Part shown: piece by piece, positions 1 to 64,000 of the stretch
How the letters are laid out: every line of letters begins with the position of its first letter
How positions within the stretch are numbered: position 1 is the first letter of the stretch
Assembly: GCF_000717655.1 (NCBI RefSeq)
Contig: NZ_JNZY01000002.1
Coordinates: 434,001 to 498,000, forward strand
Length of the DNA stretch: 64,000 bases
Origin: Streptomyces katrae
GTDB taxonomy: Bacteria; Actinomycetota; Actinomycetes; Streptomycetales; Streptomycetaceae
Reading direction: 5' to 3'
The notes under the pieces: generated by a model
Told to the model about the DNA's origin: nothing
The model's database searches: none
Seen by the model: only the letters and a program-made list of their open reading frames with translations
Translations under genes and position numbers: made by a program

Positions 1-528
1 GGTCGCGGCGAGGAGTTCCGCGGGCAGCGGCTGGGCGGGGGCCGGGGTGAGGACCGTACGGACGCCGTGGGCGCGGGCTGCGAGCGCGCCGGCGAGCACG
101 GCGGACAGCGGGAGTTCGAGCTGGAGGAGGAGCGAGTCGGCGGCGCCGATACGGGAGTCGTCGCCCGCCTCGAGGCCGGTGACGCGGGCGTTGGCGCCGG
201 GGATGACGATGATGCTGTTGCCGCCCTCGTCGTCGACGGTGATGTGGGCGGTGCCGCTGGCGCCCTCGACGGTGCGCAGGGCCGCCGTCTCGACCCCGGC
301 CGCGGCGAGCGCGGAGCGCAGCCGTACGCCGAACCCGTCGGCGCCGACCGCGCCGATCATCACCACCTCCCCGCCGCAGCGGGCGGCGGCGACGGCCTGG
401 TTGGCGCCCTTGCCACCGGGGACGGTGCGGAACTCGCGGCCGGTGACGGTCTCCCCGAGGCGGGGGGCCTTGGGGACGTAGGCGACGAGGTCCATGTTGG
501 TGCTGCCGAGCACGGCGATGGCCGTCAT
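1..528 (-). CDS. rbsK: Ribokinase / PfkB-family sugar kinase (partial, C-terminus beyond left edge)
   Basis: PfkB-family kinase expected to phosphorylate ribose to ribose 5-phosphate in the cytoplasm. The visible N-terminal 176 codons show the family opening (AVLGSTNMDLV), the conserved PGGKGANQAVAAAR stretch that binds the sugar and packs against the lid, and the MIGAVGADGFG strand typical of ribokinases. The ATP-binding and catalytic C-terminal half lies outside the window, so activity cannot be judged. The start ATG overlaps the stop of the upstream ADP-ribosylglycohydrolase gene as ATGA, so it is the last visible cistron of that operon and probably translationally coupled. The context suggests that it handles ribose released from ADP-ribose metabolism; that link is inference. 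Confidence 0.85.
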   Translation of the reverse strand, partial: MTAIAVLGSTNMDLVAYVPKAPRLGETVTGREFRTVPGGKGANQAVAAARCGGEVVMIGAVGADGFGVRLRSALAAAGVETAALRTVEGASGTAHITVDDEGGNSIIVIPGANARVTGLEAGDDSRIGAADSLLLQLELPLSAVLAGALAARAHGVRTVLTPAPAQPLPAELLAAT

Positions 529-2486
529 GGGCGGGCTGCCTCCTGTGCGGTGAGCTGGGCGAGGGTGTCGAAGCCGATGCCGTCGAAGCCGGGGACGGTG
601 GTGGCGAGGCGGTTCTTGAGGGGGGCGGACCAGCGGTGCGGGACGCCGTCCGGATCGACGAGTGCGGCGAGGGAGCCGGCGGTCGCGCCGTTGGAGTCGG
701 TGTCCCAGCCGCCGGACACGGCGCGGCAGACGGAACGGGTGAAGTCCCCGTCCGCGTGGGTGAGGGCGGCGGCGATCAGGGCGGTGTTGGGGACGGCGTG
801 GACCCAGTGGTAGTGCCCGTACCGGGAGTGCAGCCGGTCCACGACGCGGTCGAAGTCGGCGTCGGCGTGCCGGGTGGCCGTGTCGACGGCGTGGCGGACG
901 GCCTCGGCGAGCCGTGAGCGGGGCGGTACGACGGCCAGTCCGGCCCGGAGCGCGGTGTGGATGTCGGCCCGGCCGCCGGCGGCCTCGGCGATGGCGGCGG
1001 CGGTGAAGAGGGCGGCGTAGACGCCGTTGCCGGTGTGGGTGAGGACGGCGTCCCGGTACGCCTGGGCCGCGGCGGCGGCCGGGTCGCCGGGGTTGGTCCA
1101 GCCGTGCACGTCGGCCCGGATGAGGGCGCCGATCCACTCGCGGAAGGGGTTGTGGTGGGTGGCGGTGGCCGGGGGCTCGAGCCCGAGCAGCAGGTTCCGG
1201 TACGCGAGGCGCTCGGCGGTGAAGGTCCGGCCGGCGGGGAGTTCGTCGAGCCAGAGGCGGGCGACGTCGGCGGTGGTGAAGCCCCTGCCGTACCGGCGCA
1301 GCAGGATCAGGTTCAGGAGCGGGTAGTTCAGGTCGTCGTCCTCGGGGGCGCCGTCGATGTTCTCGGCGAGGGAGGTGGCGGCGGAGCGCCGGTTCCAGGG
1401 GTGGGCGGCCAGCAGCTGCGCGGGAACGCCGCGTTCGGTGAACCAGTCGTCCAGCGGCCAGTTCCCGGCGGCCCGGGCCAGCGCCCGGATCCCCTCCAGC
1501 GGGAGCTTCTCCACGGGCTTGCCGAGCACGCACCCCACGGCCCGGCCCGTCCAGGCCCGCTCGAGCCGCTCCCGCAGCCGGGGGTCGACCCGGTGGCCCG
1601 GCTTCCGAGCCGGCCCGTCCGTACCCGAAGCCGGGGGCGAGCCCTCGGCGCGCCGCGCAGCGAGGGCCGGGCCGGCGGGCCGGGGGTCCAGGGGCGTGCC
1701 CCCGGTCCCGGGAAGGGGCGCGGTGGGGGAAGGGTTCCCGGGCGCCCGGCCCGCCGGTGCCCCGGCCCAGGTGGCCGTGATGGCGGGCCACGGGGTCGGT
1801 TCGTCGCGGGCCGACGGGGAGGGGAGGGCGGCGAGTTCGGTCAGGAGCCGGGAAGCGAGGGCGCGGAGCTCCGGCGGGGCGGGAGTGGGGGAGGCGCCGG
1901 CCCGGCCGGGCGCCGGGTGGCCGCCGGCCGCCAGCCAGGCGCGGAGCAGGGGCTCGGCGTCCCGTCCGTCCTCGGCGGCCTGCCGCAGCTCGTGCCCGAC
2001 CAGGTCCTCCGGCTGCACCCACGTCAGCCGTACGGCCCCGGCCGAACCGCCGCCCGGGGTCATCCCGGGAGCGGGCAGCGCCCCGCCGGCCGCCGGACGC
2101 ACCGGCATGCCGCCGGCAGCCGCCTGCGCGCCACCGCCCGGCGGCGGGTTCCGCCCCGCGGGGCCGGCGTCGGCCGGCACTGCGTACCCCGCCGGGCCGG
2201 CGGCGGCTGGTGCTGCGTACCGTTCCGGGCCGGCGGTGGCCGGTGCTGCACTTCCCGCTGGGCCGGCGGTGGCCGGTGTTGCACGCCCCGCCGGGTCGGC
2301 GGCTGGTGCTGCACGCCCCGCCCCTTCTGCGGTGGCCGGTGTTGCTCGCCCTGCCCCTTCTGCGGTGGCCGGTGTTGCACGCCCCGCCCCTTCTGCGGCG
2401 GCCGGTGCCGGGTGCCGCGGCGGGTCGGCGGCCGGGAGCGCCGCGGGGCCGGCGGCAGGGGGACCGCACGGTGGGGTGCGGGTCAT
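525..2486 (-). CDS. ADP-ribosylglycohydrolase family protein with N-terminal 11-residue repeats
   Basis: About 653 residues. The C-terminal half is an ARH-fold hydrolase that would remove ADP-ribose from protein or small-molecule adducts using two Mg ions. The metal motifs are PEDDDLNY in the first half and GGWDTDSNGATAGS near the end. The usual GDALG of the first helix is replaced by GCVLGKPVEKLP, so this is a divergent subfamily. The N-terminal ~270 residues are Pro/Ala/Gly-rich and include about seven tandem units of the type AEGAGRATPAT (residues 31-106), probably disordered. Start chosen at the ATG overlapping the previous stop (ATGA); its own stop overlaps the ribokinase start in the same way. 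Substrate unknown. Confidence 0.85.
   Translation of the reverse strand: MTRTPPCGPPAAGPAALPAADPPRHPAPAAAEGAGRATPATAEGAGRATPATAEGAGRAAPAADPAGRATPATAGPAGSAAPATAGPERYAAPAAAGPAGYAVPADAGPAGRNPPPGGGAQAAAGGMPVRPAAGGALPAPGMTPGGGSAGAVRLTWVQPEDLVGHELRQAAEDGRDAEPLLRAWLAAGGHPAPGRAGASPTPAPPELRALASRLLTELAALPSPSARDEPTPWPAITATWAGAPAGRAPGNPSPTAPLPGTGGTPLDPRPAGPALAARRAEGSPPASGTDGPARKPGHRVDPRLRERLERAWTGRAVGCVLGKPVEKLPLEGIRALARAAGNWPLDDWFTERGVPAQLLAAHPWNRRSAATSLAENIDGAPEDDDLNYPLLNLILLRRYGRGFTTADVARLWLDELPAGRTFTAERLAYRNLLLGLEPPATATHHNPFREWIGALIRADVHGWTNPGDPAAAAAQAYRDAVLTHTGNGVYAALFTAAAIAEAAGGRADIHTALRAGLAVVPPRSRLAEAVRHAVDTATRHADADFDRVVDRLHSRYGHYHWVHAVPNTALIAAALTHADGDFTRSVCRAVSGGWDTDSNGATAGSLAALVDPDGVPHRWSAPLKNRLATTVPGFDGIGFDTLAQLTAQEAARP
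2169..2396 (-). repeat. 33-bp in-frame tandem repeat, about seven copies
   Basis: Inside the N-terminal region of the first ADP-ribosylglycohydrolase gene a 33-bp unit repeats about seven times, coding AEGAGRATPAT and decaying variants such as AGPAGSAAPAT and AGPERYAAPAA. The two N-terminal units are identical in protein sequence and later ones diverge, as expected for a variable-number coding repeat. Confidence 0.85.
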
Positions 2487-3628
2487 TGCGGGGCGGCGAT
2501 CGAGGTGAAGGCCGACTCGTGGGCCCGGCGGCGGGCGTGGTCCAGGGCGAAGACCTCGCGGGCCACCGCGGCCAGGGCCGACGCCGGGGCGTGCAGGTCG
2601 AGGCGGCTGGCCTCGGCGACCTGTTTGGCCCAGGCCGGCGGGACCGCCGAGGCGCCGGACAGGGCTCCGGCGATCGCCCCCGCCATCGTGGCGATGGAGT
2701 CGCAGTCCCGGCCGTAGTTGACGGCTCCGAGCACCGAGCCCTCGTACGCACCGTCGGCGACGACCAGCATGCCGAGCGCGATCGGGAGCTCCTCGATCGA
2801 GTGGAGGCGGGACGGGCGGCGGGCGCCGAGCGAGGGGGAGCGGTAGTCCGGGCCCACCGAGTCGTACGGGGCCACCGCCGCCCGGAGGGGGGCCAGGGCC
2901 GACTCGAAGTCCCGGTGGTGCGCAGCGGCTTCGCACACCGCCGCGATGGCGGTCCGCGTGCCGTCCTTGGCCAGCGCCAGAGCCGTGTCCACCACCGAGG
3001 AGGCCGTCGCCCCGGGCACGCACGCCGCCGCGACCGCCGCCGCGAAGACCCCCGCGGCCTCCCGCCCGTACGAGGACTGGTGCGCCCCGGCGATGTCCAG
3101 CGCCTCCGCGTACGCGCCCGCCGGATGGCCGGCGTTGACGATGCCGACCGGCGCCATGTACATCGCCGCACCGCAGTTGACGACGTTCCCGTTGCCCGCC
3201 TCGCGCGGGTCCGCGTGGGCGTAGTGCAGCCGGGTCACGATCCACTTCTCGGCCAGGAAGATCCGCTGGAGCGGCAGGGCCTCGGCTTCGAGTTCGGGGA
3301 TCCAGCGCGGGTTGGTCATCAGGTCCGGGACCAGGTGATCGGCGATCGCGTACGCGTCGAGGTGGTCCCGGACGGCCTCGTAGACCCGTACCAGCGCATG
3401 CGTCATGAGGGTGTCGTCGGTGACGTGGCCGTCGCCCTTGTGGTACGGCGCGAGGGGGCGGGCCGTGCGCCAGTCCTCGTGCCACGGTCCGACGATGCCG
3501 TGCACGCGGCCGCCGTGCCGTTCCACGATCTGCTCCGGGGGCCAGCCCTCCACCGGACCGCCGAGCGCGTCGCCGACGGCGGCTCCTACGAGGCAGCCGG
3601 CCGCCCGGTCTTCGAGAGTGAGCGTCAT
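2483..3628 (-). CDS. ADP-ribosylglycohydrolase family protein
   Basis: 381 residues, a typical length for a bacterial DraG/ARH enzyme. It has the N-terminal GCLVGAAVGDALGGPVEG helix, the first metal motif TDDT (residues 70-73) and the second motif GRDCDSIATMAGAIAGAL near residue 300, so both Mg sites look intact. Predicted cytoplasmic hydrolase of ADP-ribosyl linkages. Start chosen at the ATG seven bases after the upstream gene's stop, with a GGGGA-type ribosome site 9-13 bases before it; the upstream ORF-like extension has no family similarity. Third of the four paralogues in transcription order. The product of any one paralogue cannot be assigned a substrate from sequence. Confidence 0.9.
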   Translation of the reverse strand: MTLTLEDRAAGCLVGAAVGDALGGPVEGWPPEQIVERHGGRVHGIVGPWHEDWRTARPLAPYHKGDGHVTDDTLMTHALVRVYEAVRDHLDAYAIADHLVPDLMTNPRWIPELEAEALPLQRIFLAEKWIVTRLHYAHADPREAGNGNVVNCGAAMYMAPVGIVNAGHPAGAYAEALDIAGAHQSSYGREAAGVFAAAVAAACVPGATASSVVDTALALAKDGTRTAIAAVCEAAAHHRDFESALAPLRAAVAPYDSVGPDYRSPSLGARRPSRLHSIEELPIALGMLVVADGAYEGSVLGAVNYGRDCDSIATMAGAIAGALSGASAVPPAWAKQVAEASRLDLHAPASALAAVAREVFALDHARRRAHESAFTSIAAPQ

Positions 3629-3635
3629 GTCCGAA

Positions 3636-4907
3636 TCATCCCCTGGGTGAGGTGAGTTCCGTACGATCGAGCAGCGCGGCGAGTTCGACCAGATCGGTGC
3701 CGGCGAGGCGCGGGAGGGCGCATCCCGACAGGGTGCGGCAGGCCTCGCGCCAGGCGGCGGGGATCGAGTCGCCGCCTCCGAGGGCGCCGGTGAGCGCGCC
3801 GGCGAGGGCGGGGGCGGAGTCCGCGACGCGGGACAGGCAGGCGGCGGCCGGGACGGCCTCGGCGGCCCGGCCACGGGCGGCGGTGGCGAGGGCGAGGGCC
3901 ACGGGGACGGTCTCGGCGGCGGCGATGCCGTAGCTGTAGACGTGGTCCACGATCTCGTGCTCGAGGGTGGGGACGATGGCGAAGGCGCCACCCCCGTCAC
4001 TGTGGGTACGGGCGAGCTTGACGGCGTGACGGGCGTTGCGGCCGATCTCGGTGGCCTCGGGGAGCTGGCCGAGGGCGGCGTCGACGGCGGTGTCGGTGTC
4101 CGCGCCGGCGAGGGCGGCCGCCAGGGCGGCGGCCATGGCGCGGGCGCCGTGGACCCCGTCGCCGTCCTGGGTGTAGCGGGCGTCGAACTCGGCGAGGTCC
4201 GCGGCGGCGGCCGGGTCCCCGGGGTGGACGACGGCGAGGACGCAGGCGCGGATGCAGGCGGCGTCGTCGAAGTAGTGCGGGTTGTCGTGGCCGGTGGCGG
4301 GCGGGCGCAGGCCGGCGGCGAGGTTGCCGAGGCCCGCGCGCACGGAGATGCGGGCGCGCAGCGGCAGCACGGCCGACTCCACCTCCGGGGCGCGCTCGGC
4401 AGCCGCGGCGATCTCACTGGCCAGGGCGTTCCAGGCGAGGTCGATGGCGGCCCGCATCCGGCGGGACCGGCTGAGGTCGCTGAGCAGCACGCCGGCCGCG
4501 GTGAGCACGGACTCGGCGGCGAAGGCGGCCCATTCGGCGTCGTCGGAGGGGCCCAGGCGCAGGGGTTCCGGGGGCTGGTTCAGGGCGATGGGCACGGGGA
4601 GGGTGGTGGTCTGGTTCTGCTCGGCGAAGGTGTCGAGCTCGCGGGTGAGGCGGCGGGTCCACTCGGGCATGCGGCTGGCCCGGTGCCGGGCGGCCGGCCA
4701 CCCGGCGGCATCGCCCGCGGCCAGGCCGAGCAGCAACCCCTCGATCCGCCGGGCCGCTGCGGGGGGCCGGTGGGTGCGGACCTGCGCGGCCCCTGCGGGA
4801 TCGGTGCGCACCCCGGCGGCCGGCCCGGCGCCGGGCCCCCCGGCCGATACCGCCGCCCGGGCGGCTCCGGTCCCCGCCACCACGGCCGGGGCGGACTCCG
4901 GCCTCAT
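3636..4907 (-). CDS. Degenerate ADP-ribosylglycohydrolase paralogue
   Basis: 423 residues. The fold-defining segment GLLLGLAAGDAAGW and the Gly/Ala-rich C-terminal ALAGALTGALGGGDSIP region show ARH ancestry. The catalytic motifs are altered: the first metal motif reads GPSDDAEWA instead of TDDT, and the second reads SRVADSAPALAGA instead of GxDxDT, losing the first aspartate. A long Ala/Gly/Pro-rich N-terminus (~60 residues) precedes the domain. It may be a catalytically weak or non-catalytic binding partner of the neighbours. The start ATG overlaps the stop of the upstream paralogue (ATGA), so expression is probably coupled and stoichiometric. The frame is intact, which argues against a pseudogene. 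Confidence 0.8.
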   Translation of the reverse strand: MRPESAPAVVAGTGAARAAVSAGGPGAGPAAGVRTDPAGAAQVRTHRPPAAARRIEGLLLGLAAGDAAGWPAARHRASRMPEWTRRLTRELDTFAEQNQTTTLPVPIALNQPPEPLRLGPSDDAEWAAFAAESVLTAAGVLLSDLSRSRRMRAAIDLAWNALASEIAAAAERAPEVESAVLPLRARISVRAGLGNLAAGLRPPATGHDNPHYFDDAACIRACVLAVVHPGDPAAAADLAEFDARYTQDGDGVHGARAMAAALAAALAGADTDTAVDAALGQLPEATEIGRNARHAVKLARTHSDGGGAFAIVPTLEHEIVDHVYSYGIAAAETVPVALALATAARGRAAEAVPAAACLSRVADSAPALAGALTGALGGGDSIPAAWREACRTLSGCALPRLAGTDLVELAALLDRTELTSPRG

Positions 4908-5899
4908 CGGGAGGTCTCGGATTCCGGGGTGAGGAGGTCCGCGATGTCCAGGACGTGGTAGCCCCGCATCGACGGGAGGCAACTGCCCCGGACCGGGCCG
5001 ATCGCCGCCGCCCAGGCGGCCGGGATCGCGGCGACGCCCGACATGGCGCCGGCGAGGGCGCCCGCCACCGCCGCCGTCGTGTCGGCGTCGCGGCCCATGT
5101 TCACCGCCGTCAGGACCGAGGAAGGGAAGTCGCCGCCGCACGCCGCGAAGGCACCGAACGCCAGGCCCACCGCCTCCGGGGCCAGGTCCGTCCACGGGTA
5201 GCCGCCGATCACCACCGCGGAGCGCACCGCCCGTTCCCCGCGCGGGGCGGCCGTCACGGCCCGGCGCAGCGAGCGGGCCGTCCAGGAGTCGGAGGGGATG
5301 ACCGAAAGGGCCGCCGAGACGACGGAGGCGGGCGAGCCGCCCGCCATCGCCGCGGCGACGCCCGCCGCCACCGCCTGACCGCCGTAGATGCCCTCGCCGT
5401 CGTGGCTGACCGAGCCGTCGATCGCGACGAGCCGCGCCGCTTCCGCCGGGCGGCCCGCCGCGAACACCCCGAAGGGCGCCGCCCGCATCGCCAGGCCGTC
5501 CGACCAGGCGTGGCGGTGCTGAGCGGAGATGGGGGCCGCGAGCCCCCGGCGGAGGTTCTCCAGGGTGCCGCGCTCGCTGAAGCCGGCCCCGCGGAACGGC
5601 CCCTCGTCGAGGTCGGCGATCCAGTGGTGCCAGGCCCGCTCGACGTGGGAGACGGTCAGCGCCGACCCGTGGCGGGCCAGCAGCAGCCCCGAGAAGATCG
5701 CGTACTCGGTGTCGTCGGTGCCCGCCGGGTCCTCCGACACGAAGCCCTCGATGCGGCCCCATTTCGCCCGGATCTCCGAGGGCTTCATGTTCTCGGCGGG
5801 GGCTCCGAGCGCGTCACCCGCCGCGAGGCCCAGAAGAGCGCCCCTGGCCCGTTCGAGGAGGACCTGCGGATTGCATGCAATCTGCTTCATCAGCTCCAT
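4904..5899 (-). CDS. ADP-ribosylglycohydrolase family protein, first gene of operon
   Basis: 331 residues. Both metal motifs are intact: GTDDTEYA (residues 60-67) and GRDADTTAAVAGALAGAMSG near the C-terminus, with the family helix GALLGLAAGDALGAPAE at the N-terminus. Predicted to hydrolyse N- or O-linked ADP-ribose. The start follows a strong GGGAGAGG ribosome site eight bases upstream, which makes this the leading cistron of the operon. Two palindromes lie in the promoter region just upstream. An alternative in-frame ATG three codons downstream is possible. Confidence 0.9.
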   Translation of the reverse strand: MELMKQIACNPQVLLERARGALLGLAAGDALGAPAENMKPSEIRAKWGRIEGFVSEDPAGTDDTEYAIFSGLLLARHGSALTVSHVERAWHHWIADLDEGPFRGAGFSERGTLENLRRGLAAPISAQHRHAWSDGLAMRAAPFGVFAAGRPAEAARLVAIDGSVSHDGEGIYGGQAVAAGVAAAMAGGSPASVVSAALSVIPSDSWTARSLRRAVTAAPRGERAVRSAVVIGGYPWTDLAPEAVGLAFGAFAACGGDFPSSVLTAVNMGRDADTTAAVAGALAGAMSGVAAIPAAWAAAIGPVRGSCLPSMRGYHVLDIADLLTPESETSR

Positions 5900-5922
5900 G
5901 GCGGCGCCTCTCCCACTTGGTG

Positions 5923-5939
5923 GGGCTCATCATGAGCCC
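5923..5939. promoter_or_regulatory. Perfect 8-1-8 palindrome before the ADP-ribosylglycohydrolase operon
   Basis: GGGCTCATcATGAGCCC is a perfect inverted repeat about 24 bases before the first start codon of the operon. Its position suits a repressor operator or a 5'-leader hairpin. No regulator is assigned. Confidence 0.5.
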
Positions 5940-5956
5940 TTGGGGGATTTGTGCCA

Positions 5957-5973
5957 TGACATATGGTTTGTCA
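5957..5973. promoter_or_regulatory. TGACA-N7-TGTCA inverted repeat
   Basis: TGACAtatggttTGTCA lies upstream of the previous palindrome in the divergent interval between the ADP-ribosylglycohydrolase operon and the VIT1 gene. It resembles a half-site pair for a dimeric regulator. Which direction it controls is unknown. Confidence 0.4.
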
Positions 5974-6169
5974 CTCGCCGCGAAACACCCCGCCCCGGCC
6001 CCCGTCACCCGGTCGCCGACCCGCGAAACCCCAGGTAAGTACGGCCTTCCTTGCTGGCGGGCGGCAGAAATCGTGCGTAGTTTCGAGGTGTTCCGGGGGA
6101 GTGGGTGCCTGCGTGTCGCGCATGGCGTGGTTCCGCGTGCCCTCTCGTACTGAAGGGGAGGAATCCGTC

Positions 6170-6901
6170 ATGTCCATCATCGACGTCGAAGCACCGCTGC
6201 ACACCGCGCACCGCGACAACCACACCCACCGTGACGTCAACGGGGGATGGCTGAGGCCGGCCGTGTTCGGAGCCATGGACGGGCTCGTCTCCAACCTCGC
6301 GCTGATGACCGGTGTGGCCGGCGGCGCCGTCGCCCCGCAGACCATCGTGATCACAGGGCTGGCGGGCCTCGCGGCCGGAGCCTTCTCCATGGCGGCCGGC
6401 GAGTACACCTCCGTCGCCTCGCAGCGCGAGCTGGTCCTCGCCGAACTCGACATAGAGCGCCAGCAGTTGCGCAAGCACCCCATCGACGAGATGGAGGAGC
6501 TGGCCGAGCTGTACGTCTCGCGCGGGGTCGAACCGGCGCTCGCCCGCGAGGTCGCCATGCAGCTGTCCCGGGACCCGGAGCAGGCGCTGGAGATCCATGC
6601 CCGCGAGGAGCTCGGGATCGACCCCGAGGACCTCCCCTCGCCGATGGTCGCCGCGGTCTCGTCCTTCGGCTCCTTCGCGCTGGGCGCGCTGCTGCCCGTC
6701 CTGCCGTACCTGCTCGGTGCCACCTCCCTGTGGCCCGCGGTGCTGCTCGCGCTGGCCGGGCTCTTCGCCTGCGGTGCGATCGTCTCCCGGGTCACCGCGC
6801 GGACCTGGTGGTACAGCGGTCTGCGGCAGCTGCTGCTGGGCGGCGCGGCCGCGGGTGTGACGTACGTCCTGGGAACCTGGATCGGCGGAGCCGTAGGCTG
6901 A
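6170..6901 (+). CDS. VIT1/CCC1-family Fe/Mn transporter
   Basis: 243 residues of a cytoplasmic-membrane transporter in the vacuolar iron transporter family, which moves Fe(II) or Mn(II), usually out of the cytosol. Evidence: the family signature FGAMDGLVSNLALMTGVAGG in the first membrane segment, GLAGLAAGAFSMAAGEYTSV in the second, a cytoplasmic charged loop with metal-ligand-type Glu-rich helices (IDEMEELAELYVSRG, AREELGIDPEDLPSP), and three C-terminal membrane segments. Start chosen at the ATG behind GGGGAGG (spacing 8). Transcribed divergently from the ADP-ribosylglycohydrolase operon. No iron-box-type operator was recognised. Confidence 0.9.
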   Translation: MSIIDVEAPLHTAHRDNHTHRDVNGGWLRPAVFGAMDGLVSNLALMTGVAGGAVAPQTIVITGLAGLAAGAFSMAAGEYTSVASQRELVLAELDIERQQLRKHPIDEMEELAELYVSRGVEPALAREVAMQLSRDPEQALEIHAREELGIDPEDLPSPMVAAVSSFGSFALGALLPVLPYLLGATSLWPAVLLALAGLFACGAIVSRVTARTWWYSGLRQLLLGGAAAGVTYVLGTWIGGAVG

Positions 6902-7186
6902 CCGCGCAAGTAGTGAGACACTATGCAGCCCATGACATAAGTAGTCCGTTACTCGGCGGTTTCGATTCCGTGTCCGCCGGGCATCAGACCAGGGCGCCGC
7001 GCGCAGGGCAATGATGCCCGCCCCGCTGCGAACGATCTCCATTTCTGCTGCGTGCAGTGTCCGCATGGTGAAACGCCATATCCGCTTCTCGGGATTGGGG
7101 TCATCATGTAACCTGCACGAAATTTCGCAGAGGGCCAACGTCGTCCCTCGGCACGCACCTATGCCACGACGACGACGGGAGAGCCG

Positions 7187-11804
<4,618 letters not shown>

Positions 11805-11812
<8 letters not shown>

Positions 11813-13265
11813 CCCGAAGGGCTTCCTCACCACCGGGCGCGAGACCGCCTGTTCCCGTCCGGTCGCCGAGCGGCTGAAGGACTGGAACGAGGTCTACGTC
11901 CCGGGCTCGCTGCTCCCGATCATCAGCAAGCAGGCCGGCCGCTGCATGGACTGCGGCATCCCGTTCTGCCACAACGGGTGCCCGCTCGGGAACCTGATCC
12001 CGGAGTGGAACGACTTCGCGTACCGCGAGGACTGGTCGGCGGCCTCCGAGCGCCTGCACGCCACCAACAACTTCCCGGAGTTCACGGGCCGCCTGTGCCC
12101 CGCTCCGTGCGAGTCGGCGTGCGTGCTCGGCATCAACCAGCCGGCCGTCACGATCAAGAACGTCGAAGTCTCGATCATCGACAAGGCGTGGGACAACGGC
12201 AACGTGACCCCGCAGCCGCCGGAGCGGCTGTCCGGCAAGACGGCGGCCGTCATCGGCTCGGGCCCGGCCGGTCTCGCCGCGGCCCAGCAGCTGACCCGGG
12301 CCGGCCACACCGTGGTGGTGTACGAGCGCGCGGACCGCATCGGCGGCCTGCTGCGGTACGGCATCCCCGAGTTCAAGATGGAGAAGGTGCACATCAACCG
12401 CCGCATCGAGCAGATGCGCGCGGAGGGCACCAAGTTCCGTACCGGCATCGAGATCGGCCGCGACCTGTCCGCGACCGACCTGCGCAAGCGGTTCGACGCG
12501 GTCGTCGTCGCGGCCGGTGCCACGGTCTCCCGCGACCTGCCGGTCCCGGGCCGTGACCTCAAGGGCATCCACTTCGCGATGGAATACCTCCCCCTCGCGA
12601 ACAAGGTCCAGGAGGGCGACTTCATGGCGCCCCCCATCACGGCCGAGGGCAAGCACGTGGTCGTCATCGGCGGCGGCGACACGGGCGCGGACTGCGTGGG
12701 CACCGCCCACCGCCAGGGCGCGGCCTCGGTCACGCAGCTGGAGATCATGCCCAGGCCGTCCGAGGACCGCCCCACGGGGCAGCCCTGGCCGACGTTCCCG
12801 ATGCTCTACAAGGTCACCTCGGCGCACGAGGAGGGCGGCGAGCGGATCTACTCCGTCTCCACGACCCACTTCGAGGGCGACGAGGACGGCAACGTCCAGG
12901 CCCTGCACCTGGTCGAGGTCGCCTTCGAAGACGGCAAGCTGGTCCAGAAGCCCGGCACCGAGCGGGTCCTCCCGGCCCAACTGGTCACCCTGGCGATGGG
13001 CTTCACCGGCACGGACCAGGCCAACGGCCTGGTGTCCCAGTTCGGCCTGGAGCTGGACGAGCGCGGCAACGTCGCCCGCGACGCCTCGTACGCGACCAAC
13101 GTCGACGGCGTCTTCGTGGCCGGCGACGCCGGCCGCGGCCAGTCCCTGATCGTCTGGGCGATCGCGGAGGGCCGCTCGGCGGCCCGAGGCGTGGACCGCT
13201 ACCTGACCGGCAGCAGCGCCCTCCCGTACCCCGTCAAGCCGACGGACCGCTCCCTGATGGTCTGA
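11805..13265 (+). CDS. gltD: Glutamate synthase (NADPH) small subunit
   Basis: 486 residues. It supplies electrons from NADPH via FAD and two 4Fe-4S clusters to GltB. N-terminal cluster cysteines: [14 protein letters not shown] and [12 protein letters not shown]-binding GxGxx[16 protein letters not shown] near residue 148. NADPH-binding: [12 protein letters not shown] near residue 285. C-terminal FAD motif: [13 protein letters not shown]. Length is standard. The start ATG lies within the last eight bases of gltB. A hairpin 43 bases after the stop probably ends the gltBD transcript. Confidence 0.97.
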
Positions 13266-13307
13266 TCCCCTCGCCGAGCTCGCGCCGCTCGGGCGACCTG
13301 CAGTACC

Positions 13308-13326
13308 CCTCCCCTTTTCGGGGAGG
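13308..13326 (+). terminator. Hairpin terminator after gltBD
   Basis: CCTCCCC-TTTTC-GGGGAGG, a seven-base perfect stem 43 bases after the gltD stop. No long U tract follows, as is common in streptomycetes. Confidence 0.55.
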
Positions 13327-13370
13327 ACCCCTCATACGGTCCGCACAATGACGTGCGGAACTCCGACACA

Positions 13371-13437
13371 GCGCCCGTCATGTCCCCGACCAGGGATGAC
13401 GGGCGCTGTGGCGTTCGCGGTCAGGCTTCGGGCGTGA
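13371..13437. repeat. 67-bp direct repeat, left copy
   Basis: This copy contains the perfect 11-base stem GCGCCCGTCAT/ATGACGGGCGC and the last codons of the GntR gene. It matches the sequence at 15298-15364 at 65 of 67 positions (differences at positions 36 and 45 of the unit). It brackets the left side of the GntR-UTRA-HATPase islet. The hairpin also serves as a terminator for the minus-strand GntR genes. Confidence 0.9.
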
Positions 13438-14203
13438 ACGCGTACCGAAGCTCGTAGAGGTGCCCGGCCTTCACCATGACGGTGGCCTCGACCGGGCGAT
13501 CTCCGTCGCTGAACACGGTACGGAGCGTGCGCAGAACCGGCAGGTCGGTGGGCAGGCGCAGCCCGTGGCACTGGTCCTGCGTCGGGACGCGGGCGGAGAC
13601 CCGGTCGATGCTCGTCCTCGGCGGATGGCCGAGTTCGGTGAGCAGCGTCGGGGTGCCGCCCTTGATCTTCCGGGCCTCGGACAGCGCGGTACCGCGGGCG
13701 ATGTGCAGCGGGTAGTAGGAGCTGACGAGTTCGGCGGGTTCGTCGTCGATGCGGAGAAGCTGCCGACGCAGCAGCGCGGGCTCCTCCGCCTGGAGGCCGA
13801 GCGCCGCGGCCACATCGGCGGGCGGAGTTACCTCACCCACCTCCAGCAGGGTGCTGCGCGAGGTCGTGCCGTGCTTGGCGGCTTCGGCCAGCCAGGGGTA
13901 CGCCGCACCGGCGGCAGCCGTCGTGAGGGAGCCCGCCGGGCTGATCGTCCGTTGCCGGTTCTCCCGTACGGTCACAGCGGCACCGGCGCGCCCGACGACG
14001 AGCCGCTCGTCCTTCAGTAGCTGCAATGCCTTCTGCACGGTGGCGCTGGACGCGTCGAACCTGTCCTTCAGGTGGGTGGTGGAGGGCAGCTTCGCGCCCG
14101 GTGCAAGGTCGCCGCTCATGATCTCGTCCCGTAGATCGGCGGCGATACGGGCGTGGAGCGACCGGCGGTCGAACGTGTCGTCATCAGTGGTCGGCACGGT
14201 CAT
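13421..14203 (-). CDS. GntR-family regulator with UTRA ligand domain (HutC type)
   Basis: 260 residues. The N-terminal winged helix-turn-helix (about residues 20-75) shows the family pattern LRDEIMSGDLAPGAKLPS and ATVQKALQLLKDERLVV. The C-terminal UTRA effector domain spans about residues 105-255 (LLRRQLLRIDDEPAELVSSYYP, PLHIARGTALSE, ISVRVPT-type core). Effector unknown. Its start overlaps the stop of the upstream UTRA-only gene (ATGA), so the two are coupled. The 3' end lies in the 67-bp direct repeat. Similar GntR proteins occur in Streptomyces integrative elements (KorSA-like), but this one has no neighbouring integrase. Confidence 0.88.
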   Translation of the reverse strand: MTVPTTDDDTFDRRSLHARIAADLRDEIMSGDLAPGAKLPSTTHLKDRFDASSATVQKALQLLKDERLVVGRAGAAVTVRENRQRTISPAGSLTTAAAGAAYPWLAEAAKHGTTSRSTLLEVGEVTPPADVAAALGLQAEEPALLRRQLLRIDDEPAELVSSYYPLHIARGTALSEARKIKGGTPTLLTELGHPPRTSIDRVSARVPTQDQCHGLRLPTDLPVLRTLRTVFSDGDRPVEATVMVKAGHLYELRYAFTPEA

Positions 14204-14742
14204 CCGATCTTGAATTCGTAGCGCAACTGCTGCCGGTCGGCGGGCATCACCATCACGTCCGCCTGGATCGGCCGGTCGTCGGAGTCCAGCGTGACGCGGG
14301 CGATCCGGAGTACCGGTTCGCCCGGCCCCATGCGCAGCTGATCACGTTCGTCCGTCGACGGCATGCGTGCCGTGACCTTCTCGAGCGCCCTGACACCGAC
14401 GTAACCGAGCTCGGCGAGGAGGGTGACCGCGCCGCCGCGGATCCTGCCGGTTGCAGCGAGGCGGGTGTCGGACGCGATCGAGGCGGGATAGTAGGTGTCC
14501 GTCAACTCACACGGGACCCCGTCGAGTTCGATGAGGCGGCGACGGGCGACCACCGTCTCGCCGGCCGTTGTCCCTAGCATCTGCGCGACTTCGGCCGAGG
14601 CGGCCTCCTCGCCGGCCTGCAGAATGCGCTGTCCGCCCGTGTGGCCGTGGGCCTGGGCCTCACTCGTCCACGCGTCGGATTCCCCGGCCGTGCGGGGCGC
14701 CAGGTACGGCATCGAGGTACTGGTCCACTCGCCGCTGCCCAT
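14200..14742 (-). CDS. UTRA-domain protein lacking a DNA-binding domain
   Basis: 180 residues from the ATG that follows GGGAGGA at spacing 5. The UTRA fold is recognisable (VVARRRLIELDGVPCELTDTYY, GGAVTLLAELGY, VTARMPSTDERDQLRM, PVLRIARVTLDSDDRPIQADV). The N-terminus (MGSGEWTSTSMPYLAPR) contains no helix-turn-helix. It resembles the C-terminal half of the neighbouring GntR protein segment by segment, pointing to duplication and loss of the DNA-binding part. It may form heterodimers with the full-length partner or act as a ligand sensor. Confidence 0.8.
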   Translation of the reverse strand: MGSGEWTSTSMPYLAPRTAGESDAWTSEAQAHGHTGGQRILQAGEEAASAEVAQMLGTTAGETVVARRRLIELDGVPCELTDTYYPASIASDTRLAATGRIRGGAVTLLAELGYVGVRALEKVTARMPSTDERDQLRMGPGEPVLRIARVTLDSDDRPIQADVMVMPADRQQLRYEFKIG

Positions 14743-14891
14743 GCTGTCCTCCCGTACGTCCGATCCGCGTGCGCGTCCCACGGTATGTGACGAGGGGGCT
14801 GTCCCCCTAGCCCCAAAACCTTGCTGCTTTTTTCGAATAGCGATACGGTCTGTGCGGCTTTGGAAGCTCAGCGTCAAGGCGGTGGACCGTC

Positions 14892-15281
14892 GTGTCCTCT
14901 TCTCGGCAACAGCGATTTCCTCGCGCCCGCACGTCAGCGCGTGCCGCCCGGCAGTTCGTCGGCGACACGCTCGGAGAGTGGGGGATCGGCGAGCGCCGTG
15001 ACGACATACGCCTGTGCGCTTCGGAGCTCGCAGCCAATGCCGTGCTTCACGGGGTGCCGTTGGGGCGGGAGTTCTCGGTTCGGCTCGTCCGCGGGCCGGG
15101 AGTGGTGAGCATCGAGGTCCGGGACAGCGGGCCGGGTGTGCCGGAGGTGCGGCGCGCGGCCCCCGAGGAGTTCTGCGGTCGAGGTCTGTGGATGGTGAAG
15201 GAACTGTCCGATGAGTTCGGAGTCCAGGACGAAGGCGTGGGCAAGACGGTCTGGGTGCGCTTCAAGGTGGCTGCCGGCTGA
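14892..15281 (+). CDS. HATPase-domain protein, anti-sigma-factor (RsbW/SpoIIAB)-like
   Basis: 129 residues, a single histidine-kinase-like ATPase domain. N-box: ELAANAVLHG. G1 box: DSGPGVPEV. G2 box: GRGLWMVKELSDEFG. Such stand-alone domains in streptomycetes act as serine kinases or binders of anti-anti-sigma factors; the partner here is unknown. GTG start with GGTGGA upstream. Divergent from the GntR genes across a ~150-base interval, so the GntR pair may control it. Confidence 0.85.
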   Translation: MSSSRQQRFPRARTSARAARQFVGDTLGEWGIGERRDDIRLCASELAANAVLHGVPLGREFSVRLVRGPGVVSIEVRDSGPGVPEVRRAAPEEFCGRGLWMVKELSDEFGVQDEGVGKTVWVRFKVAAG

Positions 15282-15297
15282 GTGGCCGCCTCGCACG

Positions 15298-15364
15298 GCG
15301 CCCGTCATGTCCCCGACCAGGGATGACGGGCGCCGTGGCGTTTGCGGTCAGGCTTCGGGCGTGA
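15298..15364. repeat. 67-bp direct repeat, right copy
   Basis: The match to 13371-13437 is 65/67. It contains the same hairpin plus a relic of the GntR 3' end (the codons for the C-terminal TPEA and the stop, read on the minus strand) that belongs to no gene here. It may also terminate the HATPase gene on the plus strand. Confidence 0.9.
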
Positions 15365-15507
15365 CGGGGCGGGGGTGGGTCGCTCGTGTGGGTGATGTGC
15401 AGCGGGGGTTGGGGGGCGCCGGGCTGTGCGGGGCATCGGCCGGATGGGCCATCTGCCGTGCGCCTGCGCGCGGTTGGGCGGGGTGCGGTCTGGTAACTGT
15501 GGGGCGC

Positions 15508-16791
15508 ATGCCGTCCAAAATGATGTTGTGCTCGCTGCTTGGTGCCGCTTTGGTGCTGCCCGCTTCGCCTGCCGGGGGCGAGGGGCGGACCGTCGAGTAC
15601 CGCGGGCTGCGGCTCAGGGTCCCCGGGGACTGGCGGGTCGTCGACCTCGAGCGGAATCCCGACGCCTGTCTGCGGCTGGATCTGCCGACCCTGTACCTCG
15701 GGCACGCCGGCAGCCAGGCCGAATGCAGCGGGCGGGCCGTTCGGAGCCGGGCCGACACCCTGCACCTGGAGCCGCTCGACGGGGCCCCGGCGCGGGCCGA
15801 CATCCCGACCCTGCGGGTCGAGGGCTCCGGCGGGATCCCCGAGGCGGCGGGGGACAGCCACGAGGTCAGGTACGCCCTGCGGCGGTCCGGGGTGATGGCC
15901 ACCCTCTCGTACGGGGAAGCGCCCGACGCCGTACGGGAGCTGCTCGCGCGGGCCCGTACCGGGGACGGCGCCGCCCCCGGGGCCCACGGCACCGCGGCCG
16001 AACCGGCGTCGGCCGTCGCCGGCCCGAAGGCCGTCACCGCCCAGGCGCCCTTCACCGGGGCCGGCTTCGACGCCTGCACCGCCCCGACCCAGCGCGCCAT
16101 GGACGGCTGGCGGTCCGCATCCCCCTTCGGCGCCGTCGGCATCTACATCGGCGGCCGGGCCCGGGCCTGCGCCCAGCCGCAGCTCACCGCCGGCTGGGTC
16201 CGCAAGCAGGCCGAGGCGGGCTGGCACCTGATGCCGCTCTGGGTCGGCCCGCAGCCTTGGCACGGCTCCGGCACCGGCCTGTCCACCGACCCCTCCGAGG
16301 CGAACCAGGAGGGAATCGGCGCCGCCGAGGGCGCCGTCCAGGCGGCCCGGGCCCTGGGCCTGGCCGAGGGCACGGTGCTCTACAACGACCTCGAGCACTA
16401 CACGGACCGCACCACCTGGGACCCGCCGGTCGTCGCCTACCTCACCGCCTGGACGGTCCGGCTGCACGAGCTCGGCTACCGCGCCGGCGCCTACGTGGCG
16501 GCGAGCTCCGGGGGCAAGGCGCTCAGCGACCACCACGACCAGGCCCCGTGGGCCATGCCCGACGTGCTGTGGATCGCCTCCTGGAACGCCAAGGCCACGG
16601 TCTCCGACGCCGATGTCGGCCTGCCCGCCGGCACGCACCAGTGGGCCGGCCGCCGACGCGCCCACCAGTACCGCGGCGACCACAACGACACGTACGACGG
16701 GGTGACGATCAACATCGACCGCAGCTGGATCGACATCGACCCCGGCGGGCTCGCCGATCCCGTACAGGCCAGGCCGCTGCTGCTCAGCTAG
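15508..16791 (+). CDS. Secreted protein with C-terminal DUF1906 / Rv2525c-like glycoside-hydrolase-type domain
   Basis: 427 residues. A signal peptide of ~25 residues (MPSKMMLCSLLGAALVLPAS) is followed by an ordinary secreted region and then, from about residue 172, a Rv2525c-like TIM-barrel domain: GAGFDACTAPTQRAMDGW, AVGIYIGGRARACAQ, LMPLWVGPQPW, TVLYNDLEHY, YRAGAYVAAS and DVLWIASWNAKA. The acidic DLEHY position is where glycoside hydrolases of this fold keep a catalytic acid. Known relatives are linked to cell-wall biology. The 3' end overlaps the convergent PPOX gene by eight bases. The start is one of several nearby possibilities. Confidence 0.82.
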   Translation: MPSKMMLCSLLGAALVLPASPAGGEGRTVEYRGLRLRVPGDWRVVDLERNPDACLRLDLPTLYLGHAGSQAECSGRAVRSRADTLHLEPLDGAPARADIPTLRVEGSGGIPEAAGDSHEVRYALRRSGVMATLSYGEAPDAVRELLARARTGDGAAPGAHGTAAEPASAVAGPKAVTAQAPFTGAGFDACTAPTQRAMDGWRSASPFGAVGIYIGGRARACAQPQLTAGWVRKQAEAGWHLMPLWVGPQPWHGSGTGLSTDPSEANQEGIGAAEGAVQAARALGLAEGTVLYNDLEHYTDRTTWDPPVVAYLTAWTVRLHELGYRAGAYVAASSGGKALSDHHDQAPWAMPDVLWIASWNAKATVSDADVGLPAGTHQWAGRRRAHQYRGDHNDTYDGVTINIDRSWIDIDPGGLADPVQARPLLLS

Positions 16792-17296
16792 CCGGCTCCT
16801 CGCGCGGGGGCTCGTCGTCGTTGCCGCGGCGGATGGTGCGCAGAGGCTGGCCCGGGGTCCACGAGCGCACCACCAGGTCGTCCCCCTCGACGCCGATGTG
16901 CACCACCTCCGTCAGGTCCGCGTGGAAGAGGTGGAACGGGTGCGGGGTGTCCGTCTCCTCCGCGTACCGGTGCAGCTCCGGCGGGTCCACGAGCTCGATC
17001 GCCCGCCCCGAGATCCGTACGTCCCCGTCCGGCATCGTCTCGCCCTCGCCGGGGTTGGTGTGCAGCGCGAAGCGCGGGTCGCGCTGCAGGTCCCTGGCCT
17101 TCATCGAGCCCGGCATCATGCCGAGCCACAGCTCGCCGCCGCGGATGTCGACATTCAGCCCGGTCAGCCGGGGGGAGCCGTCCTTGCGCAGCGTGCCGAG
17201 GACGTGGTGCGGGTACTGCGCGAAGCGGGCCTGGACGGCCGCCGCGAAGTCCGGTTCCTGCTTCTCGAATGCTGCCCAGTTGTTCGTCGTCGTCAT
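16784..17296 (-). CDS. Pyridoxamine 5'-phosphate oxidase-fold protein
   Basis: 170 residues with the split-barrel flavin/F420-binding fold: AQYPHHVLGTLRKDGSPRLTGLNVDI, a LWLGMMPGSMKARDLQRDPRFALHT core and a VRISGRAIELVD strand. These proteins bind FMN or F420 and reduce or sense small molecules; the true substrate is unknown. Codirectional with and 36 bases downstream of the VWA gene, so perhaps cotranscribed. Confidence 0.8.
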   Translation of the reverse strand: MTTTNNWAAFEKQEPDFAAAVQARFAQYPHHVLGTLRKDGSPRLTGLNVDIRGGELWLGMMPGSMKARDLQRDPRFALHTNPGEGETMPDGDVRISGRAIELVDPPELHRYAEETDTPHPFHLFHADLTEVVHIGVEGDDLVVRSWTPGQPLRTIRRGNDDEPPREEPAS

Positions 17297-17332
17297 ACGT
17301 CCATCAAAGCGCCTGGCACCGACAGCCGTCGC

Positions 17333-18061
17333 TCAGGCGCGCACGATGCCCGCCGCGCGGGCCGACGCCAGCCAGGACGGGAACTCCATGACCAGCCGGT
17401 CGAACAGGACGGAATCCGGTACCTCGCGCGGGTCCGGCCCCGCGTGGAAATAGCCCGCGTTGTCCACCACCCGCCGGGCCGGCACGGGCAGTTCGTCCAG
17501 CCGGCGCAGGAAGTCGAACTGCGTACTGCGCGTCTCGCCGAAGCCGACGAACTGCCAGAACAGCGGGAGCCGTGCCGCCTTGCACAGGTACCTCTCCGCC
17601 GCCGGCTTGTTGATCGGGCCGCCGTCCGTCTGGAAGACGACCAGAGCGGGTTTCGCCGACCCCGAATCCAGATAGTGGTCGATCACCGCGTCCATCGCCG
17701 CGTGGTACGCCGTCCTGCCCATGTGGCCGAGGCGGGAGGCGATCTGCGCGATCCGGCCCTGGTGCCCGGCGAGCGGGATCTCCTCCACCGCGTCGACCTC
17801 CGTGGAGAAGAACACCACCGGCACGCGGCCGTCGTCGTCCAGGTGCGCGGACAGGCCCAGCACCCGGTCGGCGAGCGCCTGCACGGTCCCGTCCTGGTAG
17901 TACGGGCGCATCGACCCCGAGTAGTCCAGGACCAGGTACACCGAGGCGCGTCTGCCCTCCAGGCCGTGCTTGCGCAGCGAGACGCCCGCGCTCTTGTAGA
18001 GGCTCACGAGCGCCGGAGCGGTCGCTTCCATCTTGCGGAGGTCGATCGCGCTGCCCGTCAT
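17333..18061 (-). CDS. VWA-domain protein, TerF-like
   Basis: 242 residues forming one von Willebrand A domain. The MIDAS metal site is visible as DYSGSM (residues ~46-51), with the downstream Thr in GRTAYHAAMDAVI and the aspartate in FQTDGGPINKP. The sequence (ATAPALVSLYKSAGVSLRKHGL, then YLVLDYSGSM) follows the TerF/TerY-type VWA found in tellurite-resistance and stress modules. Here it stands alone, without terBCDE neighbours. Cytoplasmic; partner unknown. Confidence 0.85.
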   Translation of the reverse strand: MTGSAIDLRKMEATAPALVSLYKSAGVSLRKHGLEGRRASVYLVLDYSGSMRPYYQDGTVQALADRVLGLSAHLDDDGRVPVVFFSTEVDAVEEIPLAGHQGRIAQIASRLGHMGRTAYHAAMDAVIDHYLDSGSAKPALVVFQTDGGPINKPAAERYLCKAARLPLFWQFVGFGETRSTQFDFLRRLDELPVPARRVVDNAGYFHAGPDPREVPDSVLFDRLVMEFPSWLASARAAGIVRA

Positions 18062-18132
18062 GGGGCCGAGGGTACGTCAGCCCGCGGCGGCGCAGCCCCG
18101 GCGTGCGGCAGCGGGGCACGGCGCACCCGCGG

Positions 18133-18735
18133 CTACGCGCGCCCGTCCGCCTCGGCGCGGGCGTCGCCGGCCTCCAGCGCCGCGATGTCGTCGAGCACGG
18201 CGGCCGCGAGGTCCCGCTCCGAGGCGTGGTACCGCTCGGCCCACTTGAGGGCGAGCGCCGGGTAGGCCCAGGCGGGCTCCTCCTGCGCGCTCTCCCCGTC
18301 GGCCACCGCCCGCAGCCGCATCTGCTCCGCGAACTCCTGGTGACGGAGCAGGACTTCACGCATCCGCGCGGGCTCCAGAAGGTGGCCCAGCCACAGCCTC
18401 AGCATCGGCCCGTGCTTGAGGACGGGCGGGTCGACCGGGGCCTCGCGGGCCCAGGCCCGTACGGCCGCCGTGCCCTCGACGGTGATCCGGTACACCCGCT
18501 TGTCGCGGGTGCCGGTCTCCTGGGCGACGAGTCGGGAGGAGGCGTAGCCCGCCTTCTCCAGGCGCTTGAGCTCGCTGTAGATCTGGCTGAAGGAGGGGCT
18601 CCAGTAGAAGAAGCGCAGCGACCGGTCCGACCACTTCTTCAGGTCGTAGCCGGAGAGCTCCTCCCCGAAGGAGAGCAGCCCGAGTACCGCCCAACTGGTC
18701 GCCGGAAGCGGGTGCTTGTTCGTCTCGTCTGCCAC
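18133..18735 (-). CDS. PadR-family transcriptional regulator
   Basis: 200 residues. The winged helix at the N-terminus carries the PadR signature: SWAVLGLLSFGEELSGYDLKKW, FYWSPSFSQIYSELKRLEKAGY and DKRVYRITVEGTAAVRAWA. The C-terminal helical dimerisation domain contains LRLWLGHLLEPARMREVLLRHQ. It is divergent from an SDR-esterase operon whose promoter interval holds a TAGAAGTA direct repeat, so those genes are the likely targets. Effector unknown. Confidence 0.9.
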   Translation of the reverse strand: MADETNKHPLPATSWAVLGLLSFGEELSGYDLKKWSDRSLRFFYWSPSFSQIYSELKRLEKAGYASSRLVAQETGTRDKRVYRITVEGTAAVRAWAREAPVDPPVLKHGPMLRLWLGHLLEPARMREVLLRHQEFAEQMRLRAVADGESAQEEPAWAYPALALKWAERYHASERDLAAAVLDDIAALEAGDARAEADGRA

Positions 18736-18793
18736 GCACCGCAGTCTACGACCGGCCTCCGCGGCACCCCTTCCTCCCTTAGGACATGCCTGC

Positions 18794-18816
18794 TAGAAGT
18801 ATTCCTATTAGAAGTA
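18794..18816. promoter_or_regulatory. TAGAAGTA direct repeat between padR and the SDR gene
   Basis: Two exact TAGAAGTA units 15 bases apart, centred about 30 bases before the SDR start and ~70 before padR. The segment is unusually A/T-rich for this genome and also forms an imperfect palindrome starting CTAG and ending TTAG. Candidate PadR operator. Confidence 0.45.
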
Positions 18817-18833
18817 GGGAGGGGGGCCGACGG

Positions 18834-19559
18834 GTGATCTCGCTGGACGGGAAGGTCGTCGTCATCACGGGCGCCGGACGCGGGCAGGGCGCGGCGGAGG
18901 CCCGGCTGTGCGCGGGTGCCGGCGCGCGGGTGGTCGTCACGGACGTACGGGAGGAGGAGGGCCGGGCGGTCGCGGCCTCGCTCGGGGACCAGGGGCTGTA
19001 CGTACGGCACGACGTGGCCGAGGCGGACAGCTGGGCGGAGGTCGTACGGGAGGCCGTACGCGCCTTCGGCACGGTCTCGGCGCTGGTCAACAACGCGGCG
19101 GTGTGGCGCACGGCCCACGTGGAGCGGCAGCGGCCCGAGGAGTTCGAGGCGCTGCTGCGGGTGAACCTGCTGGGGCCGTTCCTGGGGATCCAGGCGGTGG
19201 CGCCGGTGCTGCGGGCGGCCGGGGGCGGCTCGATCGTGAACATCTCCTCCACGGCCGGGCTGGTCGGGATCCCGGGCCACGCGGCGTACGGGTCCAGCAA
19301 GTTCGGGCTGCGCGGGCTGACCCGCTCGGCGGCGCTGGACCTGGCGGGGGACCGGATCCGGGTCAACTCGGTGCATCCGGGGGCGATCGACACGCCGATG
19401 ATCTCCGAGGTCTCCGGGCAGGACTGGTCGCACGTGCCGCTGGGGCGGATGGGGCGGCCGGAGGAGGTGGGGGAGCTGGTGCTGTTCCTCTGCTCGGACG
19501 CGTCCTCGTACGTGACGGGCACGGAGTTCGCGGTGGACGGGGGGATGACGGCGCGATGA
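18834..19559 (+). CDS. Short-chain dehydrogenase/reductase
   Basis: 241 residues from a GTG behind GGGAGGGG. Classical SDR: NAD(P) motif TGAGRGQG (residues ~10-17), NNAA, catalytic Ser in NISSTAG, and the YxxxK pair in AYGSSKFGLRGL. It ends with DGGMTAR. An acidic residue after the second strand (VTDVRE) favours NAD(H). Substrate unknown. Followed by an esterase with an ATGA overlap, so the pair is an operon probably controlled by the divergent PadR. Confidence 0.9.
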   Translation: MISLDGKVVVITGAGRGQGAAEARLCAGAGARVVVTDVREEEGRAVAASLGDQGLYVRHDVAEADSWAEVVREAVRAFGTVSALVNNAAVWRTAHVERQRPEEFEALLRVNLLGPFLGIQAVAPVLRAAGGGSIVNISSTAGLVGIPGHAAYGSSKFGLRGLTRSAALDLAGDRIRVNSVHPGAIDTPMISEVSGQDWSHVPLGRMGRPEEVGELVLFLCSDASSYVTGTEFAVDGGMTAR

Positions 19560-20479
19560 TCGACGGCGGGACGAGTGCCGGGGCGAGGGGTGCCGGTGCG
19601 GCGGGCGACTCCCTTTCCCCCGAGGCACGGGCGCTGTGCGAGGCGATGGAGACGGCGTTCCCGGGGCCGGGGGACGTGGCGGCCCTGCGGGCGGCGGCCG
19701 CGGGCGGCCGGCCGGCGGGCCCGGAGGTGGCCTCGGTGCGGGACGCCGACGCCTCGGGTGTCCCGGTCCGCATCTACGACCCCGCGCCGGGCTCGACGGG
19801 CCGCCCTCTGGTGGTCTGGTTCCACGGCGGCGGCTGGGTGATGTGCGGGCTCGACACGCACGACGCGGTGTGCCGGTCGCTGGGCGCGGGTTCGGGTGCG
19901 GTGGTGGTCTCGGCCGACTACCGCCTCGCCCCGGAACACCCCTGGCCGGCGGCCCCGGACGACGCGCTGACGGTACTGCGGTGGGCGCGGGCGCACGCTC
20001 TCGCGCTCGGCTGCGATCCGGGCCGGGTGGTGGTGGCGGGGGACTCCAGCGGGGGCAACCTGGCGGCGGTGACGGCGCTGCGGGCGCCCGGGCTGGTGGC
20101 GGGCCAGCTGCTGGTCTATCCGCCGCTGGACGCGGCGATGGAGTCGGCGTCGGTGTCGCCGTACGCGGAAGGGCACTTCCACACCGCGGCCCACATGGCC
20201 TGGTACTGGGAGCAGTACGGCGGCGACCCCGCGCATCCGCACGTCTCGCCGCTGCGGGCCCGCGAGCTGTCGGGACTCCCGCGCACGCTGCTGGTGCTGG
20301 CCGACTGCGACCTGCTGCGGGACGAGGGCCTGGCGTACGCGCGCCGGCTGGGTGCAGCGGGGGTGGACTGCACGGTCCACGTGTACCCGGGGGTCTTCCA
20401 CGGGTTCCTGGGCCTGCCGCTGCCGGCCGGCCGGACGGCCCTGACGGCCGCGGCGTCCTGGCTGCGAGCCTGCGAGTAA
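19556..20479 (+). CDS. Alpha/beta-hydrolase, hormone-sensitive-lipase family esterase
   Basis: 307 residues. Family IV esterase: oxyanion-hole motif HGGGWVMCG (near residue 92), nucleophile Ser in GDSSGGNLAA, acid in LADCDLLRDEG and catalytic His in VFHGFLGLP. Predicted to hydrolyse small acyl esters in the cytoplasm. Coupled to the SDR by ATGA. The two enzymes may process one ester or alcohol substrate in succession (inference). Confidence 0.9.
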   Translation: MIDGGTSAGARGAGAAGDSLSPEARALCEAMETAFPGPGDVAALRAAAAGGRPAGPEVASVRDADASGVPVRIYDPAPGSTGRPLVVWFHGGGWVMCGLDTHDAVCRSLGAGSGAVVVSADYRLAPEHPWPAAPDDALTVLRWARAHALALGCDPGRVVVAGDSSGGNLAAVTALRAPGLVAGQLLVYPPLDAAMESASVSPYAEGHFHTAAHMAWYWEQYGGDPAHPHVSPLRARELSGLPRTLLVLADCDLLRDEGLAYARRLGAAGVDCTVHVYPGVFHGFLGLPLPAGRTALTAAASWLRACE

Positions 20480-20481
20480 GG

Positions 20482-20559
20482 GGGCGGGGCGGCCGGATTC
20501 GAACCGGCGTCCTCCTCCATGCTGTGTAGGCGCACTACCTCTGTGCTACGACCCCGCCC
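20482..20559 (-). tRNA. tRNA-like sequence of uncertain identity
   Basis: On the minus strand a tRNA-like cloverleaf can be drawn. The T-arm is perfect (GCCGG-TTCGAAT-CCGGC), the D-arm is perfect (GCAC-AGAGGTA-GTGC), and the variable loop has five bases. The anticodon arm is CCTAC-ACAGCAT-GGAGG, with one A/G mismatch and no U33, so the anticodon (AGC by position) is doubtful. The acceptor side pairs over ten bases with a bulged U (GGGCGGGG-U-CG against CG-CCCCGCCC). No CCA is encoded. It could be a decayed tRNA, a tRNA-like regulatory RNA, or a real tRNA with an odd anticodon loop. Confidence 0.5.
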
Positions 20560-20625
20560 TTGCGGTGGATCTTAGGCCAGGACCCGGCGCGGGCGCACGC
20601 GGATATTCCACGGCATGATGTGCTC

Positions 20626-20946
20626 ATGTCGATGTTGCTCCGCAACGTGATCGTCCTGGCCGTGGAGTTCGGCGCCGCGCTGTTGCTGCGCGAGCCGGGC
20701 ACCCCCTGGATCCCGGTGCTGCTGGCCGTGTTCGTCGTCGGTTCGGGCGTACTGCACGGCACCGAGGCCGAGTTCGTGCCCCGCTTCCTGGTCGCGCTGG
20801 CCGCGGTCGGCATCGCCGAGCTGGGCAGCCGGGCCTGGGCCTCGCCGGACGCCGTCCCCACGGCCGGCACCGGGGCCGCGATCCTCCTGGCCGTCCAGAC
20901 GCTGGTCCTGATCCGCTGCTCCCTCCGCCGCCGTCGCGTCGCCTGA
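20626..20946 (+). CDS. Small membrane protein of unknown function
   Basis: 106 residues with about three hydrophobic segments (VIVLAVEFGAALLL, WIPVLLAVFVVGSGVL, FLVALAAVGIAEL) and an Arg-rich C-terminus (RCSLRRRRVA). No family recognised. No clear ribosome site precedes the chosen ATG; an upstream ATG at 20560 is rejected because it abuts the tRNA-like sequence. Possibly leaderless. Confidence 0.6.
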   Translation: MSMLLRNVIVLAVEFGAALLLREPGTPWIPVLLAVFVVGSGVLHGTEAEFVPRFLVALAAVGIAELGSRAWASPDAVPTAGTGAAILLAVQTLVLIRCSLRRRRVA

Positions 20947-20990
20947 ACCGAAACCTGCCGGCCAGGGCGGCTCCGCGGCGTCTGCCGTCG

Positions 20991-21131
20991 ACCCCATGAC
21001 GAGTTCAACGCGCACATCGCGGGCCGGATCGAGGTCGTCCGCGAGTTCCGCCGAGGCGTCGGCCGAAGGCTCCGCCGGGCCGGGGGAAAGGCCTGGCCCA
21101 GCGGTCGGAGATCGAAAACAATGGCCGTATG
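20991..21131 (+). pseudogene. Possible C-terminal coding relic
   Basis: A start-less reading frame gives PHDEFNAHIAGRIEVVREFR followed by basic residues, and stops at the methyltransferase start. The first part reads like the ordered tail of a protein, but no family was recognised. It may be a gene remnant or chance. Confidence 0.25.
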
Positions 21132-21866
21132 ACGTCCCCGCAGCCCCGCGCCCGTGCCCGGTCCTTCGACACCGCCGCCGCGCTGTACTCGGCGAACCGG
21201 CCCGGGTATCCCGGGGAGCTGTTCGACGTCCTCGAGGCGCTGGCCGGGCGGGGACTGCGGGGGGCCAGGGTGGCCGACGTGGGGGCCGGGACCGGGATCG
21301 CCACCCGGCTGCTGCACGCCCGCGGTGCGGACGTCGTCGCCGTCGAGCCGGGCGACGGCATGGCCGCCGAGTTCCGGCGCGCGAACCCCGGGATCCCGCT
21401 CGTGCGCGGGGACGGCGACCGGCTGCCGCTCGCCAGCGCCGGGTTCGACTTCCTCACGTACGCCCAGGCCTGGCACTGGACCGACCCCGCCCGCTCCGTC
21501 CCCGAGGCCCGCCGCGTGCTGCGCCCCGGCGGCGCGCTCGCGCTCTGGTGGAACGACCTGGACACCGCCGTCCCCTGGATCGCCGAGCAGGACGAACGGA
21601 TCCGGGCCCTGTTCGACGCCGGCGGGGTCACCTTGCGGGGTCTGCCGGCCGAGCCGGCATTCACCTCCCGCGAAGTGCGCTGGTCGCGCCGGATCCCGCT
21701 CGACGTCCACCTCGCCAACCACGCCAGCCACTCCGCGTTCCTGATGCTCGGGCCCGACGGCACCCGGGAGTTCCTCGAGGCCGAGCGGGTCCGGCTGAAC
21801 CCGCTGTTCCCCGACGGGACGGTCGAGGAGCGCTACGTCGTCAGCCTCGGCGTGGCCCTCGTGTGA
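21129..21866 (+). CDS. SAM-dependent class I methyltransferase
   Basis: 245 residues. Methyltransf_11-type Rossmann domain: motif I VADVGAGTGIATRLL (near residue 48), acidic end of strand 2 VVAVEPGDGM, motif II/III DFLTYAQAWHWTDP and VLRPGGALALWWND. The N-terminal FDTAAALYSANRPGYP is typical of the bacterial group with unknown small-molecule substrates. It converges on the acyl-CoA dehydrogenase genes. Confidence 0.88.
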   Translation: MTSPQPRARARSFDTAAALYSANRPGYPGELFDVLEALAGRGLRGARVADVGAGTGIATRLLHARGADVVAVEPGDGMAAEFRRANPGIPLVRGDGDRLPLASAGFDFLTYAQAWHWTDPARSVPEARRVLRPGGALALWWNDLDTAVPWIAEQDERIRALFDAGGVTLRGLPAEPAFTSREVRWSRRIPLDVHLANHASHSAFLMLGPDGTREFLEAERVRLNPLFPDGTVEERYVVSLGVALV

Positions 21867-21896
21867 GACCGGTCGTCCTCGTGAGCACCGCTTCCG

Positions 21897-22889
21897 TCAC
21901 CCGTCGCGTTCCTGGAGCACCGCCGTCCGGCACACCGACGGCGAGCCCCACGCGTCGCGCAGCGGCCGCGCCTTGCGCAGCCACAGGGAGAGGTCGAGCT
22001 CCTCCGTGTAGCCGACGGCCCCGTGGAGCTGCAGCGCCGTCATGGCCGCCGCATACGCCGCCTCGCCCGCGGTCAGCTTCGCCGCCGCGACCTCCCACGG
22101 CGCCAGGCCCAGTGCCGCCGCCCACACCAGTGGCCGCGCGAACTCCAGGGCCAGCAGCGTGTCCGCCAGCCGGTGCTTCACCGCCTGGAAGGCGCCGATC
22201 GGCGTGCCGAACTGCGTGCGCTGCTTCACGTACTGCACCGTGCTCGCCAGCAGGGCCTCGCCCACCCCCAGGCACTGCGCCGCCGTCAGCAGCCGCGCCC
22301 AGCCCAGGGCCGTCGCCGCCGCCGCCGAGACCCGGGGCCCGGCGGCCAGCAGCTCCCCCTCCGCCGCCGGCCGGGACAGCCGGCGCGCCGGGTCCGTGGA
22401 CCCCAGCAGGTCCCCGGCCCCGCCCGCCAGCCGGAGCTCGCCCGCCGCCGACACCGTGAAGCAGTACGTCGCCGCATCCGCGTCCAGTACGTACGGACCC
22501 CCGCCCGGCAGCGTCAGCGTGGCCAGGGCCTCGCCCGCCACCAGCCCCGGCAGGAAGCGCTTCGCCGGCCCCTCCTCCCCGGCCGCCCCGAGCGCCGACA
22601 GGAGCACGGCCGCCGCAGCCGTCTCCACCACCGGGCCCGGCATCCCCGCCCGGCCCAGCTCCACGAAGCCGAGGGCCAGCTCCACCGGCAGCAGCCCCGC
22701 CCCGTCATGCGCCTCGTCCGCCGCCAGCGCGAACAGGCCCGTCCCGGCGAGCCGGGCCCACACCGCCCGCCCCGGCCCGTGGTCCCCGGAGCCCCAGGCC
22801 CGTACGGCCGCCGGCACGTCCGAGGCGCCGAGCAGGCCCTGCAGCGTACGGGCGAAGTCCGACTGTTCCGCGGTCGGCAGGAAGCGCAT
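21897..22889 (-). CDS. Acyl-CoA dehydrogenase, FadE32/FadE33-like subunit
   Basis: 330 residues, shorter than a standard ACAD (~380). N-terminal helical domain (FLPTAEQSDFARTLQGLL), a degenerate middle beta-domain, and a C-terminal domain with VKQRTQFGTPIGAFQAVKHRLAD and LQLHGAVGYTEELDL. Coupled by TGATG to the upstream FadE31-like gene. Mycobacterial counterparts form alpha2-beta2 heterotetramers in which one subunit supplies most FAD contacts. By analogy the pair dehydrogenates a CoA thioester from steroid ring C/D breakdown. Whether it corresponds to FadE32 or FadE33 cannot be settled here. Confidence 0.82.
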   Translation of the reverse strand: MRFLPTAEQSDFARTLQGLLGASDVPAAVRAWGSGDHGPGRAVWARLAGTGLFALAADEAHDGAGLLPVELALGFVELGRAGMPGPVVETAAAAVLLSALGAAGEEGPAKRFLPGLVAGEALATLTLPGGGPYVLDADAATYCFTVSAAGELRLAGGAGDLLGSTDPARRLSRPAAEGELLAAGPRVSAAAATALGWARLLTAAQCLGVGEALLASTVQYVKQRTQFGTPIGAFQAVKHRLADTLLALEFARPLVWAAALGLAPWEVAAAKLTAGEAAYAAAMTALQLHGAVGYTEELDLSLWLRKARPLRDAWGSPSVCRTAVLQERDG

Positions 22890-24034
22890 CAGCGGCGGCC
22901 CTTCGGGAGGCCGAGCAGGCGCTCGGCGATGATGTCGCGCTGGATCTCGTTCGTGCCCGCGTAGATCGGCCCGGCCAGCGAGAAGACCCAGGGCTCCGCC
23001 CACGCGCCCTCCGCCAGTTCCGCGTCCGCGCCCAGCAGGTCCAGCGCCGTCTCGTGCAGGGCGATGTCGTACTCCGACCAGAACACCTTGTTCAGGCTGG
23101 ACTCGGCGCCGATCCGCTCGCCCGCCGCGAACCGCGAGGCCGCGGTCCAGGTGAACAGCTCGTACGCGCGCGCCCCGACCGCCGCGTCCGCCACCCGGTC
23201 CCGCAGCGCGGTGTCCGCCGGATCCCCGGCCGCCCGCCACAGCCCGGCCAGCCGGTCCGCCGCCGCGAGGAAGCGCCCCGGCGAACGCAGCGTCAGCCCG
23301 CGCTCGTTGCCCGTCGTCGACATCGCGATCCGCCAGCCCTGCCCCGGCTCCCCGATCACGTCCGTGTCCGGTACGAAGACCTCGTCGAGGAAGAGCTCCG
23401 CGAAGGCGGGCTTCCCGTCCAGCCGGCCGATGGGCCGTACCGTCACCCCCGGCGCGCGCAGGTCGAACATCAAGTACGTCAGCCCCTGGTGCGGTTTCGC
23501 GGCCCCCGGGTCCGTACGGAAGACGCCGAACGCCCGGTCCGCGAACGCCGCCCGCGAGGACCAGGTCTTGTGCCCGGACAGCAGCCAGCCGCCTCCGGTG
23601 CGCACGGCCCGCGACCTCAGCGAGGCCAGGTCGGAGCCCGCCTCCGGCTCCGACCAGGCCTGTGCCCAGATCACCTCGCCGGCCGCCATCGGCGGCAGCA
23701 CCCGCGCCCGCTGCTCGGGCGTCCCGTGGTCGAAGAGGGTCGGTGCGAGGAGGCTGATGCCGTTCTGGGAGACCCGGCCGGGCGCGCCCGCCGCCCAGTA
23801 CTCCTCCTCGAAGACCAGCCACCGCTCGATGTCCACGCCGCGGCCGCCGTACTCCTCGGGCCAGGACACCGCCGACCAGCGGTCCGCGTGCAGCTGCGCC
23901 TCCCACTCCCGGTGCGCCGCGAAGCCCTCCGCCGTCTCCAGGGAGGGCAGGGGGGAGCGCGGGACGTGGCCGGCGAGCCAGGCGCGCGCCTCGGCCCGGA
24001 AGGCCTCCACCTCCGGTGCGTGGGTCAGGTCCAT
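22889..24034 (-). CDS. Acyl-CoA dehydrogenase, FadE31-like subunit
   Basis: 381 residues, full-length ACAD. Diagnostic stretches: WPEEYGGRG, AQAWSEPEAGSDLASLRS (FAD/substrate loop), GHKTWSSRAAFADR, MSTTGNERG and the C-terminal GTNEIQRDIIAERLLGLP. The pattern of FEEEYWAAGAPGR plus AQAWSEPEAGSDLASLRS matches what I recall of mycobacterial FadE31. Transcribed away from the ipdF-like SDR across an interval bearing a KstR2-type palindrome. Ribosome site GGAGG at spacing 10. Confidence 0.87.
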   Translation of the reverse strand: MDLTHAPEVEAFRAEARAWLAGHVPRSPLPSLETAEGFAAHREWEAQLHADRWSAVSWPEEYGGRGVDIERWLVFEEEYWAAGAPGRVSQNGISLLAPTLFDHGTPEQRARVLPPMAAGEVIWAQAWSEPEAGSDLASLRSRAVRTGGGWLLSGHKTWSSRAAFADRAFGVFRTDPGAAKPHQGLTYLMFDLRAPGVTVRPIGRLDGKPAFAELFLDEVFVPDTDVIGEPGQGWRIAMSTTGNERGLTLRSPGRFLAAADRLAGLWRAAGDPADTALRDRVADAAVGARAYELFTWTAASRFAAGERIGAESSLNKVFWSEYDIALHETALDLLGADAELAEGAWAEPWVFSLAGPIYAGTNEIQRDIIAERLLGLPKGRR

Positions 24035-24085
24035 CAGCTGTTCGCCTCCGTCGCAGGGGCCTGGGTACGCGTTCCCCGAGTGTTC

Positions 24086-24105
24086 CCTAACAAGTGTTTG
24101 GTAGG
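24086..24105. promoter_or_regulatory. Candidate KstR2 operator, fadE31/ipdF promoter region
   Basis: CCTAACAAGTGTTTGGTAGG is an imperfect palindrome in the 84-base divergent interval. Its core AACAAGTGTTTGGT fits the published KstR2 consensus AnCAAGnnCTTGnT at every fixed position but one. It is 17/20 identical (on the opposite strand) to the site at 33720-33739 between the echA20-like and SDR genes. Confidence 0.75.
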
Positions 24106-24118
24106 TTAACGTACGGCC

Positions 24119-24916
24119 ATGAGCCTGAACACCCCCACCACCCCCGGCTACGTGCCGGGTCACGGGCTGCTCCAGGGCCGCACCGCCGTCGTCACCGCCG
24201 CCGCCGGCGCCGGGATCGGCGGGGCCACCGCCCGCCGCTTCCTGGAGGAGGGCGCCCGCATCGTCATCGGCGACGCGCACGCCCGCCGCCTGAAGGAAAC
24301 CGAGGACGCCCTCGCCGCCGAGTTCGGCGCCGACCGCGTCACCTCCCTGCCCTGCGACGTCACCGACGAGGACCAGGTCCGGGCCCTGTTCGCGCTCGCC
24401 GAGCAGACCCACGGCCGCCTCGACGTCGTCGTCAACAACGCCGGCCTCGGCGGCACCGCCCCCCTCGTCGACATGACCGACGAACAGTGGGGGAAGGTCC
24501 TCGACGTCACCCTGAACGGCACCTTCCGCTGCACCCGCGCCGCCCTGCAGTCGCTGAAGGCCTCCCGGCGGGGCGGGGTCGTCGTCAACAATGCCTCCGT
24601 CGTCGGCTGGCGCGCCCAGACCGGCCAGGCCCACTACGCCGCCGCCAAAGCCGGCGTGATGGCACTGACCCGCTGCGCGGCACTGGAAGCGGCCGAGTTC
24701 GGCGTACGGATCAACGCGGTCGCCCCGAGCCTGGCCATGCACCCGCACCTGGCGAAGGTCACCAGCGAGGAACTGCTGCGCGAGCTGACGGCCCGCGAGG
24801 CCTTCGGCCGCTACGCCGAGCCGTGGGAGGTCGCCAACGTCATCGTGTTCCTGGCCAGCGGCTACTCGTCGTACATGACCGGCGAGACCGTCTCGGTCAG
24901 CAGCCAGCGCGCCTAG
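24119..24916 (+). CDS. ipdF: IpdF-like short-chain dehydrogenase
   Basis: 265 residues. SDR with an unusual glycine motif TAAAGAGIGGATARRF in place of TGxxxGIG, then NNAGLGG, catalytic VNNASVVGW, YAAAKAG and a C-terminal SSYMTGETVSVSSQRA. This combination (GHGLLQGRTAVVTAAAGAGIG, VDMTDEQWGKVLDVTLNG) closely matches my recollection of mycobacterial Rv3559c/IpdF, which oxidises a hydroxylated HIP-derived CoA ester during steroid ring C/D degradation. Divergent from fadE31 under a shared KstR2-type operator. Confidence 0.82.
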   Translation: MSLNTPTTPGYVPGHGLLQGRTAVVTAAAGAGIGGATARRFLEEGARIVIGDAHARRLKETEDALAAEFGADRVTSLPCDVTDEDQVRALFALAEQTHGRLDVVVNNAGLGGTAPLVDMTDEQWGKVLDVTLNGTFRCTRAALQSLKASRRGGVVVNNASVVGWRAQTGQAHYAAAKAGVMALTRCAALEAAEFGVRINAVAPSLAMHPHLAKVTSEELLRELTAREAFGRYAEPWEVANVIVFLASGYSSYMTGETVSVSSQRA

Positions 24917-24920
24917 GGGA

Positions 24921-25070
24921 TGCCCTGCCGATCGGGCCAGGCTCGCGGCGCATGGCACGCACGCTCGCCGCGTTCTCATCGGTCGACGACGCTCCGCGTC
25001 GACTCTCTCCTCCGCCTTGCGATCGCACGCGCCAGCCGCCGCTCGCTGATCTGGCCTGATCGGCAAGGCG
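24921..25070. repeat. Long imperfect palindrome (~150 bp)
   Basis: The outer arms TGCCCTGCCGATCGGGCCAG and CTGGCCTGATCGGCAAGGCG are inverted copies at 16/20 positions. The inner arms continue the pairing (GCGGCGcaTGGC against GCCAgcCGCC, and beyond). The centre is a perfect GTCGACG/CGTCGAC stem. The element fills the space between ipdF and the KstR2-like gene and codes for nothing. It may be a miniature inverted-repeat element or a structured RNA/terminator. Confidence 0.65.
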
Positions 25071-25092
25071 CCCCCTGGCCCAGAATGGGCCC

Positions 25093-25740
25093 GTGCCAAC
25101 GAACCGACCGACGAACCAGCCGACCCGGCCGACACCCAAGAAGAAGCCCCAGGTGACGGCCACGCCCGAGCGCCGCCGCGAGCTCCTCGACACCGCCGCC
25201 GAGGTCTTCGCTGCGCAGGGCTACAACGCCACCACCGTCCGCAAGATCGCCGACGCCGCCGGCATGCTCGCCGGCAGCCTCTACTACCACTTCGATTCCA
25301 AGGAATCGATGCTCGACGAGATCCTCTCGGCCTTCCTGAACGAGCTCTGGCAGGGCTACGACACCGTCCTCGCCGCCGGCCTCGGCCCCAGGGAGACCAT
25401 CGAGGCCCTCGTCACCGAGTCCTTCCGGGAGATCGACCGGCACCGCGCCGCCGTCGCGATCTACCAGAAGGAGTCCCGCGCCCTCTCCGTGCAGCCCCGC
25501 TTCCACTACCTGTCCGACTCGCAGCAGAAGTTCGAGAAGGCCTGGCTGGGGACGCTGGAGCGCGGGGTCGCCGCCCAGGTCTTCCGGGCCGACCTCGACA
25601 TCCGCCTCACCTACCGCTTCGTGCGCGACACGGTGTGGGTGGCGGCGTCCTGGTACCGGCCGGGAGGACAGCACAGCCCCGAGGAGATCGCCCGCCAGTA
25701 CCTCTCGATGGTGCTGGACGGGATCGCCGTGCGTACGTAA
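25093..25740 (+). CDS. kstR2: TetR-family repressor, KstR2-like
   Basis: 215 residues. The N-terminal tail is Thr/Pro/Lys-rich. The helix-turn-helix at about residues 46-75 reads TVRKIADAAGMLAGSLYYHF followed by DSKESML; AAGMLAGSLYYHFDSKE is a hallmark of KstR2. The C-terminal effector domain includes YQKESRALSVQPRF and RFVRDTVWVAASWYRPGG. KstR2 represses genes for degradation of the last two steroid rings and is released by HIP-CoA. Genes on both sides belong to that pathway and two matching operators are present. Nineteen bases separate it from the thiolase, so they are cotranscribed. Confidence 0.85.
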   Translation: MPTNRPTNQPTRPTPKKKPQVTATPERRRELLDTAAEVFAAQGYNATTVRKIADAAGMLAGSLYYHFDSKESMLDEILSAFLNELWQGYDTVLAAGLGPRETIEALVTESFREIDRHRAAVAIYQKESRALSVQPRFHYLSDSQQKFEKAWLGTLERGVAAQVFRADLDIRLTYRFVRDTVWVAASWYRPGGQHSPEEIARQYLSMVLDGIAVRT

Positions 25741-25759
25741 CCCGACCCGAGGAGTCCCG

Positions 25760-26917
25760 ATGCCCGAGGCCTACATAGTCGAAGCGGTGCGCACCCCCGT
25801 GGGGCGGCGCAAAGGGGGCCTGTCCGCGGTCCACCCGGCCGACCTGGGCGCGCACGTCCTGAAGGCGCTGGTCGAGCGGTCCGGGGTGGACCCGGCCGCC
25901 GTCGAGGACGTGGTCTTCGGCTGCCTGGACACGGTGGGCCCGCAGGCCGGGGACATCGCCCGCACCGCATGGCTGGCGGCGGGGCTGCCGGAGGAGGTGC
26001 CGGGCGTCACGGTGGACCGCCAGTGCGGCTCCTCGCAGCAGGCCGTCCACTTCGCGGCGCAGGGCGTGCTCTCCGGGACCCAGGACCTGGTCGTGGCCGG
26101 CGGGACCCAGAACATGTCGATGATCCCCATCGCCTTCGCGTCCCGGCAGGCGGCGGAACCGCTCGGCCTCACGGAGGGCCCGTACGCGGGCAGCGAGGGC
26201 TGGCGGGCCCGGTACGGGGACGCGCCGGTGAACCAGTTCCACGGCGCCGAGCTGATCGCGCAGAAGTGGGGCATCACGCGCCGCGCCATGGAGGAATTCG
26301 CACTGCGGTCCCACCAGCGGGCCCTGCGCGCGATCGACGAGGGCCGCTTCGAGCGCGAGACCGTCGCGTACGGGGACGTCCGGGCCGACGAGGGCCCCCG
26401 CCGGGACACCACCCCGGAGAAGATGGCGGCCCTGCGGCCGGTGGTCGAGGGCGGCACGATCACGGCGGCCGTCTCCTCGCAGGTCTCGGACGGCGCGGCG
26501 GCGATGCTGATCGCCTCCGAGCGGGCCGTCGCCGAACACGGCCTGCGGCCGCGGGCCCGCATCCACCACCTGTCCGTACGCGGCGAGGACCCCATCCGGA
26601 TGCTGTCGGCGCCGATCCCGGCGACGGCGCACGCGCTGAAGAAGACCGGCATGTCGCTGGACGACATCGACCTCGTGGAGATCAACGAGGCGTTCGCCCC
26701 GGTCGTCCTGGCCTGGCTGAAGGAGACCGGCGCCGACCCCGAACGGGTGAACGTCAACGGCGGGGCCATCGCATTGGGCCATCCGCTGGGCGCCACGGGA
26801 GTGAAGCTGATGACCACGCTGCTCCACGAGCTGGAGCGGACGGGGGGCCGCTACGGGCTGCAGACCATGTGCGAGGGCGGCGGCCAGGCCAACGTCACCA
26901 TCATCGAGCGGCTGTAG
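25760..26917 (+). CDS. fadA6: FadA6-like thiolase (acetyl-CoA acetyltransferase family)
   Basis: 385 residues. Nucleophilic Cys89 in DRQCGSSQQAV; His in NGGAIALGHPLGATG; second Cys in MCEGGGQANV; active-site NEAFAPV. All thiolase motifs are intact. FadA6 cleaves a beta-ketoacyl-CoA formed after ring opening in steroid catabolism. Ribosome site GAGGAG at spacing 7. Downstream of the KstR2-like gene in one operon, followed by a GC-rich palindrome. Confidence 0.87.
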   Translation: MPEAYIVEAVRTPVGRRKGGLSAVHPADLGAHVLKALVERSGVDPAAVEDVVFGCLDTVGPQAGDIARTAWLAAGLPEEVPGVTVDRQCGSSQQAVHFAAQGVLSGTQDLVVAGGTQNMSMIPIAFASRQAAEPLGLTEGPYAGSEGWRARYGDAPVNQFHGAELIAQKWGITRRAMEEFALRSHQRALRAIDEGRFERETVAYGDVRADEGPRRDTTPEKMAALRPVVEGGTITAAVSSQVSDGAAAMLIASERAVAEHGLRPRARIHHLSVRGEDPIRMLSAPIPATAHALKKTGMSLDDIDLVEINEAFAPVVLAWLKETGADPERVNVNGGAIALGHPLGATGVKLMTTLLHELERTGGRYGLQTMCEGGGQANVTIIERL

Positions 26918-26922
26918 CGCAC

Positions 26923-26940
26923 GGCCCCGGCGCCGGGGCC
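26923..26940 (+). terminator. Palindrome after the fadA6-like gene
   Basis: GGCCCCGG-CG-CCGGGGCC, a perfect eight-base stem five bases after the stop. The loop is only two bases, so pairing would open slightly. Probable terminator. Confidence 0.45.
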
Positions 26941-27041
26941 GGGGGCTCCCGCCCCGGTCCCCGCGCAGGTCGTCCGCAGAAGGGGCTGGGACGCCCGCGC
27001 CGAGGTGTGCTAGCTTTAGCAGCGTTGCAGTTGTGGTACCC

Positions 27042-27108
27042 ATGAACTTTATGTGCGCCTGACGGGAATGTTCCTCAGGCGCTTTTATTGTTTTGCCGGA
27101 CTCTCCGG
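27042..27108 (+). promoter_or_regulatory. Structured leader of the cold-shock gene
   Basis: The leader holds a perfect stem GCGCCTGA/TCAGGCGC (27055-27062 with 27075-27082) followed by TTTTATTGTTTT, which is a textbook intrinsic terminator placed upstream of the coding region. A second small stem CCGGA/TCCGG follows. A six-codon frame, ATGAACTTTATGTGCGCCTGA less its last base read in 20s (M-N-F-M-C-A-stop), ends inside the first stem. The layout suggests attenuation or temperature-dependent folding. Confidence 0.55.
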
Positions 27109-27143
27109 ATGGGGCCCTTTGCCGCCTATTCAGGAGATTTAAA

Positions 27144-27350
27144 ATGGCACTTGGCACCGTGAAGTGGTTCAACTCGGAAAAGGGCTTCGGCTTCATCGAG
27201 CAGGACGGTGGCGGTCCGGACGTGTTCGCCCACTACTCGAACATCGCCACCCAGGGCTTCCGTGAGCTCACCGAGGGTCAGCGCGTCTCGTTCGACGTGA
27301 CCCAGGGCCAGAAGGGCCCCCAGGCGGAGAACATCCTCCCCGCCAACTAA
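27144..27350 (+). CDS. CspA-family cold-shock protein
   Basis: 68 residues, one cold-shock domain. RNP1 KGFGFIEQ and RNP2-like DVFAHYSNI are present; it opens with [14 protein letters not shown] and ends ENILPAN. Binds single-stranded nucleic acid and melts RNA secondary structure in the cold. Strong ribosome site CAGGAG at spacing 8 and an A/T-rich stretch before the ATG, unusual for this genome. Followed by a strong terminator and a DEAD-box helicase, a cold-adaptation pairing. Confidence 0.95.
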
Positions 27351-27362
27351 GTACTTCAGCAT

Positions 27363-27396
27363 GCCGGGGTCCGCACCGTGAGGTGCGGGCCCCGGC
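27363..27396 (+). terminator. Terminator between csp and the helicase gene
   Basis: A 15-base stem with one mismatch and a GTGA tetraloop (GCCGGGGtCCGCACC against GGTGCGGgCCCCGGC) followed by TTGTCTGCTGTTT. This lies 12 bases after the csp stop. Confidence 0.8.
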
Positions 27397-27451
27397 TTGT
27401 CTGCTGTTTCGACGTTTGTTTTACCTGCCGGTTTCAGGAGGGCTTTCTCGC

Positions 27452-29131
27452 ATGACCAGCTCCAGCTCCGCACGACCCAGCCGCCGCCCCACCCGGGGCC
27501 GAGGTGCGGCACAGGGACGTCCGAAGGCTGGCGCGGGACGGCAGAAGTCCGCCCCCGTCGCCCGGCCCCAAGAATTCACCATGCCCGAACCGCTGACCCC
27601 GGCCCTGCCGCCGGTGGCCGCGTTCGAGGACATGGGCATGCCCGAGGCGCTGCTGAAGACCCTCTCCGCCCAGGGCGTCACCGAGCCGTTCCCGATCCAG
27701 GCCGCGACGCTGCCGAACTCGCTCGCCGGCCGTGACCTGCTCGGCCGCGGCCGTACCGGCTCCGGCAAGACGCTGGCCTTCGGCCTGGCGCTGCTGGCCC
27801 GTACCGCCGGCCGCCGCGCGCAGCCGAAGCAGCCGCTCGCGCTGGTCCTCGTACCGACCCGTGAGCTCGCGCAGCAGGTGACCGACGCCCTGGCCCCGTA
27901 CGCCACGGCCGTCAACCTGCGCATCGCGACCGTCGTCGGCGGCATGTCGATCAACCGGCAGTCGGGCGCGCTGCGCCGCGGCGCCGAGGTGCTCGTCGCC
28001 ACTCCCGGCCGCCTCAAGGACCTCATCGACCGCGGTGACGCCGACCTCTCGCAGGTCGCGATCACCGTCCTCGACGAGGCCGACCAGATGACCGACATGG
28101 GCTTCATGCCGCAGGTCACCGCGCTGCTCAAGCAGGTCGAGCCCGAGGGCCAGACCATGCTGTTCTCGGCGACCCTCGACAAGAACATCGACAAGCTCGT
28201 CAAGATGTTCCTGCACGACCCGGTCGCCTTCTCCGTCGACCCGTCCGCCGGCGCGGTCAGCACGATGGAGCACCACGTCCTGTACGTCATGGACGAGACC
28301 GACAAGAAGGCCGTGACCACGCGCATAGCCGCTCGCGACGGCCGGGTGATCATGTTCGTGGACACCAAGCGCGGTGTCGACCGCCTGGTCAAGAAGCTCC
28401 TGGCGGACGGCGTCCGCGCCTCCGGCCTGCACGGCGGCCGCTCGCAGCCGCAGCGCAACCGGACCCTGGACTGGTTCAAGACCGGCGAGGTCACCGCGCT
28501 GATCGCCACGAACGTGGCCGCGCGCGGCATCCACATCGACGACCTCGACCTGGTCGTCAACATCGACCCGCCGACCGACCACAAGGACTACCTGCACCGC
28601 GGCGGCCGTACCGCCCGCGCCGGCGAGTCCGGCAGCGTGGTCACCCTGGTGCTGCCCGACCAGAGGCGGGAGATGTCCCGCCTGATGTCGGACGCCGGGA
28701 TCTCCCCGCGCACCGCGCAGATCAAGTCCTCCGACGAGGAGCTGTCCCGGCTCACCGGCGCCAAGGAGCCCTCGGGCATCCCCGTGGTCCTCGAGGTGCC
28801 GCAGCAGCCGGCCCCGGCGGGCCGGCGCTCCGGCGGCCAGGGCGGCGGCAGCGGCCGTTCCGCCAGCCCGCGCCGCCGCTCCGGCGGGTCCTCCGCCGCG
28901 CAGGGCGGCGCTGCGCCGGCCGGCGGCGGCGAGGGCCGTCCGCGTCGGGCCCGCTCCGGCGCAGGCCAGGGCGGTGGCGGCCAGACCGGCGCCCGCGGCC
29001 AGGGCGGCCAGGGCGCCGCGCGTGGTCAGGGCGGCGGCGGCCAGGGCGGTTCCCGCTCCGGCGGTGCTCCGGCCGGTGCGCGTCGCCGCTCGGGTGGCGG
29101 GCGTCCCGCGGCGGGGCGCGCCAGCTCCTGA
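27452..29131 (+). CDS. DEAD-box ATP-dependent RNA helicase
   Basis: 559 residues. A basic N-terminal tail of ~40 residues precedes the core. Q-motif region: EPFPIQAATLP. Walker A: GRTGSGKT (~residue 100). Motif Ia: PTRELAQQV. Walker B: DEAD in VLDEADQMTDMGF (~207-210). Motif III: SAT. C-terminal RecA lobe: TNVAARGIHIDDLDLV and HRGGRTARAGESG. The last ~110 residues are Gly/Gln/Arg/Ser-rich (GQGG repeats), probably an RNA-binding disordered tail. Ribosome site AGGAGG at spacing 10. Likely role in cold-shock RNA remodelling with the adjacent Csp. Confidence 0.95.
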   Translation: MTSSSSARPSRRPTRGRGAAQGRPKAGAGRQKSAPVARPQEFTMPEPLTPALPPVAAFEDMGMPEALLKTLSAQGVTEPFPIQAATLPNSLAGRDLLGRGRTGSGKTLAFGLALLARTAGRRAQPKQPLALVLVPTRELAQQVTDALAPYATAVNLRIATVVGGMSINRQSGALRRGAEVLVATPGRLKDLIDRGDADLSQVAITVLDEADQMTDMGFMPQVTALLKQVEPEGQTMLFSATLDKNIDKLVKMFLHDPVAFSVDPSAGAVSTMEHHVLYVMDETDKKAVTTRIAARDGRVIMFVDTKRGVDRLVKKLLADGVRASGLHGGRSQPQRNRTLDWFKTGEVTALIATNVAARGIHIDDLDLVVNIDPPTDHKDYLHRGGRTARAGESGSVVTLVLPDQRREMSRLMSDAGISPRTAQIKSSDEELSRLTGAKEPSGIPVVLEVPQQPAPAGRRSGGQGGGSGRSASPRRRSGGSSAAQGGAAPAGGGEGRPRRARSGAGQGGGGQTGARGQGGQGAARGQGGGGQGGSRSGGAPAGARRRSGGGRPAAGRASS

Positions 29132-29152
29132 CACACGCTGACGAGAAGTCCC

Positions 29153-29189
29153 GTACGCCGGGCGGCGCGAGGTGCGCCGCCCGGCGTAC
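29153..29189. terminator. Bidirectional terminator, perfect 16-bp stem
   Basis: GTACGCCGGGCGGCGC pairs perfectly with GCGCCGCCCGGCGTAC around a five-base loop. It lies between the convergent helicase and phosphatase genes and can serve both. Confidence 0.85.
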
Positions 29190-29219
29190 TGCTGTCCGGG
29201 CGGTGTCCGGGCTGCCGCG

Positions 29220-30155
29220 CTAGCGGACCAGCTTCGTCTGGAGCTTGGCGAGCGTCCGCAGGTCCAGGCCGAGGCCGTCCGTGAGGTAGCCGTAGAAGCT
29301 GCCGTAGTCCGCGGCCAGTTGTGCGGTCGCCGCGTCCAGGTAGTCCTGGCGGACCTCCTGGAGCGGGATCAGCAGGTCCGGGTTCTGCATCCGCCCGGAC
29401 TGCTTCAGGCCCGACCGCACCTGCGCGTCGTACGCGGCGCGGAACGTGTTCGACGCGAGGTAGTCGCGCTCGGCCGTCTCCTCGGGGACGGCCAGGGCGC
29501 GCAGCAGGACGTAACTCATCCAGCTCGTCCGGTCCTTGCCCGAGGTGCAGTGGTACAGGAGCGGGCCCTGGCCGCCGTCCGCGATCTCCCGTACCGTCGC
29601 CGCGAACTGCGCCCGGTTCTCGGGGCTGGTCACGAAGGTGCGGTAGATGTCGCGCATGTAGGCCTCGGCGCGGCCGCCTCCGAGCATCTGCTCCTGCGCG
29701 GCGGGGTCGCCGCTGGAGATCGCGCCGACGAGCGTCCCGTACAGGCCGAGGTCGCTGACGGGGCGGGAGGTGGCGGTGAGCCCGGCGGGCAGCCGGTCGG
29801 CGCCGTCGTACCGGAGCTCCATGGGGATGCGGAAATCGACGACCTTCTTGAGGCCGAGACCGGAGACGGTGGTGATGTCCGCCTGGGTCAGCTTGCTGAG
29901 CGCGTCGGAGCGGTAGACCAGGCCCTGGCGGACCTGACCGCCGGTCCAGGTGCGGTAGCCGCCCAGGTCGCGAACGTTGACCGCGCCCTGGAGGGGGATC
30001 TGGCGAATCGTTTCCGCCTGCTGGTGGTACCGGTCGGCGGCGGTGGCGCCCGACGCTGCCGGCGCGGCGGAGGCGGCGGAGGCGGCGGGCAGGGTGCCGA
30101 GGGCGAGAGCGGAAGCGAGCACCGCGGTCACCAGGCGGATTCGGGCACGGCTCAT
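29220..30155 (-). CDS. Secreted tyrosine-protein phosphatase (PtpB / DSP-like)
   Basis: 311 residues with an N-terminal signal peptide (RLVTAVLASALALGTLPAASA) cleaved near residue 28. The P-loop is HCTSGKDRTSW (CX5R with the GKDR form), as in the PtpB/lipid-and-tyrosine phosphatase family. The upstream NVRDLGGYRTWTGGQVRQG and YRSDALSKL segments are also typical. Exported, so it acts outside the cytosol on phosphoproteins, phosphoinositides or other phosphoesters. Ribosome site CAGGAG at spacing 9. Sits immediately downstream of the ipdC-type operon, on the same strand. Confidence 0.88.
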   Translation of the reverse strand: MSRARIRLVTAVLASALALGTLPAASAASAAPAASGATAADRYHQQAETIRQIPLQGAVNVRDLGGYRTWTGGQVRQGLVYRSDALSKLTQADITTVSGLGLKKVVDFRIPMELRYDGADRLPAGLTATSRPVSDLGLYGTLVGAISSGDPAAQEQMLGGGRAEAYMRDIYRTFVTSPENRAQFAATVREIADGGQGPLLYHCTSGKDRTSWMSYVLLRALAVPEETAERDYLASNTFRAAYDAQVRSGLKQSGRMQNPDLLIPLQEVRQDYLDAATAQLAADYGSFYGYLTDGLGLDLRTLAKLQTKLVR

Positions 30156-30186
30156 CGGTGGCGACTCCTGAGGAGGAGAAGGGGGA

Positions 30187-31326
30187 TCACCCTGGTGGTG
30201 GCAGGGCGTCGAGCGGGTGCGGGTGTTCAGGGTGCGGATGGTGTGGGTGCGCACGTTCGCCGTGCAGGCGTTCCAGCCGTGCCAGCACGGTGTGTGCCTC
30301 GGCCATGACGCGGGCGACGAGCTCCGCACAGGACGGCAGATCCTCGATCACCCCCGCGACCTGGCCTGATGCCATGACGCCGAGGTCCGTACGGCCCTCG
30401 ACCATGGACGCCTTGAGGAGCATGGGGGTGTTCGCGGCGAGCAGGACCTGGCTCCAGGACAGGTCCTTGCCGTGTTTCATCGCGAGGCCGTCGCGCACCA
30501 TCTGCGGCCAGGACAGCCCGGAGAGCCTGCGGAAGGCGGCCGCGTGCCGGACCGCCCGGGCCAGCGCCCGGGTGCGGCCCGCCCGCTCGAGGGACGCGAC
30601 CAGCTCGGTACGCAGCATCCGGTGCGGCAGCCCGTCCACGGCCGTCGTCACGGTGACGTCCTTGACGCCTGCCGCGAGGTACCGGGCCTTGACCGCGTCC
30701 GGGACGGTGGAGTCCGAGGTCAGCAGGAAGCGGGTGCCCATGGCGATGCCCGCAGCCCCGTACGACAGCGCGGCGACCAGCCCGCGGCCGTCGTGGAAGC
30801 CGCCCGCCGCGACCACCGGGATGTCCACCGCATCGACCACCTGGGGCAGCAGTACCGTCGTGGCCACGTCCCCGGTGTGCCCGCCGCCCTCGCCGCCCTG
30901 CACGATCACCGCGTCGGCCCCCCACGCCGCGACCTTCTCGGCGTGCCGCCGGGCCCCGATCGACGGGATCACGACCACACCCGCGTCCTTGAGCTGCGCA
31001 ATCAGCTCCTTCGACGGCGCGAGCGCGAACGAGGCGACCCGTACGCCCTCGTCGATGATCAGCCGGACGCGCTCGGCGGCGTCCCCCGCGTCGGCGCGGA
31101 GGTTGACCCCGAACGGGGCGTCCGTACGGGACCTGACCTCGCGGACCGCCGCACGCAGCTCGTCCACGGTCATCGTCGCCGAGGCCAGGATGCCCAGGGC
31201 GCCCGCGTTGGCGGCGGCCGAGACCAGCCGGGGCCCGGCCACCCAGCCCATGCCCGTCTGCACGATCGGGTGCTCGACACCGACCAGTTTCGTGAACGGC
31301 GTCTGCACCGACATCGACATCGCCAT
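30187..31326 (-). CDS. ipdC: IpdC-like flavin-dependent oxidoreductase (nitronate monooxygenase family)
   Basis: 379 residues. NMO/2-nitropropane dioxygenase TIM barrel with FMN-binding elements GMGWVAGPRLVSAAANAG, VQGGEGGGHTG and PVVAAGGFHDGRGLVAALSYGA. It matches IpdC by family and by position beside ipdAB and echA20; IpdC acts on a bicyclic HIP-derived CoA ester before hydrolytic ring opening. The C-terminus carries an odd His/Pro-rich tail (HPHHPHPEHPHP), possibly metal-binding. Four bases separate its start from the ipdB stop; three closely spaced in-frame ATG codons make the exact start uncertain. Confidence 0.82.
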   Translation of the reverse strand: MAMSMSVQTPFTKLVGVEHPIVQTGMGWVAGPRLVSAAANAGALGILASATMTVDELRAAVREVRSRTDAPFGVNLRADAGDAAERVRLIIDEGVRVASFALAPSKELIAQLKDAGVVVIPSIGARRHAEKVAAWGADAVIVQGGEGGGHTGDVATTVLLPQVVDAVDIPVVAAGGFHDGRGLVAALSYGAAGIAMGTRFLLTSDSTVPDAVKARYLAAGVKDVTVTTAVDGLPHRMLRTELVASLERAGRTRALARAVRHAAAFRRLSGLSWPQMVRDGLAMKHGKDLSWSQVLLAANTPMLLKASMVEGRTDLGVMASGQVAGVIEDLPSCAELVARVMAEAHTVLARLERLHGERAHPHHPHPEHPHPLDALPPPG

Positions 31327-31330
31327 CGCC

Positions 31331-32068
31331 TCAGACCCGCACTTCCCGGTCGCGCAGCCCCTTCGGGTCGATCACCTCGCGGATCAGCCGCAGCTCCTCG
31401 GCGGTCGGCTCCCGCGTGTACGGGACCTCGCCGGCGACCGCCAGGTCGAACCCGGTGGCCGCCCGGACCTGTTCGACGGTGACGCCCGGGTGGAGCGAGG
31501 CCAGGCGCATCGAGTGGTCCGGACCGGCGAAATCGAAGACCCCGAGATCGCTGACCACCCGCGGGAGCCGGTGGAAGCGGGTCACCCCGGCCGCCTCCGC
31601 CCGGTCGTAGCCCACCCCGCTCACCATGTCGACGCGCTCGACGAACACCCGCGGGGAATGCTTCGGCACCCAGTAACTCACCGGATTGTTCAGGGTGTTG
31701 ACCGGCGCTCCGCGTACCCCGAGGAGCTGACGGGCCGGGCGGGCCCAGTCGCCGATGCAGGAGATGTTCTGGTTGCCGAACCGGTCGATCTGGCTCGCGC
31801 CCATCATCACGTGCCGCCGGCCGCCGGTGACCATCGTCAGGTGGCGGCGGTACGGGAGCCAGCCCTCGGCCTCGCCGCCGAGGCCGACGAGCAGGGCCTC
31901 CCCGTCGGTCAGGAGCAGGTCGGGGGAGAAGGTCCGCTTCGCCAGCCGGGCCCCGAACGACGGGATCAGGCCCATCGGGCTGGCGAGCACCTCGCCGTTG
32001 CCGCGCCAGGCCTCGGCGCAGGCGATCACGCAGTACTCCGCCCGGGAGGCGGCCGTCGCTGTGCTCAC
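31331..32068 (-). CDS. ipdB: IpdB-like CoA-transferase family subunit (ring-cleaving hydrolase beta subunit)
   Basis: 245 residues of the class I CoA-transferase beta-type fold: ASPMGLIPSFGARLAKRTFSP, LLVGLGGEAEGWLPYRR, GGRRHVMMGASQIDRFGNQN and CIGDWARPARQLLGVRG. IpdAB-type proteins work as a hydrolase that opens the last steroid ring of COCHEA-CoA rather than as CoA-transferases. GTG start overlapping the ipdA stop as GTGA, so the two subunits are coupled. A strong GAGGAG site lies just inside the ipdA end. Confidence 0.85.
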   Translation of the reverse strand: MSTATAASRAEYCVIACAEAWRGNGEVLASPMGLIPSFGARLAKRTFSPDLLLTDGEALLVGLGGEAEGWLPYRRHLTMVTGGRRHVMMGASQIDRFGNQNISCIGDWARPARQLLGVRGAPVNTLNNPVSYWVPKHSPRVFVERVDMVSGVGYDRAEAAGVTRFHRLPRVVSDLGVFDFAGPDHSMRLASLHPGVTVEQVRAATGFDLAVAGEVPYTREPTAEELRLIREVIDPKGLRDREVRV

Positions 32069-32916
32069 TTCTGCTCCTCGTGCCAGGTCTGGACGGCCGA
32101 CTGGTAGGCGTGCTCGCTGCCGCCGGACAGGAAGCGGGCGGAGAACTCCGGCCAGGGGGTGGTCGCGTACAGCTTCTGGAAGGCCTCGTCGCGCCCGTGG
32201 TCGGGGACGCAGGAGGTGAAGTGCGCCCCGTTCGGGGTCTCGACGACGCCCGTGACGGAGTGCCGGCTGACCAGCAGGGACTGCGGGGGCCCGGCCTTGG
32301 AGAGCTCGGCGGTCTCCACGAGCTGTTCGCAGGAGAGGTACGCGGCGTCGGCGGCCTCGCAGAACAGGTCGTCGAAGTACGGGTCCGGGCCCAGGTACTG
32401 GCCGTTGCCGAGGCGGTCGGCGCGGTTGAGGTGGACCAGTGCGGCGTCCATGCGCAGGGCGGGGACGGCGACGAGCTCCTCGCCGTCGGCGTAGGGGGAG
32501 GTGATGGTGCGCAGCCCGGGGTTGACCCGCATGACGTCGGATCCGAGGCCGGCGCGGACGGGGAGGAAGGGGAGCCGGTTCGCGGCGGCGTGCAGGCCCC
32601 ACATGAACATGGCCTCGTCGAGCTCGGTGAGGGTGAAGGCGCCGCTTTCGCGGGCCGCCCGGAAATGCGGCTCCAGCGGGATGGAGTCGAGGGTGGCGAA
32701 GGGTGCGACGAGCCTCCGGATCCGGCCGGCTGCCGCGAGCAGGCCGACGTCGGGGCCGCCGTACGAGATCACGGTGAGATCGGTGATCTCGGAACGGAGC
32801 AGTGCCCGCACCAGGGCCATGGGCTTGCGCCGCGACCCCCAGCCGCCGATGCCCAGGGTCATCCCGCTGCGCAGCTGCCCGACCACCTCTTCGGGGGTCA
32901 TCGTCTTGTCGGTCAT
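32065..32916 (-). CDS. ipdA: IpdA-like CoA-transferase family subunit (ring-cleaving hydrolase alpha subunit)
   Basis: 283 residues. The alpha-type CoA-transferase fold is seen in the opening LRSGMTLGIGGWGSRRKPMALVRALLRS, then ISYGGPDVGLLAAAGRIRRLV and DAALVHLNRADRLGNGQYLGPDPYFDDLF. GGWGSRRKPM replaces the usual transferase glycine loop, as I recall for IpdA. Overlaps the EchA20-like gene upstream as ATGA and ipdB downstream as GTGA, forming one operon echA20-ipdA-ipdB-ipdC. Confidence 0.87.
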   Translation of the reverse strand: MTDKTMTPEEVVGQLRSGMTLGIGGWGSRRKPMALVRALLRSEITDLTVISYGGPDVGLLAAAGRIRRLVAPFATLDSIPLEPHFRAARESGAFTLTELDEAMFMWGLHAAANRLPFLPVRAGLGSDVMRVNPGLRTITSPYADGEELVAVPALRMDAALVHLNRADRLGNGQYLGPDPYFDDLFCEAADAAYLSCEQLVETAELSKAGPPQSLLVSRHSVTGVVETPNGAHFTSCVPDHGRDEAFQKLYATTPWPEFSARFLSGGSEHAYQSAVQTWHEEQK

Positions 32917-33701
32917 GAGCGCTCCTTCCCTGCAAGCTCTCCCTCTGCAAGTTCTCCCTCTGCGGGCTCTCCGAAGGCGGCGCGGACCCGGTCGGCGACC
33001 CCGCTGAGGTTGGCCTCGAAGGTGAACCCCTGCTCGAAGCGGTAGCTGCGCCGTACGTCGACGGGGTCGATGCCGTTGATGGCCGCCTTGGCCAGCCGGA
33101 TGAGGTAGCCGTCCTTCCGGGCGATCTCGGCGGCGAGTTCGAGGGCCGCCGCCCGCAGCCCCGCACGCGGCACCACCCGCCACACCGAGCCGTGCGCGTG
33201 CAGTTCCGCGGCGGTGGCGGTGCGCGAGGTGTAGTAGAGGGCGCGCATCAGGTGCTGGGGGACCAGGCGGGCCAGGTGGGTGGCGGCGCCGAGGGCGCCC
33301 CGGTCGAGCTCCGGCAGTCCGAAGGCCGCGTCCTCGCTCGCCACGATCGCGTCGGCGTTGCCGACGAGGCCGATGCCGCCGCCCAGGCAGAACCCGTGCA
33401 CGGCCGCGATGACGGGCACCTCGCACTCGTAGACGGCGGCGAAGGCCTCGTAGCAGCCGCGGTTCGCGCCGATGAGCGCCGCGTGGCCGGTGTCGCGCTG
33501 CATCTCCTTGATGTCGACGCCGGCGTTGAAGCCGCGGCCCTCGGCGGCCAGCACGACACACCGGGCCTCCGGGTCGCGGCCGGCCGCGCGCAGGGCGTCG
33601 GCGAGGTCGTACCAGCCCTGCACGGGAAGCGCGTTGACGGGTGGGAAGTCGACGGTGACCAGTGCGATGCCCTTGCCGGGGCTTGAGGTGGAGACACCCA
33701 T
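32913..33701 (-). CDS. echA20: EchA20-like enoyl-CoA hydratase/isomerase family enzyme
   Basis: 262 residues of the crotonase superfamily: oxyanion-hole segments GRGFNAGVDIKEMQ and HGFCLGGGIGLVGNADAIVAS, plus FGLPELDRGALGAATHLARL. In mycobacteria EchA20 hydrolytically opens the first of the two remaining steroid rings (HIEC-CoA to COCHEA-CoA). Start chosen at the ATG (MGVSTSSP); a further upstream ATG falls inside the operator palindrome and lacks a ribosome site. The C-terminus carries a short AEGELAEGELAG duplication. First gene of the minus-strand operon. Confidence 0.85.
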   Translation of the reverse strand: MGVSTSSPGKGIALVTVDFPPVNALPVQGWYDLADALRAAGRDPEARCVVLAAEGRGFNAGVDIKEMQRDTGHAALIGANRGCYEAFAAVYECEVPVIAAVHGFCLGGGIGLVGNADAIVASEDAAFGLPELDRGALGAATHLARLVPQHLMRALYYTSRTATAAELHAHGSVWRVVPRAGLRAAALELAAEIARKDGYLIRLAKAAINGIDPVDVRRSYRFEQGFTFEANLSGVADRVRAAFGEPAEGELAEGELAGKERS

Positions 33702-33719
33702 GAGAGGATCAGCTACCTT

Positions 33720-33739
33720 TCCACCAAACATTTGTTAGG
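33720..33739. promoter_or_regulatory. Candidate KstR2 operator, echA20/SDR promoter region
   Basis: TCCACCAAACATTTGTTAGG lies in the 60-base interval between divergent echA20-like and SDR genes. It is 17/20 identical to the reverse complement of the site at 24086-24105. Its core fits the KstR2 consensus with two substitutions. Confidence 0.72.
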
Positions 33740-33761
33740 TGAGGAAGGAAGGTAGCAGCCC

Positions 33762-34526
33762 ATGGAGCTCGACGGGAGGGTTGTCGTCGTCACCGGCGGA
33801 ACCCGTGGCGTCGGCGCCGGCATCGCCCGGTCGTTCCTCGAAGCGGGCGCGCAGGTCGTCGTCTGCGCGCGCCGCCCGCCGCCCGAAGCGGTGTGCGCGG
33901 GCGGGCGCACCGCCTCGTTCACCGCGCTTGACCTGCGCGATCCGGCCGCCGTACAGGAGTTCTTCGATGCGGTCGGGCGCCGGTACGGGCGGCTCGACTG
34001 CCTGGTGAACAACGCGGGCGGAACCCCGTACCGGCCGCTGGGGGAGGGCGGGGCGCAGCGGCACGCGCGGATCGTCGAGCTGAACCTGGTGGCGCCGATG
34101 ACGGCCTCGCTGGCGGCGTACCCGCTGCTGCGCGAGGCGCACGGCTCGGTGGTGATGGTCGGCAGCGTCAGCGGGACCCGGCCCTCGCCCGGGACGGCCG
34201 CGTACGGGGCGGCGAAGGCGGGACTGGAGAGCCTGGCCCGGTCCATGGCCGTGGAATGGGCGCCCGAGGTACGGGTGAACTCGCTCGTGCTGGGCATGGT
34301 GCGCACCGAGCTCGCGCACCTGCACTACGGGGACGAGGCGGGGATCGCGGCCGTGGGCGCGACGGTCCCGCTGGGCAGGCTGGCGGAGCCCGCGGACGTC
34401 GGGGCGGCGGCGGTGTTTCTGGCCTCCGGCCGGGCGGGGTATGTCAGCGGGGCGAGCCTGCTCGTGCACGGGGGCGGGGAGCGCCCGGCATTTCTGGATG
34501 CGGCAACGGTCAACAGGGAGAGTTGA
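33762..34526 (+). CDS. Short-chain dehydrogenase of the ipd cluster (Rv3549c-like)
   Basis: 254 residues. SDR motifs TGGTRGVG, NNAGG, GSVSG and YGAAKAG with catalytic Ser/Tyr/Lys in place. The position beside an echA20-like gene, and directly before a second SDR of Rv3548c type, reproduces the mycobacterial order Rv3548c-Rv3549c-echA20. The exact oxidation step is not known to me. Ribosome site GGAAGG upstream at spacing ~9. Confidence 0.8.
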   Translation: MELDGRVVVVTGGTRGVGAGIARSFLEAGAQVVVCARRPPPEAVCAGGRTASFTALDLRDPAAVQEFFDAVGRRYGRLDCLVNNAGGTPYRPLGEGGAQRHARIVELNLVAPMTASLAAYPLLREAHGSVVMVGSVSGTRPSPGTAAYGAAKAGLESLARSMAVEWAPEVRVNSLVLGMVRTELAHLHYGDEAGIAAVGATVPLGRLAEPADVGAAAVFLASGRAGYVSGASLLVHGGGERPAFLDAATVNRES

Positions 34527-34527
34527 G

Positions 34528-35436
34528 ATGGGACTTGCCGAGGGTCGTGTGGTCATCGTGACGGGCGCGGGGCGGGGGCTGGGCCGGGCCCACGCACTGG
34601 CCTTCGCGGCGGAGGGGGCGAAGGTCGTCGTCAACGACCTGGGCGTGGGCCTGGACGGGCAGCCGGGGGAGGACAGTCCGGCCGGGCAGGTGGTCGCGGA
34701 GATCCGGGCGCTGGGCGGCGAGGCGGTGGCGCACGGCGAGGACATCGCGTCGCCCGAGGGCGCGTCCTCGCTGGTCGGGGCGGCCCTGTCGGCGTTCGGC
34801 CGGCTGGACACGCTGGTCAACAACGCCGGGTTCCTGCGGGACCGGATGCTGGTGAACCTGGAGGAGGCGGACTGGGACGCGGTGATGCGGGTGCACCTGA
34901 AGGGGCACTTCCTGCCGCTGAAGTACGCCGCGGCGCACTGGCGGGCCGAGGCGAAGGCGGGCCGTCCGGTGGCGGCGCGGGTCGTCAACACCTCTTCGGG
35001 GGCGGGGCTGCTGGGCTCGGTCGGGCAGGGCAACTACAGCGCGGCCAAGGCCGGCATCCTCGGCATGACGCTGGTCGCGGCGGCGGAGATGGGCCGGTAC
35101 GGGGTCCAGGTCAACGCGATCGCCCCGGCGGCGCGGACTCGGATGACGGAGCAGACGTTCGCCGGGACGATGGCGGCGCCGGGGGAGGGCGGCTTCGACG
35201 CGATGGCCCCGGAGAACGTGTCGCCGCTGGTGGTGTGGCTGGGCTCGGACGCCTCGGCGGGGGTCACGGGCCGGGTCTTCGAGGCGGAGGGCGGCCGGAT
35301 CACGGTGATGGAGGGCTGGCGCCCCGGCCCGACGGCGGACCGCGGGGCCCGCTGGACCCCGGCCGAGGCGGGCGAGACGGCGACGAAACTCCTCGCGGAA
35401 TCCGAGCCCCCGCACCCGGTCTACGGAGCCGGGTAG
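34528..35436 (+). CDS. Short-chain dehydrogenase of the ipd cluster (Rv3548c-like)
   Basis: 302 residues, longer than a basic SDR because of a C-terminal extension (GGRITVMEGWRPGPTADRG onward). The core has TGAGRGLGRAHALAFAAEGA, VVVNDLGVGLDG, NNAGFLRDRMLVNL, VNTSSGAGLLGS and YSAAKAGILG. This group includes hydroxyacyl-CoA dehydrogenases of the MFE-2 type. The start is one base after the previous stop, with GGGAGAG before it, so it is cotranscribed with the first SDR. It converges on marR with 13 bases between. Confidence 0.85.
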   Translation: MGLAEGRVVIVTGAGRGLGRAHALAFAAEGAKVVVNDLGVGLDGQPGEDSPAGQVVAEIRALGGEAVAHGEDIASPEGASSLVGAALSAFGRLDTLVNNAGFLRDRMLVNLEEADWDAVMRVHLKGHFLPLKYAAAHWRAEAKAGRPVAARVVNTSSGAGLLGSVGQGNYSAAKAGILGMTLVAAAEMGRYGVQVNAIAPAARTRMTEQTFAGTMAAPGEGGFDAMAPENVSPLVVWLGSDASAGVTGRVFEAEGGRITVMEGWRPGPTADRGARWTPAEAGETATKLLAESEPPHPVYGAG

Positions 35437-35449
35437 CCGGGGCGCCGGG

Positions 35450-35923
35450 TCAGGACTCCGACAGCCGGGCCGCCGCGCGCAGTTGGCGGGCGTTGGAGCC
35501 CTGGAGGAAGCGGATCACCGTCTCCAGCTCCGCCGTCGTGAACTCCTCGCACAGCTCCGCGACCTCACGGGCCCAATCCTCGAACACCGGCCGGATCTCC
35601 GCCAGCCGCTCCGGCAGCGCCTCCACCAGGACCCGCCGCTTGTCCGTCGGGTGCTTGACCCGGCGGACACAGCCCTTGCGCTCCAGCCGGTCGACCAGGC
35701 CCGTCACGGAGGCCGGGGCCAGTCCCGAGTGCTGGGACAGCTCCTTCGCCGTGAGCGGGCCGCGCCGCATGAGCAGGTCCAGGGTCTTCGTCTCGGTGGC
35801 GCTGAGCCCCTGCTTGGCGGCGGCGGCCTCGTGGAACACCACGGTCGCCGCACTCGTCTCACGGCCCGTGCGGTTCAGCTCGGCCAGTACCGCTTCCCGG
35901 CGGGGGTCCGTCTCGTCGCTCAT
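35450..35923 (-). CDS. MarR-family transcriptional regulator
   Basis: 157 residues from the ATG; a GTG three codons upstream is possible. Winged helix: LSATETKTLDLLMRRGPLTAKELSQHSGLAPASVTGLVDRLERKG, then the wing VRRVKHPTDKRRVLVEA. Divergent from an MFS exporter; two similar 20-base palindromes sit between them, so it almost certainly represses itself and the pump, with relief by an unknown drug-like ligand. Confidence 0.9.
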   Translation of the reverse strand: MSDETDPRREAVLAELNRTGRETSAATVVFHEAAAAKQGLSATETKTLDLLMRRGPLTAKELSQHSGLAPASVTGLVDRLERKGCVRRVKHPTDKRRVLVEALPERLAEIRPVFEDWAREVAELCEEFTTAELETVIRFLQGSNARQLRAAARLSES

Positions 35924-35943
35924 GGCACCCACCGTACCAAGTG

Positions 35944-35963
35944 TTTAGTTCGGGCGAACGAAA
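35944..35963. promoter_or_regulatory. MarR operator, marR-proximal
   Basis: TTTAGTTCGGGCGAACGAAA, a 9-2-9 inverted repeat with one mismatch, 21 bases upstream of the marR start. Confidence 0.8.
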
Positions 35964-35995
35964 GAGTTGCGCTCACGCGTGCCGCCGTGTCAGTC

Positions 35996-36015
35996 TTTCG
36001 TTCGTCCGAACGAAA
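35996..36015. promoter_or_regulatory. MarR operator, MFS-proximal
   Basis: TTTCGTTCGTCCGAACGAAA, a perfect 9-2-9 inverted repeat whose centre is 52 bases (about five helical turns) from the first operator. It overlaps the probable core promoter of the exporter gene. Confidence 0.85.
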
Positions 36016-36031
36016 TACTTTGGAGCCCGCC

Positions 36032-37507
36032 ATGCCCGCGCCCTCGCCCGTGCCCCTGCCCGCGCCCGTGCCTGCCGCCCCCCATCCACGCCGCTGGGCC
36101 GCCGCCGTCGTCATGATGGCCGCCGCGCTGATGGACCTGCTCGACGTGACCATCGTCAACGTCGCCATCCCCTCCGTCGGCCGCGACCTGCACGCCTCAC
36201 AGAGTGCCCTGCAGTGGCTCGTCTCCGCCTACCTCCTCGGCTTCGCCGCCACCCTGATCGTCTCCGGGCACCTCGGCGACCGGTACGGCCGCAAGGCCCT
36301 CTTCCTGGCCGGGACCGCCGGATTCGGGCTCGCCAGCCTCGGCTGCGGCATCGCCCAGAGCCCCGGCCAGCTGATCGCCGCCCGCGCCGTGCAGGGCGTC
36401 ATGGCCGCCCTGCTGATGCCCCAGGTGCTCGGCTCCTTCCGCACCCTGTTCCAGGGCAAGGAGCGCGGCGCCGTCTTCGGGATGTACGGCGCCGTCGCCG
36501 GCTTCGCCTCCGCCGTCGGACTGCTGCTCGGCGGTCTGCTCACCGACGCCGACCTGTTCGGCTGGGGCTGGCGGTCCGTCTTCCTCGTCAACGTGCCCGT
36601 CGCCCTGGCCGCCTGCGTGGCCGGAGCCGTCCTGGTCCCCGCCACCCGTGAACGCGGCGCCGGCCGCCCCGACCTGGCCGGCAGCCTCGTCCTCGCCGGC
36701 GCCCTGATCGCCGTCGTGCTGCCGCTCGTCCAGGGCGAGGCGGGCGGCTGGCCGCTGTGGGGCTGGCTGTGCCTGGCCGCCGGGGTCCTCGCCGTCATCG
36801 GCCTCGGTGTCCTCGAAGCCCGCCGGCGCGGCACGGCGACCGTACCGCTGCTGCCCGCCCGCGCCTTCCGGCTCCCCGCCTTCTCCGTCGGCCTCGCCGT
36901 CCAACTGCTCTTCGCCGTCGGCATGCAGGGCTTCTTCCTGGTCTTCGCGATCTGGCTGCAGGGCGGCGAGGGCTACACCCCGATGCAGGCCGGCGTGCTC
37001 ACCGTCGCCTTCTCCGCCGGCGGCTTCCTGACCGCCCCCGTCGCCGACACCCTCGCCGTCCGCTTCGGCCGCCTCGTGCTCGCCGCCGGCGCGCTGCTCA
37101 TGGCAGGCGGCTTCGCCGGGGTCTGGTACGCCGTCTCCGCCTCCACCGCCGCGCACACCGGGGCCTGGCCGCTCGTCCCCGGCCTGCTCGTCGCGGGCGC
37201 CGGACTCGGCTTCCTGGTCGTGCCGTTGGTCAACGTCGTCCTGTCCGCCGTCCCCGCCGACATCGCGGGCGGAGCCTCAGGGATCTTCTCCACCGCCCAG
37301 CAGTTCGGCGGAGCCCTGGGCGCGGCCGTCATCGGCAGCGTCTTCTTCGGCGCCCTCGCCGACGGCGGCCCCACGCACGCACTGACCACCGCCATGCCCT
37401 GGGTGACCGCCGGATTCCTGCTCAGCGCCGTACTCTGCCTGGCCCTGCCGCGCACGGCGGTGTCCCCCGGACCGGCGCTCTCGGACGCCGAACCGGTCCC
37501 GGCGTAA
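36032..37507 (+). CDS. MFS multidrug exporter, DHA2 family (14 TM)
   Basis: 491 residues. DHA2 signatures: LDVTIVNVAIPSVGRDL in TM1, LVSAYLLGFAATLIVSGHLGDRYGRKALF (motif A), motif C-like GMYGAVAGFASAVGLLLGGLL, and about 14 hydrophobic segments. Proton-driven efflux of a drug or metabolite across the cell membrane. Start at the ATG behind GGAG at spacing ~7. Controlled by the divergent MarR protein. Confidence 0.92.
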   Translation: MPAPSPVPLPAPVPAAPHPRRWAAAVVMMAAALMDLLDVTIVNVAIPSVGRDLHASQSALQWLVSAYLLGFAATLIVSGHLGDRYGRKALFLAGTAGFGLASLGCGIAQSPGQLIAARAVQGVMAALLMPQVLGSFRTLFQGKERGAVFGMYGAVAGFASAVGLLLGGLLTDADLFGWGWRSVFLVNVPVALAACVAGAVLVPATRERGAGRPDLAGSLVLAGALIAVVLPLVQGEAGGWPLWGWLCLAAGVLAVIGLGVLEARRRGTATVPLLPARAFRLPAFSVGLAVQLLFAVGMQGFFLVFAIWLQGGEGYTPMQAGVLTVAFSAGGFLTAPVADTLAVRFGRLVLAAGALLMAGGFAGVWYAVSASTAAHTGAWPLVPGLLVAGAGLGFLVVPLVNVVLSAVPADIAGGASGIFSTAQQFGGALGAAVIGSVFFGALADGGPTHALTTAMPWVTAGFLLSAVLCLALPRTAVSPGPALSDAEPVPA

Positions 37508-37560
37508 CCGCTGCCGGGGGAGCGGCGGGGCGAAGTCCCGGACGGGCCCGGCACAGGAGA

Positions 37561-37594
37561 CGGCCCCGGCCCCCTGGCGGGGGGGTCGGGGCCG
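37561..37594 (+). terminator. Terminator after the MFS gene
   Basis: CGGCCCCGgCCCCC pairs with GGGGGtCGGGGCCG over about 14 bases around a short loop, 54 bases after the exporter stop. It may also serve the convergent metalloprotease-like gene. Confidence 0.65.
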
Positions 37595-37707
37595 GATCCT
37601 TCACTCGTGCGATGGGGTATGACTACCCACCCCGGCCATGACTTGAACCGCTCTCAGCCGACATCTTGTCCCTCGTCCGCGCCGCGTTCGCCGGGCCCCG
37701 GCTCCGG

Positions 37708-38601
37708 TCAGGTGTCGCAGTCCAGCACCGTGCGGCACAGCCCGCAGCGGGCGCGCACCGGCCCGCGCACCGGCAGCCGCAGCCGCTGCCCGCACACCGG
37801 GCACGGGAAGCTGACCCGCGTCCCCGCCGGGTGCTCCTCGAAGCCGTACGAGGCCCCCGGCGCGGCGGAGCCCGCCCGCCGGTCCCGGGCGTAGCGGCGC
37901 CGCTGTGCCCGGTCCGCGGCGGCGAGGGGGGCCCGGCGCAGCTCCCGCCCGGCGAGCTCGCGGCCGCGCACGTACGCCTCGTACGCCTGGGGGCTGGTGA
38001 ACCAGGTGGACGGGTCCTCGCCCCCGCCGGGCAGCAGGGCGCGCCGGGCGAGGACGTAGCCGAACTCTTCGGGGGTGAGGTAGCCGAGCTTCTGGTGGGT
38101 GAGCTCGTCCTCGCGGTAGGCGTCGAGGAGCAGCCAGCCGACGCCGAGGTAGGCGGCGGCGGTGTCGGTGAGGACCTCGTTGTCGGCGGTGGTGGGGAAG
38201 CGCAGGTCCAGCCGGTGCAGCAGGACGTGCGTGACCTCGTGGGCCAGGGCGGCGGCCAGATCGCGGCGGTGGGTGCGGAAGCGGTCGTTGACCTCGATGA
38301 AGTACTCGGGCCCCGCGGCCAGTTCCACGGTGGCGGCCTCCTCCATCGCCCGGAAGCAGACCACCATCCGGGCATCGGGCAGACGCAGCGCGCGCACGAT
38401 CGCCGAGGCGACGCGGTGCGCGCCGAGGTGGAGGTCGTCGTCGGCGGGGAAGGCCGCGTCGGCGGGCGCGAAACTCGTGCCGTAGGCCCGGACCCCCTCG
38501 TACGAGAGCCGCCGGAACAGTGCCGTGATCGCGTCGCGGACGGTGTCGAGATGGGGGAATCCGTGCTCGACGGGGCTGCCGGACCGGCTGATGCGCGTCA
38601 T
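37708..38601 (-). CDS. Putative zinc metalloprotease with C-terminal zinc ribbon
   Basis: 297 residues of no family I can name. Mid-protein LAAALAHEVTHVLLHRL contains HEVTH, a gluzincin/zincin-type HExxH helix, followed ~20 residues later by NEVLTDTAAAYLGVGWLLLDAY, where a third ligand (Glu or Asp) could lie. The C-terminus has CPVCGQRLRLPVRGPVRARCGLC, a four-cysteine zinc ribbon. No signal peptide, so cytoplasmic. Ribosome site GGAGGG at spacing 6. The arrangement recalls ImmA/M78-type peptidases without an associated repressor. Function not established. Confidence 0.7.
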   Translation of the reverse strand: MTRISRSGSPVEHGFPHLDTVRDAITALFRRLSYEGVRAYGTSFAPADAAFPADDDLHLGAHRVASAIVRALRLPDARMVVCFRAMEEAATVELAAGPEYFIEVNDRFRTHRRDLAAALAHEVTHVLLHRLDLRFPTTADNEVLTDTAAAYLGVGWLLLDAYREDELTHQKLGYLTPEEFGYVLARRALLPGGGEDPSTWFTSPQAYEAYVRGRELAGRELRRAPLAAADRAQRRRYARDRRAGSAAPGASYGFEEHPAGTRVSFPCPVCGQRLRLPVRGPVRARCGLCRTVLDCDT

Positions 38602-38678
38602 GGCGCCCTCCGCGCCGCACATCGTCCCGCAGGTTGTCCGAAAATGCGTTCTTGATGTCCGGCGAGAGGTGGGTGTGA

Positions 38679-39518
<840 letters not shown>

Positions 39519-39524
39519 GCCCCA

Positions 39525-39580
39525 CGCCTCGTCCTTCCGGCCGAGTACACCCCCTGGACCCGGGCCGGAAGGGCGAGGCG
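39525..39580 (+). terminator. Terminator after the trypsin gene
   Basis: An 18-base stem with one mismatch (CGCCTCGtCCTTCCGGCC against GGCCGGAAGGgCGAGGCG) around a 20-base loop, six bases after the stop. Confidence 0.75.
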
Positions 39581-39690
39581 CGGCGCACCGTACGCCCGTA
39601 AGGCCGGCCGGAGCGGCACGCGACCGGAACACCGCCGCCCCGGCCCCGCCCGCTCGCCGGCCCGCGCGCCCGCCGGTCCCAGGGGAGAGC

Positions 39691-39930
39691 GGCCGCGAGA
39701 TCACCCGGCGGCTCGCAGGCCGGAACGGTCCGCGCATCGTGATCGTCACCACCTTCGGCCTCCACGAGTACGTCCACGCCGCGCTCCACGCAGGAGCATC
39801 CGGCTTCCTCCTGAAAGACGCCAGCCCCGCGATGCTGGTTGAGGCGGTCCGCGCGGCGGCCGCCGCAGAAGCCCTCGTCTCACCCGCCATCCCCGTACGA
39901 CTGCTACGCGAAATGGCCCCCGGCCCGCCA
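39691..39930 (+). pseudogene. Relic of a NarL-type response regulator receiver domain
   Basis: Without a start codon the frame reads GREITRRLAGRNGPRIVIVT, then TFGLHEYVHAALHAGASGFL and LKDASPAMLVEAVRAAAAAE. This is the part of a LuxR/NarL receiver from helix 3 through the conserved Lys to helix 5. The phosphorylated Asp, the N-terminal third and the whole helix-turn-helix domain are missing. The frame runs on into unrelated sequence. A decayed gene, no longer functional. Confidence 0.75.
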
Positions 39931-40209
39931 CAGCCGAGGCGGCCCGCCGGCCCGGCCTCCCGCACGCCGCGTCTGGATCTCCGACCACGCCCGCGGCGGC
40001 TACGGCTGCGGCTGCGGCCTCGCCGGCACGGCCGAACGCGCCGAAGCCCTGACGGCTCCCTCACCGCCGGCCCGGCCCCCGAAGGAGGCCGCTGGTCACA
40101 GCCGTTCTCCCCCTCCGACCGCCCCCTGACCGGCCGGCACCGGACCCGTCCGTCTCACGGACCGACTCGCCCGGGAACCACACGCGAACGCCACGTATTC
40201 TCGGGAACC
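39931..40209. other. Non-coding or decayed stretch before chorismate mutase
   Basis: No supported gene. One frame holds VWISDHARGGYGCGCGLAGT, which may be another decayed coding piece, but no family is recognised. The last ~60 bases should contain the chorismate mutase promoter; no clear -35/-10 pair was found. Confidence 0.3.
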
Positions 40210-40548
40210 ATGAACAACAGCGCCCCCGACGAAGCCGCCGCGACCGGCGCCATCGACGAGAACGTCACCGCCGAGCTGGCCCGCCTGCGCGACAGCATCG
40301 ACAACATCGACGCCGCCGTCGTCCACATGCTCGCCGAGCGTTTCAAGTGCACCCAGCAGGTCGGCCACCTCAAGGCCAAGCACCAGCTGCCCCCGGCCGA
40401 CCCGACCCGCGAGGCCAGCCAGATCGCCCGGCTCCGCGAGCTCGCCGAGAACGCCAAACTCGACCCCGCGTTCGCCGAGAAGCTCCTCAACTTCATCATC
40501 GCCGAGGTCATCCGCCACCACGAGACGATCGCTGCGGGCGAAGAGTAG
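40210..40548 (+). CDS. Chorismate mutase, AroQ class
   Basis: 112 residues, all-helical AroQ fold. Key residues: Arg in LARLRDSIDNIDAAVVHMLAERF, Lys in VGHLKAKHQLP, and R-Q pair in REASQIARLRELAE. It converts chorismate to prephenate for phenylalanine and tyrosine. A ~15-residue N-terminal extension precedes the catalytic helix. Start at the ATG behind GGGAA; the longer upstream frame fuses it to the response-regulator relic and is rejected. Confidence 0.92.
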   Translation: MNNSAPDEAAATGAIDENVTAELARLRDSIDNIDAAVVHMLAERFKCTQQVGHLKAKHQLPPADPTREASQIARLRELAENAKLDPAFAEKLLNFIIAEVIRHHETIAAGEE

Positions 40549-40594
40549 GCCGGAGCAGACGACCGGGGCCCACCCTTCGGGCAGCATGGGCCCC

Positions 40595-43096
40595 ATGTCC
40601 GCACTGACGCGCAACGAAGCGCAGCTCCGAGCACAGCTCCTCGACGTCCACCACTACGCCGTCACCCTCGACCTCACCGGCGGCGACGACACCTTCGAGT
40701 CCACGACCGTCATCCGGTTCACCGCCCGCACCGCCGCGGACACCTTCGTGGAGCTGAAACCGGACGAACTGCACTCCGCCGAACTCGACGGCAGCCCCCT
40801 CGACCCGGACACCCTCGCCGACAACCGCCTCCCCCTCACCGGCCTCGGCGAAGGCCCCCACGAGCTGCGCATCGCCACCCGCATGCGCTACTCCCGCACC
40901 GGCGAAGGCCTCCACCGCTTCACCGACCCCGCGGACGGCGAGGCGTACGTCTACACCCAGATGTTCATGGACGACATCCAGCGCGTCTTCCCGGCCTTCG
41001 ACCAGCCCGACCTCAAGGCCGTCTTCGAGTTCACCGTCACCGCCCCCGCCCACTGGACCGTCCTCGCCAACGGCATCACCGAGCGCACCGGCAACCGCGA
41101 CACCGACGGCGCCGGCATCTGGAAGTCCGCCCCCACCCCCGTCATCTCCACCTACCTCGCCGCCGTCGCCGCCGGCCCCTGGCACAGCATCCGCACCGAA
41201 CACGCCGGACTCCCCTTCGGCATCCACTGCCGGCAGTCCCTCGCCCCCCACCTCGACGCCGACGCCGAGGAAATCCTGTCCGTCACCACCGACTGCTACG
41301 ACCGCTACCACGAGAAGTTCTCCGAGCCCTACCCCTTCGACTCCTACGACCAGGCCTTCGTCCCCGAGTTCAACGCCGGCGCCATGGAAAACCCCGGCCT
41401 GGTCACCTTCCGCGACGAATTCGTCTTCCGCTCCGCCGTCACCGACACCGAACGCCAGACCCGCGCCATGGTCATCGCCCACGAGATGGCCCACATGTGG
41501 TTCGGCGACCTCGTCACCCTGCGCTGGTGGGACGACATCTGGCTGAACGAGTCGTTCGCCGAGTACATGGGCTACCAGACCCTCACCGAAGCCACCCGCT
41601 TCACCGGCACCTGGACCGAATTCGGCGTCAACCGCAAATCCTGGGGCTACGACGCCGACCAGCGGCCCACCACCCACCCCGTCGCCCCCGACCCCGACGC
41701 CGTACCCGACACCGCCAGCGCCCTCCTCAACTTCGACGGCATCTCCTACGCCAAGGGCGCCTCCGCGCTGCGCCAACTCGTCGCCTGGCTCGGCGAGAAG
41801 GACTTCCTCGCCGGCATCAACACCCACTTCACCCGCCACAGGTTCGCCAACGCCTCACTCGCAGACTTCGTCGATTCCCTCGCCGCCCACACCGACCGCG
41901 ACGTCCACGCCTGGGCCGACATCTGGCTGCGCACCACCGGCATCGACACCCTCACCCCCCGCATCGAAGAGAGCCACGGCGGCTGGACCCTCACCGTCGA
42001 CCACCACGGCACCCGCCCCCACCACATCGCCGTCGGCCTCTACGACCGCGACCCCGACGACACCCTCGAGCCGCGCGAACCCCTCACCATCGACATCCCC
42101 TCCGACGAGATCGTCTCCGTCAGCGGCCCCCGCCCGCCCCTCCTCGTCCTCAACGACGGCGACCTCAGCTACGCCAAGATCCGCCTCGACGACACCTCCG
42201 TCGAAACCGCCCTGCGCAAGCTGTCCGCCATCCCCGGCCCCCTCACCCGGGCCGTCGTCTGGAACTCCCTGCGCGACATGGTCCGCGACGGCGAACTCGA
42301 ACCCGCCGCCTACCTGGCCACCGCCGGCGCACACCTGCCCGAGGAAGCCGACCTGGCCATCGTCCAGGGCGTCCTCGCCTTCGCCCGCCACCACATCGCC
42401 GACCGCTACCTCGCCCCCGAAGACCGCACCGAGGCCCTCGCCACCCTCACCCTCACCGCCCGCGGCCTGCTGCGCCGCACCGAGGACGGCTCCGACCCCG
42501 GGCTGCGGCTCGCGGCCGTACGCGCGCTCATCGACGCCGCCACCCAGCCCGACACCCTCGCCGCCTGGCTCGAGGACGACACCGTGCCCGGCGGCCCCGA
42601 ACTCGACCCCGAACTGCGCTGGCGCATCCTCGCCCGGCTGTCCGTCCTGGGCGCCGTCGGCGAACGCGAGATCGACGCCGCCCTCGCAGCCGACCCCAGC
42701 GCCACAGGCGAGGAAGGCGCCGCCCGCTGCCGCGCCGCCCTCCCGACCGCCGAGGCCAAGGCCGCCGCCTGGGAGCGCCTCTTCCACGACGACTCCCTCT
42801 CCAACTACCTCTTCAGCGCCACCGCCCAGGGCTTCTGGCAGCCCGAACAGGCCGACCTCGTACGGGACTACGTGCCCCGCTTCTACACCGACGCCATCGC
42901 CCTCGGCGCCCGCCGCGGCCCCGCCATCGCCGAAGCCGCCGGCCGCTACGCCTTCCCCGGCCACGCCGTGGACGAGGACAACCTCGACGCCGGCCACACC
43001 GCCCTCGCCGACCCGTCCATCGTCCCCGCACTGCGCCGCAAGCTCGTCGACCAGCTCGACGACCTGTCCCGCGCCCTCCGCGTCCGCGCCTCCTGA
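40595..43096 (+). CDS. pepN: Aminopeptidase N (M1 metallopeptidase)
   Basis: 833 residues. Substrate-binding GAMEN in FNAGAMENPGLVTF (~residue 262). Zinc ligands His296, His300 (HEMAH) and Glu319 (NESFAEY), with the exact HExxH-x18-E spacing. ERAP1-like C-terminal helical domain follows. Cytoplasmic removal of N-terminal amino acids from peptides. The ATG reading MSALTRNEAQLRAQLLDV is chosen because it matches the usual streptomycete N-terminus. No strong ribosome site is visible. Confidence 0.96.
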   Translation: MSALTRNEAQLRAQLLDVHHYAVTLDLTGGDDTFESTTVIRFTARTAADTFVELKPDELHSAELDGSPLDPDTLADNRLPLTGLGEGPHELRIATRMRYSRTGEGLHRFTDPADGEAYVYTQMFMDDIQRVFPAFDQPDLKAVFEFTVTAPAHWTVLANGITERTGNRDTDGAGIWKSAPTPVISTYLAAVAAGPWHSIRTEHAGLPFGIHCRQSLAPHLDADAEEILSVTTDCYDRYHEKFSEPYPFDSYDQAFVPEFNAGAMENPGLVTFRDEFVFRSAVTDTERQTRAMVIAHEMAHMWFGDLVTLRWWDDIWLNESFAEYMGYQTLTEATRFTGTWTEFGVNRKSWGYDADQRPTTHPVAPDPDAVPDTASALLNFDGISYAKGASALRQLVAWLGEKDFLAGINTHFTRHRFANASLADFVDSLAAHTDRDVHAWADIWLRTTGIDTLTPRIEESHGGWTLTVDHHGTRPHHIAVGLYDRDPDDTLEPREPLTIDIPSDEIVSVSGPRPPLLVLNDGDLSYAKIRLDDTSVETALRKLSAIPGPLTRAVVWNSLRDMVRDGELEPAAYLATAGAHLPEEADLAIVQGVLAFARHHIADRYLAPEDRTEALATLTLTARGLLRRTEDGSDPGLRLAAVRALIDAATQPDTLAAWLEDDTVPGGPELDPELRWRILARLSVLGAVGEREIDAALAADPSATGEEGAARCRAALPTAEAKAAAWERLFHDDSLSNYLFSATAQGFWQPEQADLVRDYVPRFYTDAIALGARRGPAIAEAAGRYAFPGHAVDEDNLDAGHTALADPSIVPALRRKLVDQLDDLSRALRVRAS

Positions 43097-43407
43097 CGCC
43101 CCCGGCGCGCCGCTTCCCCGGCCGCCGCCCCCGCCGACACCGGCCGGGGGGCGGCGGCCGGCCCCGTTCCCGGCCCCCGTTCCCGGCCCCGTTCCCGGCC
43201 CCCGTTCCCGGCCCCCGTTCCCGGGCCGCGGGCCCGCCGTCGCCCGGCGGAAACCAACGTTCGGGCAAACCCCGGCGGTTACCCCATTCGGGTCTGATCG
43301 TTGTACACGTCGGGCCACCCGGCTGTCACCGCAGCAGCGCCCGGCGCCAGGCACCCCACGACAGGGCCGGCACCCTGCCGCAGACCCCGTTCCCGTGAGG
43401 ACACCGC
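43097..43407. other. Intergenic region with GTTCCCGG tandem repeat
   Basis: No gene. Five copies of GTTCCCGG spaced by four or five C (43166-43225, period 12-13) follow pepN. Downstream, about 90 bases of ordinary sequence precede the decarboxylase gene, with GTGAGGA before its ATG. No iron-box (DmdR-type) palindrome was found here. Confidence 0.7.
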
Positions 43408-44808
43408 ATGACCGCGCCGCCCGGCAACCCGCCGCCCCCACCGCACCCGCTCGCCGGCGGCCGCCCCGGCGCCGAAGCCCTGCGGCCCCTCCTCGACACC
43501 GTCCTCGAAGCCCTCCACACCGGAGCCCAGGAGCGCGGCGGGCCGATTCCGGCCGGCCTCCCCGACGCCCTTGCGGCCCGCGTCACCGCCGCACTGGGCG
43601 ACGTATTCCCCGAAAAGGGCCACGGCGATCACGAGGCGCTCCGGACCCTCGTGCACACCCTCGCCGCCGGCGCCGCCGACCCCGCCGACCCCCTGTGCGC
43701 GGCCCACCTCCACGGCCCGCCCCTCGCCGTCGCAGCCGCCGCCGACCTCGCCGCCTCCGCCCTCAACCCCTCCCTCGACTCCTGGGACCAGGCGCCCGCC
43801 GCCTCCGCGATCGAAGCCCTCCTCACCCGCACCCTCGCCGCCGAGTTCTACGACACCCCCCACCCCGACGCCCTCGTCACCACCGGCGGCACCGAAGCCA
43901 ACCAACTCGCCCTGCTCCTCGCCCGCGAACGCCACGGACCCGGCCTGACCGTCCTCCACGGAGCCAACGCCCACCATTCCGTCCCCCGCGCCGCCTGGCT
44001 CCTCGGCCTGCCGCCCGCCCGCGCCCTCCCGACCCCCGCCGGCACCCTCGACCCCGCCCGCCTCGCCGAAGCCCTCGCCACCACCCCCGGGCCCGTCCTC
44101 GTCACCGCCACCGCCGGCACCACCGACGCCGGCCTCATCGACCCCCTCGACCCCATCGCCGACCTGTGCGCCCAGTACGGCGCCGACCTCCACACCGACG
44201 CCGCGTACGGGGGACTGCTCGCCCTCAGCCCCCGCCACCGCCGCGCCCTCACCGGCCTGCAACGCGCCCGGTCGATCACCATCGACCTGCACAAACTCGG
44301 CTGGCAACCCGTCGCCGCAGGCCTCCTAGCCGTCCCCGACACCGCCCTGCTGGCCCCCCTCGCCCACCAGGCCGACTACCTCAACGCCACCGACGACACC
44401 GAAGCCGGCCTCCCCGACCTCCTCGGCCGCTCCCTGCGCACCACCCGCCGCCCCGACGCCCTCAAGATCGCCGCCACCTTGCGCTCACTGGGCCGCGACG
44501 GCCTCGCCCACCTCATCGACCGCACCTGCGAACTCGCCCACCACCTCGCCCGCCTCCTCGACGCACACCCCCGCTTCGAACTCCACGCACCCCCCACCAT
44601 CAGCACCGTCCTCTTCCGCCCCACCCACACCGACGACACCCACCTCGCCGCCCTGCGCCGCACCCTCCTCCTCGGCGGCCACGCCGTACTCGGCCGCGCC
44701 ACCGCCGACGGCCGCCTCTGGCTCAAAGCCACCCTGCTCAACCCCCACACCACAGCGCGGGACCTGGACACCCTCATCACCCTCCTGGAAGGCAGCACCC
44801 ACCGATGA
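43408..44808 (+). CDS. PLP-dependent decarboxylase, DesA-like (lysine/diaminobutyrate decarboxylase family)
   Basis: 466 residues, group II decarboxylase. Motifs: NPSLDSWDQAPAASAIE (substrate loop), TTGGTEANQLALLLARERH, HTDAAYGG (Asp pairing with the PLP pyridine) and IDLHKLGWQPVAAGLLAV, whose Lys forms the PLP Schiff base. By its coupling to a lysine N6-hydroxylase-type gene, the likely reaction is lysine to cadaverine, as in desferrioxamine biosynthesis. 2,4-Diaminobutyrate is an alternative substrate. The N-terminus is Pro-rich. Stop and next start overlap as ATGA. Confidence 0.85.
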   Translation: MTAPPGNPPPPPHPLAGGRPGAEALRPLLDTVLEALHTGAQERGGPIPAGLPDALAARVTAALGDVFPEKGHGDHEALRTLVHTLAAGAADPADPLCAAHLHGPPLAVAAAADLAASALNPSLDSWDQAPAASAIEALLTRTLAAEFYDTPHPDALVTTGGTEANQLALLLARERHGPGLTVLHGANAHHSVPRAAWLLGLPPARALPTPAGTLDPARLAEALATTPGPVLVTATAGTTDAGLIDPLDPIADLCAQYGADLHTDAAYGGLLALSPRHRRALTGLQRARSITIDLHKLGWQPVAAGLLAVPDTALLAPLAHQADYLNATDDTEAGLPDLLGRSLRTTRRPDALKIAATLRSLGRDGLAHLIDRTCELAHHLARLLDAHPRFELHAPPTISTVLFRPTHTDDTHLAALRRTLLLGGHAVLGRATADGRLWLKATLLNPHTTARDLDTLITLLEGSTHR

Positions 44809-46214
44809 CCGCCCAGCTCGATGCACCCCACGACCTCGTCGGAATCGGCATCGGCCCCTTCAACCTGTCCCTCGCCGCCCTCGCCCACGGCCTCCCCCAC
44901 CAAGGCGCAGGCGAACTCGCCACCGCCTTCTACGACCAGTGCCACGACTTCCGCTGGCACCCCGGACTCCTCATCGACGGCACCACCCTCCAGGTCCCCT
45001 TCCTCGCCGACCTCGTCACCCTCGCCGACCCCACCAGCCCCTGGACCTTCCTCAACTACCTCAGGCAAAAGGAACGGCTCTTCCCCTTCTACTTCGCCGA
45101 GCAGTTCCACATCCAGCGCGCCGAATACGACGCCTACTGCCGCTGGGTCGCAGGCCGCCTGCCCGGACTCCACTTCGGCCACCAGGTCGACGCCGTCCGC
45201 TGGAACCCCGAACGCGACCTCTTCGAAGTCGACCACACCCAACTCGACACCGACGGCGAAGCCGAAGCCCTCGGCCGCACCTACACCCGCAACCTCGCCC
45301 TCGGCATCGGCACCGCCCCCTACGTCCCCGAACCCCTGCGCCCCCTCGCCGAAGCCCCCACCGTCCCCGTCATCCACTCCGCCGACTACCTCGACAACCG
45401 CCTGCGCATCCTCGGCGCCGACCACGTCACCGTCATCGGATCAGGCCAGTCCGGAGCCGAGGTCTTCCTCGACCTGCTCCGCTCCCGCCCCGCCGGCCGC
45501 GAACGCCTCACCTGGCTCGCCCGCACCCCCTCCTTCGCCCCCATGGAGTACTCCAAGCTCGGCCTCGAACACTTCACCCCCGACTACACCCGCTACTTCC
45601 ACGCCCTGCCCGAACCCGTACGCGACCAGCTCGTCCCCGCCCAATGGCAACTCCACAAGGGCATCGACGCCACCACCATCACCGCCATCCACGAAGAGCT
45701 CTACCGCCGCACCCTCCACGGCGGCTGGCCCGACGCCGTCCTCACCCCCGGAGTCAGCGTCCGCACCGCCGGCCGCGTCGCCACCACCAAGGTCGAACTC
45801 CACCTCGAACACACCCAGCAGGGCACCCGCTCCCGCCTCACCACCGACGCCGTCGTCCTCGCCACCGGCTACAAGGAACGCCCCCTCACCAGGCTCCTCG
45901 CAGGACTCGACCCCTACCTGCGCAAGGACTCCTCCGGCCGCCCCCGCATCGACGAACGCCACCGCATGATCCTCGACCCCTCCGTCACCGGCAGCGTCTT
46001 CGTCCAGAACGGCGAACGCCACACCCACGGCGTCGGAGCCCCCGACCTCGGCCTCGCCGCCTGGCGCAGCGCCGCCATCCTCAACACCCTCACCGGCAAG
46101 GAGCCCTACCCCCAGCCCGCCCGCACCGCCTTCACCACCTTCGGCCTCGAACAACGGGAGCACACCCGTCCCCGCCCTGCGGGCGAACTCCGCCCCCTCG
46201 TCGACCACCCCTGA
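44805..46214 (+). CDS. Lysine/cadaverine N-hydroxylase, DesB/IucD-like flavoprotein
   Basis: 469 residues. FAD motif GIGIGPFNLSLAALAHG at the N-terminus; WHPGLLIDGTTLQVPFLADLVTLADPTSPWTFLNYL and the downstream HIQRAEYDAYCRWVA are hallmarks of the siderophore N-hydroxylases. NADPH motif VIGSGQSGAEVFLDLL and the C-terminal ATGYKERP are present. It would convert cadaverine (or lysine) to the N-hydroxy form. No acyltransferase (desC) or NIS synthetase (desD) follows, so the product must be used elsewhere. Confidence 0.88.
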   Translation: MTAQLDAPHDLVGIGIGPFNLSLAALAHGLPHQGAGELATAFYDQCHDFRWHPGLLIDGTTLQVPFLADLVTLADPTSPWTFLNYLRQKERLFPFYFAEQFHIQRAEYDAYCRWVAGRLPGLHFGHQVDAVRWNPERDLFEVDHTQLDTDGEAEALGRTYTRNLALGIGTAPYVPEPLRPLAEAPTVPVIHSADYLDNRLRILGADHVTVIGSGQSGAEVFLDLLRSRPAGRERLTWLARTPSFAPMEYSKLGLEHFTPDYTRYFHALPEPVRDQLVPAQWQLHKGIDATTITAIHEELYRRTLHGGWPDAVLTPGVSVRTAGRVATTKVELHLEHTQQGTRSRLTTDAVVLATGYKERPLTRLLAGLDPYLRKDSSGRPRIDERHRMILDPSVTGSVFVQNGERHTHGVGAPDLGLAAWRSAAILNTLTGKEPYPQPARTAFTTFGLEQREHTRPRPAGELRPLVDHP

Positions 46215-46342
46215 GAGGTACTGCCGTCCGGTGACCGAGCCCCGCCCCGCACGCCTCGAGGGGCGGGAACGTTACCCGTACAACTATCTGCACAGGCCGA
46301 ACGTCTCTTCTGGCGAAGAAACGTTTCCAGGGGGTTTTGTCT

Positions 46343-47476
46343 GTGAAGTTTTCCCGGATCGCCGCAGCGGTCACCACCGCTGCCCTTGCTCCGGCCGTCC
46401 TCATCGCGTCGCCGGCGTTCGCCGCCGGCCCCGACGCCCCGGCCGCGGGCCACCAGCCGGCACCGACCACGCCGGACCAGCCCGCGCCCGACCAGGCCGA
46501 AGAGGACCGCAAGACCATCCTCGCGATCATCGCCCACCCGATGGCCAGCGAGTTCATGAAGGAAGCCGGCCGCAAGGCCATCGCCGACGGCCCACAGGCC
46601 ATGCGGAAGTTCATCGAAGTCGACCAGCACAAGATCCGCATCGACGACTACCGCATCGCGATCCTCCGTCTCCTCCCCGCCGCGGGCCCCGGCCTGAAGG
46701 AGGGCATCAACAAGGTCCTCAGCAGCGGAGACGACATCGAAAAGCTGCGCCACTTCTACGACGTGACCCAGCACGAGCTGCGCGACGACGACAACAAGGT
46801 CGAGATCTCCCGACTGATCGGCACCGGCGGCCCCGCCGTGAAGGAAGCCGGCAAGAAGGCACTGCGGGGCACCCCCGCCGACCGCGCGGAGTTCCTGAAG
46901 ACCGGCCGTTTCCTCGCACAGGCCTCCGACGACCTGGTCGAACTGGCCCGCATCGACGAAAGCTGGGACGGCCCGATCCTCAGCGAGGCGATCAGCAAGC
47001 TCATGAACGGATCGCCCACCCCGGCCGAGCTGCGCCACTTCCTGGAAGTGACCCAGTACGAGCTGCGCGACCAGGACAACCGCGTCGCCATCGCCAAGAT
47101 CATCGACGGCGGCGGTCCGGAACTCGTCAAGGCGGGCCGCGCCGCGCTCGCGGGCACCGCCGCCGACCGGGCCGAGTTCCTCAAGACGGGCCAGCACGAG
47201 GCCCGCGCCAAGGACCAGGCGGCCAAGGACAAGGCGGCCAAGGACAAGCCCACCCCCGGCAAGGACGGCCAGGACCAGGGCAACGGCTCCGGTACCGGCG
47301 CCGCGCCCACCGGCAACACGGCCACCACCGCCCAGGGCCACAACGGCGCACCCCTCGCCACCACGGGCGCGGGCGACAACACGACCCTGATCGCCGGCGG
47401 CGCGGGCACCGCGCTCATCGCCGGCGCCGGACTGCTCCTCGCCGCCCGGATGCGCCGCGCCGGCGCGGAAGGCTGA
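46343..47476 (+). CDS. ALF-repeat surface protein with LAXTG sortase signal
   Basis: 377 residues from the GTG behind AGGGGG (spacing 8); a TTG two codons upstream is less likely. Signal peptide to about residue 29 (ASPAFAAG). Short ALF-type repeats follow: two ~55-residue units, HFYDVTQHELRDDDNKVEIS and HFLEVTQYELRDQDNRVAIA, each ending in DRAEFLKTG, plus weaker upstream copies. A Lys/Ala/Asp linker leads to the sorting motif LATTG, a hydrophobic segment and a basic tail (RMRRAGAEG). Class E sortase should anchor it to peptidoglycan. Function unknown. Confidence 0.85.
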   Translation: MKFSRIAAAVTTAALAPAVLIASPAFAAGPDAPAAGHQPAPTTPDQPAPDQAEEDRKTILAIIAHPMASEFMKEAGRKAIADGPQAMRKFIEVDQHKIRIDDYRIAILRLLPAAGPGLKEGINKVLSSGDDIEKLRHFYDVTQHELRDDDNKVEISRLIGTGGPAVKEAGKKALRGTPADRAEFLKTGRFLAQASDDLVELARIDESWDGPILSEAISKLMNGSPTPAELRHFLEVTQYELRDQDNRVAIAKIIDGGGPELVKAGRAALAGTAADRAEFLKTGQHEARAKDQAAKDKAAKDKPTPGKDGQDQGNGSGTGAAPTGNTATTAQGHNGAPLATTGAGDNTTLIAGGAGTALIAGAGLLLAARMRRAGAEG

Positions 47477-47494
47477 CCGGACCCGTACCACCAA

Positions 47495-47530
47495 GGGTGG
47501 CCGGCCGCACCACACCACGGCCGGCCACCC
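47495..47530. terminator. Bidirectional terminator
   Basis: A perfect 12-base stem GGGTGGCCGGCC/GGCCGGCCACCC with a 12-base loop, between the convergent ALF-repeat and nucleotidase genes. Confidence 0.75.
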
Positions 47531-47548
47531 CGCCCCGCCTCGCCCCGC

Positions 47549-49375
47549 CTAGAACACCGCAACCCCGGCCCGGGTCAGCCGCCAGTCCACCGACGCGAAC
47601 TGCGCCGGGTCGATCGTCCCCTTCGCCTTCACCCACTGGATGATCGTGTTACGGATCTCCTCCGAATTCGCCCACAGCTGCTTCGCCTGCGGCACGTGCG
47701 GGAAGTTCCCGCCACCCGACGCCCGGTAGTTGTTCACCGCCAGCACGAACTCCGCAGCCGGATCCACCGCCTTCCCCTGGAACGACAGCCCCGAGATCCG
47801 CGAACCCACCGGCTGCGCGATGTCGATGTCGTAGGCCAGTCCGTACACCGCGTCGTAGTTGTAGTCCGGGATGCTCTCGGAGTTCGTCAGCTTCGCCGGG
47901 TCCACCGGAGCACCCGGCGCCGTCTGCACGTAGTACCGCGCCGAGTACTCCAGATAGTCCTTCAGCTGCGCACCCGTCAGCAGCCGCGCCTCCATCGTGT
48001 TCTCGAACGGGTACAGGCCCGCCGCATCCTTGATCGTCACCTGCCCGGCCGGAATCGACGCGGTACGCGAGAAGCACGACGCCTGCGACAGCACCGGCAG
48101 CGCCGCCCACTGCGTCCCCGCCAGCGCCCCCTTCACCGTGTCCGCCTGCACATGGTTGATCAGATCGATGATCGCGACGTCCTTGACCGGCCCCTCCGCC
48201 GAAGACATCGCCTGCGTGGACGTACCGATCACCTGGTTCACGTACGCCACGACCTTGCGGTGCTCGTCCGACAGCAGCCGGGTGATCTCCGGGTCCTCGG
48301 CGACCGTGTTCGAGTTCAGCACCCGCGCCGACACCTTCGCCACCGACCAGCAGCCCTTCGCCCACGTCAGCTCGAAGTCGAACAGCGTCAGCCGCTGCCC
48401 CCACTTCAGCGGCTCCGACAGCACCACGTCCTTGCCGGTCGCCTTGTTCTTCACCCGGTACTCCGGGATCTCCGTGTGCGCGTGCCCCACCAGGATCGCG
48501 TCGATCCCCGGCACCTGCTCCGCCACCAGACCCGCCGCGTTCTCCACGTACGGCAACTGGTCACCGTACGAAGACGTACCGCTCGAACCCGAGTGCGCCG
48601 ACACGATCACCACGTCCGCACCCATCGACCGCAGCTTCGGCACGTACTTCGCCGCCTGCTCCTCCAGCCCCGGGAACGTCATCTTCCCCTGCACGTTCGC
48701 CTTGTCCCAGATCGCGATCCCTGGGTTCGTCAGCCCCAGCACCGCCACCTTCACATCCCGCCCGTGCGGCGTCCGCAGCCGGTGCATGCTGTACGGCGCG
48801 AACGCCGGCCGCAGCGTCTTCGCATCCAGCGCGTTCGCCCCCAGCAGCGGGAAATCACACTGCTCCTCGAACTTGCGCAGCACCGGTATGCCGTAATTGA
48901 ACTCGTGGTTCCCCAGCGCCGCCGCGTCGTAGCCGATCGCATTCATCGCCTGCGCCATCGGGTGCACCGGACCGCGCCGCGCGGTGATCGGATCCACCTT
49001 CGCGTAGTAGTACGACAGCTGCGTGCCCTGGATCGTGTCACCCGCATCGATCAGCAGCGTGTTGCAACGCCCCTTCTCCGCCCGCACCTGGTTCACGAGC
49101 GTCGAGATCTTCGCCAGGCCGACGTCGTTGTGCGCCTTGTCGTCGAACTCCTTGTCGGTGAAGTAGTCCCAGTTGAAGACGTTCCCGTGCAGGTCCGTCG
49201 TCCCCATCACGGTGAACGAGTACGTACGCGACTTCCCGGCGGCGCCGGCCGCGGCCCCGGCCGCCCCGGGGGCCACCTCGGCCGCGGCGGCCGGAGCGCC
49301 CGCAGCCCCCGCCAGCGCAACAGCCGCACCCGTCGCGGCCGAAGTACCCAAAAACGTCCTACGGTCGAACGCCAT
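47549..49375 (-). CDS. Tat-exported 5'-nucleotidase / UDP-sugar hydrolase family phosphoesterase
   Basis: 608 residues. A twin-arginine leader (FDRRTFLGTSAATGAAVALAG) directs folded export. Calcineurin-like metal sites: TDLHGN, DAGDTIQGT, ALGNHEFNYG, VSAHSG and GHAHTEIP. The C-terminal 5'-nucleotidase substrate domain has DVAIIDLINHVQAD, GLYPFENTM and AVNNYRASGGGNFP. It should hydrolyse extracellular nucleotides or 2',3'-cyclic nucleotides to scavenge phosphate and nucleosides. Ribosome site AAGGGGAG precedes the chosen ATG. Confidence 0.93.
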   Translation of the reverse strand: MAFDRRTFLGTSAATGAAVALAGAAGAPAAAAEVAPGAAGAAAGAAGKSRTYSFTVMGTTDLHGNVFNWDYFTDKEFDDKAHNDVGLAKISTLVNQVRAEKGRCNTLLIDAGDTIQGTQLSYYYAKVDPITARRGPVHPMAQAMNAIGYDAAALGNHEFNYGIPVLRKFEEQCDFPLLGANALDAKTLRPAFAPYSMHRLRTPHGRDVKVAVLGLTNPGIAIWDKANVQGKMTFPGLEEQAAKYVPKLRSMGADVVIVSAHSGSSGTSSYGDQLPYVENAAGLVAEQVPGIDAILVGHAHTEIPEYRVKNKATGKDVVLSEPLKWGQRLTLFDFELTWAKGCWSVAKVSARVLNSNTVAEDPEITRLLSDEHRKVVAYVNQVIGTSTQAMSSAEGPVKDVAIIDLINHVQADTVKGALAGTQWAALPVLSQASCFSRTASIPAGQVTIKDAAGLYPFENTMEARLLTGAQLKDYLEYSARYYVQTAPGAPVDPAKLTNSESIPDYNYDAVYGLAYDIDIAQPVGSRISGLSFQGKAVDPAAEFVLAVNNYRASGGGNFPHVPQAKQLWANSEEIRNTIIQWVKAKGTIDPAQFASVDWRLTRAGVAVF

Positions 49376-49521
49376 GCCATCTCCCCTTGTGAGGCGAACA
49401 GATCTCGAAGCGTGAACAACGCGCGTAGATTCTGACCGATCGGTAACAACCCGCAACACCCCCCACAGGTTTCGATCCGATGACCACCGACCCGCCCGGC
49501 CGGCAGTGCGACAGTGAAACC

Positions 49522-50223
49522 ATGACCCAGGACGCCCCGCACCAGCCCTACGGAACCCCCGAAACCCCCCGCGTCGCCGTCCGCGGCGAAGCCCGCCTCG
49601 AAGTCGACCCCGAAATCGCCCGCATCGGCATCACCGTCAGCGCCCGCGGCACCGACCGACGCACCGCCCTCCAAGACCTCACCCGCCGCAACAACACCGT
49701 CCTCGACCTCGTCAAAAGCTACGGCGACGCCGTCGAAAAACTCGAAACCGGCGCCTTCTCCATCAACCCCGAACTCACCCGCCACGGCCGCGCCGAACGC
49801 ATCCGCGCCTACCACGGCCGCGTCCACATCACCGCCGAACTCGCCGACTTCACCGCCCTCGGCGAACTCACCACCCGCCTCGCCGACCTCGAACTCACCA
49901 GCGTCGACGGCCCCTGGTGGGCCCTGCGCCCCACCTCACCCGCCCACGGCGAAGCCCGCCGCAAAGCCGTACTCGAAGCCGTCCAACGCGCCCGCGAATA
50001 CGCCTCCGCCCTCGGCGCCGACCTCTCCGCCCTCGTCGAACTCGCCGACCTCGGCGCCGAAAACGCCGTCAACTTCCAGCCGGCCGCCTCGGGCAGCGGC
50101 ATGCGCACCATGGCCTTCAGCACCACCGAAGAAGCCGCCCCGCCCCTCGACCTCGAACCCCAGCGCCAAACCGTCTACGCCCAGGTCAACGCCCGCTTCA
50201 CCATGACCCCTCCCCGACTGTGA
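49522..50223 (+). CDS. SIMPL-domain (DUF541, YggE-like) protein
   Basis: 233 residues. DUF541 pattern: RVAVRGEARLEVDPEIARIGITVSARG, then LVKSYGDAVEKLETGAFSINPE and RKAVLEAVQRAREYASALGADL. The family is linked to oxidative-stress tolerance and signalling, but the molecular role is not known. No signal peptide is evident. An ATG 14 codons upstream is possible. Its stop overlaps the next gene's GTG (GTGA). Confidence 0.85.
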   Translation: MTQDAPHQPYGTPETPRVAVRGEARLEVDPEIARIGITVSARGTDRRTALQDLTRRNNTVLDLVKSYGDAVEKLETGAFSINPELTRHGRAERIRAYHGRVHITAELADFTALGELTTRLADLELTSVDGPWWALRPTSPAHGEARRKAVLEAVQRAREYASALGADLSALVELADLGAENAVNFQPAASGSGMRTMAFSTTEEAAPPLDLEPQRQTVYAQVNARFTMTPPRL

Positions 50224-50735
50224 ACGCCGCCGCCCCGACCGGCGCATGGACCCTGGAGCGACTCCGCGCCGACCACGCCCCCGCCCTCCTCGACTTCGAA
50301 CGGGAAAACCGCGCGTACTTCGCACGGACCATCCCCGACCGCGGCGACGCCTACTTCACCGAATTCGCCCACCGCCACCGCGCCCTGCTCGCCGAACAGG
50401 ACACCGGCCTGTCCCACTTCCACGTCCTCATCACCCGCCACGGCACCCTGACCGGCCGCGTCAACCTCATCGACATCGAGGACGGCAGCGCCGAACTCGG
50501 CTACCGCATCGGCGAACAATCCGCCGGCCGCGGCACGGCCACCGCCGCCGTCGCCGAAATCTGCCGCCTCGCAGGCAGCACGTACGGGCTCACCCGCCTC
50601 ACCGCCGTCACCACCCTCGACAACCCGGCGTCCCTGACCGTCCTACGGCGCAACGGATTCACCCAGGTCGAGACCACCACCGTCGACGGCCGCCCCGGCA
50701 TCCGCCACGAACGCCCGCTCGCCCCCCGGAACTGA
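50220..50735 (+). CDS. GNAT-family N-acetyltransferase (RimJ/RimL-like)
   Basis: 171 residues. GNAT fold with acetyl-CoA motif A region ELGYRIGEQSAGRGTATAAVAEI and the motif B-like TRLTAVTTLDNPASLTVLRRNGF, as in ribosomal-protein and small-molecule acetyltransferases. Substrate unknown. Coupled to the SIMPL gene by GTGA; a perfect hairpin follows 25 bases after the stop. Confidence 0.88.
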   Translation: MNAAAPTGAWTLERLRADHAPALLDFERENRAYFARTIPDRGDAYFTEFAHRHRALLAEQDTGLSHFHVLITRHGTLTGRVNLIDIEDGSAELGYRIGEQSAGRGTATAAVAEICRLAGSTYGLTRLTAVTTLDNPASLTVLRRNGFTQVETTTVDGRPGIRHERPLAPRN

Positions 50736-50760
50736 TCAAAAAGCGCACCGACGACACCCC

Positions 50761-50786
50761 CGGGGGTGCTCATCAGAGCACCCCCG
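50761..50786 (+). terminator. Terminator after the GNAT gene
   Basis: CGGGGGTGCT-CATCAG-AGCACCCCCG, a perfect ten-base stem. Confidence 0.8.
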
Positions 50787-50793
50787 CGCACAT

Positions 50794-50832
50794 TCAACAA
50801 TTGTCAACAACCTTTTGCCCAACGGTTGTTGA
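50794..50832. promoter_or_regulatory. TCAACAA/TTGTTGA repeat cluster upstream of pyk
   Basis: TCAACAACC (50804-50812) is inverted as GGTTGTTGA (50824-50832), and an extra TCAACAA sits at 50794. The block is A/T-rich for this genome and ends about 54 bases before the pyk start, so an operator for a metabolic regulator is likely. No regulator assigned. Confidence 0.5.
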
Positions 50833-50885
50833 GTGGACACCGGGATCCAATTTCCTACTGCCTGGTAGGGGCATACGCTCGCCCC

Positions 50886-52313
50886 ATGCGCCGAGCAAAA
50901 ATCGTATGTACCCTGGGCCCCGCCACCGACTCATACGACCAGATCAAAGCCCTGGTCGAAGCCGGAATGGACATCGCCCGCCTCAACCTCAGCCACGGCA
51001 CCTACGCCGAACACGAGGAGCGCTACCAGCGCGTACGCAAAGCCTCCGACGAAACCGGCCGCAGCGTCGGCATCCTCGCCGACCTTCAAGGCCCGAAGAT
51101 CCGCCTCGGCCGATTCGCCGAAGGCCCCGTACTCCTTGAACGCGGCGACGAATTCACCATCACCGTCGAAGACCTCGAAGGCGACCGCCACACCTGCGGC
51201 ACCACCTACAAAGGCCTCGCCACCGACGTCACCACCGGCGAACGCATCCTCGTCGACGACGGCCGCGTCACCCTCGAAGTCACCGGCGTGGACGGCCCCC
51301 GCGTCCAGACCCTCGTCATCGAGGGCGGCATGGTCTCCGACCACAAGGGACTCAACCTCCCCGGAGTCGCCGTCTCCGTCCCCGCCCTCAGCGAGAAGGA
51401 CATCGACGACCTCCGCTGGGCCCTGCGCACCGGCGCCGACGTCATCGCCCTCTCCTTCGTCCGCAGCGGCCGCGACATCGAAGACGTCCACCGCATCATG
51501 GACGAAGAAGGCCGCCGCCTCCCCGTCATCGCCAAAATCGAAAAGCCCCAAGCCGTAGAGAACATCGACGACATCGTCGCCGCCTTCGACGGCATCATGG
51601 TCGCCCGCGGCGACCTCGGCGTCGAAATGCCCCTCGAACAAGTCCCCATCGTCCAAAAGCGCGCCGTCAAACTCGCCAAGCGCAACGCCAAACCCGTCAT
51701 CGTCGCCACCCAGATGCTCGACTCGATGATCGACAACTCCCGGCCCACCCGCGCCGAAGCCTCCGACGTCGCCAACGCCGTCATCGACGGCACCGACGCC
51801 GTCATGCTCAGCGGCGAAACCAGCGTCGGCAAATACCCCGTCGAGACCGTCAAGACCATGTCCCGCATCGTCGAAGCCGCCGAAGAAGACATCCTCGCCA
51901 AGGGCCTTCCCCCGCTCACCGAACGCAGCAAGCCCCGCACCCAAGGCGGAGCCGTCGCCCGCGCAGCCGCCGAAATGGGCGACTTCCTCGGCGCCAAATT
52001 CCTCGTCGCCTTCACCCAGAGCGGCGACACCGTCCGCCGGCTCTCCCGCTACCGCTCACCCATCCCCCTCCTCGCCTTCACCCCCGACCCCGCCACCCGC
52101 TCCCAGCTCAACCTCACCTGGGGAGTCGAAACCTTCCTCGGCCCCCACGTCGAATCCACCGACGCCATGGTCGCCCAAGTCGAAGAAGAACTCCTGCGCA
52201 TCGGCCGCTGCGTCCCCGGCGACATCGTCGTCATCACCGCCGGCTCACCCCCCGGCGTCACCGGATCCACCAACCTGGTCCGCGTCCACCACATCGGCGA
52301 CCCCGTACGCTGA
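50886..52313 (+). CDS. pyk: Pyruvate kinase
   Basis: 475 residues. Phosphoenolpyruvate and ADP to pyruvate and ATP. Motifs: KIVCTLGPAT, MDIARLNLSHG (substrate Arg/Asn), ADLQGPKIRLG, catalytic Lys region VIAKIEKPQAVENID, GIMVARGDLGVE (Mg ligands) and SRPTRAEASDVANAVIDGTD. The C-terminal allosteric domain includes FTQSGDTVRRLSRYR. Standard length. No clear ribosome site before the ATG (GCTCGCCCC), so translation may start from a very short leader. Confidence 0.97.
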   Translation: MRRAKIVCTLGPATDSYDQIKALVEAGMDIARLNLSHGTYAEHEERYQRVRKASDETGRSVGILADLQGPKIRLGRFAEGPVLLERGDEFTITVEDLEGDRHTCGTTYKGLATDVTTGERILVDDGRVTLEVTGVDGPRVQTLVIEGGMVSDHKGLNLPGVAVSVPALSEKDIDDLRWALRTGADVIALSFVRSGRDIEDVHRIMDEEGRRLPVIAKIEKPQAVENIDDIVAAFDGIMVARGDLGVEMPLEQVPIVQKRAVKLAKRNAKPVIVATQMLDSMIDNSRPTRAEASDVANAVIDGTDAVMLSGETSVGKYPVETVKTMSRIVEAAEEDILAKGLPPLTERSKPRTQGGAVARAAAEMGDFLGAKFLVAFTQSGDTVRRLSRYRSPIPLLAFTPDPATRSQLNLTWGVETFLGPHVESTDAMVAQVEEELLRIGRCVPGDIVVITAGSPPGVTGSTNLVRVHHIGDPVR

Positions 52314-52330
52314 CCCCTCCGCACCCCCAC

Positions 52331-52358
52331 CGCGTCGGGCCCCATCCCGCCCGACGCG
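52331..52358 (+). terminator. Terminator after pyk
   Basis: CGCGTCGGGC and GCCCGACGCG form a perfect ten-base stem with an eight-base loop, 17 bases after the stop. Confidence 0.75.
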
Positions 52359-52378
52359 GCCACGCGGCAAGACGCCCT

Positions 52379-52400
52379 GACCTCAACTTGACCCGAGGTC
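52379..52400. promoter_or_regulatory. SoxR/MerR-type palindrome
   Basis: GACCTCAACTTGACCCGAGG plus TC: an inverted GACCTC/GAGGTC pair with a ten-base spacer. The CCTCAA-N-GAGG form resembles operators of MerR/SoxR-family activators. It ends 14 bases before the next start, so its target would be that gene. Confidence 0.45.
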
Positions 52401-52414
52401 CTACGGTGCCGCGC

Positions 52415-52876
52415 ATGACGACGAGCAAGACCCACCCCCAGGACCGACTCGCCGCCCAGCCCATCGGCCACTGGAGCCGCGAAGCTGCCGCCCTGGTCAT
52501 CGGCGCCCTACGCGCCGCGCTCGCCGAGGAAGACCTCACCCGGCGCCACTGGTGGACGCTCAACCACGTCGCAGGATCCCCCGGAACCCGGACCAGGACG
52601 CCCCTCACCGACAAACTGGCCCCCTTCGACGGCCAGAACACCGACTTCACCGCCCTCCACGACGACCTGACGGCCCGCGGCCGGCTGAAGAAATCCGAGG
52701 ACGGCACCCTCGCCCTCACCCGGGCAGGCGAAGAAGGCCGCAGCCGCGCCCATGACCGCAACGCCGAGGTCCACTCCCGCTACCGCCAGGGCACCGACGA
52801 CGCCACGTACGCGGCAACCACCGACACCCTGCGCCGCATGGTCGCCCACCTCGGCGGCGACGGCGACCTGCCGTAG
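52415..52876 (+). CDS. Winged-helix (MarR-like) protein of unknown function
   Basis: 153 residues. The middle looks like a winged helix (RRHWWTLNHVAGSP, FTALHDDLTARGRLKKSEDGTLALTRAGEEGR) ending in a helical tail DDATYAATTDTLRRMVAHLG. The DGTLALTRAGEE wing is typical of MarR-type regulators. DNA recognition residues cannot be judged. Transcribed from a promoter next to a MerR-type palindrome. Confidence 0.6.
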   Translation: MTTSKTHPQDRLAAQPIGHWSREAAALVIGALRAALAEEDLTRRHWWTLNHVAGSPGTRTRTPLTDKLAPFDGQNTDFTALHDDLTARGRLKKSEDGTLALTRAGEEGRSRAHDRNAEVHSRYRQGTDDATYAATTDTLRRMVAHLGGDGDLP

Positions 52877-52929
52877 CCGGCCGGTGCCGCATCCCGCCCG
52901 GCGCGGCACCGCAACGGCCCCGACCCGAT

Positions 52930-53736
52930 CTAGTACTTCGGCCCGATGTGGGCGGCCATCAGCGCGACGGACGCCTTGCGGGCGACGGACACGTTGCAGG
53001 CATTCGCCTGCTTCCACTCGACGCCGAGGCGATCCAGCGTGCTGGTCAGGAGCCTGGTGATGTCAGCCGACTTGTTCGTGAAGAAGTACCGCGGGTACTC
53101 GTACCGCTTGCCGTTCCGGACGGTCCAGTTGGTGATCCGACACCCGTCGGAATGAATGAGCCCCCGGACGAACTCCCACGGGTGGGCGTCGACGATCTCC
53201 TGCTGCCACCCTTCGAGGACGATCCGCCGCTCGTGCTTCTTGCCCGGCCCGTGCTGCGGAAACAGGCAGGTCCAGTGCCGTCCGTAACTGGTGACGGCCA
53301 CGCAGCCCTGGCGTTGCAGCACGTAGACCTTGTGGTCGGGTCGCACGGCGGTGATCGCTGCGCGGCACAGCTCGATCAGCCCTGGCCACGCGTCGGCGCA
53401 GGCGATTCGCAAGTGGTGCCCGCCGCGGGGGTGCGGGCTGATGCAGCCATCGCCGAGATAGAGGCCGAGGAGATAGACGTAGGACGCCGCGTGGTCGGGG
53501 CCGGAGCAAGGTGCCGCGTTGATGCGGGGCAGCGGTTCGATGCGTTCCTGCCACGCACGGATGGCGGACCGGGATATCCCGGTTTCCTTGCTGACGGAGT
53601 TCATGCTGCGCCCGTCGGCCAGCAAGTCCAGTGCGTGCATGCGGGTGGCGATGTCGTACATGTGGTCGACGCTGCCGCGCGCAATTCGCTCACGTGGCGC
53701 ATTCCGGCACGCTTCGCTGAAACGAGTGATGGTCAC
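52930..53736 (-). CDS. LAGLIDADG-type endonuclease-like protein with N-terminal helix-turn-helix
   Basis: 268 residues from the GTG (ATG at 53661 is an alternative). N-terminal helix-turn-helix: ALDLLADGRSMNSVSKETGI then SRSAIRAWQER. Two LAGLIDADG-like helices follow: YLLGLYLGDGCI (residues ~88-99) and FVRGLIHSDGCR (~189-200), each with the catalytic acidic residue. A second-domain region with Tyr/Arg/Lys-rich strands fits the homing endonuclease fold. It is free-standing, with no intron or intein seen. It lies 34 bases downstream of a tRNA gene. Either a homing endonuclease or a domesticated regulator. Confidence 0.75.
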   Translation of the reverse strand: MTITRFSEACRNAPRERIARGSVDHMYDIATRMHALDLLADGRSMNSVSKETGISRSAIRAWQERIEPLPRINAAPCSGPDHAASYVYLLGLYLGDGCISPHPRGGHHLRIACADAWPGLIELCRAAITAVRPDHKVYVLQRQGCVAVTSYGRHWTCLFPQHGPGKKHERRIVLEGWQQEIVDAHPWEFVRGLIHSDGCRITNWTVRNGKRYEYPRYFFTNKSADITRLLTSTLDRLGVEWKQANACNVSVARKASVALMAAHIGPKY

Positions 53737-53753
53737 GTGGTAATCACGTGACC
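53731..53753. promoter_or_regulatory. Perfect palindrome over the LAGLIDADG gene start
   Basis: GGTCACGTG-GTAAT-CACGTGACC, nine-base arms without mismatch, spanning the GTG start codon and the 17 bases before it. A site of this symmetry suits autoregulation by the encoded helix-turn-helix protein. Confidence 0.55.
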
Positions 53754-53770
53754 ATGGAATCTAAGCAAAG

Positions 53771-53845
53771 TGCCCCAGGTGGGATTCGAACCCACACTGT
53801 CCGCTGTTTGAGAGCGGCCTCTCTGACCAGTTGGAGTACTGGGGC
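53771..53845 (-). tRNA. tRNA with CAA anticodon (Leu by codon), class I architecture
   Basis: 75 nucleotides. Acceptor GCCCCAG/CTGGGGC with discriminator A, D-arm CTCC...AGAG, anticodon arm CCGCT-CTCAAAC-AGCGG giving anticodon CAA, a five-base variable loop ACAGT, and T-arm GTGGG-TTCGAAT-CCCAC. No CCA is encoded. CAA reads the UUG leucine codon, but leucine tRNAs are normally class II with a long variable arm, which this molecule lacks. Confidence 0.85.
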
Positions 53846-53920
53846 CTAAGAAACGAAGGCTCGGGGGAGCCCTACGCGAGACCACCTTACCGTAGCTAGG
53901 TAGGCTCAGGGGAGTTTGTT

Positions 53921-54595
53921 ATGCCCCGCAAAGAGGAGCCTCCAGTGACCGCCGAGCACGAGTCGACGCCCACGCCCGACGCCGACCAGTCGCACGTTCC
54001 GCCGCTGACGACCCGCGTCGTCATCGCCGAGGACGAGGCGCTCATCCGTCTCGATCTGAAAGAGATGCTCGAGGAGGAGGGCTACGCCGTGGTCGGCGAG
54101 GCCGGGGACGGGCAGACCGCCGTCGAGCTGGCCCGGGAGCACCGGCCCGACCTGGTGATCCTCGACGTGAAGATGCCGGTCCTCGACGGGATCTCCGCGG
54201 CAGAGAAGATCGCGGAGGAGTCCATCGCCCCCGTACTCATGCTGACCGCGTTCTCGCAGCGAGACCTGGTCGAGCGGGCGCGGGACGCCGGGGCCATGGC
54301 GTACCTGGTGAAGCCGTTCAGCAAGAGCGACGTGGTGCCGGCCATCGAGATGGCGGTGTCGCGTTTCGCGGAGCTGCGGGCGCTGGAGAAGGAGGTCGCG
54401 GACCTCTCGCAGCGGCTGGAGACGCGCAAGCTCGTGGACCGTGCGAAGAGCATTCTGCAGACGCAGTACGGGCTGTCCGAGCCTGCTGCGTTCCGGTGGA
54501 TCCAGAAGACCTCCATGGACCGCCGCATGTCCATGCAGCAGGTTGCCGAGGCGGTCATCGAGGACGCCGAGGAGAAGAAGAACGCCGCGAAGTAG
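53921..54595 (+). CDS. Response regulator with ANTAR RNA-binding domain
   Basis: 224 residues. Receiver domain with acidic pocket AEDE (37-38), phospho-acceptor Asp82 (ILDVKMP), Thr109 and Lys131 (LVKPFSK). C-terminal coiled-coil (ALEKEVADLSQRLETRKLV) leads into an ANTAR domain (AKSILQTQYGLSEPAAFRWIQKTSMDRRMSMQQVAEAVI), which binds dual-hairpin RNA antiterminators. Two starts are plausible: ATG 53921 behind AGGGGAG and GTG 53945 behind GAGGAG. Converges on the liv operon, which may be a target. No histidine kinase is adjacent. Confidence 0.93.
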   Translation: MPRKEEPPVTAEHESTPTPDADQSHVPPLTTRVVIAEDEALIRLDLKEMLEEEGYAVVGEAGDGQTAVELAREHRPDLVILDVKMPVLDGISAAEKIAEESIAPVLMLTAFSQRDLVERARDAGAMAYLVKPFSKSDVVPAIEMAVSRFAELRALEKEVADLSQRLETRKLVDRAKSILQTQYGLSEPAAFRWIQKTSMDRRMSMQQVAEAVIEDAEEKKNAAK

Positions 54596-54613
54596 CGCGC
54601 GGCGCGTACGTGT

Positions 54614-54646
54614 GAGGCCCGCCACCGGGGGACGGTGGCGGGCCTC
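54614..54646. terminator. Bidirectional terminator
   Basis: A perfect 13-base stem GAGGCCCGCCACC/GGTGGCGGGCCTC between the ANTAR regulator and the convergent livF. Confidence 0.85.
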
Positions 54647-54662
54647 AGGCTTGAGCGGATCT

Positions 54663-55375
54663 CTAGTCCTCGCCGAGGTACGCCTTGCGGACGTCCTCGT
54701 TGTGGAGGAGCTCCTGGCCGGAGCCGGAGAGCACGATCTTGCCGATCTCCATCACGTGGGCCTGGTCGGCCAGCGAGAGGGCGGCCTGGGCGTTCTGCTC
54801 GACGAGCAGGATGGTGGTGCCCTGGGCCTTGAGTTCGGCGATGGTCGCCATGATCTTCTGCATCATGAGGGGGGAGAGGCCCATGGAGGGCTCGTCCAGC
54901 ATGAGCAGCTTGGGCTGGGACATGAGGGCCCGGCCCATGGCGAGCATCTGCTGCTCGCCGCCCGAGAGGGTGCCGGCGGCCTGCTTGCGGCGTTCGCCCA
55001 GGATGGGGAACATCTCGTAGGCGCGCTGGATGTCCTTCTCGATGCCCTCCTTGTCGGTGCGCAGGAAGGCGCCGAGCTGGAGGTTTTCGGCGATCGTCAG
55101 CCGGGGGAAGATGTGGCGTCCCTCGGGGGAGTGGGCGAGGCCCAGGGAGACGATCTTGTGGGCGGGCACCTGTGCGAGCGGCTTGCCGTCGAAGGTGATG
55201 GTGCCGCCGGCGGGCTTGAGGAGTCCGGAGAGGGTGCGGAGGGTGGTCGTCTTGCCGGCGCCGTTGGTGCCGACGAGGCAGACGATTTCGCCTTCGTTGA
55301 CCTCGAAGGAGATTCCCTTGACGGCTTCGATCTTGCCGTAGGCGACCTTGAGGTCTTGGACCTCGAGCAGTGCGG

Positions 55376-55379
<4 letters not shown>
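54663..55379 (-). CDS. livF: Branched-chain amino acid ABC transporter, ATP-binding protein
   Basis: 238 residues. Walker A GTNGAGKTT, Q-loop region SPEGRHIFP, signature LSGGEQQMLAMGRAL, Walker B LLMLDEPSMGLSP, and switch LVEQNAQ. The LivF-specific GRHIFPRLTIAENLQLGA is present. One of two ATPases driving leucine/isoleucine/valine uptake. Start overlaps the livG stop as ATGA. Last gene of livKHMGF. Confidence 0.95.
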
Positions 55380-56448
<1,069 letters not shown>

Positions 56449-56452
<4 letters not shown>

Positions 56453-58182
56453 GCCCCCGCCTTGGCGGTGGCCAGGTCCGTGGGGGCCTGGTCAGCGGTG
56501 TCGTCGTGGTACTCGAGCTGCGCGCGCTTGTTGGCGATGAGGCCTTCGGGGCGGAAGCGCATGAGCAGGATGAGGGCGATGCCGAAGGCGAGGAGCTGGT
56601 AGTCCTGGAGGAAGGCCAGCTTCGCCGGGATCAGGAAGAGCAGTGCGGCGCCGAGGATGGGGCCGCGGATGGTGCCCATGCCGCCGAGGATGACGGCGGC
56701 GAGGAGGAACGCGGAGTTCGGCGGGACGGGCCCGGCGAAGACGTAGTTCTCGGGGACGACCGTGCTGTTGACGTGTGCCTGGACGGTGCCGGCGAGGCCG
56801 GCGAGGGTGGCGCCGAGGGCGAAGGCGATGAGCTTGACCTTGAAGCCGTTGATGCCCATGGCTTCGGCGGCGGTCTCGTCTTCGCGGATGGCGACCCAGG
56901 CGCGGCCGATGCGGCTGTTGCCGGCACGGGCGAAGACCAGGATGACGAGTGCCATCACGAGCAGCATCAGGAAGTAGTAGTTGGCGTAGGCGCCGAGGAC
57001 GATGCCGCCGACCGTGTGCGACTCCCCGAAGTTCCACCCGAAGAGTTCGAGGTGGGGGATGTTCGGGATGCCGTTGGGGCCGTTGGTGATGTCGGGGCCG
57101 GAGGTGCCGTCGAGGTTGCCCATGGCGATGCGGAAGATTTCTCCGAAGCCGAGGGTGACGATGGCGAGGTAGTCGCCGCGCAGGCGGAGGGTGGGTGCTC
57201 CGATGATCACGCCGAAGATGAGCGAGGCGAGGGCGCCGACGATGACCGCTGCCCAGAAGGGGAGCTGGATGCCGAAGGCGGAGGCGGTGCTTCCGGAGAC
57301 CAGGGCGGCGGCGTAGGCGCCGACGCCGAGGAAGGCGACGTAACCGAGGTCGAGGAGGCCTGCGAGGCCGACGACGACGTTGAGGCCGAGGGCGACGGTC
57401 GCGAAGATCAGGATGTTGACCGCGATGAGCGTGTAGGTGTCGCCGCTCTGCTGGATGAACGGGAACGTGATCGCGGCGGCCGCGGTACCGATGAGGGTGA
57501 CCTGGCGGTTCTTCGCGGTGAGGAGGCCGAGTCGGTCGAAGAGACCGGACTTGAGCAGGGCGAAGGCCGCGAAGCCGACGATGATCAGGTACGTGACGAA
57601 GAGCTGCGGTTCCTTGTCATCGGTGTCGATGCCGAAGGTGACCACGTAGAGGCCGACGGCGAAGGCGGCGATGATGATGAGGATCTCGCCCCAGGAGGGC
57701 AGCTTCTTGGCGGGGGCCGCCTTGTGGCTGTCGTCGGTGAGCTTGTACGCGGCGAGGGCCGGGATGAGCGAGCCGATGAGGGCGACGTAGGCGCCGGGCT
57801 CCAGGTGGACGAATCCGCCGAGGACCCATGCGATGGCGACGACGGTGAACCAGGTGCCGGCGAGGGTGCCGAGCGAGAGGATCCACACGGGCTTGCGGGC
57901 GCCGGTCGGGGTGAGCCAGCGCAGGCCCTTGACGCCGAGCGCGGAGAGCGCGTGGGCGGCGGTGAGGAGGGCGCCGACGAGGCTCAGGAACTGGATGGGG
58001 GCCGGGCTGCCGTAGTAGGTGAGGTCACCGGGGAACTCGGCGGTCCAGGTCCAGGCGAGGAAGGCGCTGACGACGGTCAGCAGGCTTCCGCCGATGACCG
58101 TGTAGAGCAGTGCGGTGCGGGAGACGGCACCGGTGGCTTCGGCGTCGAGCGGGAGGGTTGCTTCGTTGGTCATGGTTCTCAC
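56449..58182 (-). CDS. livM: Branched-chain amino acid ABC transporter, permease (LivM) with extended N-terminus
   Basis: 577 residues, nearly twice the usual LivM length. The C-terminal ~310 residues are the permease (LNVVVGLAGLLDLGYVAFLGVGAYAAAL; LRGDYLAIVTLGFGEIFRI; AWVAIREDETAAEAMGIN, the coupling helix). The N-terminal ~270 residues add about six hydrophobic segments of uncertain role. Either the GTG overlapping the livH stop (GTGA) or the ATG three codons later starts translation. Confidence 0.92.
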
Positions 58183-59111
58183 GCCCGATCCGCGACGCGC
58201 TCACCGAGCAGGCCTTGTGGCCGCACGAGGAGGACGACGATGAGGAGTACGAACGCCCAGACGTTGGACCAGGCTCCACCGCCGAGCTGCGACATGCCGG
58301 GGATGTCTTCGATGTAGGCGATCGACAGGGCTTCGGCGAGGCCGAGGACGACGCCGCCGACCATGGCTCCGTAGATGTTGCCGATGCCGCCGAGGACGGC
58401 TGCGGTGAAGGCCTTGAGGCCGAGGATGAAGCCCATCTCGAAGTTGATCTGGCCCTTGTCGAGGCCGTAGGCGACGGCGGCGACGGCGGCGAACGCGGCA
58501 CCGATGGCGAAGGCCATGACGATGATGCGGTCGGTGTTGATGCCCATCAGCTTCGCGGTGTCGGGGTCCTGCGCGGTGGCCTGCATGGCGCGGCCGCTGC
58601 GGCTCTTCTGGACGAAGACGCCGAGGGCGAGCATGCAGAGCGGGGCGAGGATGAGGACGAAGGCGTCCGCGCGCTGGATGGCCAGGCTGTCGGTGATCTT
58701 GAAGGCTTCGCCCTTGAACTCGGGGAAGCTGACGGCCTTCTTGGCATCCGGGTAGAACTGCCAGACGAGCTGCTGGAGCGCGATCGAGAGGCCGATTGCG
58801 GTGATGAGCGGGGCGAGCCGGGGAGCGCTGCGCAGGGGACGGTACGCGAAGCGTTCGGCTCCCATGGCGACGAGGACGGAGACGAGGGAGCCTCCGATGA
58901 TCATGACGGGTATCGCGATCAGCAGGGAGGTGCCGGTCGGGAGGATGGCGTAGGCGGTGAGCGCGCCGAAGCCGCCGATCATGAAGATCTCGCCGTGGGC
59001 GAAGTTGATGAGCTGGACGATGCCGTAGACCATGGTGTACCCGATGGCTATGAGGCCATAAAGGGCACCGAGGGCAAGGCCGTTGGCCAGCTGTTGCGGC
59101 AGTTCGTGCAC
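58179..59111 (-). CDS. livH: Branched-chain amino acid ABC transporter, permease (LivH)
   Basis: 310 residues. LivH pattern GLALGALYGLIAIGYTMVYGIVQLINFAHGEIFMIG, with the conserved LINFAHGE motif, coupling helix GRAMQATAQDPDTAKLMGIN and the C-terminal VLGGIGNIYGAMVGGVVLG. About eight membrane segments. GTG start with GGAGG at spacing 8. Separated from livK by a perfect hairpin that may reduce its expression relative to the binding protein. Confidence 0.94.
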   Translation of the reverse strand: MHELPQQLANGLALGALYGLIAIGYTMVYGIVQLINFAHGEIFMIGGFGALTAYAILPTGTSLLIAIPVMIIGGSLVSVLVAMGAERFAYRPLRSAPRLAPLITAIGLSIALQQLVWQFYPDAKKAVSFPEFKGEAFKITDSLAIQRADAFVLILAPLCMLALGVFVQKSRSGRAMQATAQDPDTAKLMGINTDRIIVMAFAIGAAFAAVAAVAYGLDKGQINFEMGFILGLKAFTAAVLGGIGNIYGAMVGGVVLGLAEALSIAYIEDIPGMSQLGGGAWSNVWAFVLLIVVLLVRPQGLLGERVADRA

Positions 59112-59145
59112 CGCAGGGCCTCCGATGAGCGTGTCGGATAAGACT

Positions 59146-59177
59146 CCGCGCGAGGGCGCTGTTGCGCCCTCGCGCGG
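59146..59177 (-). terminator. Intra-operon hairpin between livK and livH
   Basis: A perfect 14-base stem (CCGCGCGAGGGCGC/GCGCCCTCGCGCGG) with loop TGTT. It may act as a partial terminator or as an RNA stabiliser for the livK message. Confidence 0.75.
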
Positions 59178-59222
59178 TGGTTTTTGGTTCAGGTGCGGCT
59201 GGTGATGCGGGGTCCTACGGGA

Positions 59223-60461
59223 TTACTGGTTGAAGGTGTCGCTCTTGACGTCGATCCACTTGCCGCCCTCGACCTTGTAGACCGTGAGCTGCTTGTTGGT
59301 GGTGTCGCCGTACTCGTCGAAGGCGACCTTGCCGGTCACGCCCTCGAAGGACACCTTGCCGAGGGCCTCGACGACCTTGGCGCGGGCGTCGGTGGGGAGC
59401 TTGCCGCCGTTGGCGGCGACGACGGCCTTGACGGCCTGGACGACGGACCAGCCGGCGTCGTAGGAGTAGCCGCCGTATGCCGCGTACGGGTCCTTGTAGC
59501 CGCCGGCCTGGTAGTCGGCGATGAAGGTCTTGGCGGTGGGCAGCTTCTCGACCGGGTAGCCGATGGAGGTGGAGAGGTCGCCCTCGTTGGCCTCGCCGGA
59601 GGCGGTGATGAAGGCGGGGTCCTGGATGCCGTCGCCGCCCATGAGCGGGATGTTGGCGCCGGCCTTCTTGATCTGGTCGGCGAGGAGGCCGCCCTCGGGG
59701 TACTGGCCGCCGAAGTAGACGGAGTCGGCGCCGGAGGACTTGACCTTGTCGGCGGTGGAGGAGAAGTCGGTCTCCTTCACGGTGACGTGGTCGGTGCCGG
59801 CGACCTCGCCGCCGAGCTTCTTGAACTCGTCGGCGAAGATCGCGGCGAGGCCGGCGCCGTAGGTCTGCTTGTCGTCGACGACGAAGACCTTCTTCTTGCC
59901 GGCGTCCTTGAAGAGGTACTGGGCGGCGAACTTGCCCTGGACCACGTCGGTGGCGGCGGTGCGGAAGTAGGTCTTGAAGGGGCGCTTGAACTCGCCCTTG
60001 CCCCAGTTGTCGCCCTGGCTGAGCGCGGGGTTGGTGTTGGCGGGGGAGACCTGCGCCAGGTTGGCGGAGGCGAACACACCCTGCATCTGCTGGGCGACGC
60101 CGGAGTTCAGCGGGCCGACGACGCCGATGACGTCCTTGTTGCCGACGAGCTTGGTGGCGTTGGCCTGGCCGGAGGCCGGGACGGCCTGGTCGTCGAGGGC
60201 CTCGACCTTGAACTCGATGCCCGGGACCTCGTTGTTCTTGTTGGCCGTCTTGGCCGCGAGGTCGACGGAGTTCTTGATGCCCTGGCCGAGGGCGGAGAGC
60301 GAGCCGGTGAGGGGAGCGTCCACGCCGATGACGACGACGGTCTTCTTGCCGTCGGACTTGTCCCCGCCGGTCTTGGCCTCATCGCGCGAGCCGCAGGCGG
60401 TGAGGGTCAGTGCTCCCGTGGTGATCACGGTGGTGAGGACGAGCAAAGAACGGTGTCGCAC
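59223..60461 (-). CDS. livK: Branched-chain amino acid ABC transporter, substrate-binding lipoprotein
   Basis: 412 residues. Lipoprotein signal (LLVLTTVITTGALTLTACGS, lipid-modified Cys after LTA). Type I periplasmic-binding fold: VVVIGVDAPLTGSLSALGQG, KLVGNKDVIGVVGPLNSGV, VSPANTNPALS, VFVVDDKQTYGAGLA and VYFGGQYPEGG. Binds amino acids outside the membrane and hands them to LivHM. GTG start behind AAAGGAAG. It is the first gene of the operon, with a long (541-base) upstream region. Confidence 0.95.
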   Translation of the reverse strand: MRHRSLLVLTTVITTGALTLTACGSRDEAKTGGDKSDGKKTVVVIGVDAPLTGSLSALGQGIKNSVDLAAKTANKNNEVPGIEFKVEALDDQAVPASGQANATKLVGNKDVIGVVGPLNSGVAQQMQGVFASANLAQVSPANTNPALSQGDNWGKGEFKRPFKTYFRTAATDVVQGKFAAQYLFKDAGKKKVFVVDDKQTYGAGLAAIFADEFKKLGGEVAGTDHVTVKETDFSSTADKVKSSGADSVYFGGQYPEGGLLADQIKKAGANIPLMGGDGIQDPAFITASGEANEGDLSTSIGYPVEKLPTAKTFIADYQAGGYKDPYAAYGGYSYDAGWSVVQAVKAVVAANGGKLPTDARAKVVEALGKVSFEGVTGKVAFDEYGDTTNKQLTVYKVEGGKWIDVKSDTFNQ

Positions 60462-61002
60462 GATTCTTCCTTTCCCTGGCGCGGCCCCCTCATTTGAGGT
60501 GCCGTTTGGTCGCCGGGCCGCACTGGGAGGTCCACGGCCGTGCTGGGTTGCGCTCTGTGGCGCGGTGACTGGCCGTGACTCTAGGCCGAGGTGGCGAGCG
60601 CGGGGAGCGGGGAAAGGAGGATGTGACGCTCTTGTTATGCCAAGGCCAAGAATGTGCGCCGGGAGTGCGGACAAAACGGACTTTTTGTGACGTGGAGGGG
60701 TGACCACATGCTGAGAATTCCCTGTTTACCTAAGGGGCTTGAGGGCCCCATGGTCCTGTCATAGATCAAATTCGGTCGAATGTCGCTGCGCGTGTCCGCA
60801 GCTATTCACCGGGTGGCATTTGGCAGGAGAAAAGGGTGATTCCGTGGGGGCTGGGCATTACGGAGCGTAATGGAATGCCTTGATCCACTCCGGGTGAATG
60901 GATCTTGTTCGGGCGCGCGAAGGGCCCGCGACCTGCGGTTCGGTGCCGAGGGGATGGGTGCCCGGAACGCGGACAGCGTGTACGGGAATCCGGTCACTCC
61001 CG
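60462..61002. other. 541-base upstream region of livK
   Basis: No supported gene. It contains a perfect CATTACG-GAG-CGTAATG palindrome (60856-60872) and a comparatively A/T-rich stretch around 60650-60800 (for example CATAGATCAAATTCGGTCGA) that should hold the livK promoter. No -35/-10 pair could be fixed with confidence. Confidence 0.5.
60856..60872. promoter_or_regulatory. CATTACG-N3-CGTAATG palindrome upstream of livK
   Basis: A perfect seven-base inverted repeat with a three-base spacer, nested in GGCATT...AATGCC. About 400 bases from the livK start, so a distal operator is possible. Regulator unknown. Confidence 0.4.
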
Positions 61003-61404
61003 TCAGGCCGGGGGTCGCCAGTTCTCCGAGCTCCACGTGGCGCCGTCCCGCTCCGCGCAGCGCCGCGCCACGAGCTGGTCGATCAGCTCAAGTGCCTTGT
61101 CCTGCCCCGCAGTTCGCTCCTCGGCGCGGCCCGCTGCGACCGCTTCCTCCTGGATCTCGTACTGCTCGTTGGAGAGGCCCTTCTGCTCCCAGTCGAGACC
61201 GGACCAGTAGGTGCCCTTGAGGGTCTCCTTGGCCCAGTAGGACACCAGACTTGTGCAGACCTGGGCCGGGGAAGAGGGGCCGGAGGCGGGAGTTGGGGTC
61301 TGGGGTGGCGCGGAAGGGGCGGAAGTGGAGCATCCGGACAGGGCGAGCGCCGCGAGGAGGGCGGCAACCGCGCGACGGTGTGTGGTGGGCGGCGGAGTCC
61401 CCAT
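61003..61404 (-). CDS. Small secreted lipoprotein
   Basis: 133 residues. Lipoprotein signal RRAVAALLAALALSGCSTSA with Cys after LSG, then a Pro/Ser/Thr-rich linker and a helical domain (VCTSLVSYWAKETLKGTYWS, EQYEIQEEAVAAGRAEERTA, LELIDQLVARRCAERDG) with two cysteines. No family recognised. An ATG eight codons upstream is possible; neither start has a good ribosome site. Confidence 0.7.
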   Translation of the reverse strand: MGTPPPTTHRRAVAALLAALALSGCSTSAPSAPPQTPTPASGPSSPAQVCTSLVSYWAKETLKGTYWSGLDWEQKGLSNEQYEIQEEAVAAGRAEERTAGQDKALELIDQLVARRCAERDGATWSSENWRPPA

Positions 61405-61574
61405 GAAGGGAAGGTAGGCCGTCACCATAGGTGACACAACAGGGGTCGCCGCAATCTGCCCGGACTGGCGGATTCCGGGCGGTTGCCGGGCGGGCCGCAT
61501 GCGCCGCAGGCCCGGATCCGGCCCCGGGAGGGGCGGCTGCCGGGCCTGCGGGGCTCGTGGTGGTGGGGGGCGGC

Positions 61575-62045
61575 TCAGGCCTCGGCGGCGGGGCCCGCCT
61601 CGCGCAGCAGGCAGGTCAGGCGGGCGGTGCACACCCGGCGGTCCTGCTCGTCGCTGATCACGATCTCGTACGTGGTGGTGGAGCGGCCGCGGTGCACGGG
61701 GGTGGCGACGCCGGTGACCAGGCCCGACCGTACGCCGCGGTGGTGGGTGCAGTTCAGGTCGACACCGACGGCGATCTTGGTGATGCCGCCGTGCATCATG
61801 GCGCCGACCGAGCCGAGGGTCTCGGCGAGCACGGCCGAGGCGCCGCCGTGCAGCAGTCCGTACGGCTGGGTGTTGCCCTCGACGGGCATGGTGGCGACGA
61901 CCCGCTCGGCCGAGGCCTCCAGGATGCGGATGTCCATCCGCTCGCCGAGGTGGCCGGCCGAGAACAGCGCGGGCAGGTCGATGCCCAGGGCCGAGTACTC
62001 GTCGAGGACCTCCTGCGGGAACTTCACAGCGTGCTGCTCACCCAT
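61575..62045 (-). CDS. Hotdog-fold thioesterase (PaaI family)
   Basis: 156 residues. The 4HBT/PaaI motif NTQPYGLLHGGASAVLAETLGS carries the conserved HGG and catalytic Glu. The AVGVDLNCTHHRGVRSGLVTG strand follows. It hydrolyses aryl- or acyl-CoA thioesters to free CoA. The N-terminal ~25 residues are an extension. Confidence 0.9.
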   Translation of the reverse strand: MGEQHAVKFPQEVLDEYSALGIDLPALFSAGHLGERMDIRILEASAERVVATMPVEGNTQPYGLLHGGASAVLAETLGSVGAMMHGGITKIAVGVDLNCTHHRGVRSGLVTGVATPVHRGRSTTTYEIVISDEQDRRVCTARLTCLLREAGPAAEA

Positions 62046-62099
62046 GGGCGGGCTCCGTTCGTCAACGATCGTTAACCATCTTGTCCTGAGGTCGTTCTA

Positions 62100-64000
<1,901 letters not shown>

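Follow-up and report, generated by a model that had tools for sequence, protein, structure and literature searches.

The window examined here is a stretch of 64,000 nucleotides from Streptomyces katrae. Positions 21897 to 35436 carry genes for ten enzymes and a TetR protein, and all eleven reading frames are without internal stops. The genes form two core blocks, fadE32-fadE31/ipdF-kstR2-fadA6 and ipdC-ipdB-ipdA-echA20 facing two SDR genes, with helicase and phosphatase genes between them (Table 1). Each block has one divergent promoter containing nearly the same 16-base box. The core locus is internal to a contig of 598 kb. A preliminary description of this DNA had given the same limits and gene count.

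Table 1. Predicted genes and operator sites of the core locus, with the evidence for each assignment
Feature	Position	Strand	Evidence
fadE32, MOODA-CoA dehydrogenase subunit	21897..22889	-	reciprocal best hit FadE32 35%; tree 98/97
fadE31, acyl-CoA dehydrogenase subunit	22889..24034	-	reciprocal best hit FadE31 57%; tree 100/100
KstR2-type operator site 1 CTAACAAGTGTTTGGT	24087..24102	.	fadE31/ipdF intergenic; predicted from sequence
ipdF, HIC-CoA oxidoreductase, SDR family	24119..24916	+	PRK07831 454/336 bits; reciprocal best hit 64%
kstR2, TetR repressor	25093..25740	+	4w97/4w1u KstR2 192 bits, 2ibd 224, next chain 77
fadA6, beta-keto CoA thiolase	25760..26917	+	PRK07801 706/591 bits; reciprocal best hit 64%
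ipdC, 5-OH HIC-CoA reductase (FabK-like)	30187..31326	-	Pfam NMO 297 bits; reciprocal best hit 49%
ipdB, COCHEA-CoA hydrolase beta subunit	31331..32068	-	6co6_B 313, 6con_B 281 bits
ipdA, COCHEA-CoA hydrolase alpha subunit	32065..32916	-	6co6_A 329, 6con_A 312 bits; Glu101
echA20, HIEC-CoA hydrolase (crotonase family)	32913..33701	-	PRK07938 418/260 bits; reciprocal best hit 44%
KstR2-type operator site 2 CTAACAAATGTTTGGT	33723..33738	read on - strand	echA20/SDR intergenic; predicted from sequence
SDR, Rv3549c type	33762..34526	+	PRK07856 370/255 bits; reciprocal best hit 49%
SDR, Rv3548c type	34528..35436	+	reciprocal best hit 57%; Pfam adh_short

Each of the ten enzymes has its reciprocal best hit among the HIP-cluster proteins of Novosphingobium pNL2, in a comparison of gene sets (11 window proteins against 17 pNL2 proteins) rather than of whole genomes. 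The gene order on pNL2 follows that given for Comamonas in PMC5380842 (Table 1). The preliminary description had proposed a resemblance to KstR2-regulon enzymes and had named reciprocal best hits with Mycobacterium and Rhodococcus proteins as the check; all ten enzymes match their counterparts in the regulon, and the best hits with pNL2, profile models, and solved-structure sequences agree. In an NCBIfam scan of ten translations, the curated cut-off is passed by IpdF, FadA6, EchA20, and the Rv3549c-type SDR, and by none of the FadEs, IpdA, IpdB, IpdC, or the TetR protein. From reciprocal best hits, NCBIfam, and the tree together, orthologues of IpdC, IpdF, EchA20, FadA6, FadE31, and FadE32 were all found. 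When Nocardia L003 served as reference, only ipdABC gave clear matches. Chance similarity was rejected as an explanation of the locus.

The best matches of IpdA and IpdB are solved IpdAB chains, and glutaconate CoA-transferase reaches only 85 and 62 bits with the two proteins. In IpdA, Glu101 lines up with a Glu of 6co6. The same position is Ala in 6coj, the active-site mutant, and the Glu is absent in the glutaconate CoA-transferase 1poi. Named species whose IpdA is 90-93% identical include S. lavendulae, S. virginiae, S. katrae, and S. subrutilus. Judged by sequence, IpdAB is of the hydrolase type rather than a CoA-transferase. The closest solved chains to IpdC are FabK-type. The FadE pair had been described as FadE31 with FadE32-33. 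It falls on strongly supported branches with FadE31 and FadE32, so both of these names stand, but FadE33 is not encoded in the locus; FadE32 scores 115 bits with the IpdE2 model (cut-off 450). By gene content and by reciprocal comparison with pNL2 and relatives, the HIP activation and side-chain genes fadE30, fadE33, and fadD3 are missing from the core locus. The preliminary description had overlooked these absences, as well as those of KshA and HsaC from the genome.

Among solved structures, the TetR protein matches an unnamed regulator (2ibd) and KstR2 far better than any further chain. The protein is predicted to be KstR2-like, as proposed earlier, and the operator comparison agrees. Palindromic boxes of predicted KstR2 type are present at both divergent promoters, and sites 1 and 2 agree at 15 of 16 bases. 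Around site 1, positions 24084-24107 share 21 of 24 bases with the R. jostii ro04595/04596 site as printed in PMC3068626. Site 1 is unchanged in loci L004, L005, and L028-L031, and NBC_00841 and BHT-5-2 carry the identical box. Site 2 has no mismatches in L013-L023, one in L005, and two in L004. The two sites are the sole perfect matches genome-wide to a search pattern that was itself derived from them. With up to three mismatches, the box has four genome-wide matches versus seven for the reversed control; thus, the weight lies on the two perfect sites only. The bare consensus AnCAAGnnCTTGnT, from which the locus sites differ at one and two positions, is not discriminating by itself, because it has 30 matches in the window at up to two mismatches (shuffle mean, 6.25). 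No box within four mismatches occurs immediately before kstR2.

The KstR2 regulon of Mycobacterium and Rhodococcus (Rv3548c-Rv3564) shares with this locus IpdA, IpdB, IpdC, IpdF, EchA20, FadA6, FadE31, FadE32, two SDRs, and KstR2. Also shared, in keeping with the earlier description, are the order Rv3553-Rv3548c (ipdC-ipdB-ipdA-echA20 and the two divergent SDR genes) and the divergent echA20/SDR promoter with its KstR2-type box, here site 2. However, the S. katrae locus lacks fadD3, fadE30, and fadE33, has two boxes instead of three, and includes the helicase and phosphatase genes between its blocks, and neither KshA nor HsaC has a match in the genome. Genes outside KstR2 regulation also lie between the two regulon halves of M. 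smegmatis, according to the account of that species in PMC3068626. The Novosphingobium/Comamonas HIP cluster shares all ten enzymes as reciprocal best hits within the sets compared, whereas pNL2 additionally includes fadE30-, fadE33-, and fadD3-type genes. The Comamonas column of the PMC5380842 table lists no KstR2 homologue.

Fuller steroid loci occur in other Streptomyces, on a plasmid in NBC_00841 and in the chromosomes of four genomes (G072, G080, G170, and G158). All have the core order seen here, and the four chromosomal loci also have the helicase/phosphatase insert. Unlike the S. katrae locus, they carry fadE30 and ech next to the core, and genes of ring A/B type lie past the SDRs. The genes fadD3 and fadE33 are found in NBC_00841, G080, and G170, but not in the examined stretches of G072 and G158. 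In the longer loci, the site-1 box lies in the fadE30/ech promoter, whereas here it is kept between ipdF and fadE31.

The two ring A/B markers used were KshA and HsaC. The S. katrae genome has no match to KshA (PF19298) at E ≤ 0.001. An HsaC/TesB query, which is a pNL2 protein labelled by gene order, has no match in this genome or in G131, G052, and G069, and is positive in five of five KshA-positive controls. G131, a single-contig assembly, shares the reduced layout and likewise has no KshA or HsaC match. Thus, the known steroid-to-HIP route is not visible in the S. katrae genome, and the organism is unlike known steroid degraders of the 9,10-seco type. The survey of Bergstrand et al. (2016; PMC4810484) reports the steroid pathway in two of 57 Streptomyces genomes, and its stated criterion calls for both KshA and HsaC. 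Because S. katrae has a match to neither, genomes of this kind fall outside that criterion and would be missed.

Candidates for the functions absent from the core locus lie in an unlinked cluster around afsK/kbpA. This is a well-known regulatory region, and afsK encodes an antibiotic-control kinase. This second cluster encodes a FadD3-family ligase, FadE30-like (60%) and FadE33-like (39%) dehydrogenases, hydratases, an SDR, and thiolases. The ligase of G131 scores 793.5 bits with NCBIfam model NF005801 (cut-off 657). The S. katrae copy is cut by contig ends into unjoined halves on C72 (612.8 bits) and C79 (118.6 bits), and is 92% identical to the G131 copy over 441 residues. In the tree, the FadE30-like protein groups with IpdE1 (89/95) and the FadE33-like protein with IpdE2 (83/92), both with moderate support; the IpdE2 group does not take in the FadE33 of pNL2. 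The FadE33-like protein scores 203.8 bits with the IpdE2 model NF050027, below the cut-off of 450. Because the FadE33 encoded within the NBC_00841 locus also misses this cut-off (240.9 bits), the model may be too narrow. The idea that the HIP entry step is wholly absent from the genome was dropped when the cluster's contigs C19 and C72 were found. The earlier statement that the locus implies an ability to open the last two steroid rings is a fair one for the predicted ring-opening enzymes, but the locus has no HIP-CoA ligase or HIP side-chain dehydrogenase, for which the second cluster has only candidates.

No KstR2 box with four or fewer mismatches occurs in the examined stretches of the second cluster. 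The cluster also includes an Ltp2-type lipid-transfer thiolase (PRK07855, 575/469 bits) and, by Pfam, a flavin-monooxygenase-like gene and an ADP-forming-type CoA ligase. Because such genes are not needed for HIP breakdown, the cluster may serve another substrate. It is also present in KshA-positive strains, such as G072, G080, and G158, and thus does not merely take the place of genes that those strains keep elsewhere. Its VOC-fold proteins were considered as HsaC-like and rejected: one is KbpA (NCBIfam), and the others are ~36% similar to KbpA or to each other.

Among 199 Streptomyces genomes, ipdA is present in 137. Thresholds set by us were 1e-60 for ipdA, 1e-150 for FadE30-like, 1e-80 for FadE33-like, and 1e-200 for the ligase. 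PF19298 has matches in 58 genomes at E ≤ 0.001 (56 over the Pfam cut-off), but KshA was counted as present only where a match exceeded 260 bits (18 genomes), because the remaining matches score 101 bits or less. All 18 carry ipdA; a further 32 ipdA-positive genomes have weak Rieske matches only and 87 have none, so that 119 of the 137 are without a strong match. Weak matches occur in eight of the 62 ipdA-negative genomes. In raw counts that ignore kinship, the FadD3-family ligase is found in 126 of 137 ipdA-positive versus 0 of 62 ipdA-negative genomes, and the FadE33-like gene in 128 of 137 versus 1 of 62. One or both are present in 118 of the 119 ipdA-positive genomes without strong KshA. 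In-locus fadE30, by comparison, tracks KshA, with 17 of 18 KshA-positive versus 12 of 119 other ipdA-positive genomes among the matches listed. These are at least 29 genomes at ≥74% identity, where a break from 74-75% to 64% is visible among the matches listed; at 1e-60 the same query matches 177 of the 199 genomes, through other dehydrogenases.

Beyond the gene identities, order, operators, intact frames, and conservation in relatives, which sequence comparison establishes, we consider it fairly probable that S. katrae has a pathway for rings C and D only, split over two chromosomal sites, which probably scavenges HIP or a related indane acid. The lack of KshA and HsaC in the genome argues for such a C/D-ring-only degrader. 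The substrate would most likely be taken up after its release by other microbes, and the afsK/kbpA cluster may supply the conversion of HIP to HIC-CoA. Weighing against this reading are the moderate tree support and low IpdE2 score of the second-cluster dehydrogenases, the lack of a KstR2 box in the examined stretches of that cluster, its genes superfluous for HIP, its presence in KshA-positive strains, and the weak Rieske matches in 32 ipdA-positive genomes. The core locus would be the ring-opening part of HIP catabolism. If the mycobacterial pathway is a guide, 5-OH HIC-CoA would be converted to HIEC-CoA by IpdF and IpdC, EchA20 would open ring D to give COCHEA-CoA, and IpdAB would open ring C. 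FadA6 would release MOODA-CoA, which FadE31/32 would oxidize. KstR2 presumably holds down the core at two boxes, one per block, until an acyl-CoA intermediate (HIP-CoA in mycobacteria) lifts repression.

Accounts of steroid degradation place HIP breakdown in its lower half. No description of Streptomyces HIP genes without ring A/B genes was found in the portions consulted of open-access full texts in PMC, including PMC9782250, PMC7807495, PMC13176608, PMC8399759, PMC3878966, PMC5790920, and PMC6678751. With ipdA as marker of the core, the many core-bearing genomes without strong KshA suggest that the two pathway halves are separable in nature and that C/D degraders are overlooked by surveys keyed to ring A/B genes. 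They also suggest that HIP acts as a public good in soil or, failing that, that a different substrate feeds the pathway. With somewhat less than even confidence, we propose that many Streptomyces have a complete but headless steroid pathway for rings C and D, with the entry step beside afsK and the core under KstR2. Such strains would either cross-feed on HIP from other steroid degraders or use a natural indane acid, in which case that acid would be the pathway's original substrate. The findings also offer a specific hypothesis about what the metabolic genes adjoining afsK/kbpA do.

The core and the afsK/kbpA cluster might instead degrade a non-steroid bicyclic or side-chain-bearing acid, such as a terpenoid-derived indane carboxylic acid, with steroid use in some relatives a later specialization of this chemistry. 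The rarity of strong KshA among ipdA-positive genomes, the association of in-locus fadE30 with KshA among the matches listed, and the three second-cluster genes superfluous for HIP all fit this proposal. However, the core enzymes are still 35-64% identical to those of the proteobacterial HIP cluster, the IpdA Glu and KstR2 box are retained, and close relatives carry the same core within fuller steroid clusters. These facts suggest that the core substrate is unchanged, and we regard a non-steroid substrate as unlikely, if worth keeping in mind.

Far less probable is that S. katrae degrades whole steroids by ring A/B genes too divergent for detection or lost in assembly gaps. The assembly has 151 contigs, a FadD3-family gene is cut by contig ends, and KshA, HsaC, and further ring A/B-type genes do lie beside the same locus in G072, G080, and G170. 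However, completeness is 99.77%, the locus lies well within its contig, the scanned window genes neighboring the core are not of ring A/B type, the reduced layout recurs in single-contig G131, and PF19298 has no match of any strength in 87 ipdA-positive genomes. The proposal was rejected for want of a KshA or HsaC match.

The least credible reading, that the locus is what is left of a decaying steroid cluster and now has no function, was rejected. In its favor, relatives have longer versions, the S. katrae locus lacks fadE30, ech, fadD3, and fadE33, and the box of the fadE30/ech promoter is still kept. Against it, all frames are intact, site 1 is unchanged in the relatives named above, and the short form is common, as ipdF rather than fadE30 directly adjoins the box in 68 of the 80 named loci whose site-1 box is exact.

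The two-part layout noted in the preliminary description is real but is not special to S. katrae. Relatives share it whether or not they have KshA, and the two blocks are adjacent in G121 and L004.

The HIP locus of Streptomyces katrae consists of two blocks of genes, each with its own divergent promoter (see table). Genes that by Pfam encode glutamate synthase and an ABC transporter of the branched-chain amino acid type flank it, and its surroundings accordingly look like core chromosomal DNA. The genome is a draft (8.58 Mb, 151 contigs, completeness 99.77%) in which the window occupies positions 434001-498000 of contig C2, and PF01144 matches nothing in this genome other than the locus's two CoA-transferase domains. 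The named closest relatives of IpdA (best 120 of 7999) are, with few exceptions, from Streptomyces. A tyrosine phosphatase gene adjoins ipdC, as it does in locus L005 and in genomes G072, G080, G170, G158, and G131; none was seen beside ipdC in the fetched locus of G121. We know of no role for this gene in HIP breakdown.

Features of the HIP locus and its surroundings (window coordinates)
Feature	Position	Content
Flanking genes (Pfam)	7187-13265 and 56449-60707	glutamate synthase; branched-chain amino acid type ABC transporter
Block 1	inside 21897-35436	fadE32-fadE31 <> ipdF-kstR2-fadA6, divergent
Divergent promoter, site 1	24035-24118	one predicted KstR2-type box, between fadE31 and ipdF
Between blocks		small gene beside fadA6 (presumably cold-shock), DEAD-box helicase (Pfam), tyrosine phosphatase (Pfam)
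Tyrosine phosphatase gene	29220-30155	PF13350
Block 2	inside 21897-35436	ipdC-ipdB-ipdA-echA20 <> two SDR genes, divergent
Divergent promoter, site 2	33702-33761	one predicted KstR2-type box, between echA20 and SDR genes
Further box copy	35934-35949	3 mismatches

Table 1 of PMC5380842 sets out the genes of the KstR2 regulon beside those of Comamonas that correspond to them, and the Novosphingobium plasmid pNL2 carries a run of genes as in that table. One pNL2 gene is annotated as FadD3 family; the remaining labels were assigned from gene order. In a comparison of 11 window and 17 pNL2 proteins, each of the ten enzymes from the window was a reciprocal best hit, with identities of 35% (FadE32), 57% (FadE31), 64% (IpdF and FadA6), 49% (IpdC), 44% (IpdB and EchA20), 53% (IpdA), and 49% and 57% (SDRs). 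Four of the enzymes reach curated NCBIfam cut-offs. Glu101 of IpdA aligns with the 6co6 glutamate whose position is alanine in 6coj, and in a tree of 21 acyl-CoA dehydrogenases the FadE pair falls into strongly supported FadE31 and FadE32 groups. The gene families named in the preliminary description are thus borne out, as is its order ipdC-ipdB-ipdA-echA20 with divergent SDR genes, and we hold the gene-level claim to be secure with very little doubt. Judged by conservation of sequence, the core likely acts on HIP-derived CoA esters; the main rival explanation is that it serves a non-steroid substrate.

Both divergent promoters contain the box CTAACAARTGTTTGGT. Positions 24084-24107 agree at 21 of 24 nucleotides with the KstR2 site of R. 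jostii ro04595/04596 as given in PMC3068626; outside the two promoters, nothing in the window agrees at more than 15 of 24. Site 1 is identical in six comparison loci (L004, L005, L028-L031), all with fadE30, and site 2 is unchanged in L013-L023, with one mismatch in L005 and two in L004. The only perfect matches in the S. katrae genome are these two sites, with two more at 3 mismatches; a reversed control gave seven at ≤3. One of the two imperfect copies lies just upstream of an MFS transporter coding region, beside a putative MarR-type gene, and may be that regulator's own site or a chance match. An exact search with the site-1 box returned at least 119 stretches. In the 80 listed whose neighbors were read, mostly Streptomyces, the gene that adjoins the box on the side where S. 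katrae has ipdF is ipdF (68), fadE30 (11), or unassigned (1). In 12 of these 80, ech and ipdF flank the box, which is an intermediate layout.

Among 199 Streptomyces genomes at least 90% complete, S. katrae included, 137 carry ipdA. The KshA profile PF19298 exceeds 260 bits in 18 of the 199, all ipdA-positive; the other 119 ipdA-positive genomes give weak matches (≤101 bits; 32 genomes) or none (87). S. katrae has no PF19298 match, and a TesB/HsaC query finds nothing in it or in G131, G052, and G069, in a ring A/B search that covered KshA and HsaC. The same query matches all five KshA-positive controls (G072, G080, G170, G158, and G192). It also matches G121 away from the ipd locus; this genome, with no PF19298 match, has two extradiol-dioxygenase-like genes there (C1:705878-706720 and 7170738-7171583). 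Bergstrand et al. demanded KshA and HsaC, and the account in PMC4810484 gives 55 of 57 Streptomyces as without the pathway; because both were required, C/D-only genomes are invisible to this criterion. Cross-feeding on HIP would fit the absence of the ring A/B genes searched for, KshA and HsaC, although this is a guess.

According to PMC8399759, the HIP side-chain step uses a CoA ligase and a two-gene dehydrogenase, RHA1_RS22390/RS22415, which are fadE33 and fadE30 in Table 1 of PMC5380842. The window locus contains no fadE33, fadE30, or fadD3. KshA-positive G072, G080, G170, and G158 have the same core. In them fadE30 and ech separate ipdF from fadE31, and genes of ring A/B type lie past the SDRs; the fetched stretches of G080 and G170 additionally contain fadD3 and fadE33. 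In these relatives the KshA label comes from PF19298 and the HsaC label from the TesB query, and we assigned the other labels. G131 shares the window layout, whereas in G121 the two blocks are adjacent. Among the matches listed, in-locus fadE30 (≥74% identity) occurs in 29 genomes, all ipdA-positive: 17 of 18 KshA-positive versus 12 of the 119 others.

Candidates for the absent entry genes lie in an unlinked cluster around afsK/kbpA. In S. katrae, contig C19 encodes a FadE30-like dehydrogenase (60% to FadE30 of Streptomyces sp. NBC_00841), and C72 holds an AfsK match, a FadE33-like dehydrogenase (39%), and a FadD3-family ligase broken at the contig edge, whose remaining end is likely at the edge of C79. 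In the one-contig genome G131, the ligase (793.5 against a cut-off of 657), FadE33-like, and FadE30-like genes lie within ~30 kb; the FadE33-like gene and the ligase are separated by kbpA, a TetR gene, and an Ltp2-type gene (PRK07855, via the S. katrae copy). The cluster also includes a flavin-monooxygenase-like gene and an ADP-forming-type CoA ligase (L035 and L074, G131:C1:4222001-4262000; S. katrae C19 and C72). We infer that the TetR gene is orthologous to S. coelicolor SCO4421, which lies near afsK and whose mutant is described in PMC3878966 as without phenotype. In ipdA-positive versus ipdA-negative genomes, counts inflated by shared ancestry are 126/137 versus 0/62 for the ligase, 128/137 versus 1/62 for the FadE33-like gene, and 103/137 versus 1/62 for the FadE30-like gene. 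The cluster is present in KshA-positive genomes too and therefore is not restricted to C/D-only strains. No KstR2 box at ≤4 mismatches was found in its stretches L032-L035, L056, L057, and L074-L076. From family membership and co-occurrence, we hypothesize that the afsK cluster provides the entry route for HIP.

Related loci also occur on plasmids. On the 1.5 Mb linear plasmid of NBC_00841 (L005, L009), typed as mobilizable, the locus is fuller: it includes fadE30, fadE33, and fadD3, together with genes of KshB and HsaA type that are probably for rings A/B (Pfam; labels ours). On an 86.6 kb plasmid of Tsukamurella tyrosinosolvens (L006-L008), the ipd block is accompanied by MlaD-family genes and a gene annotated as KstR.
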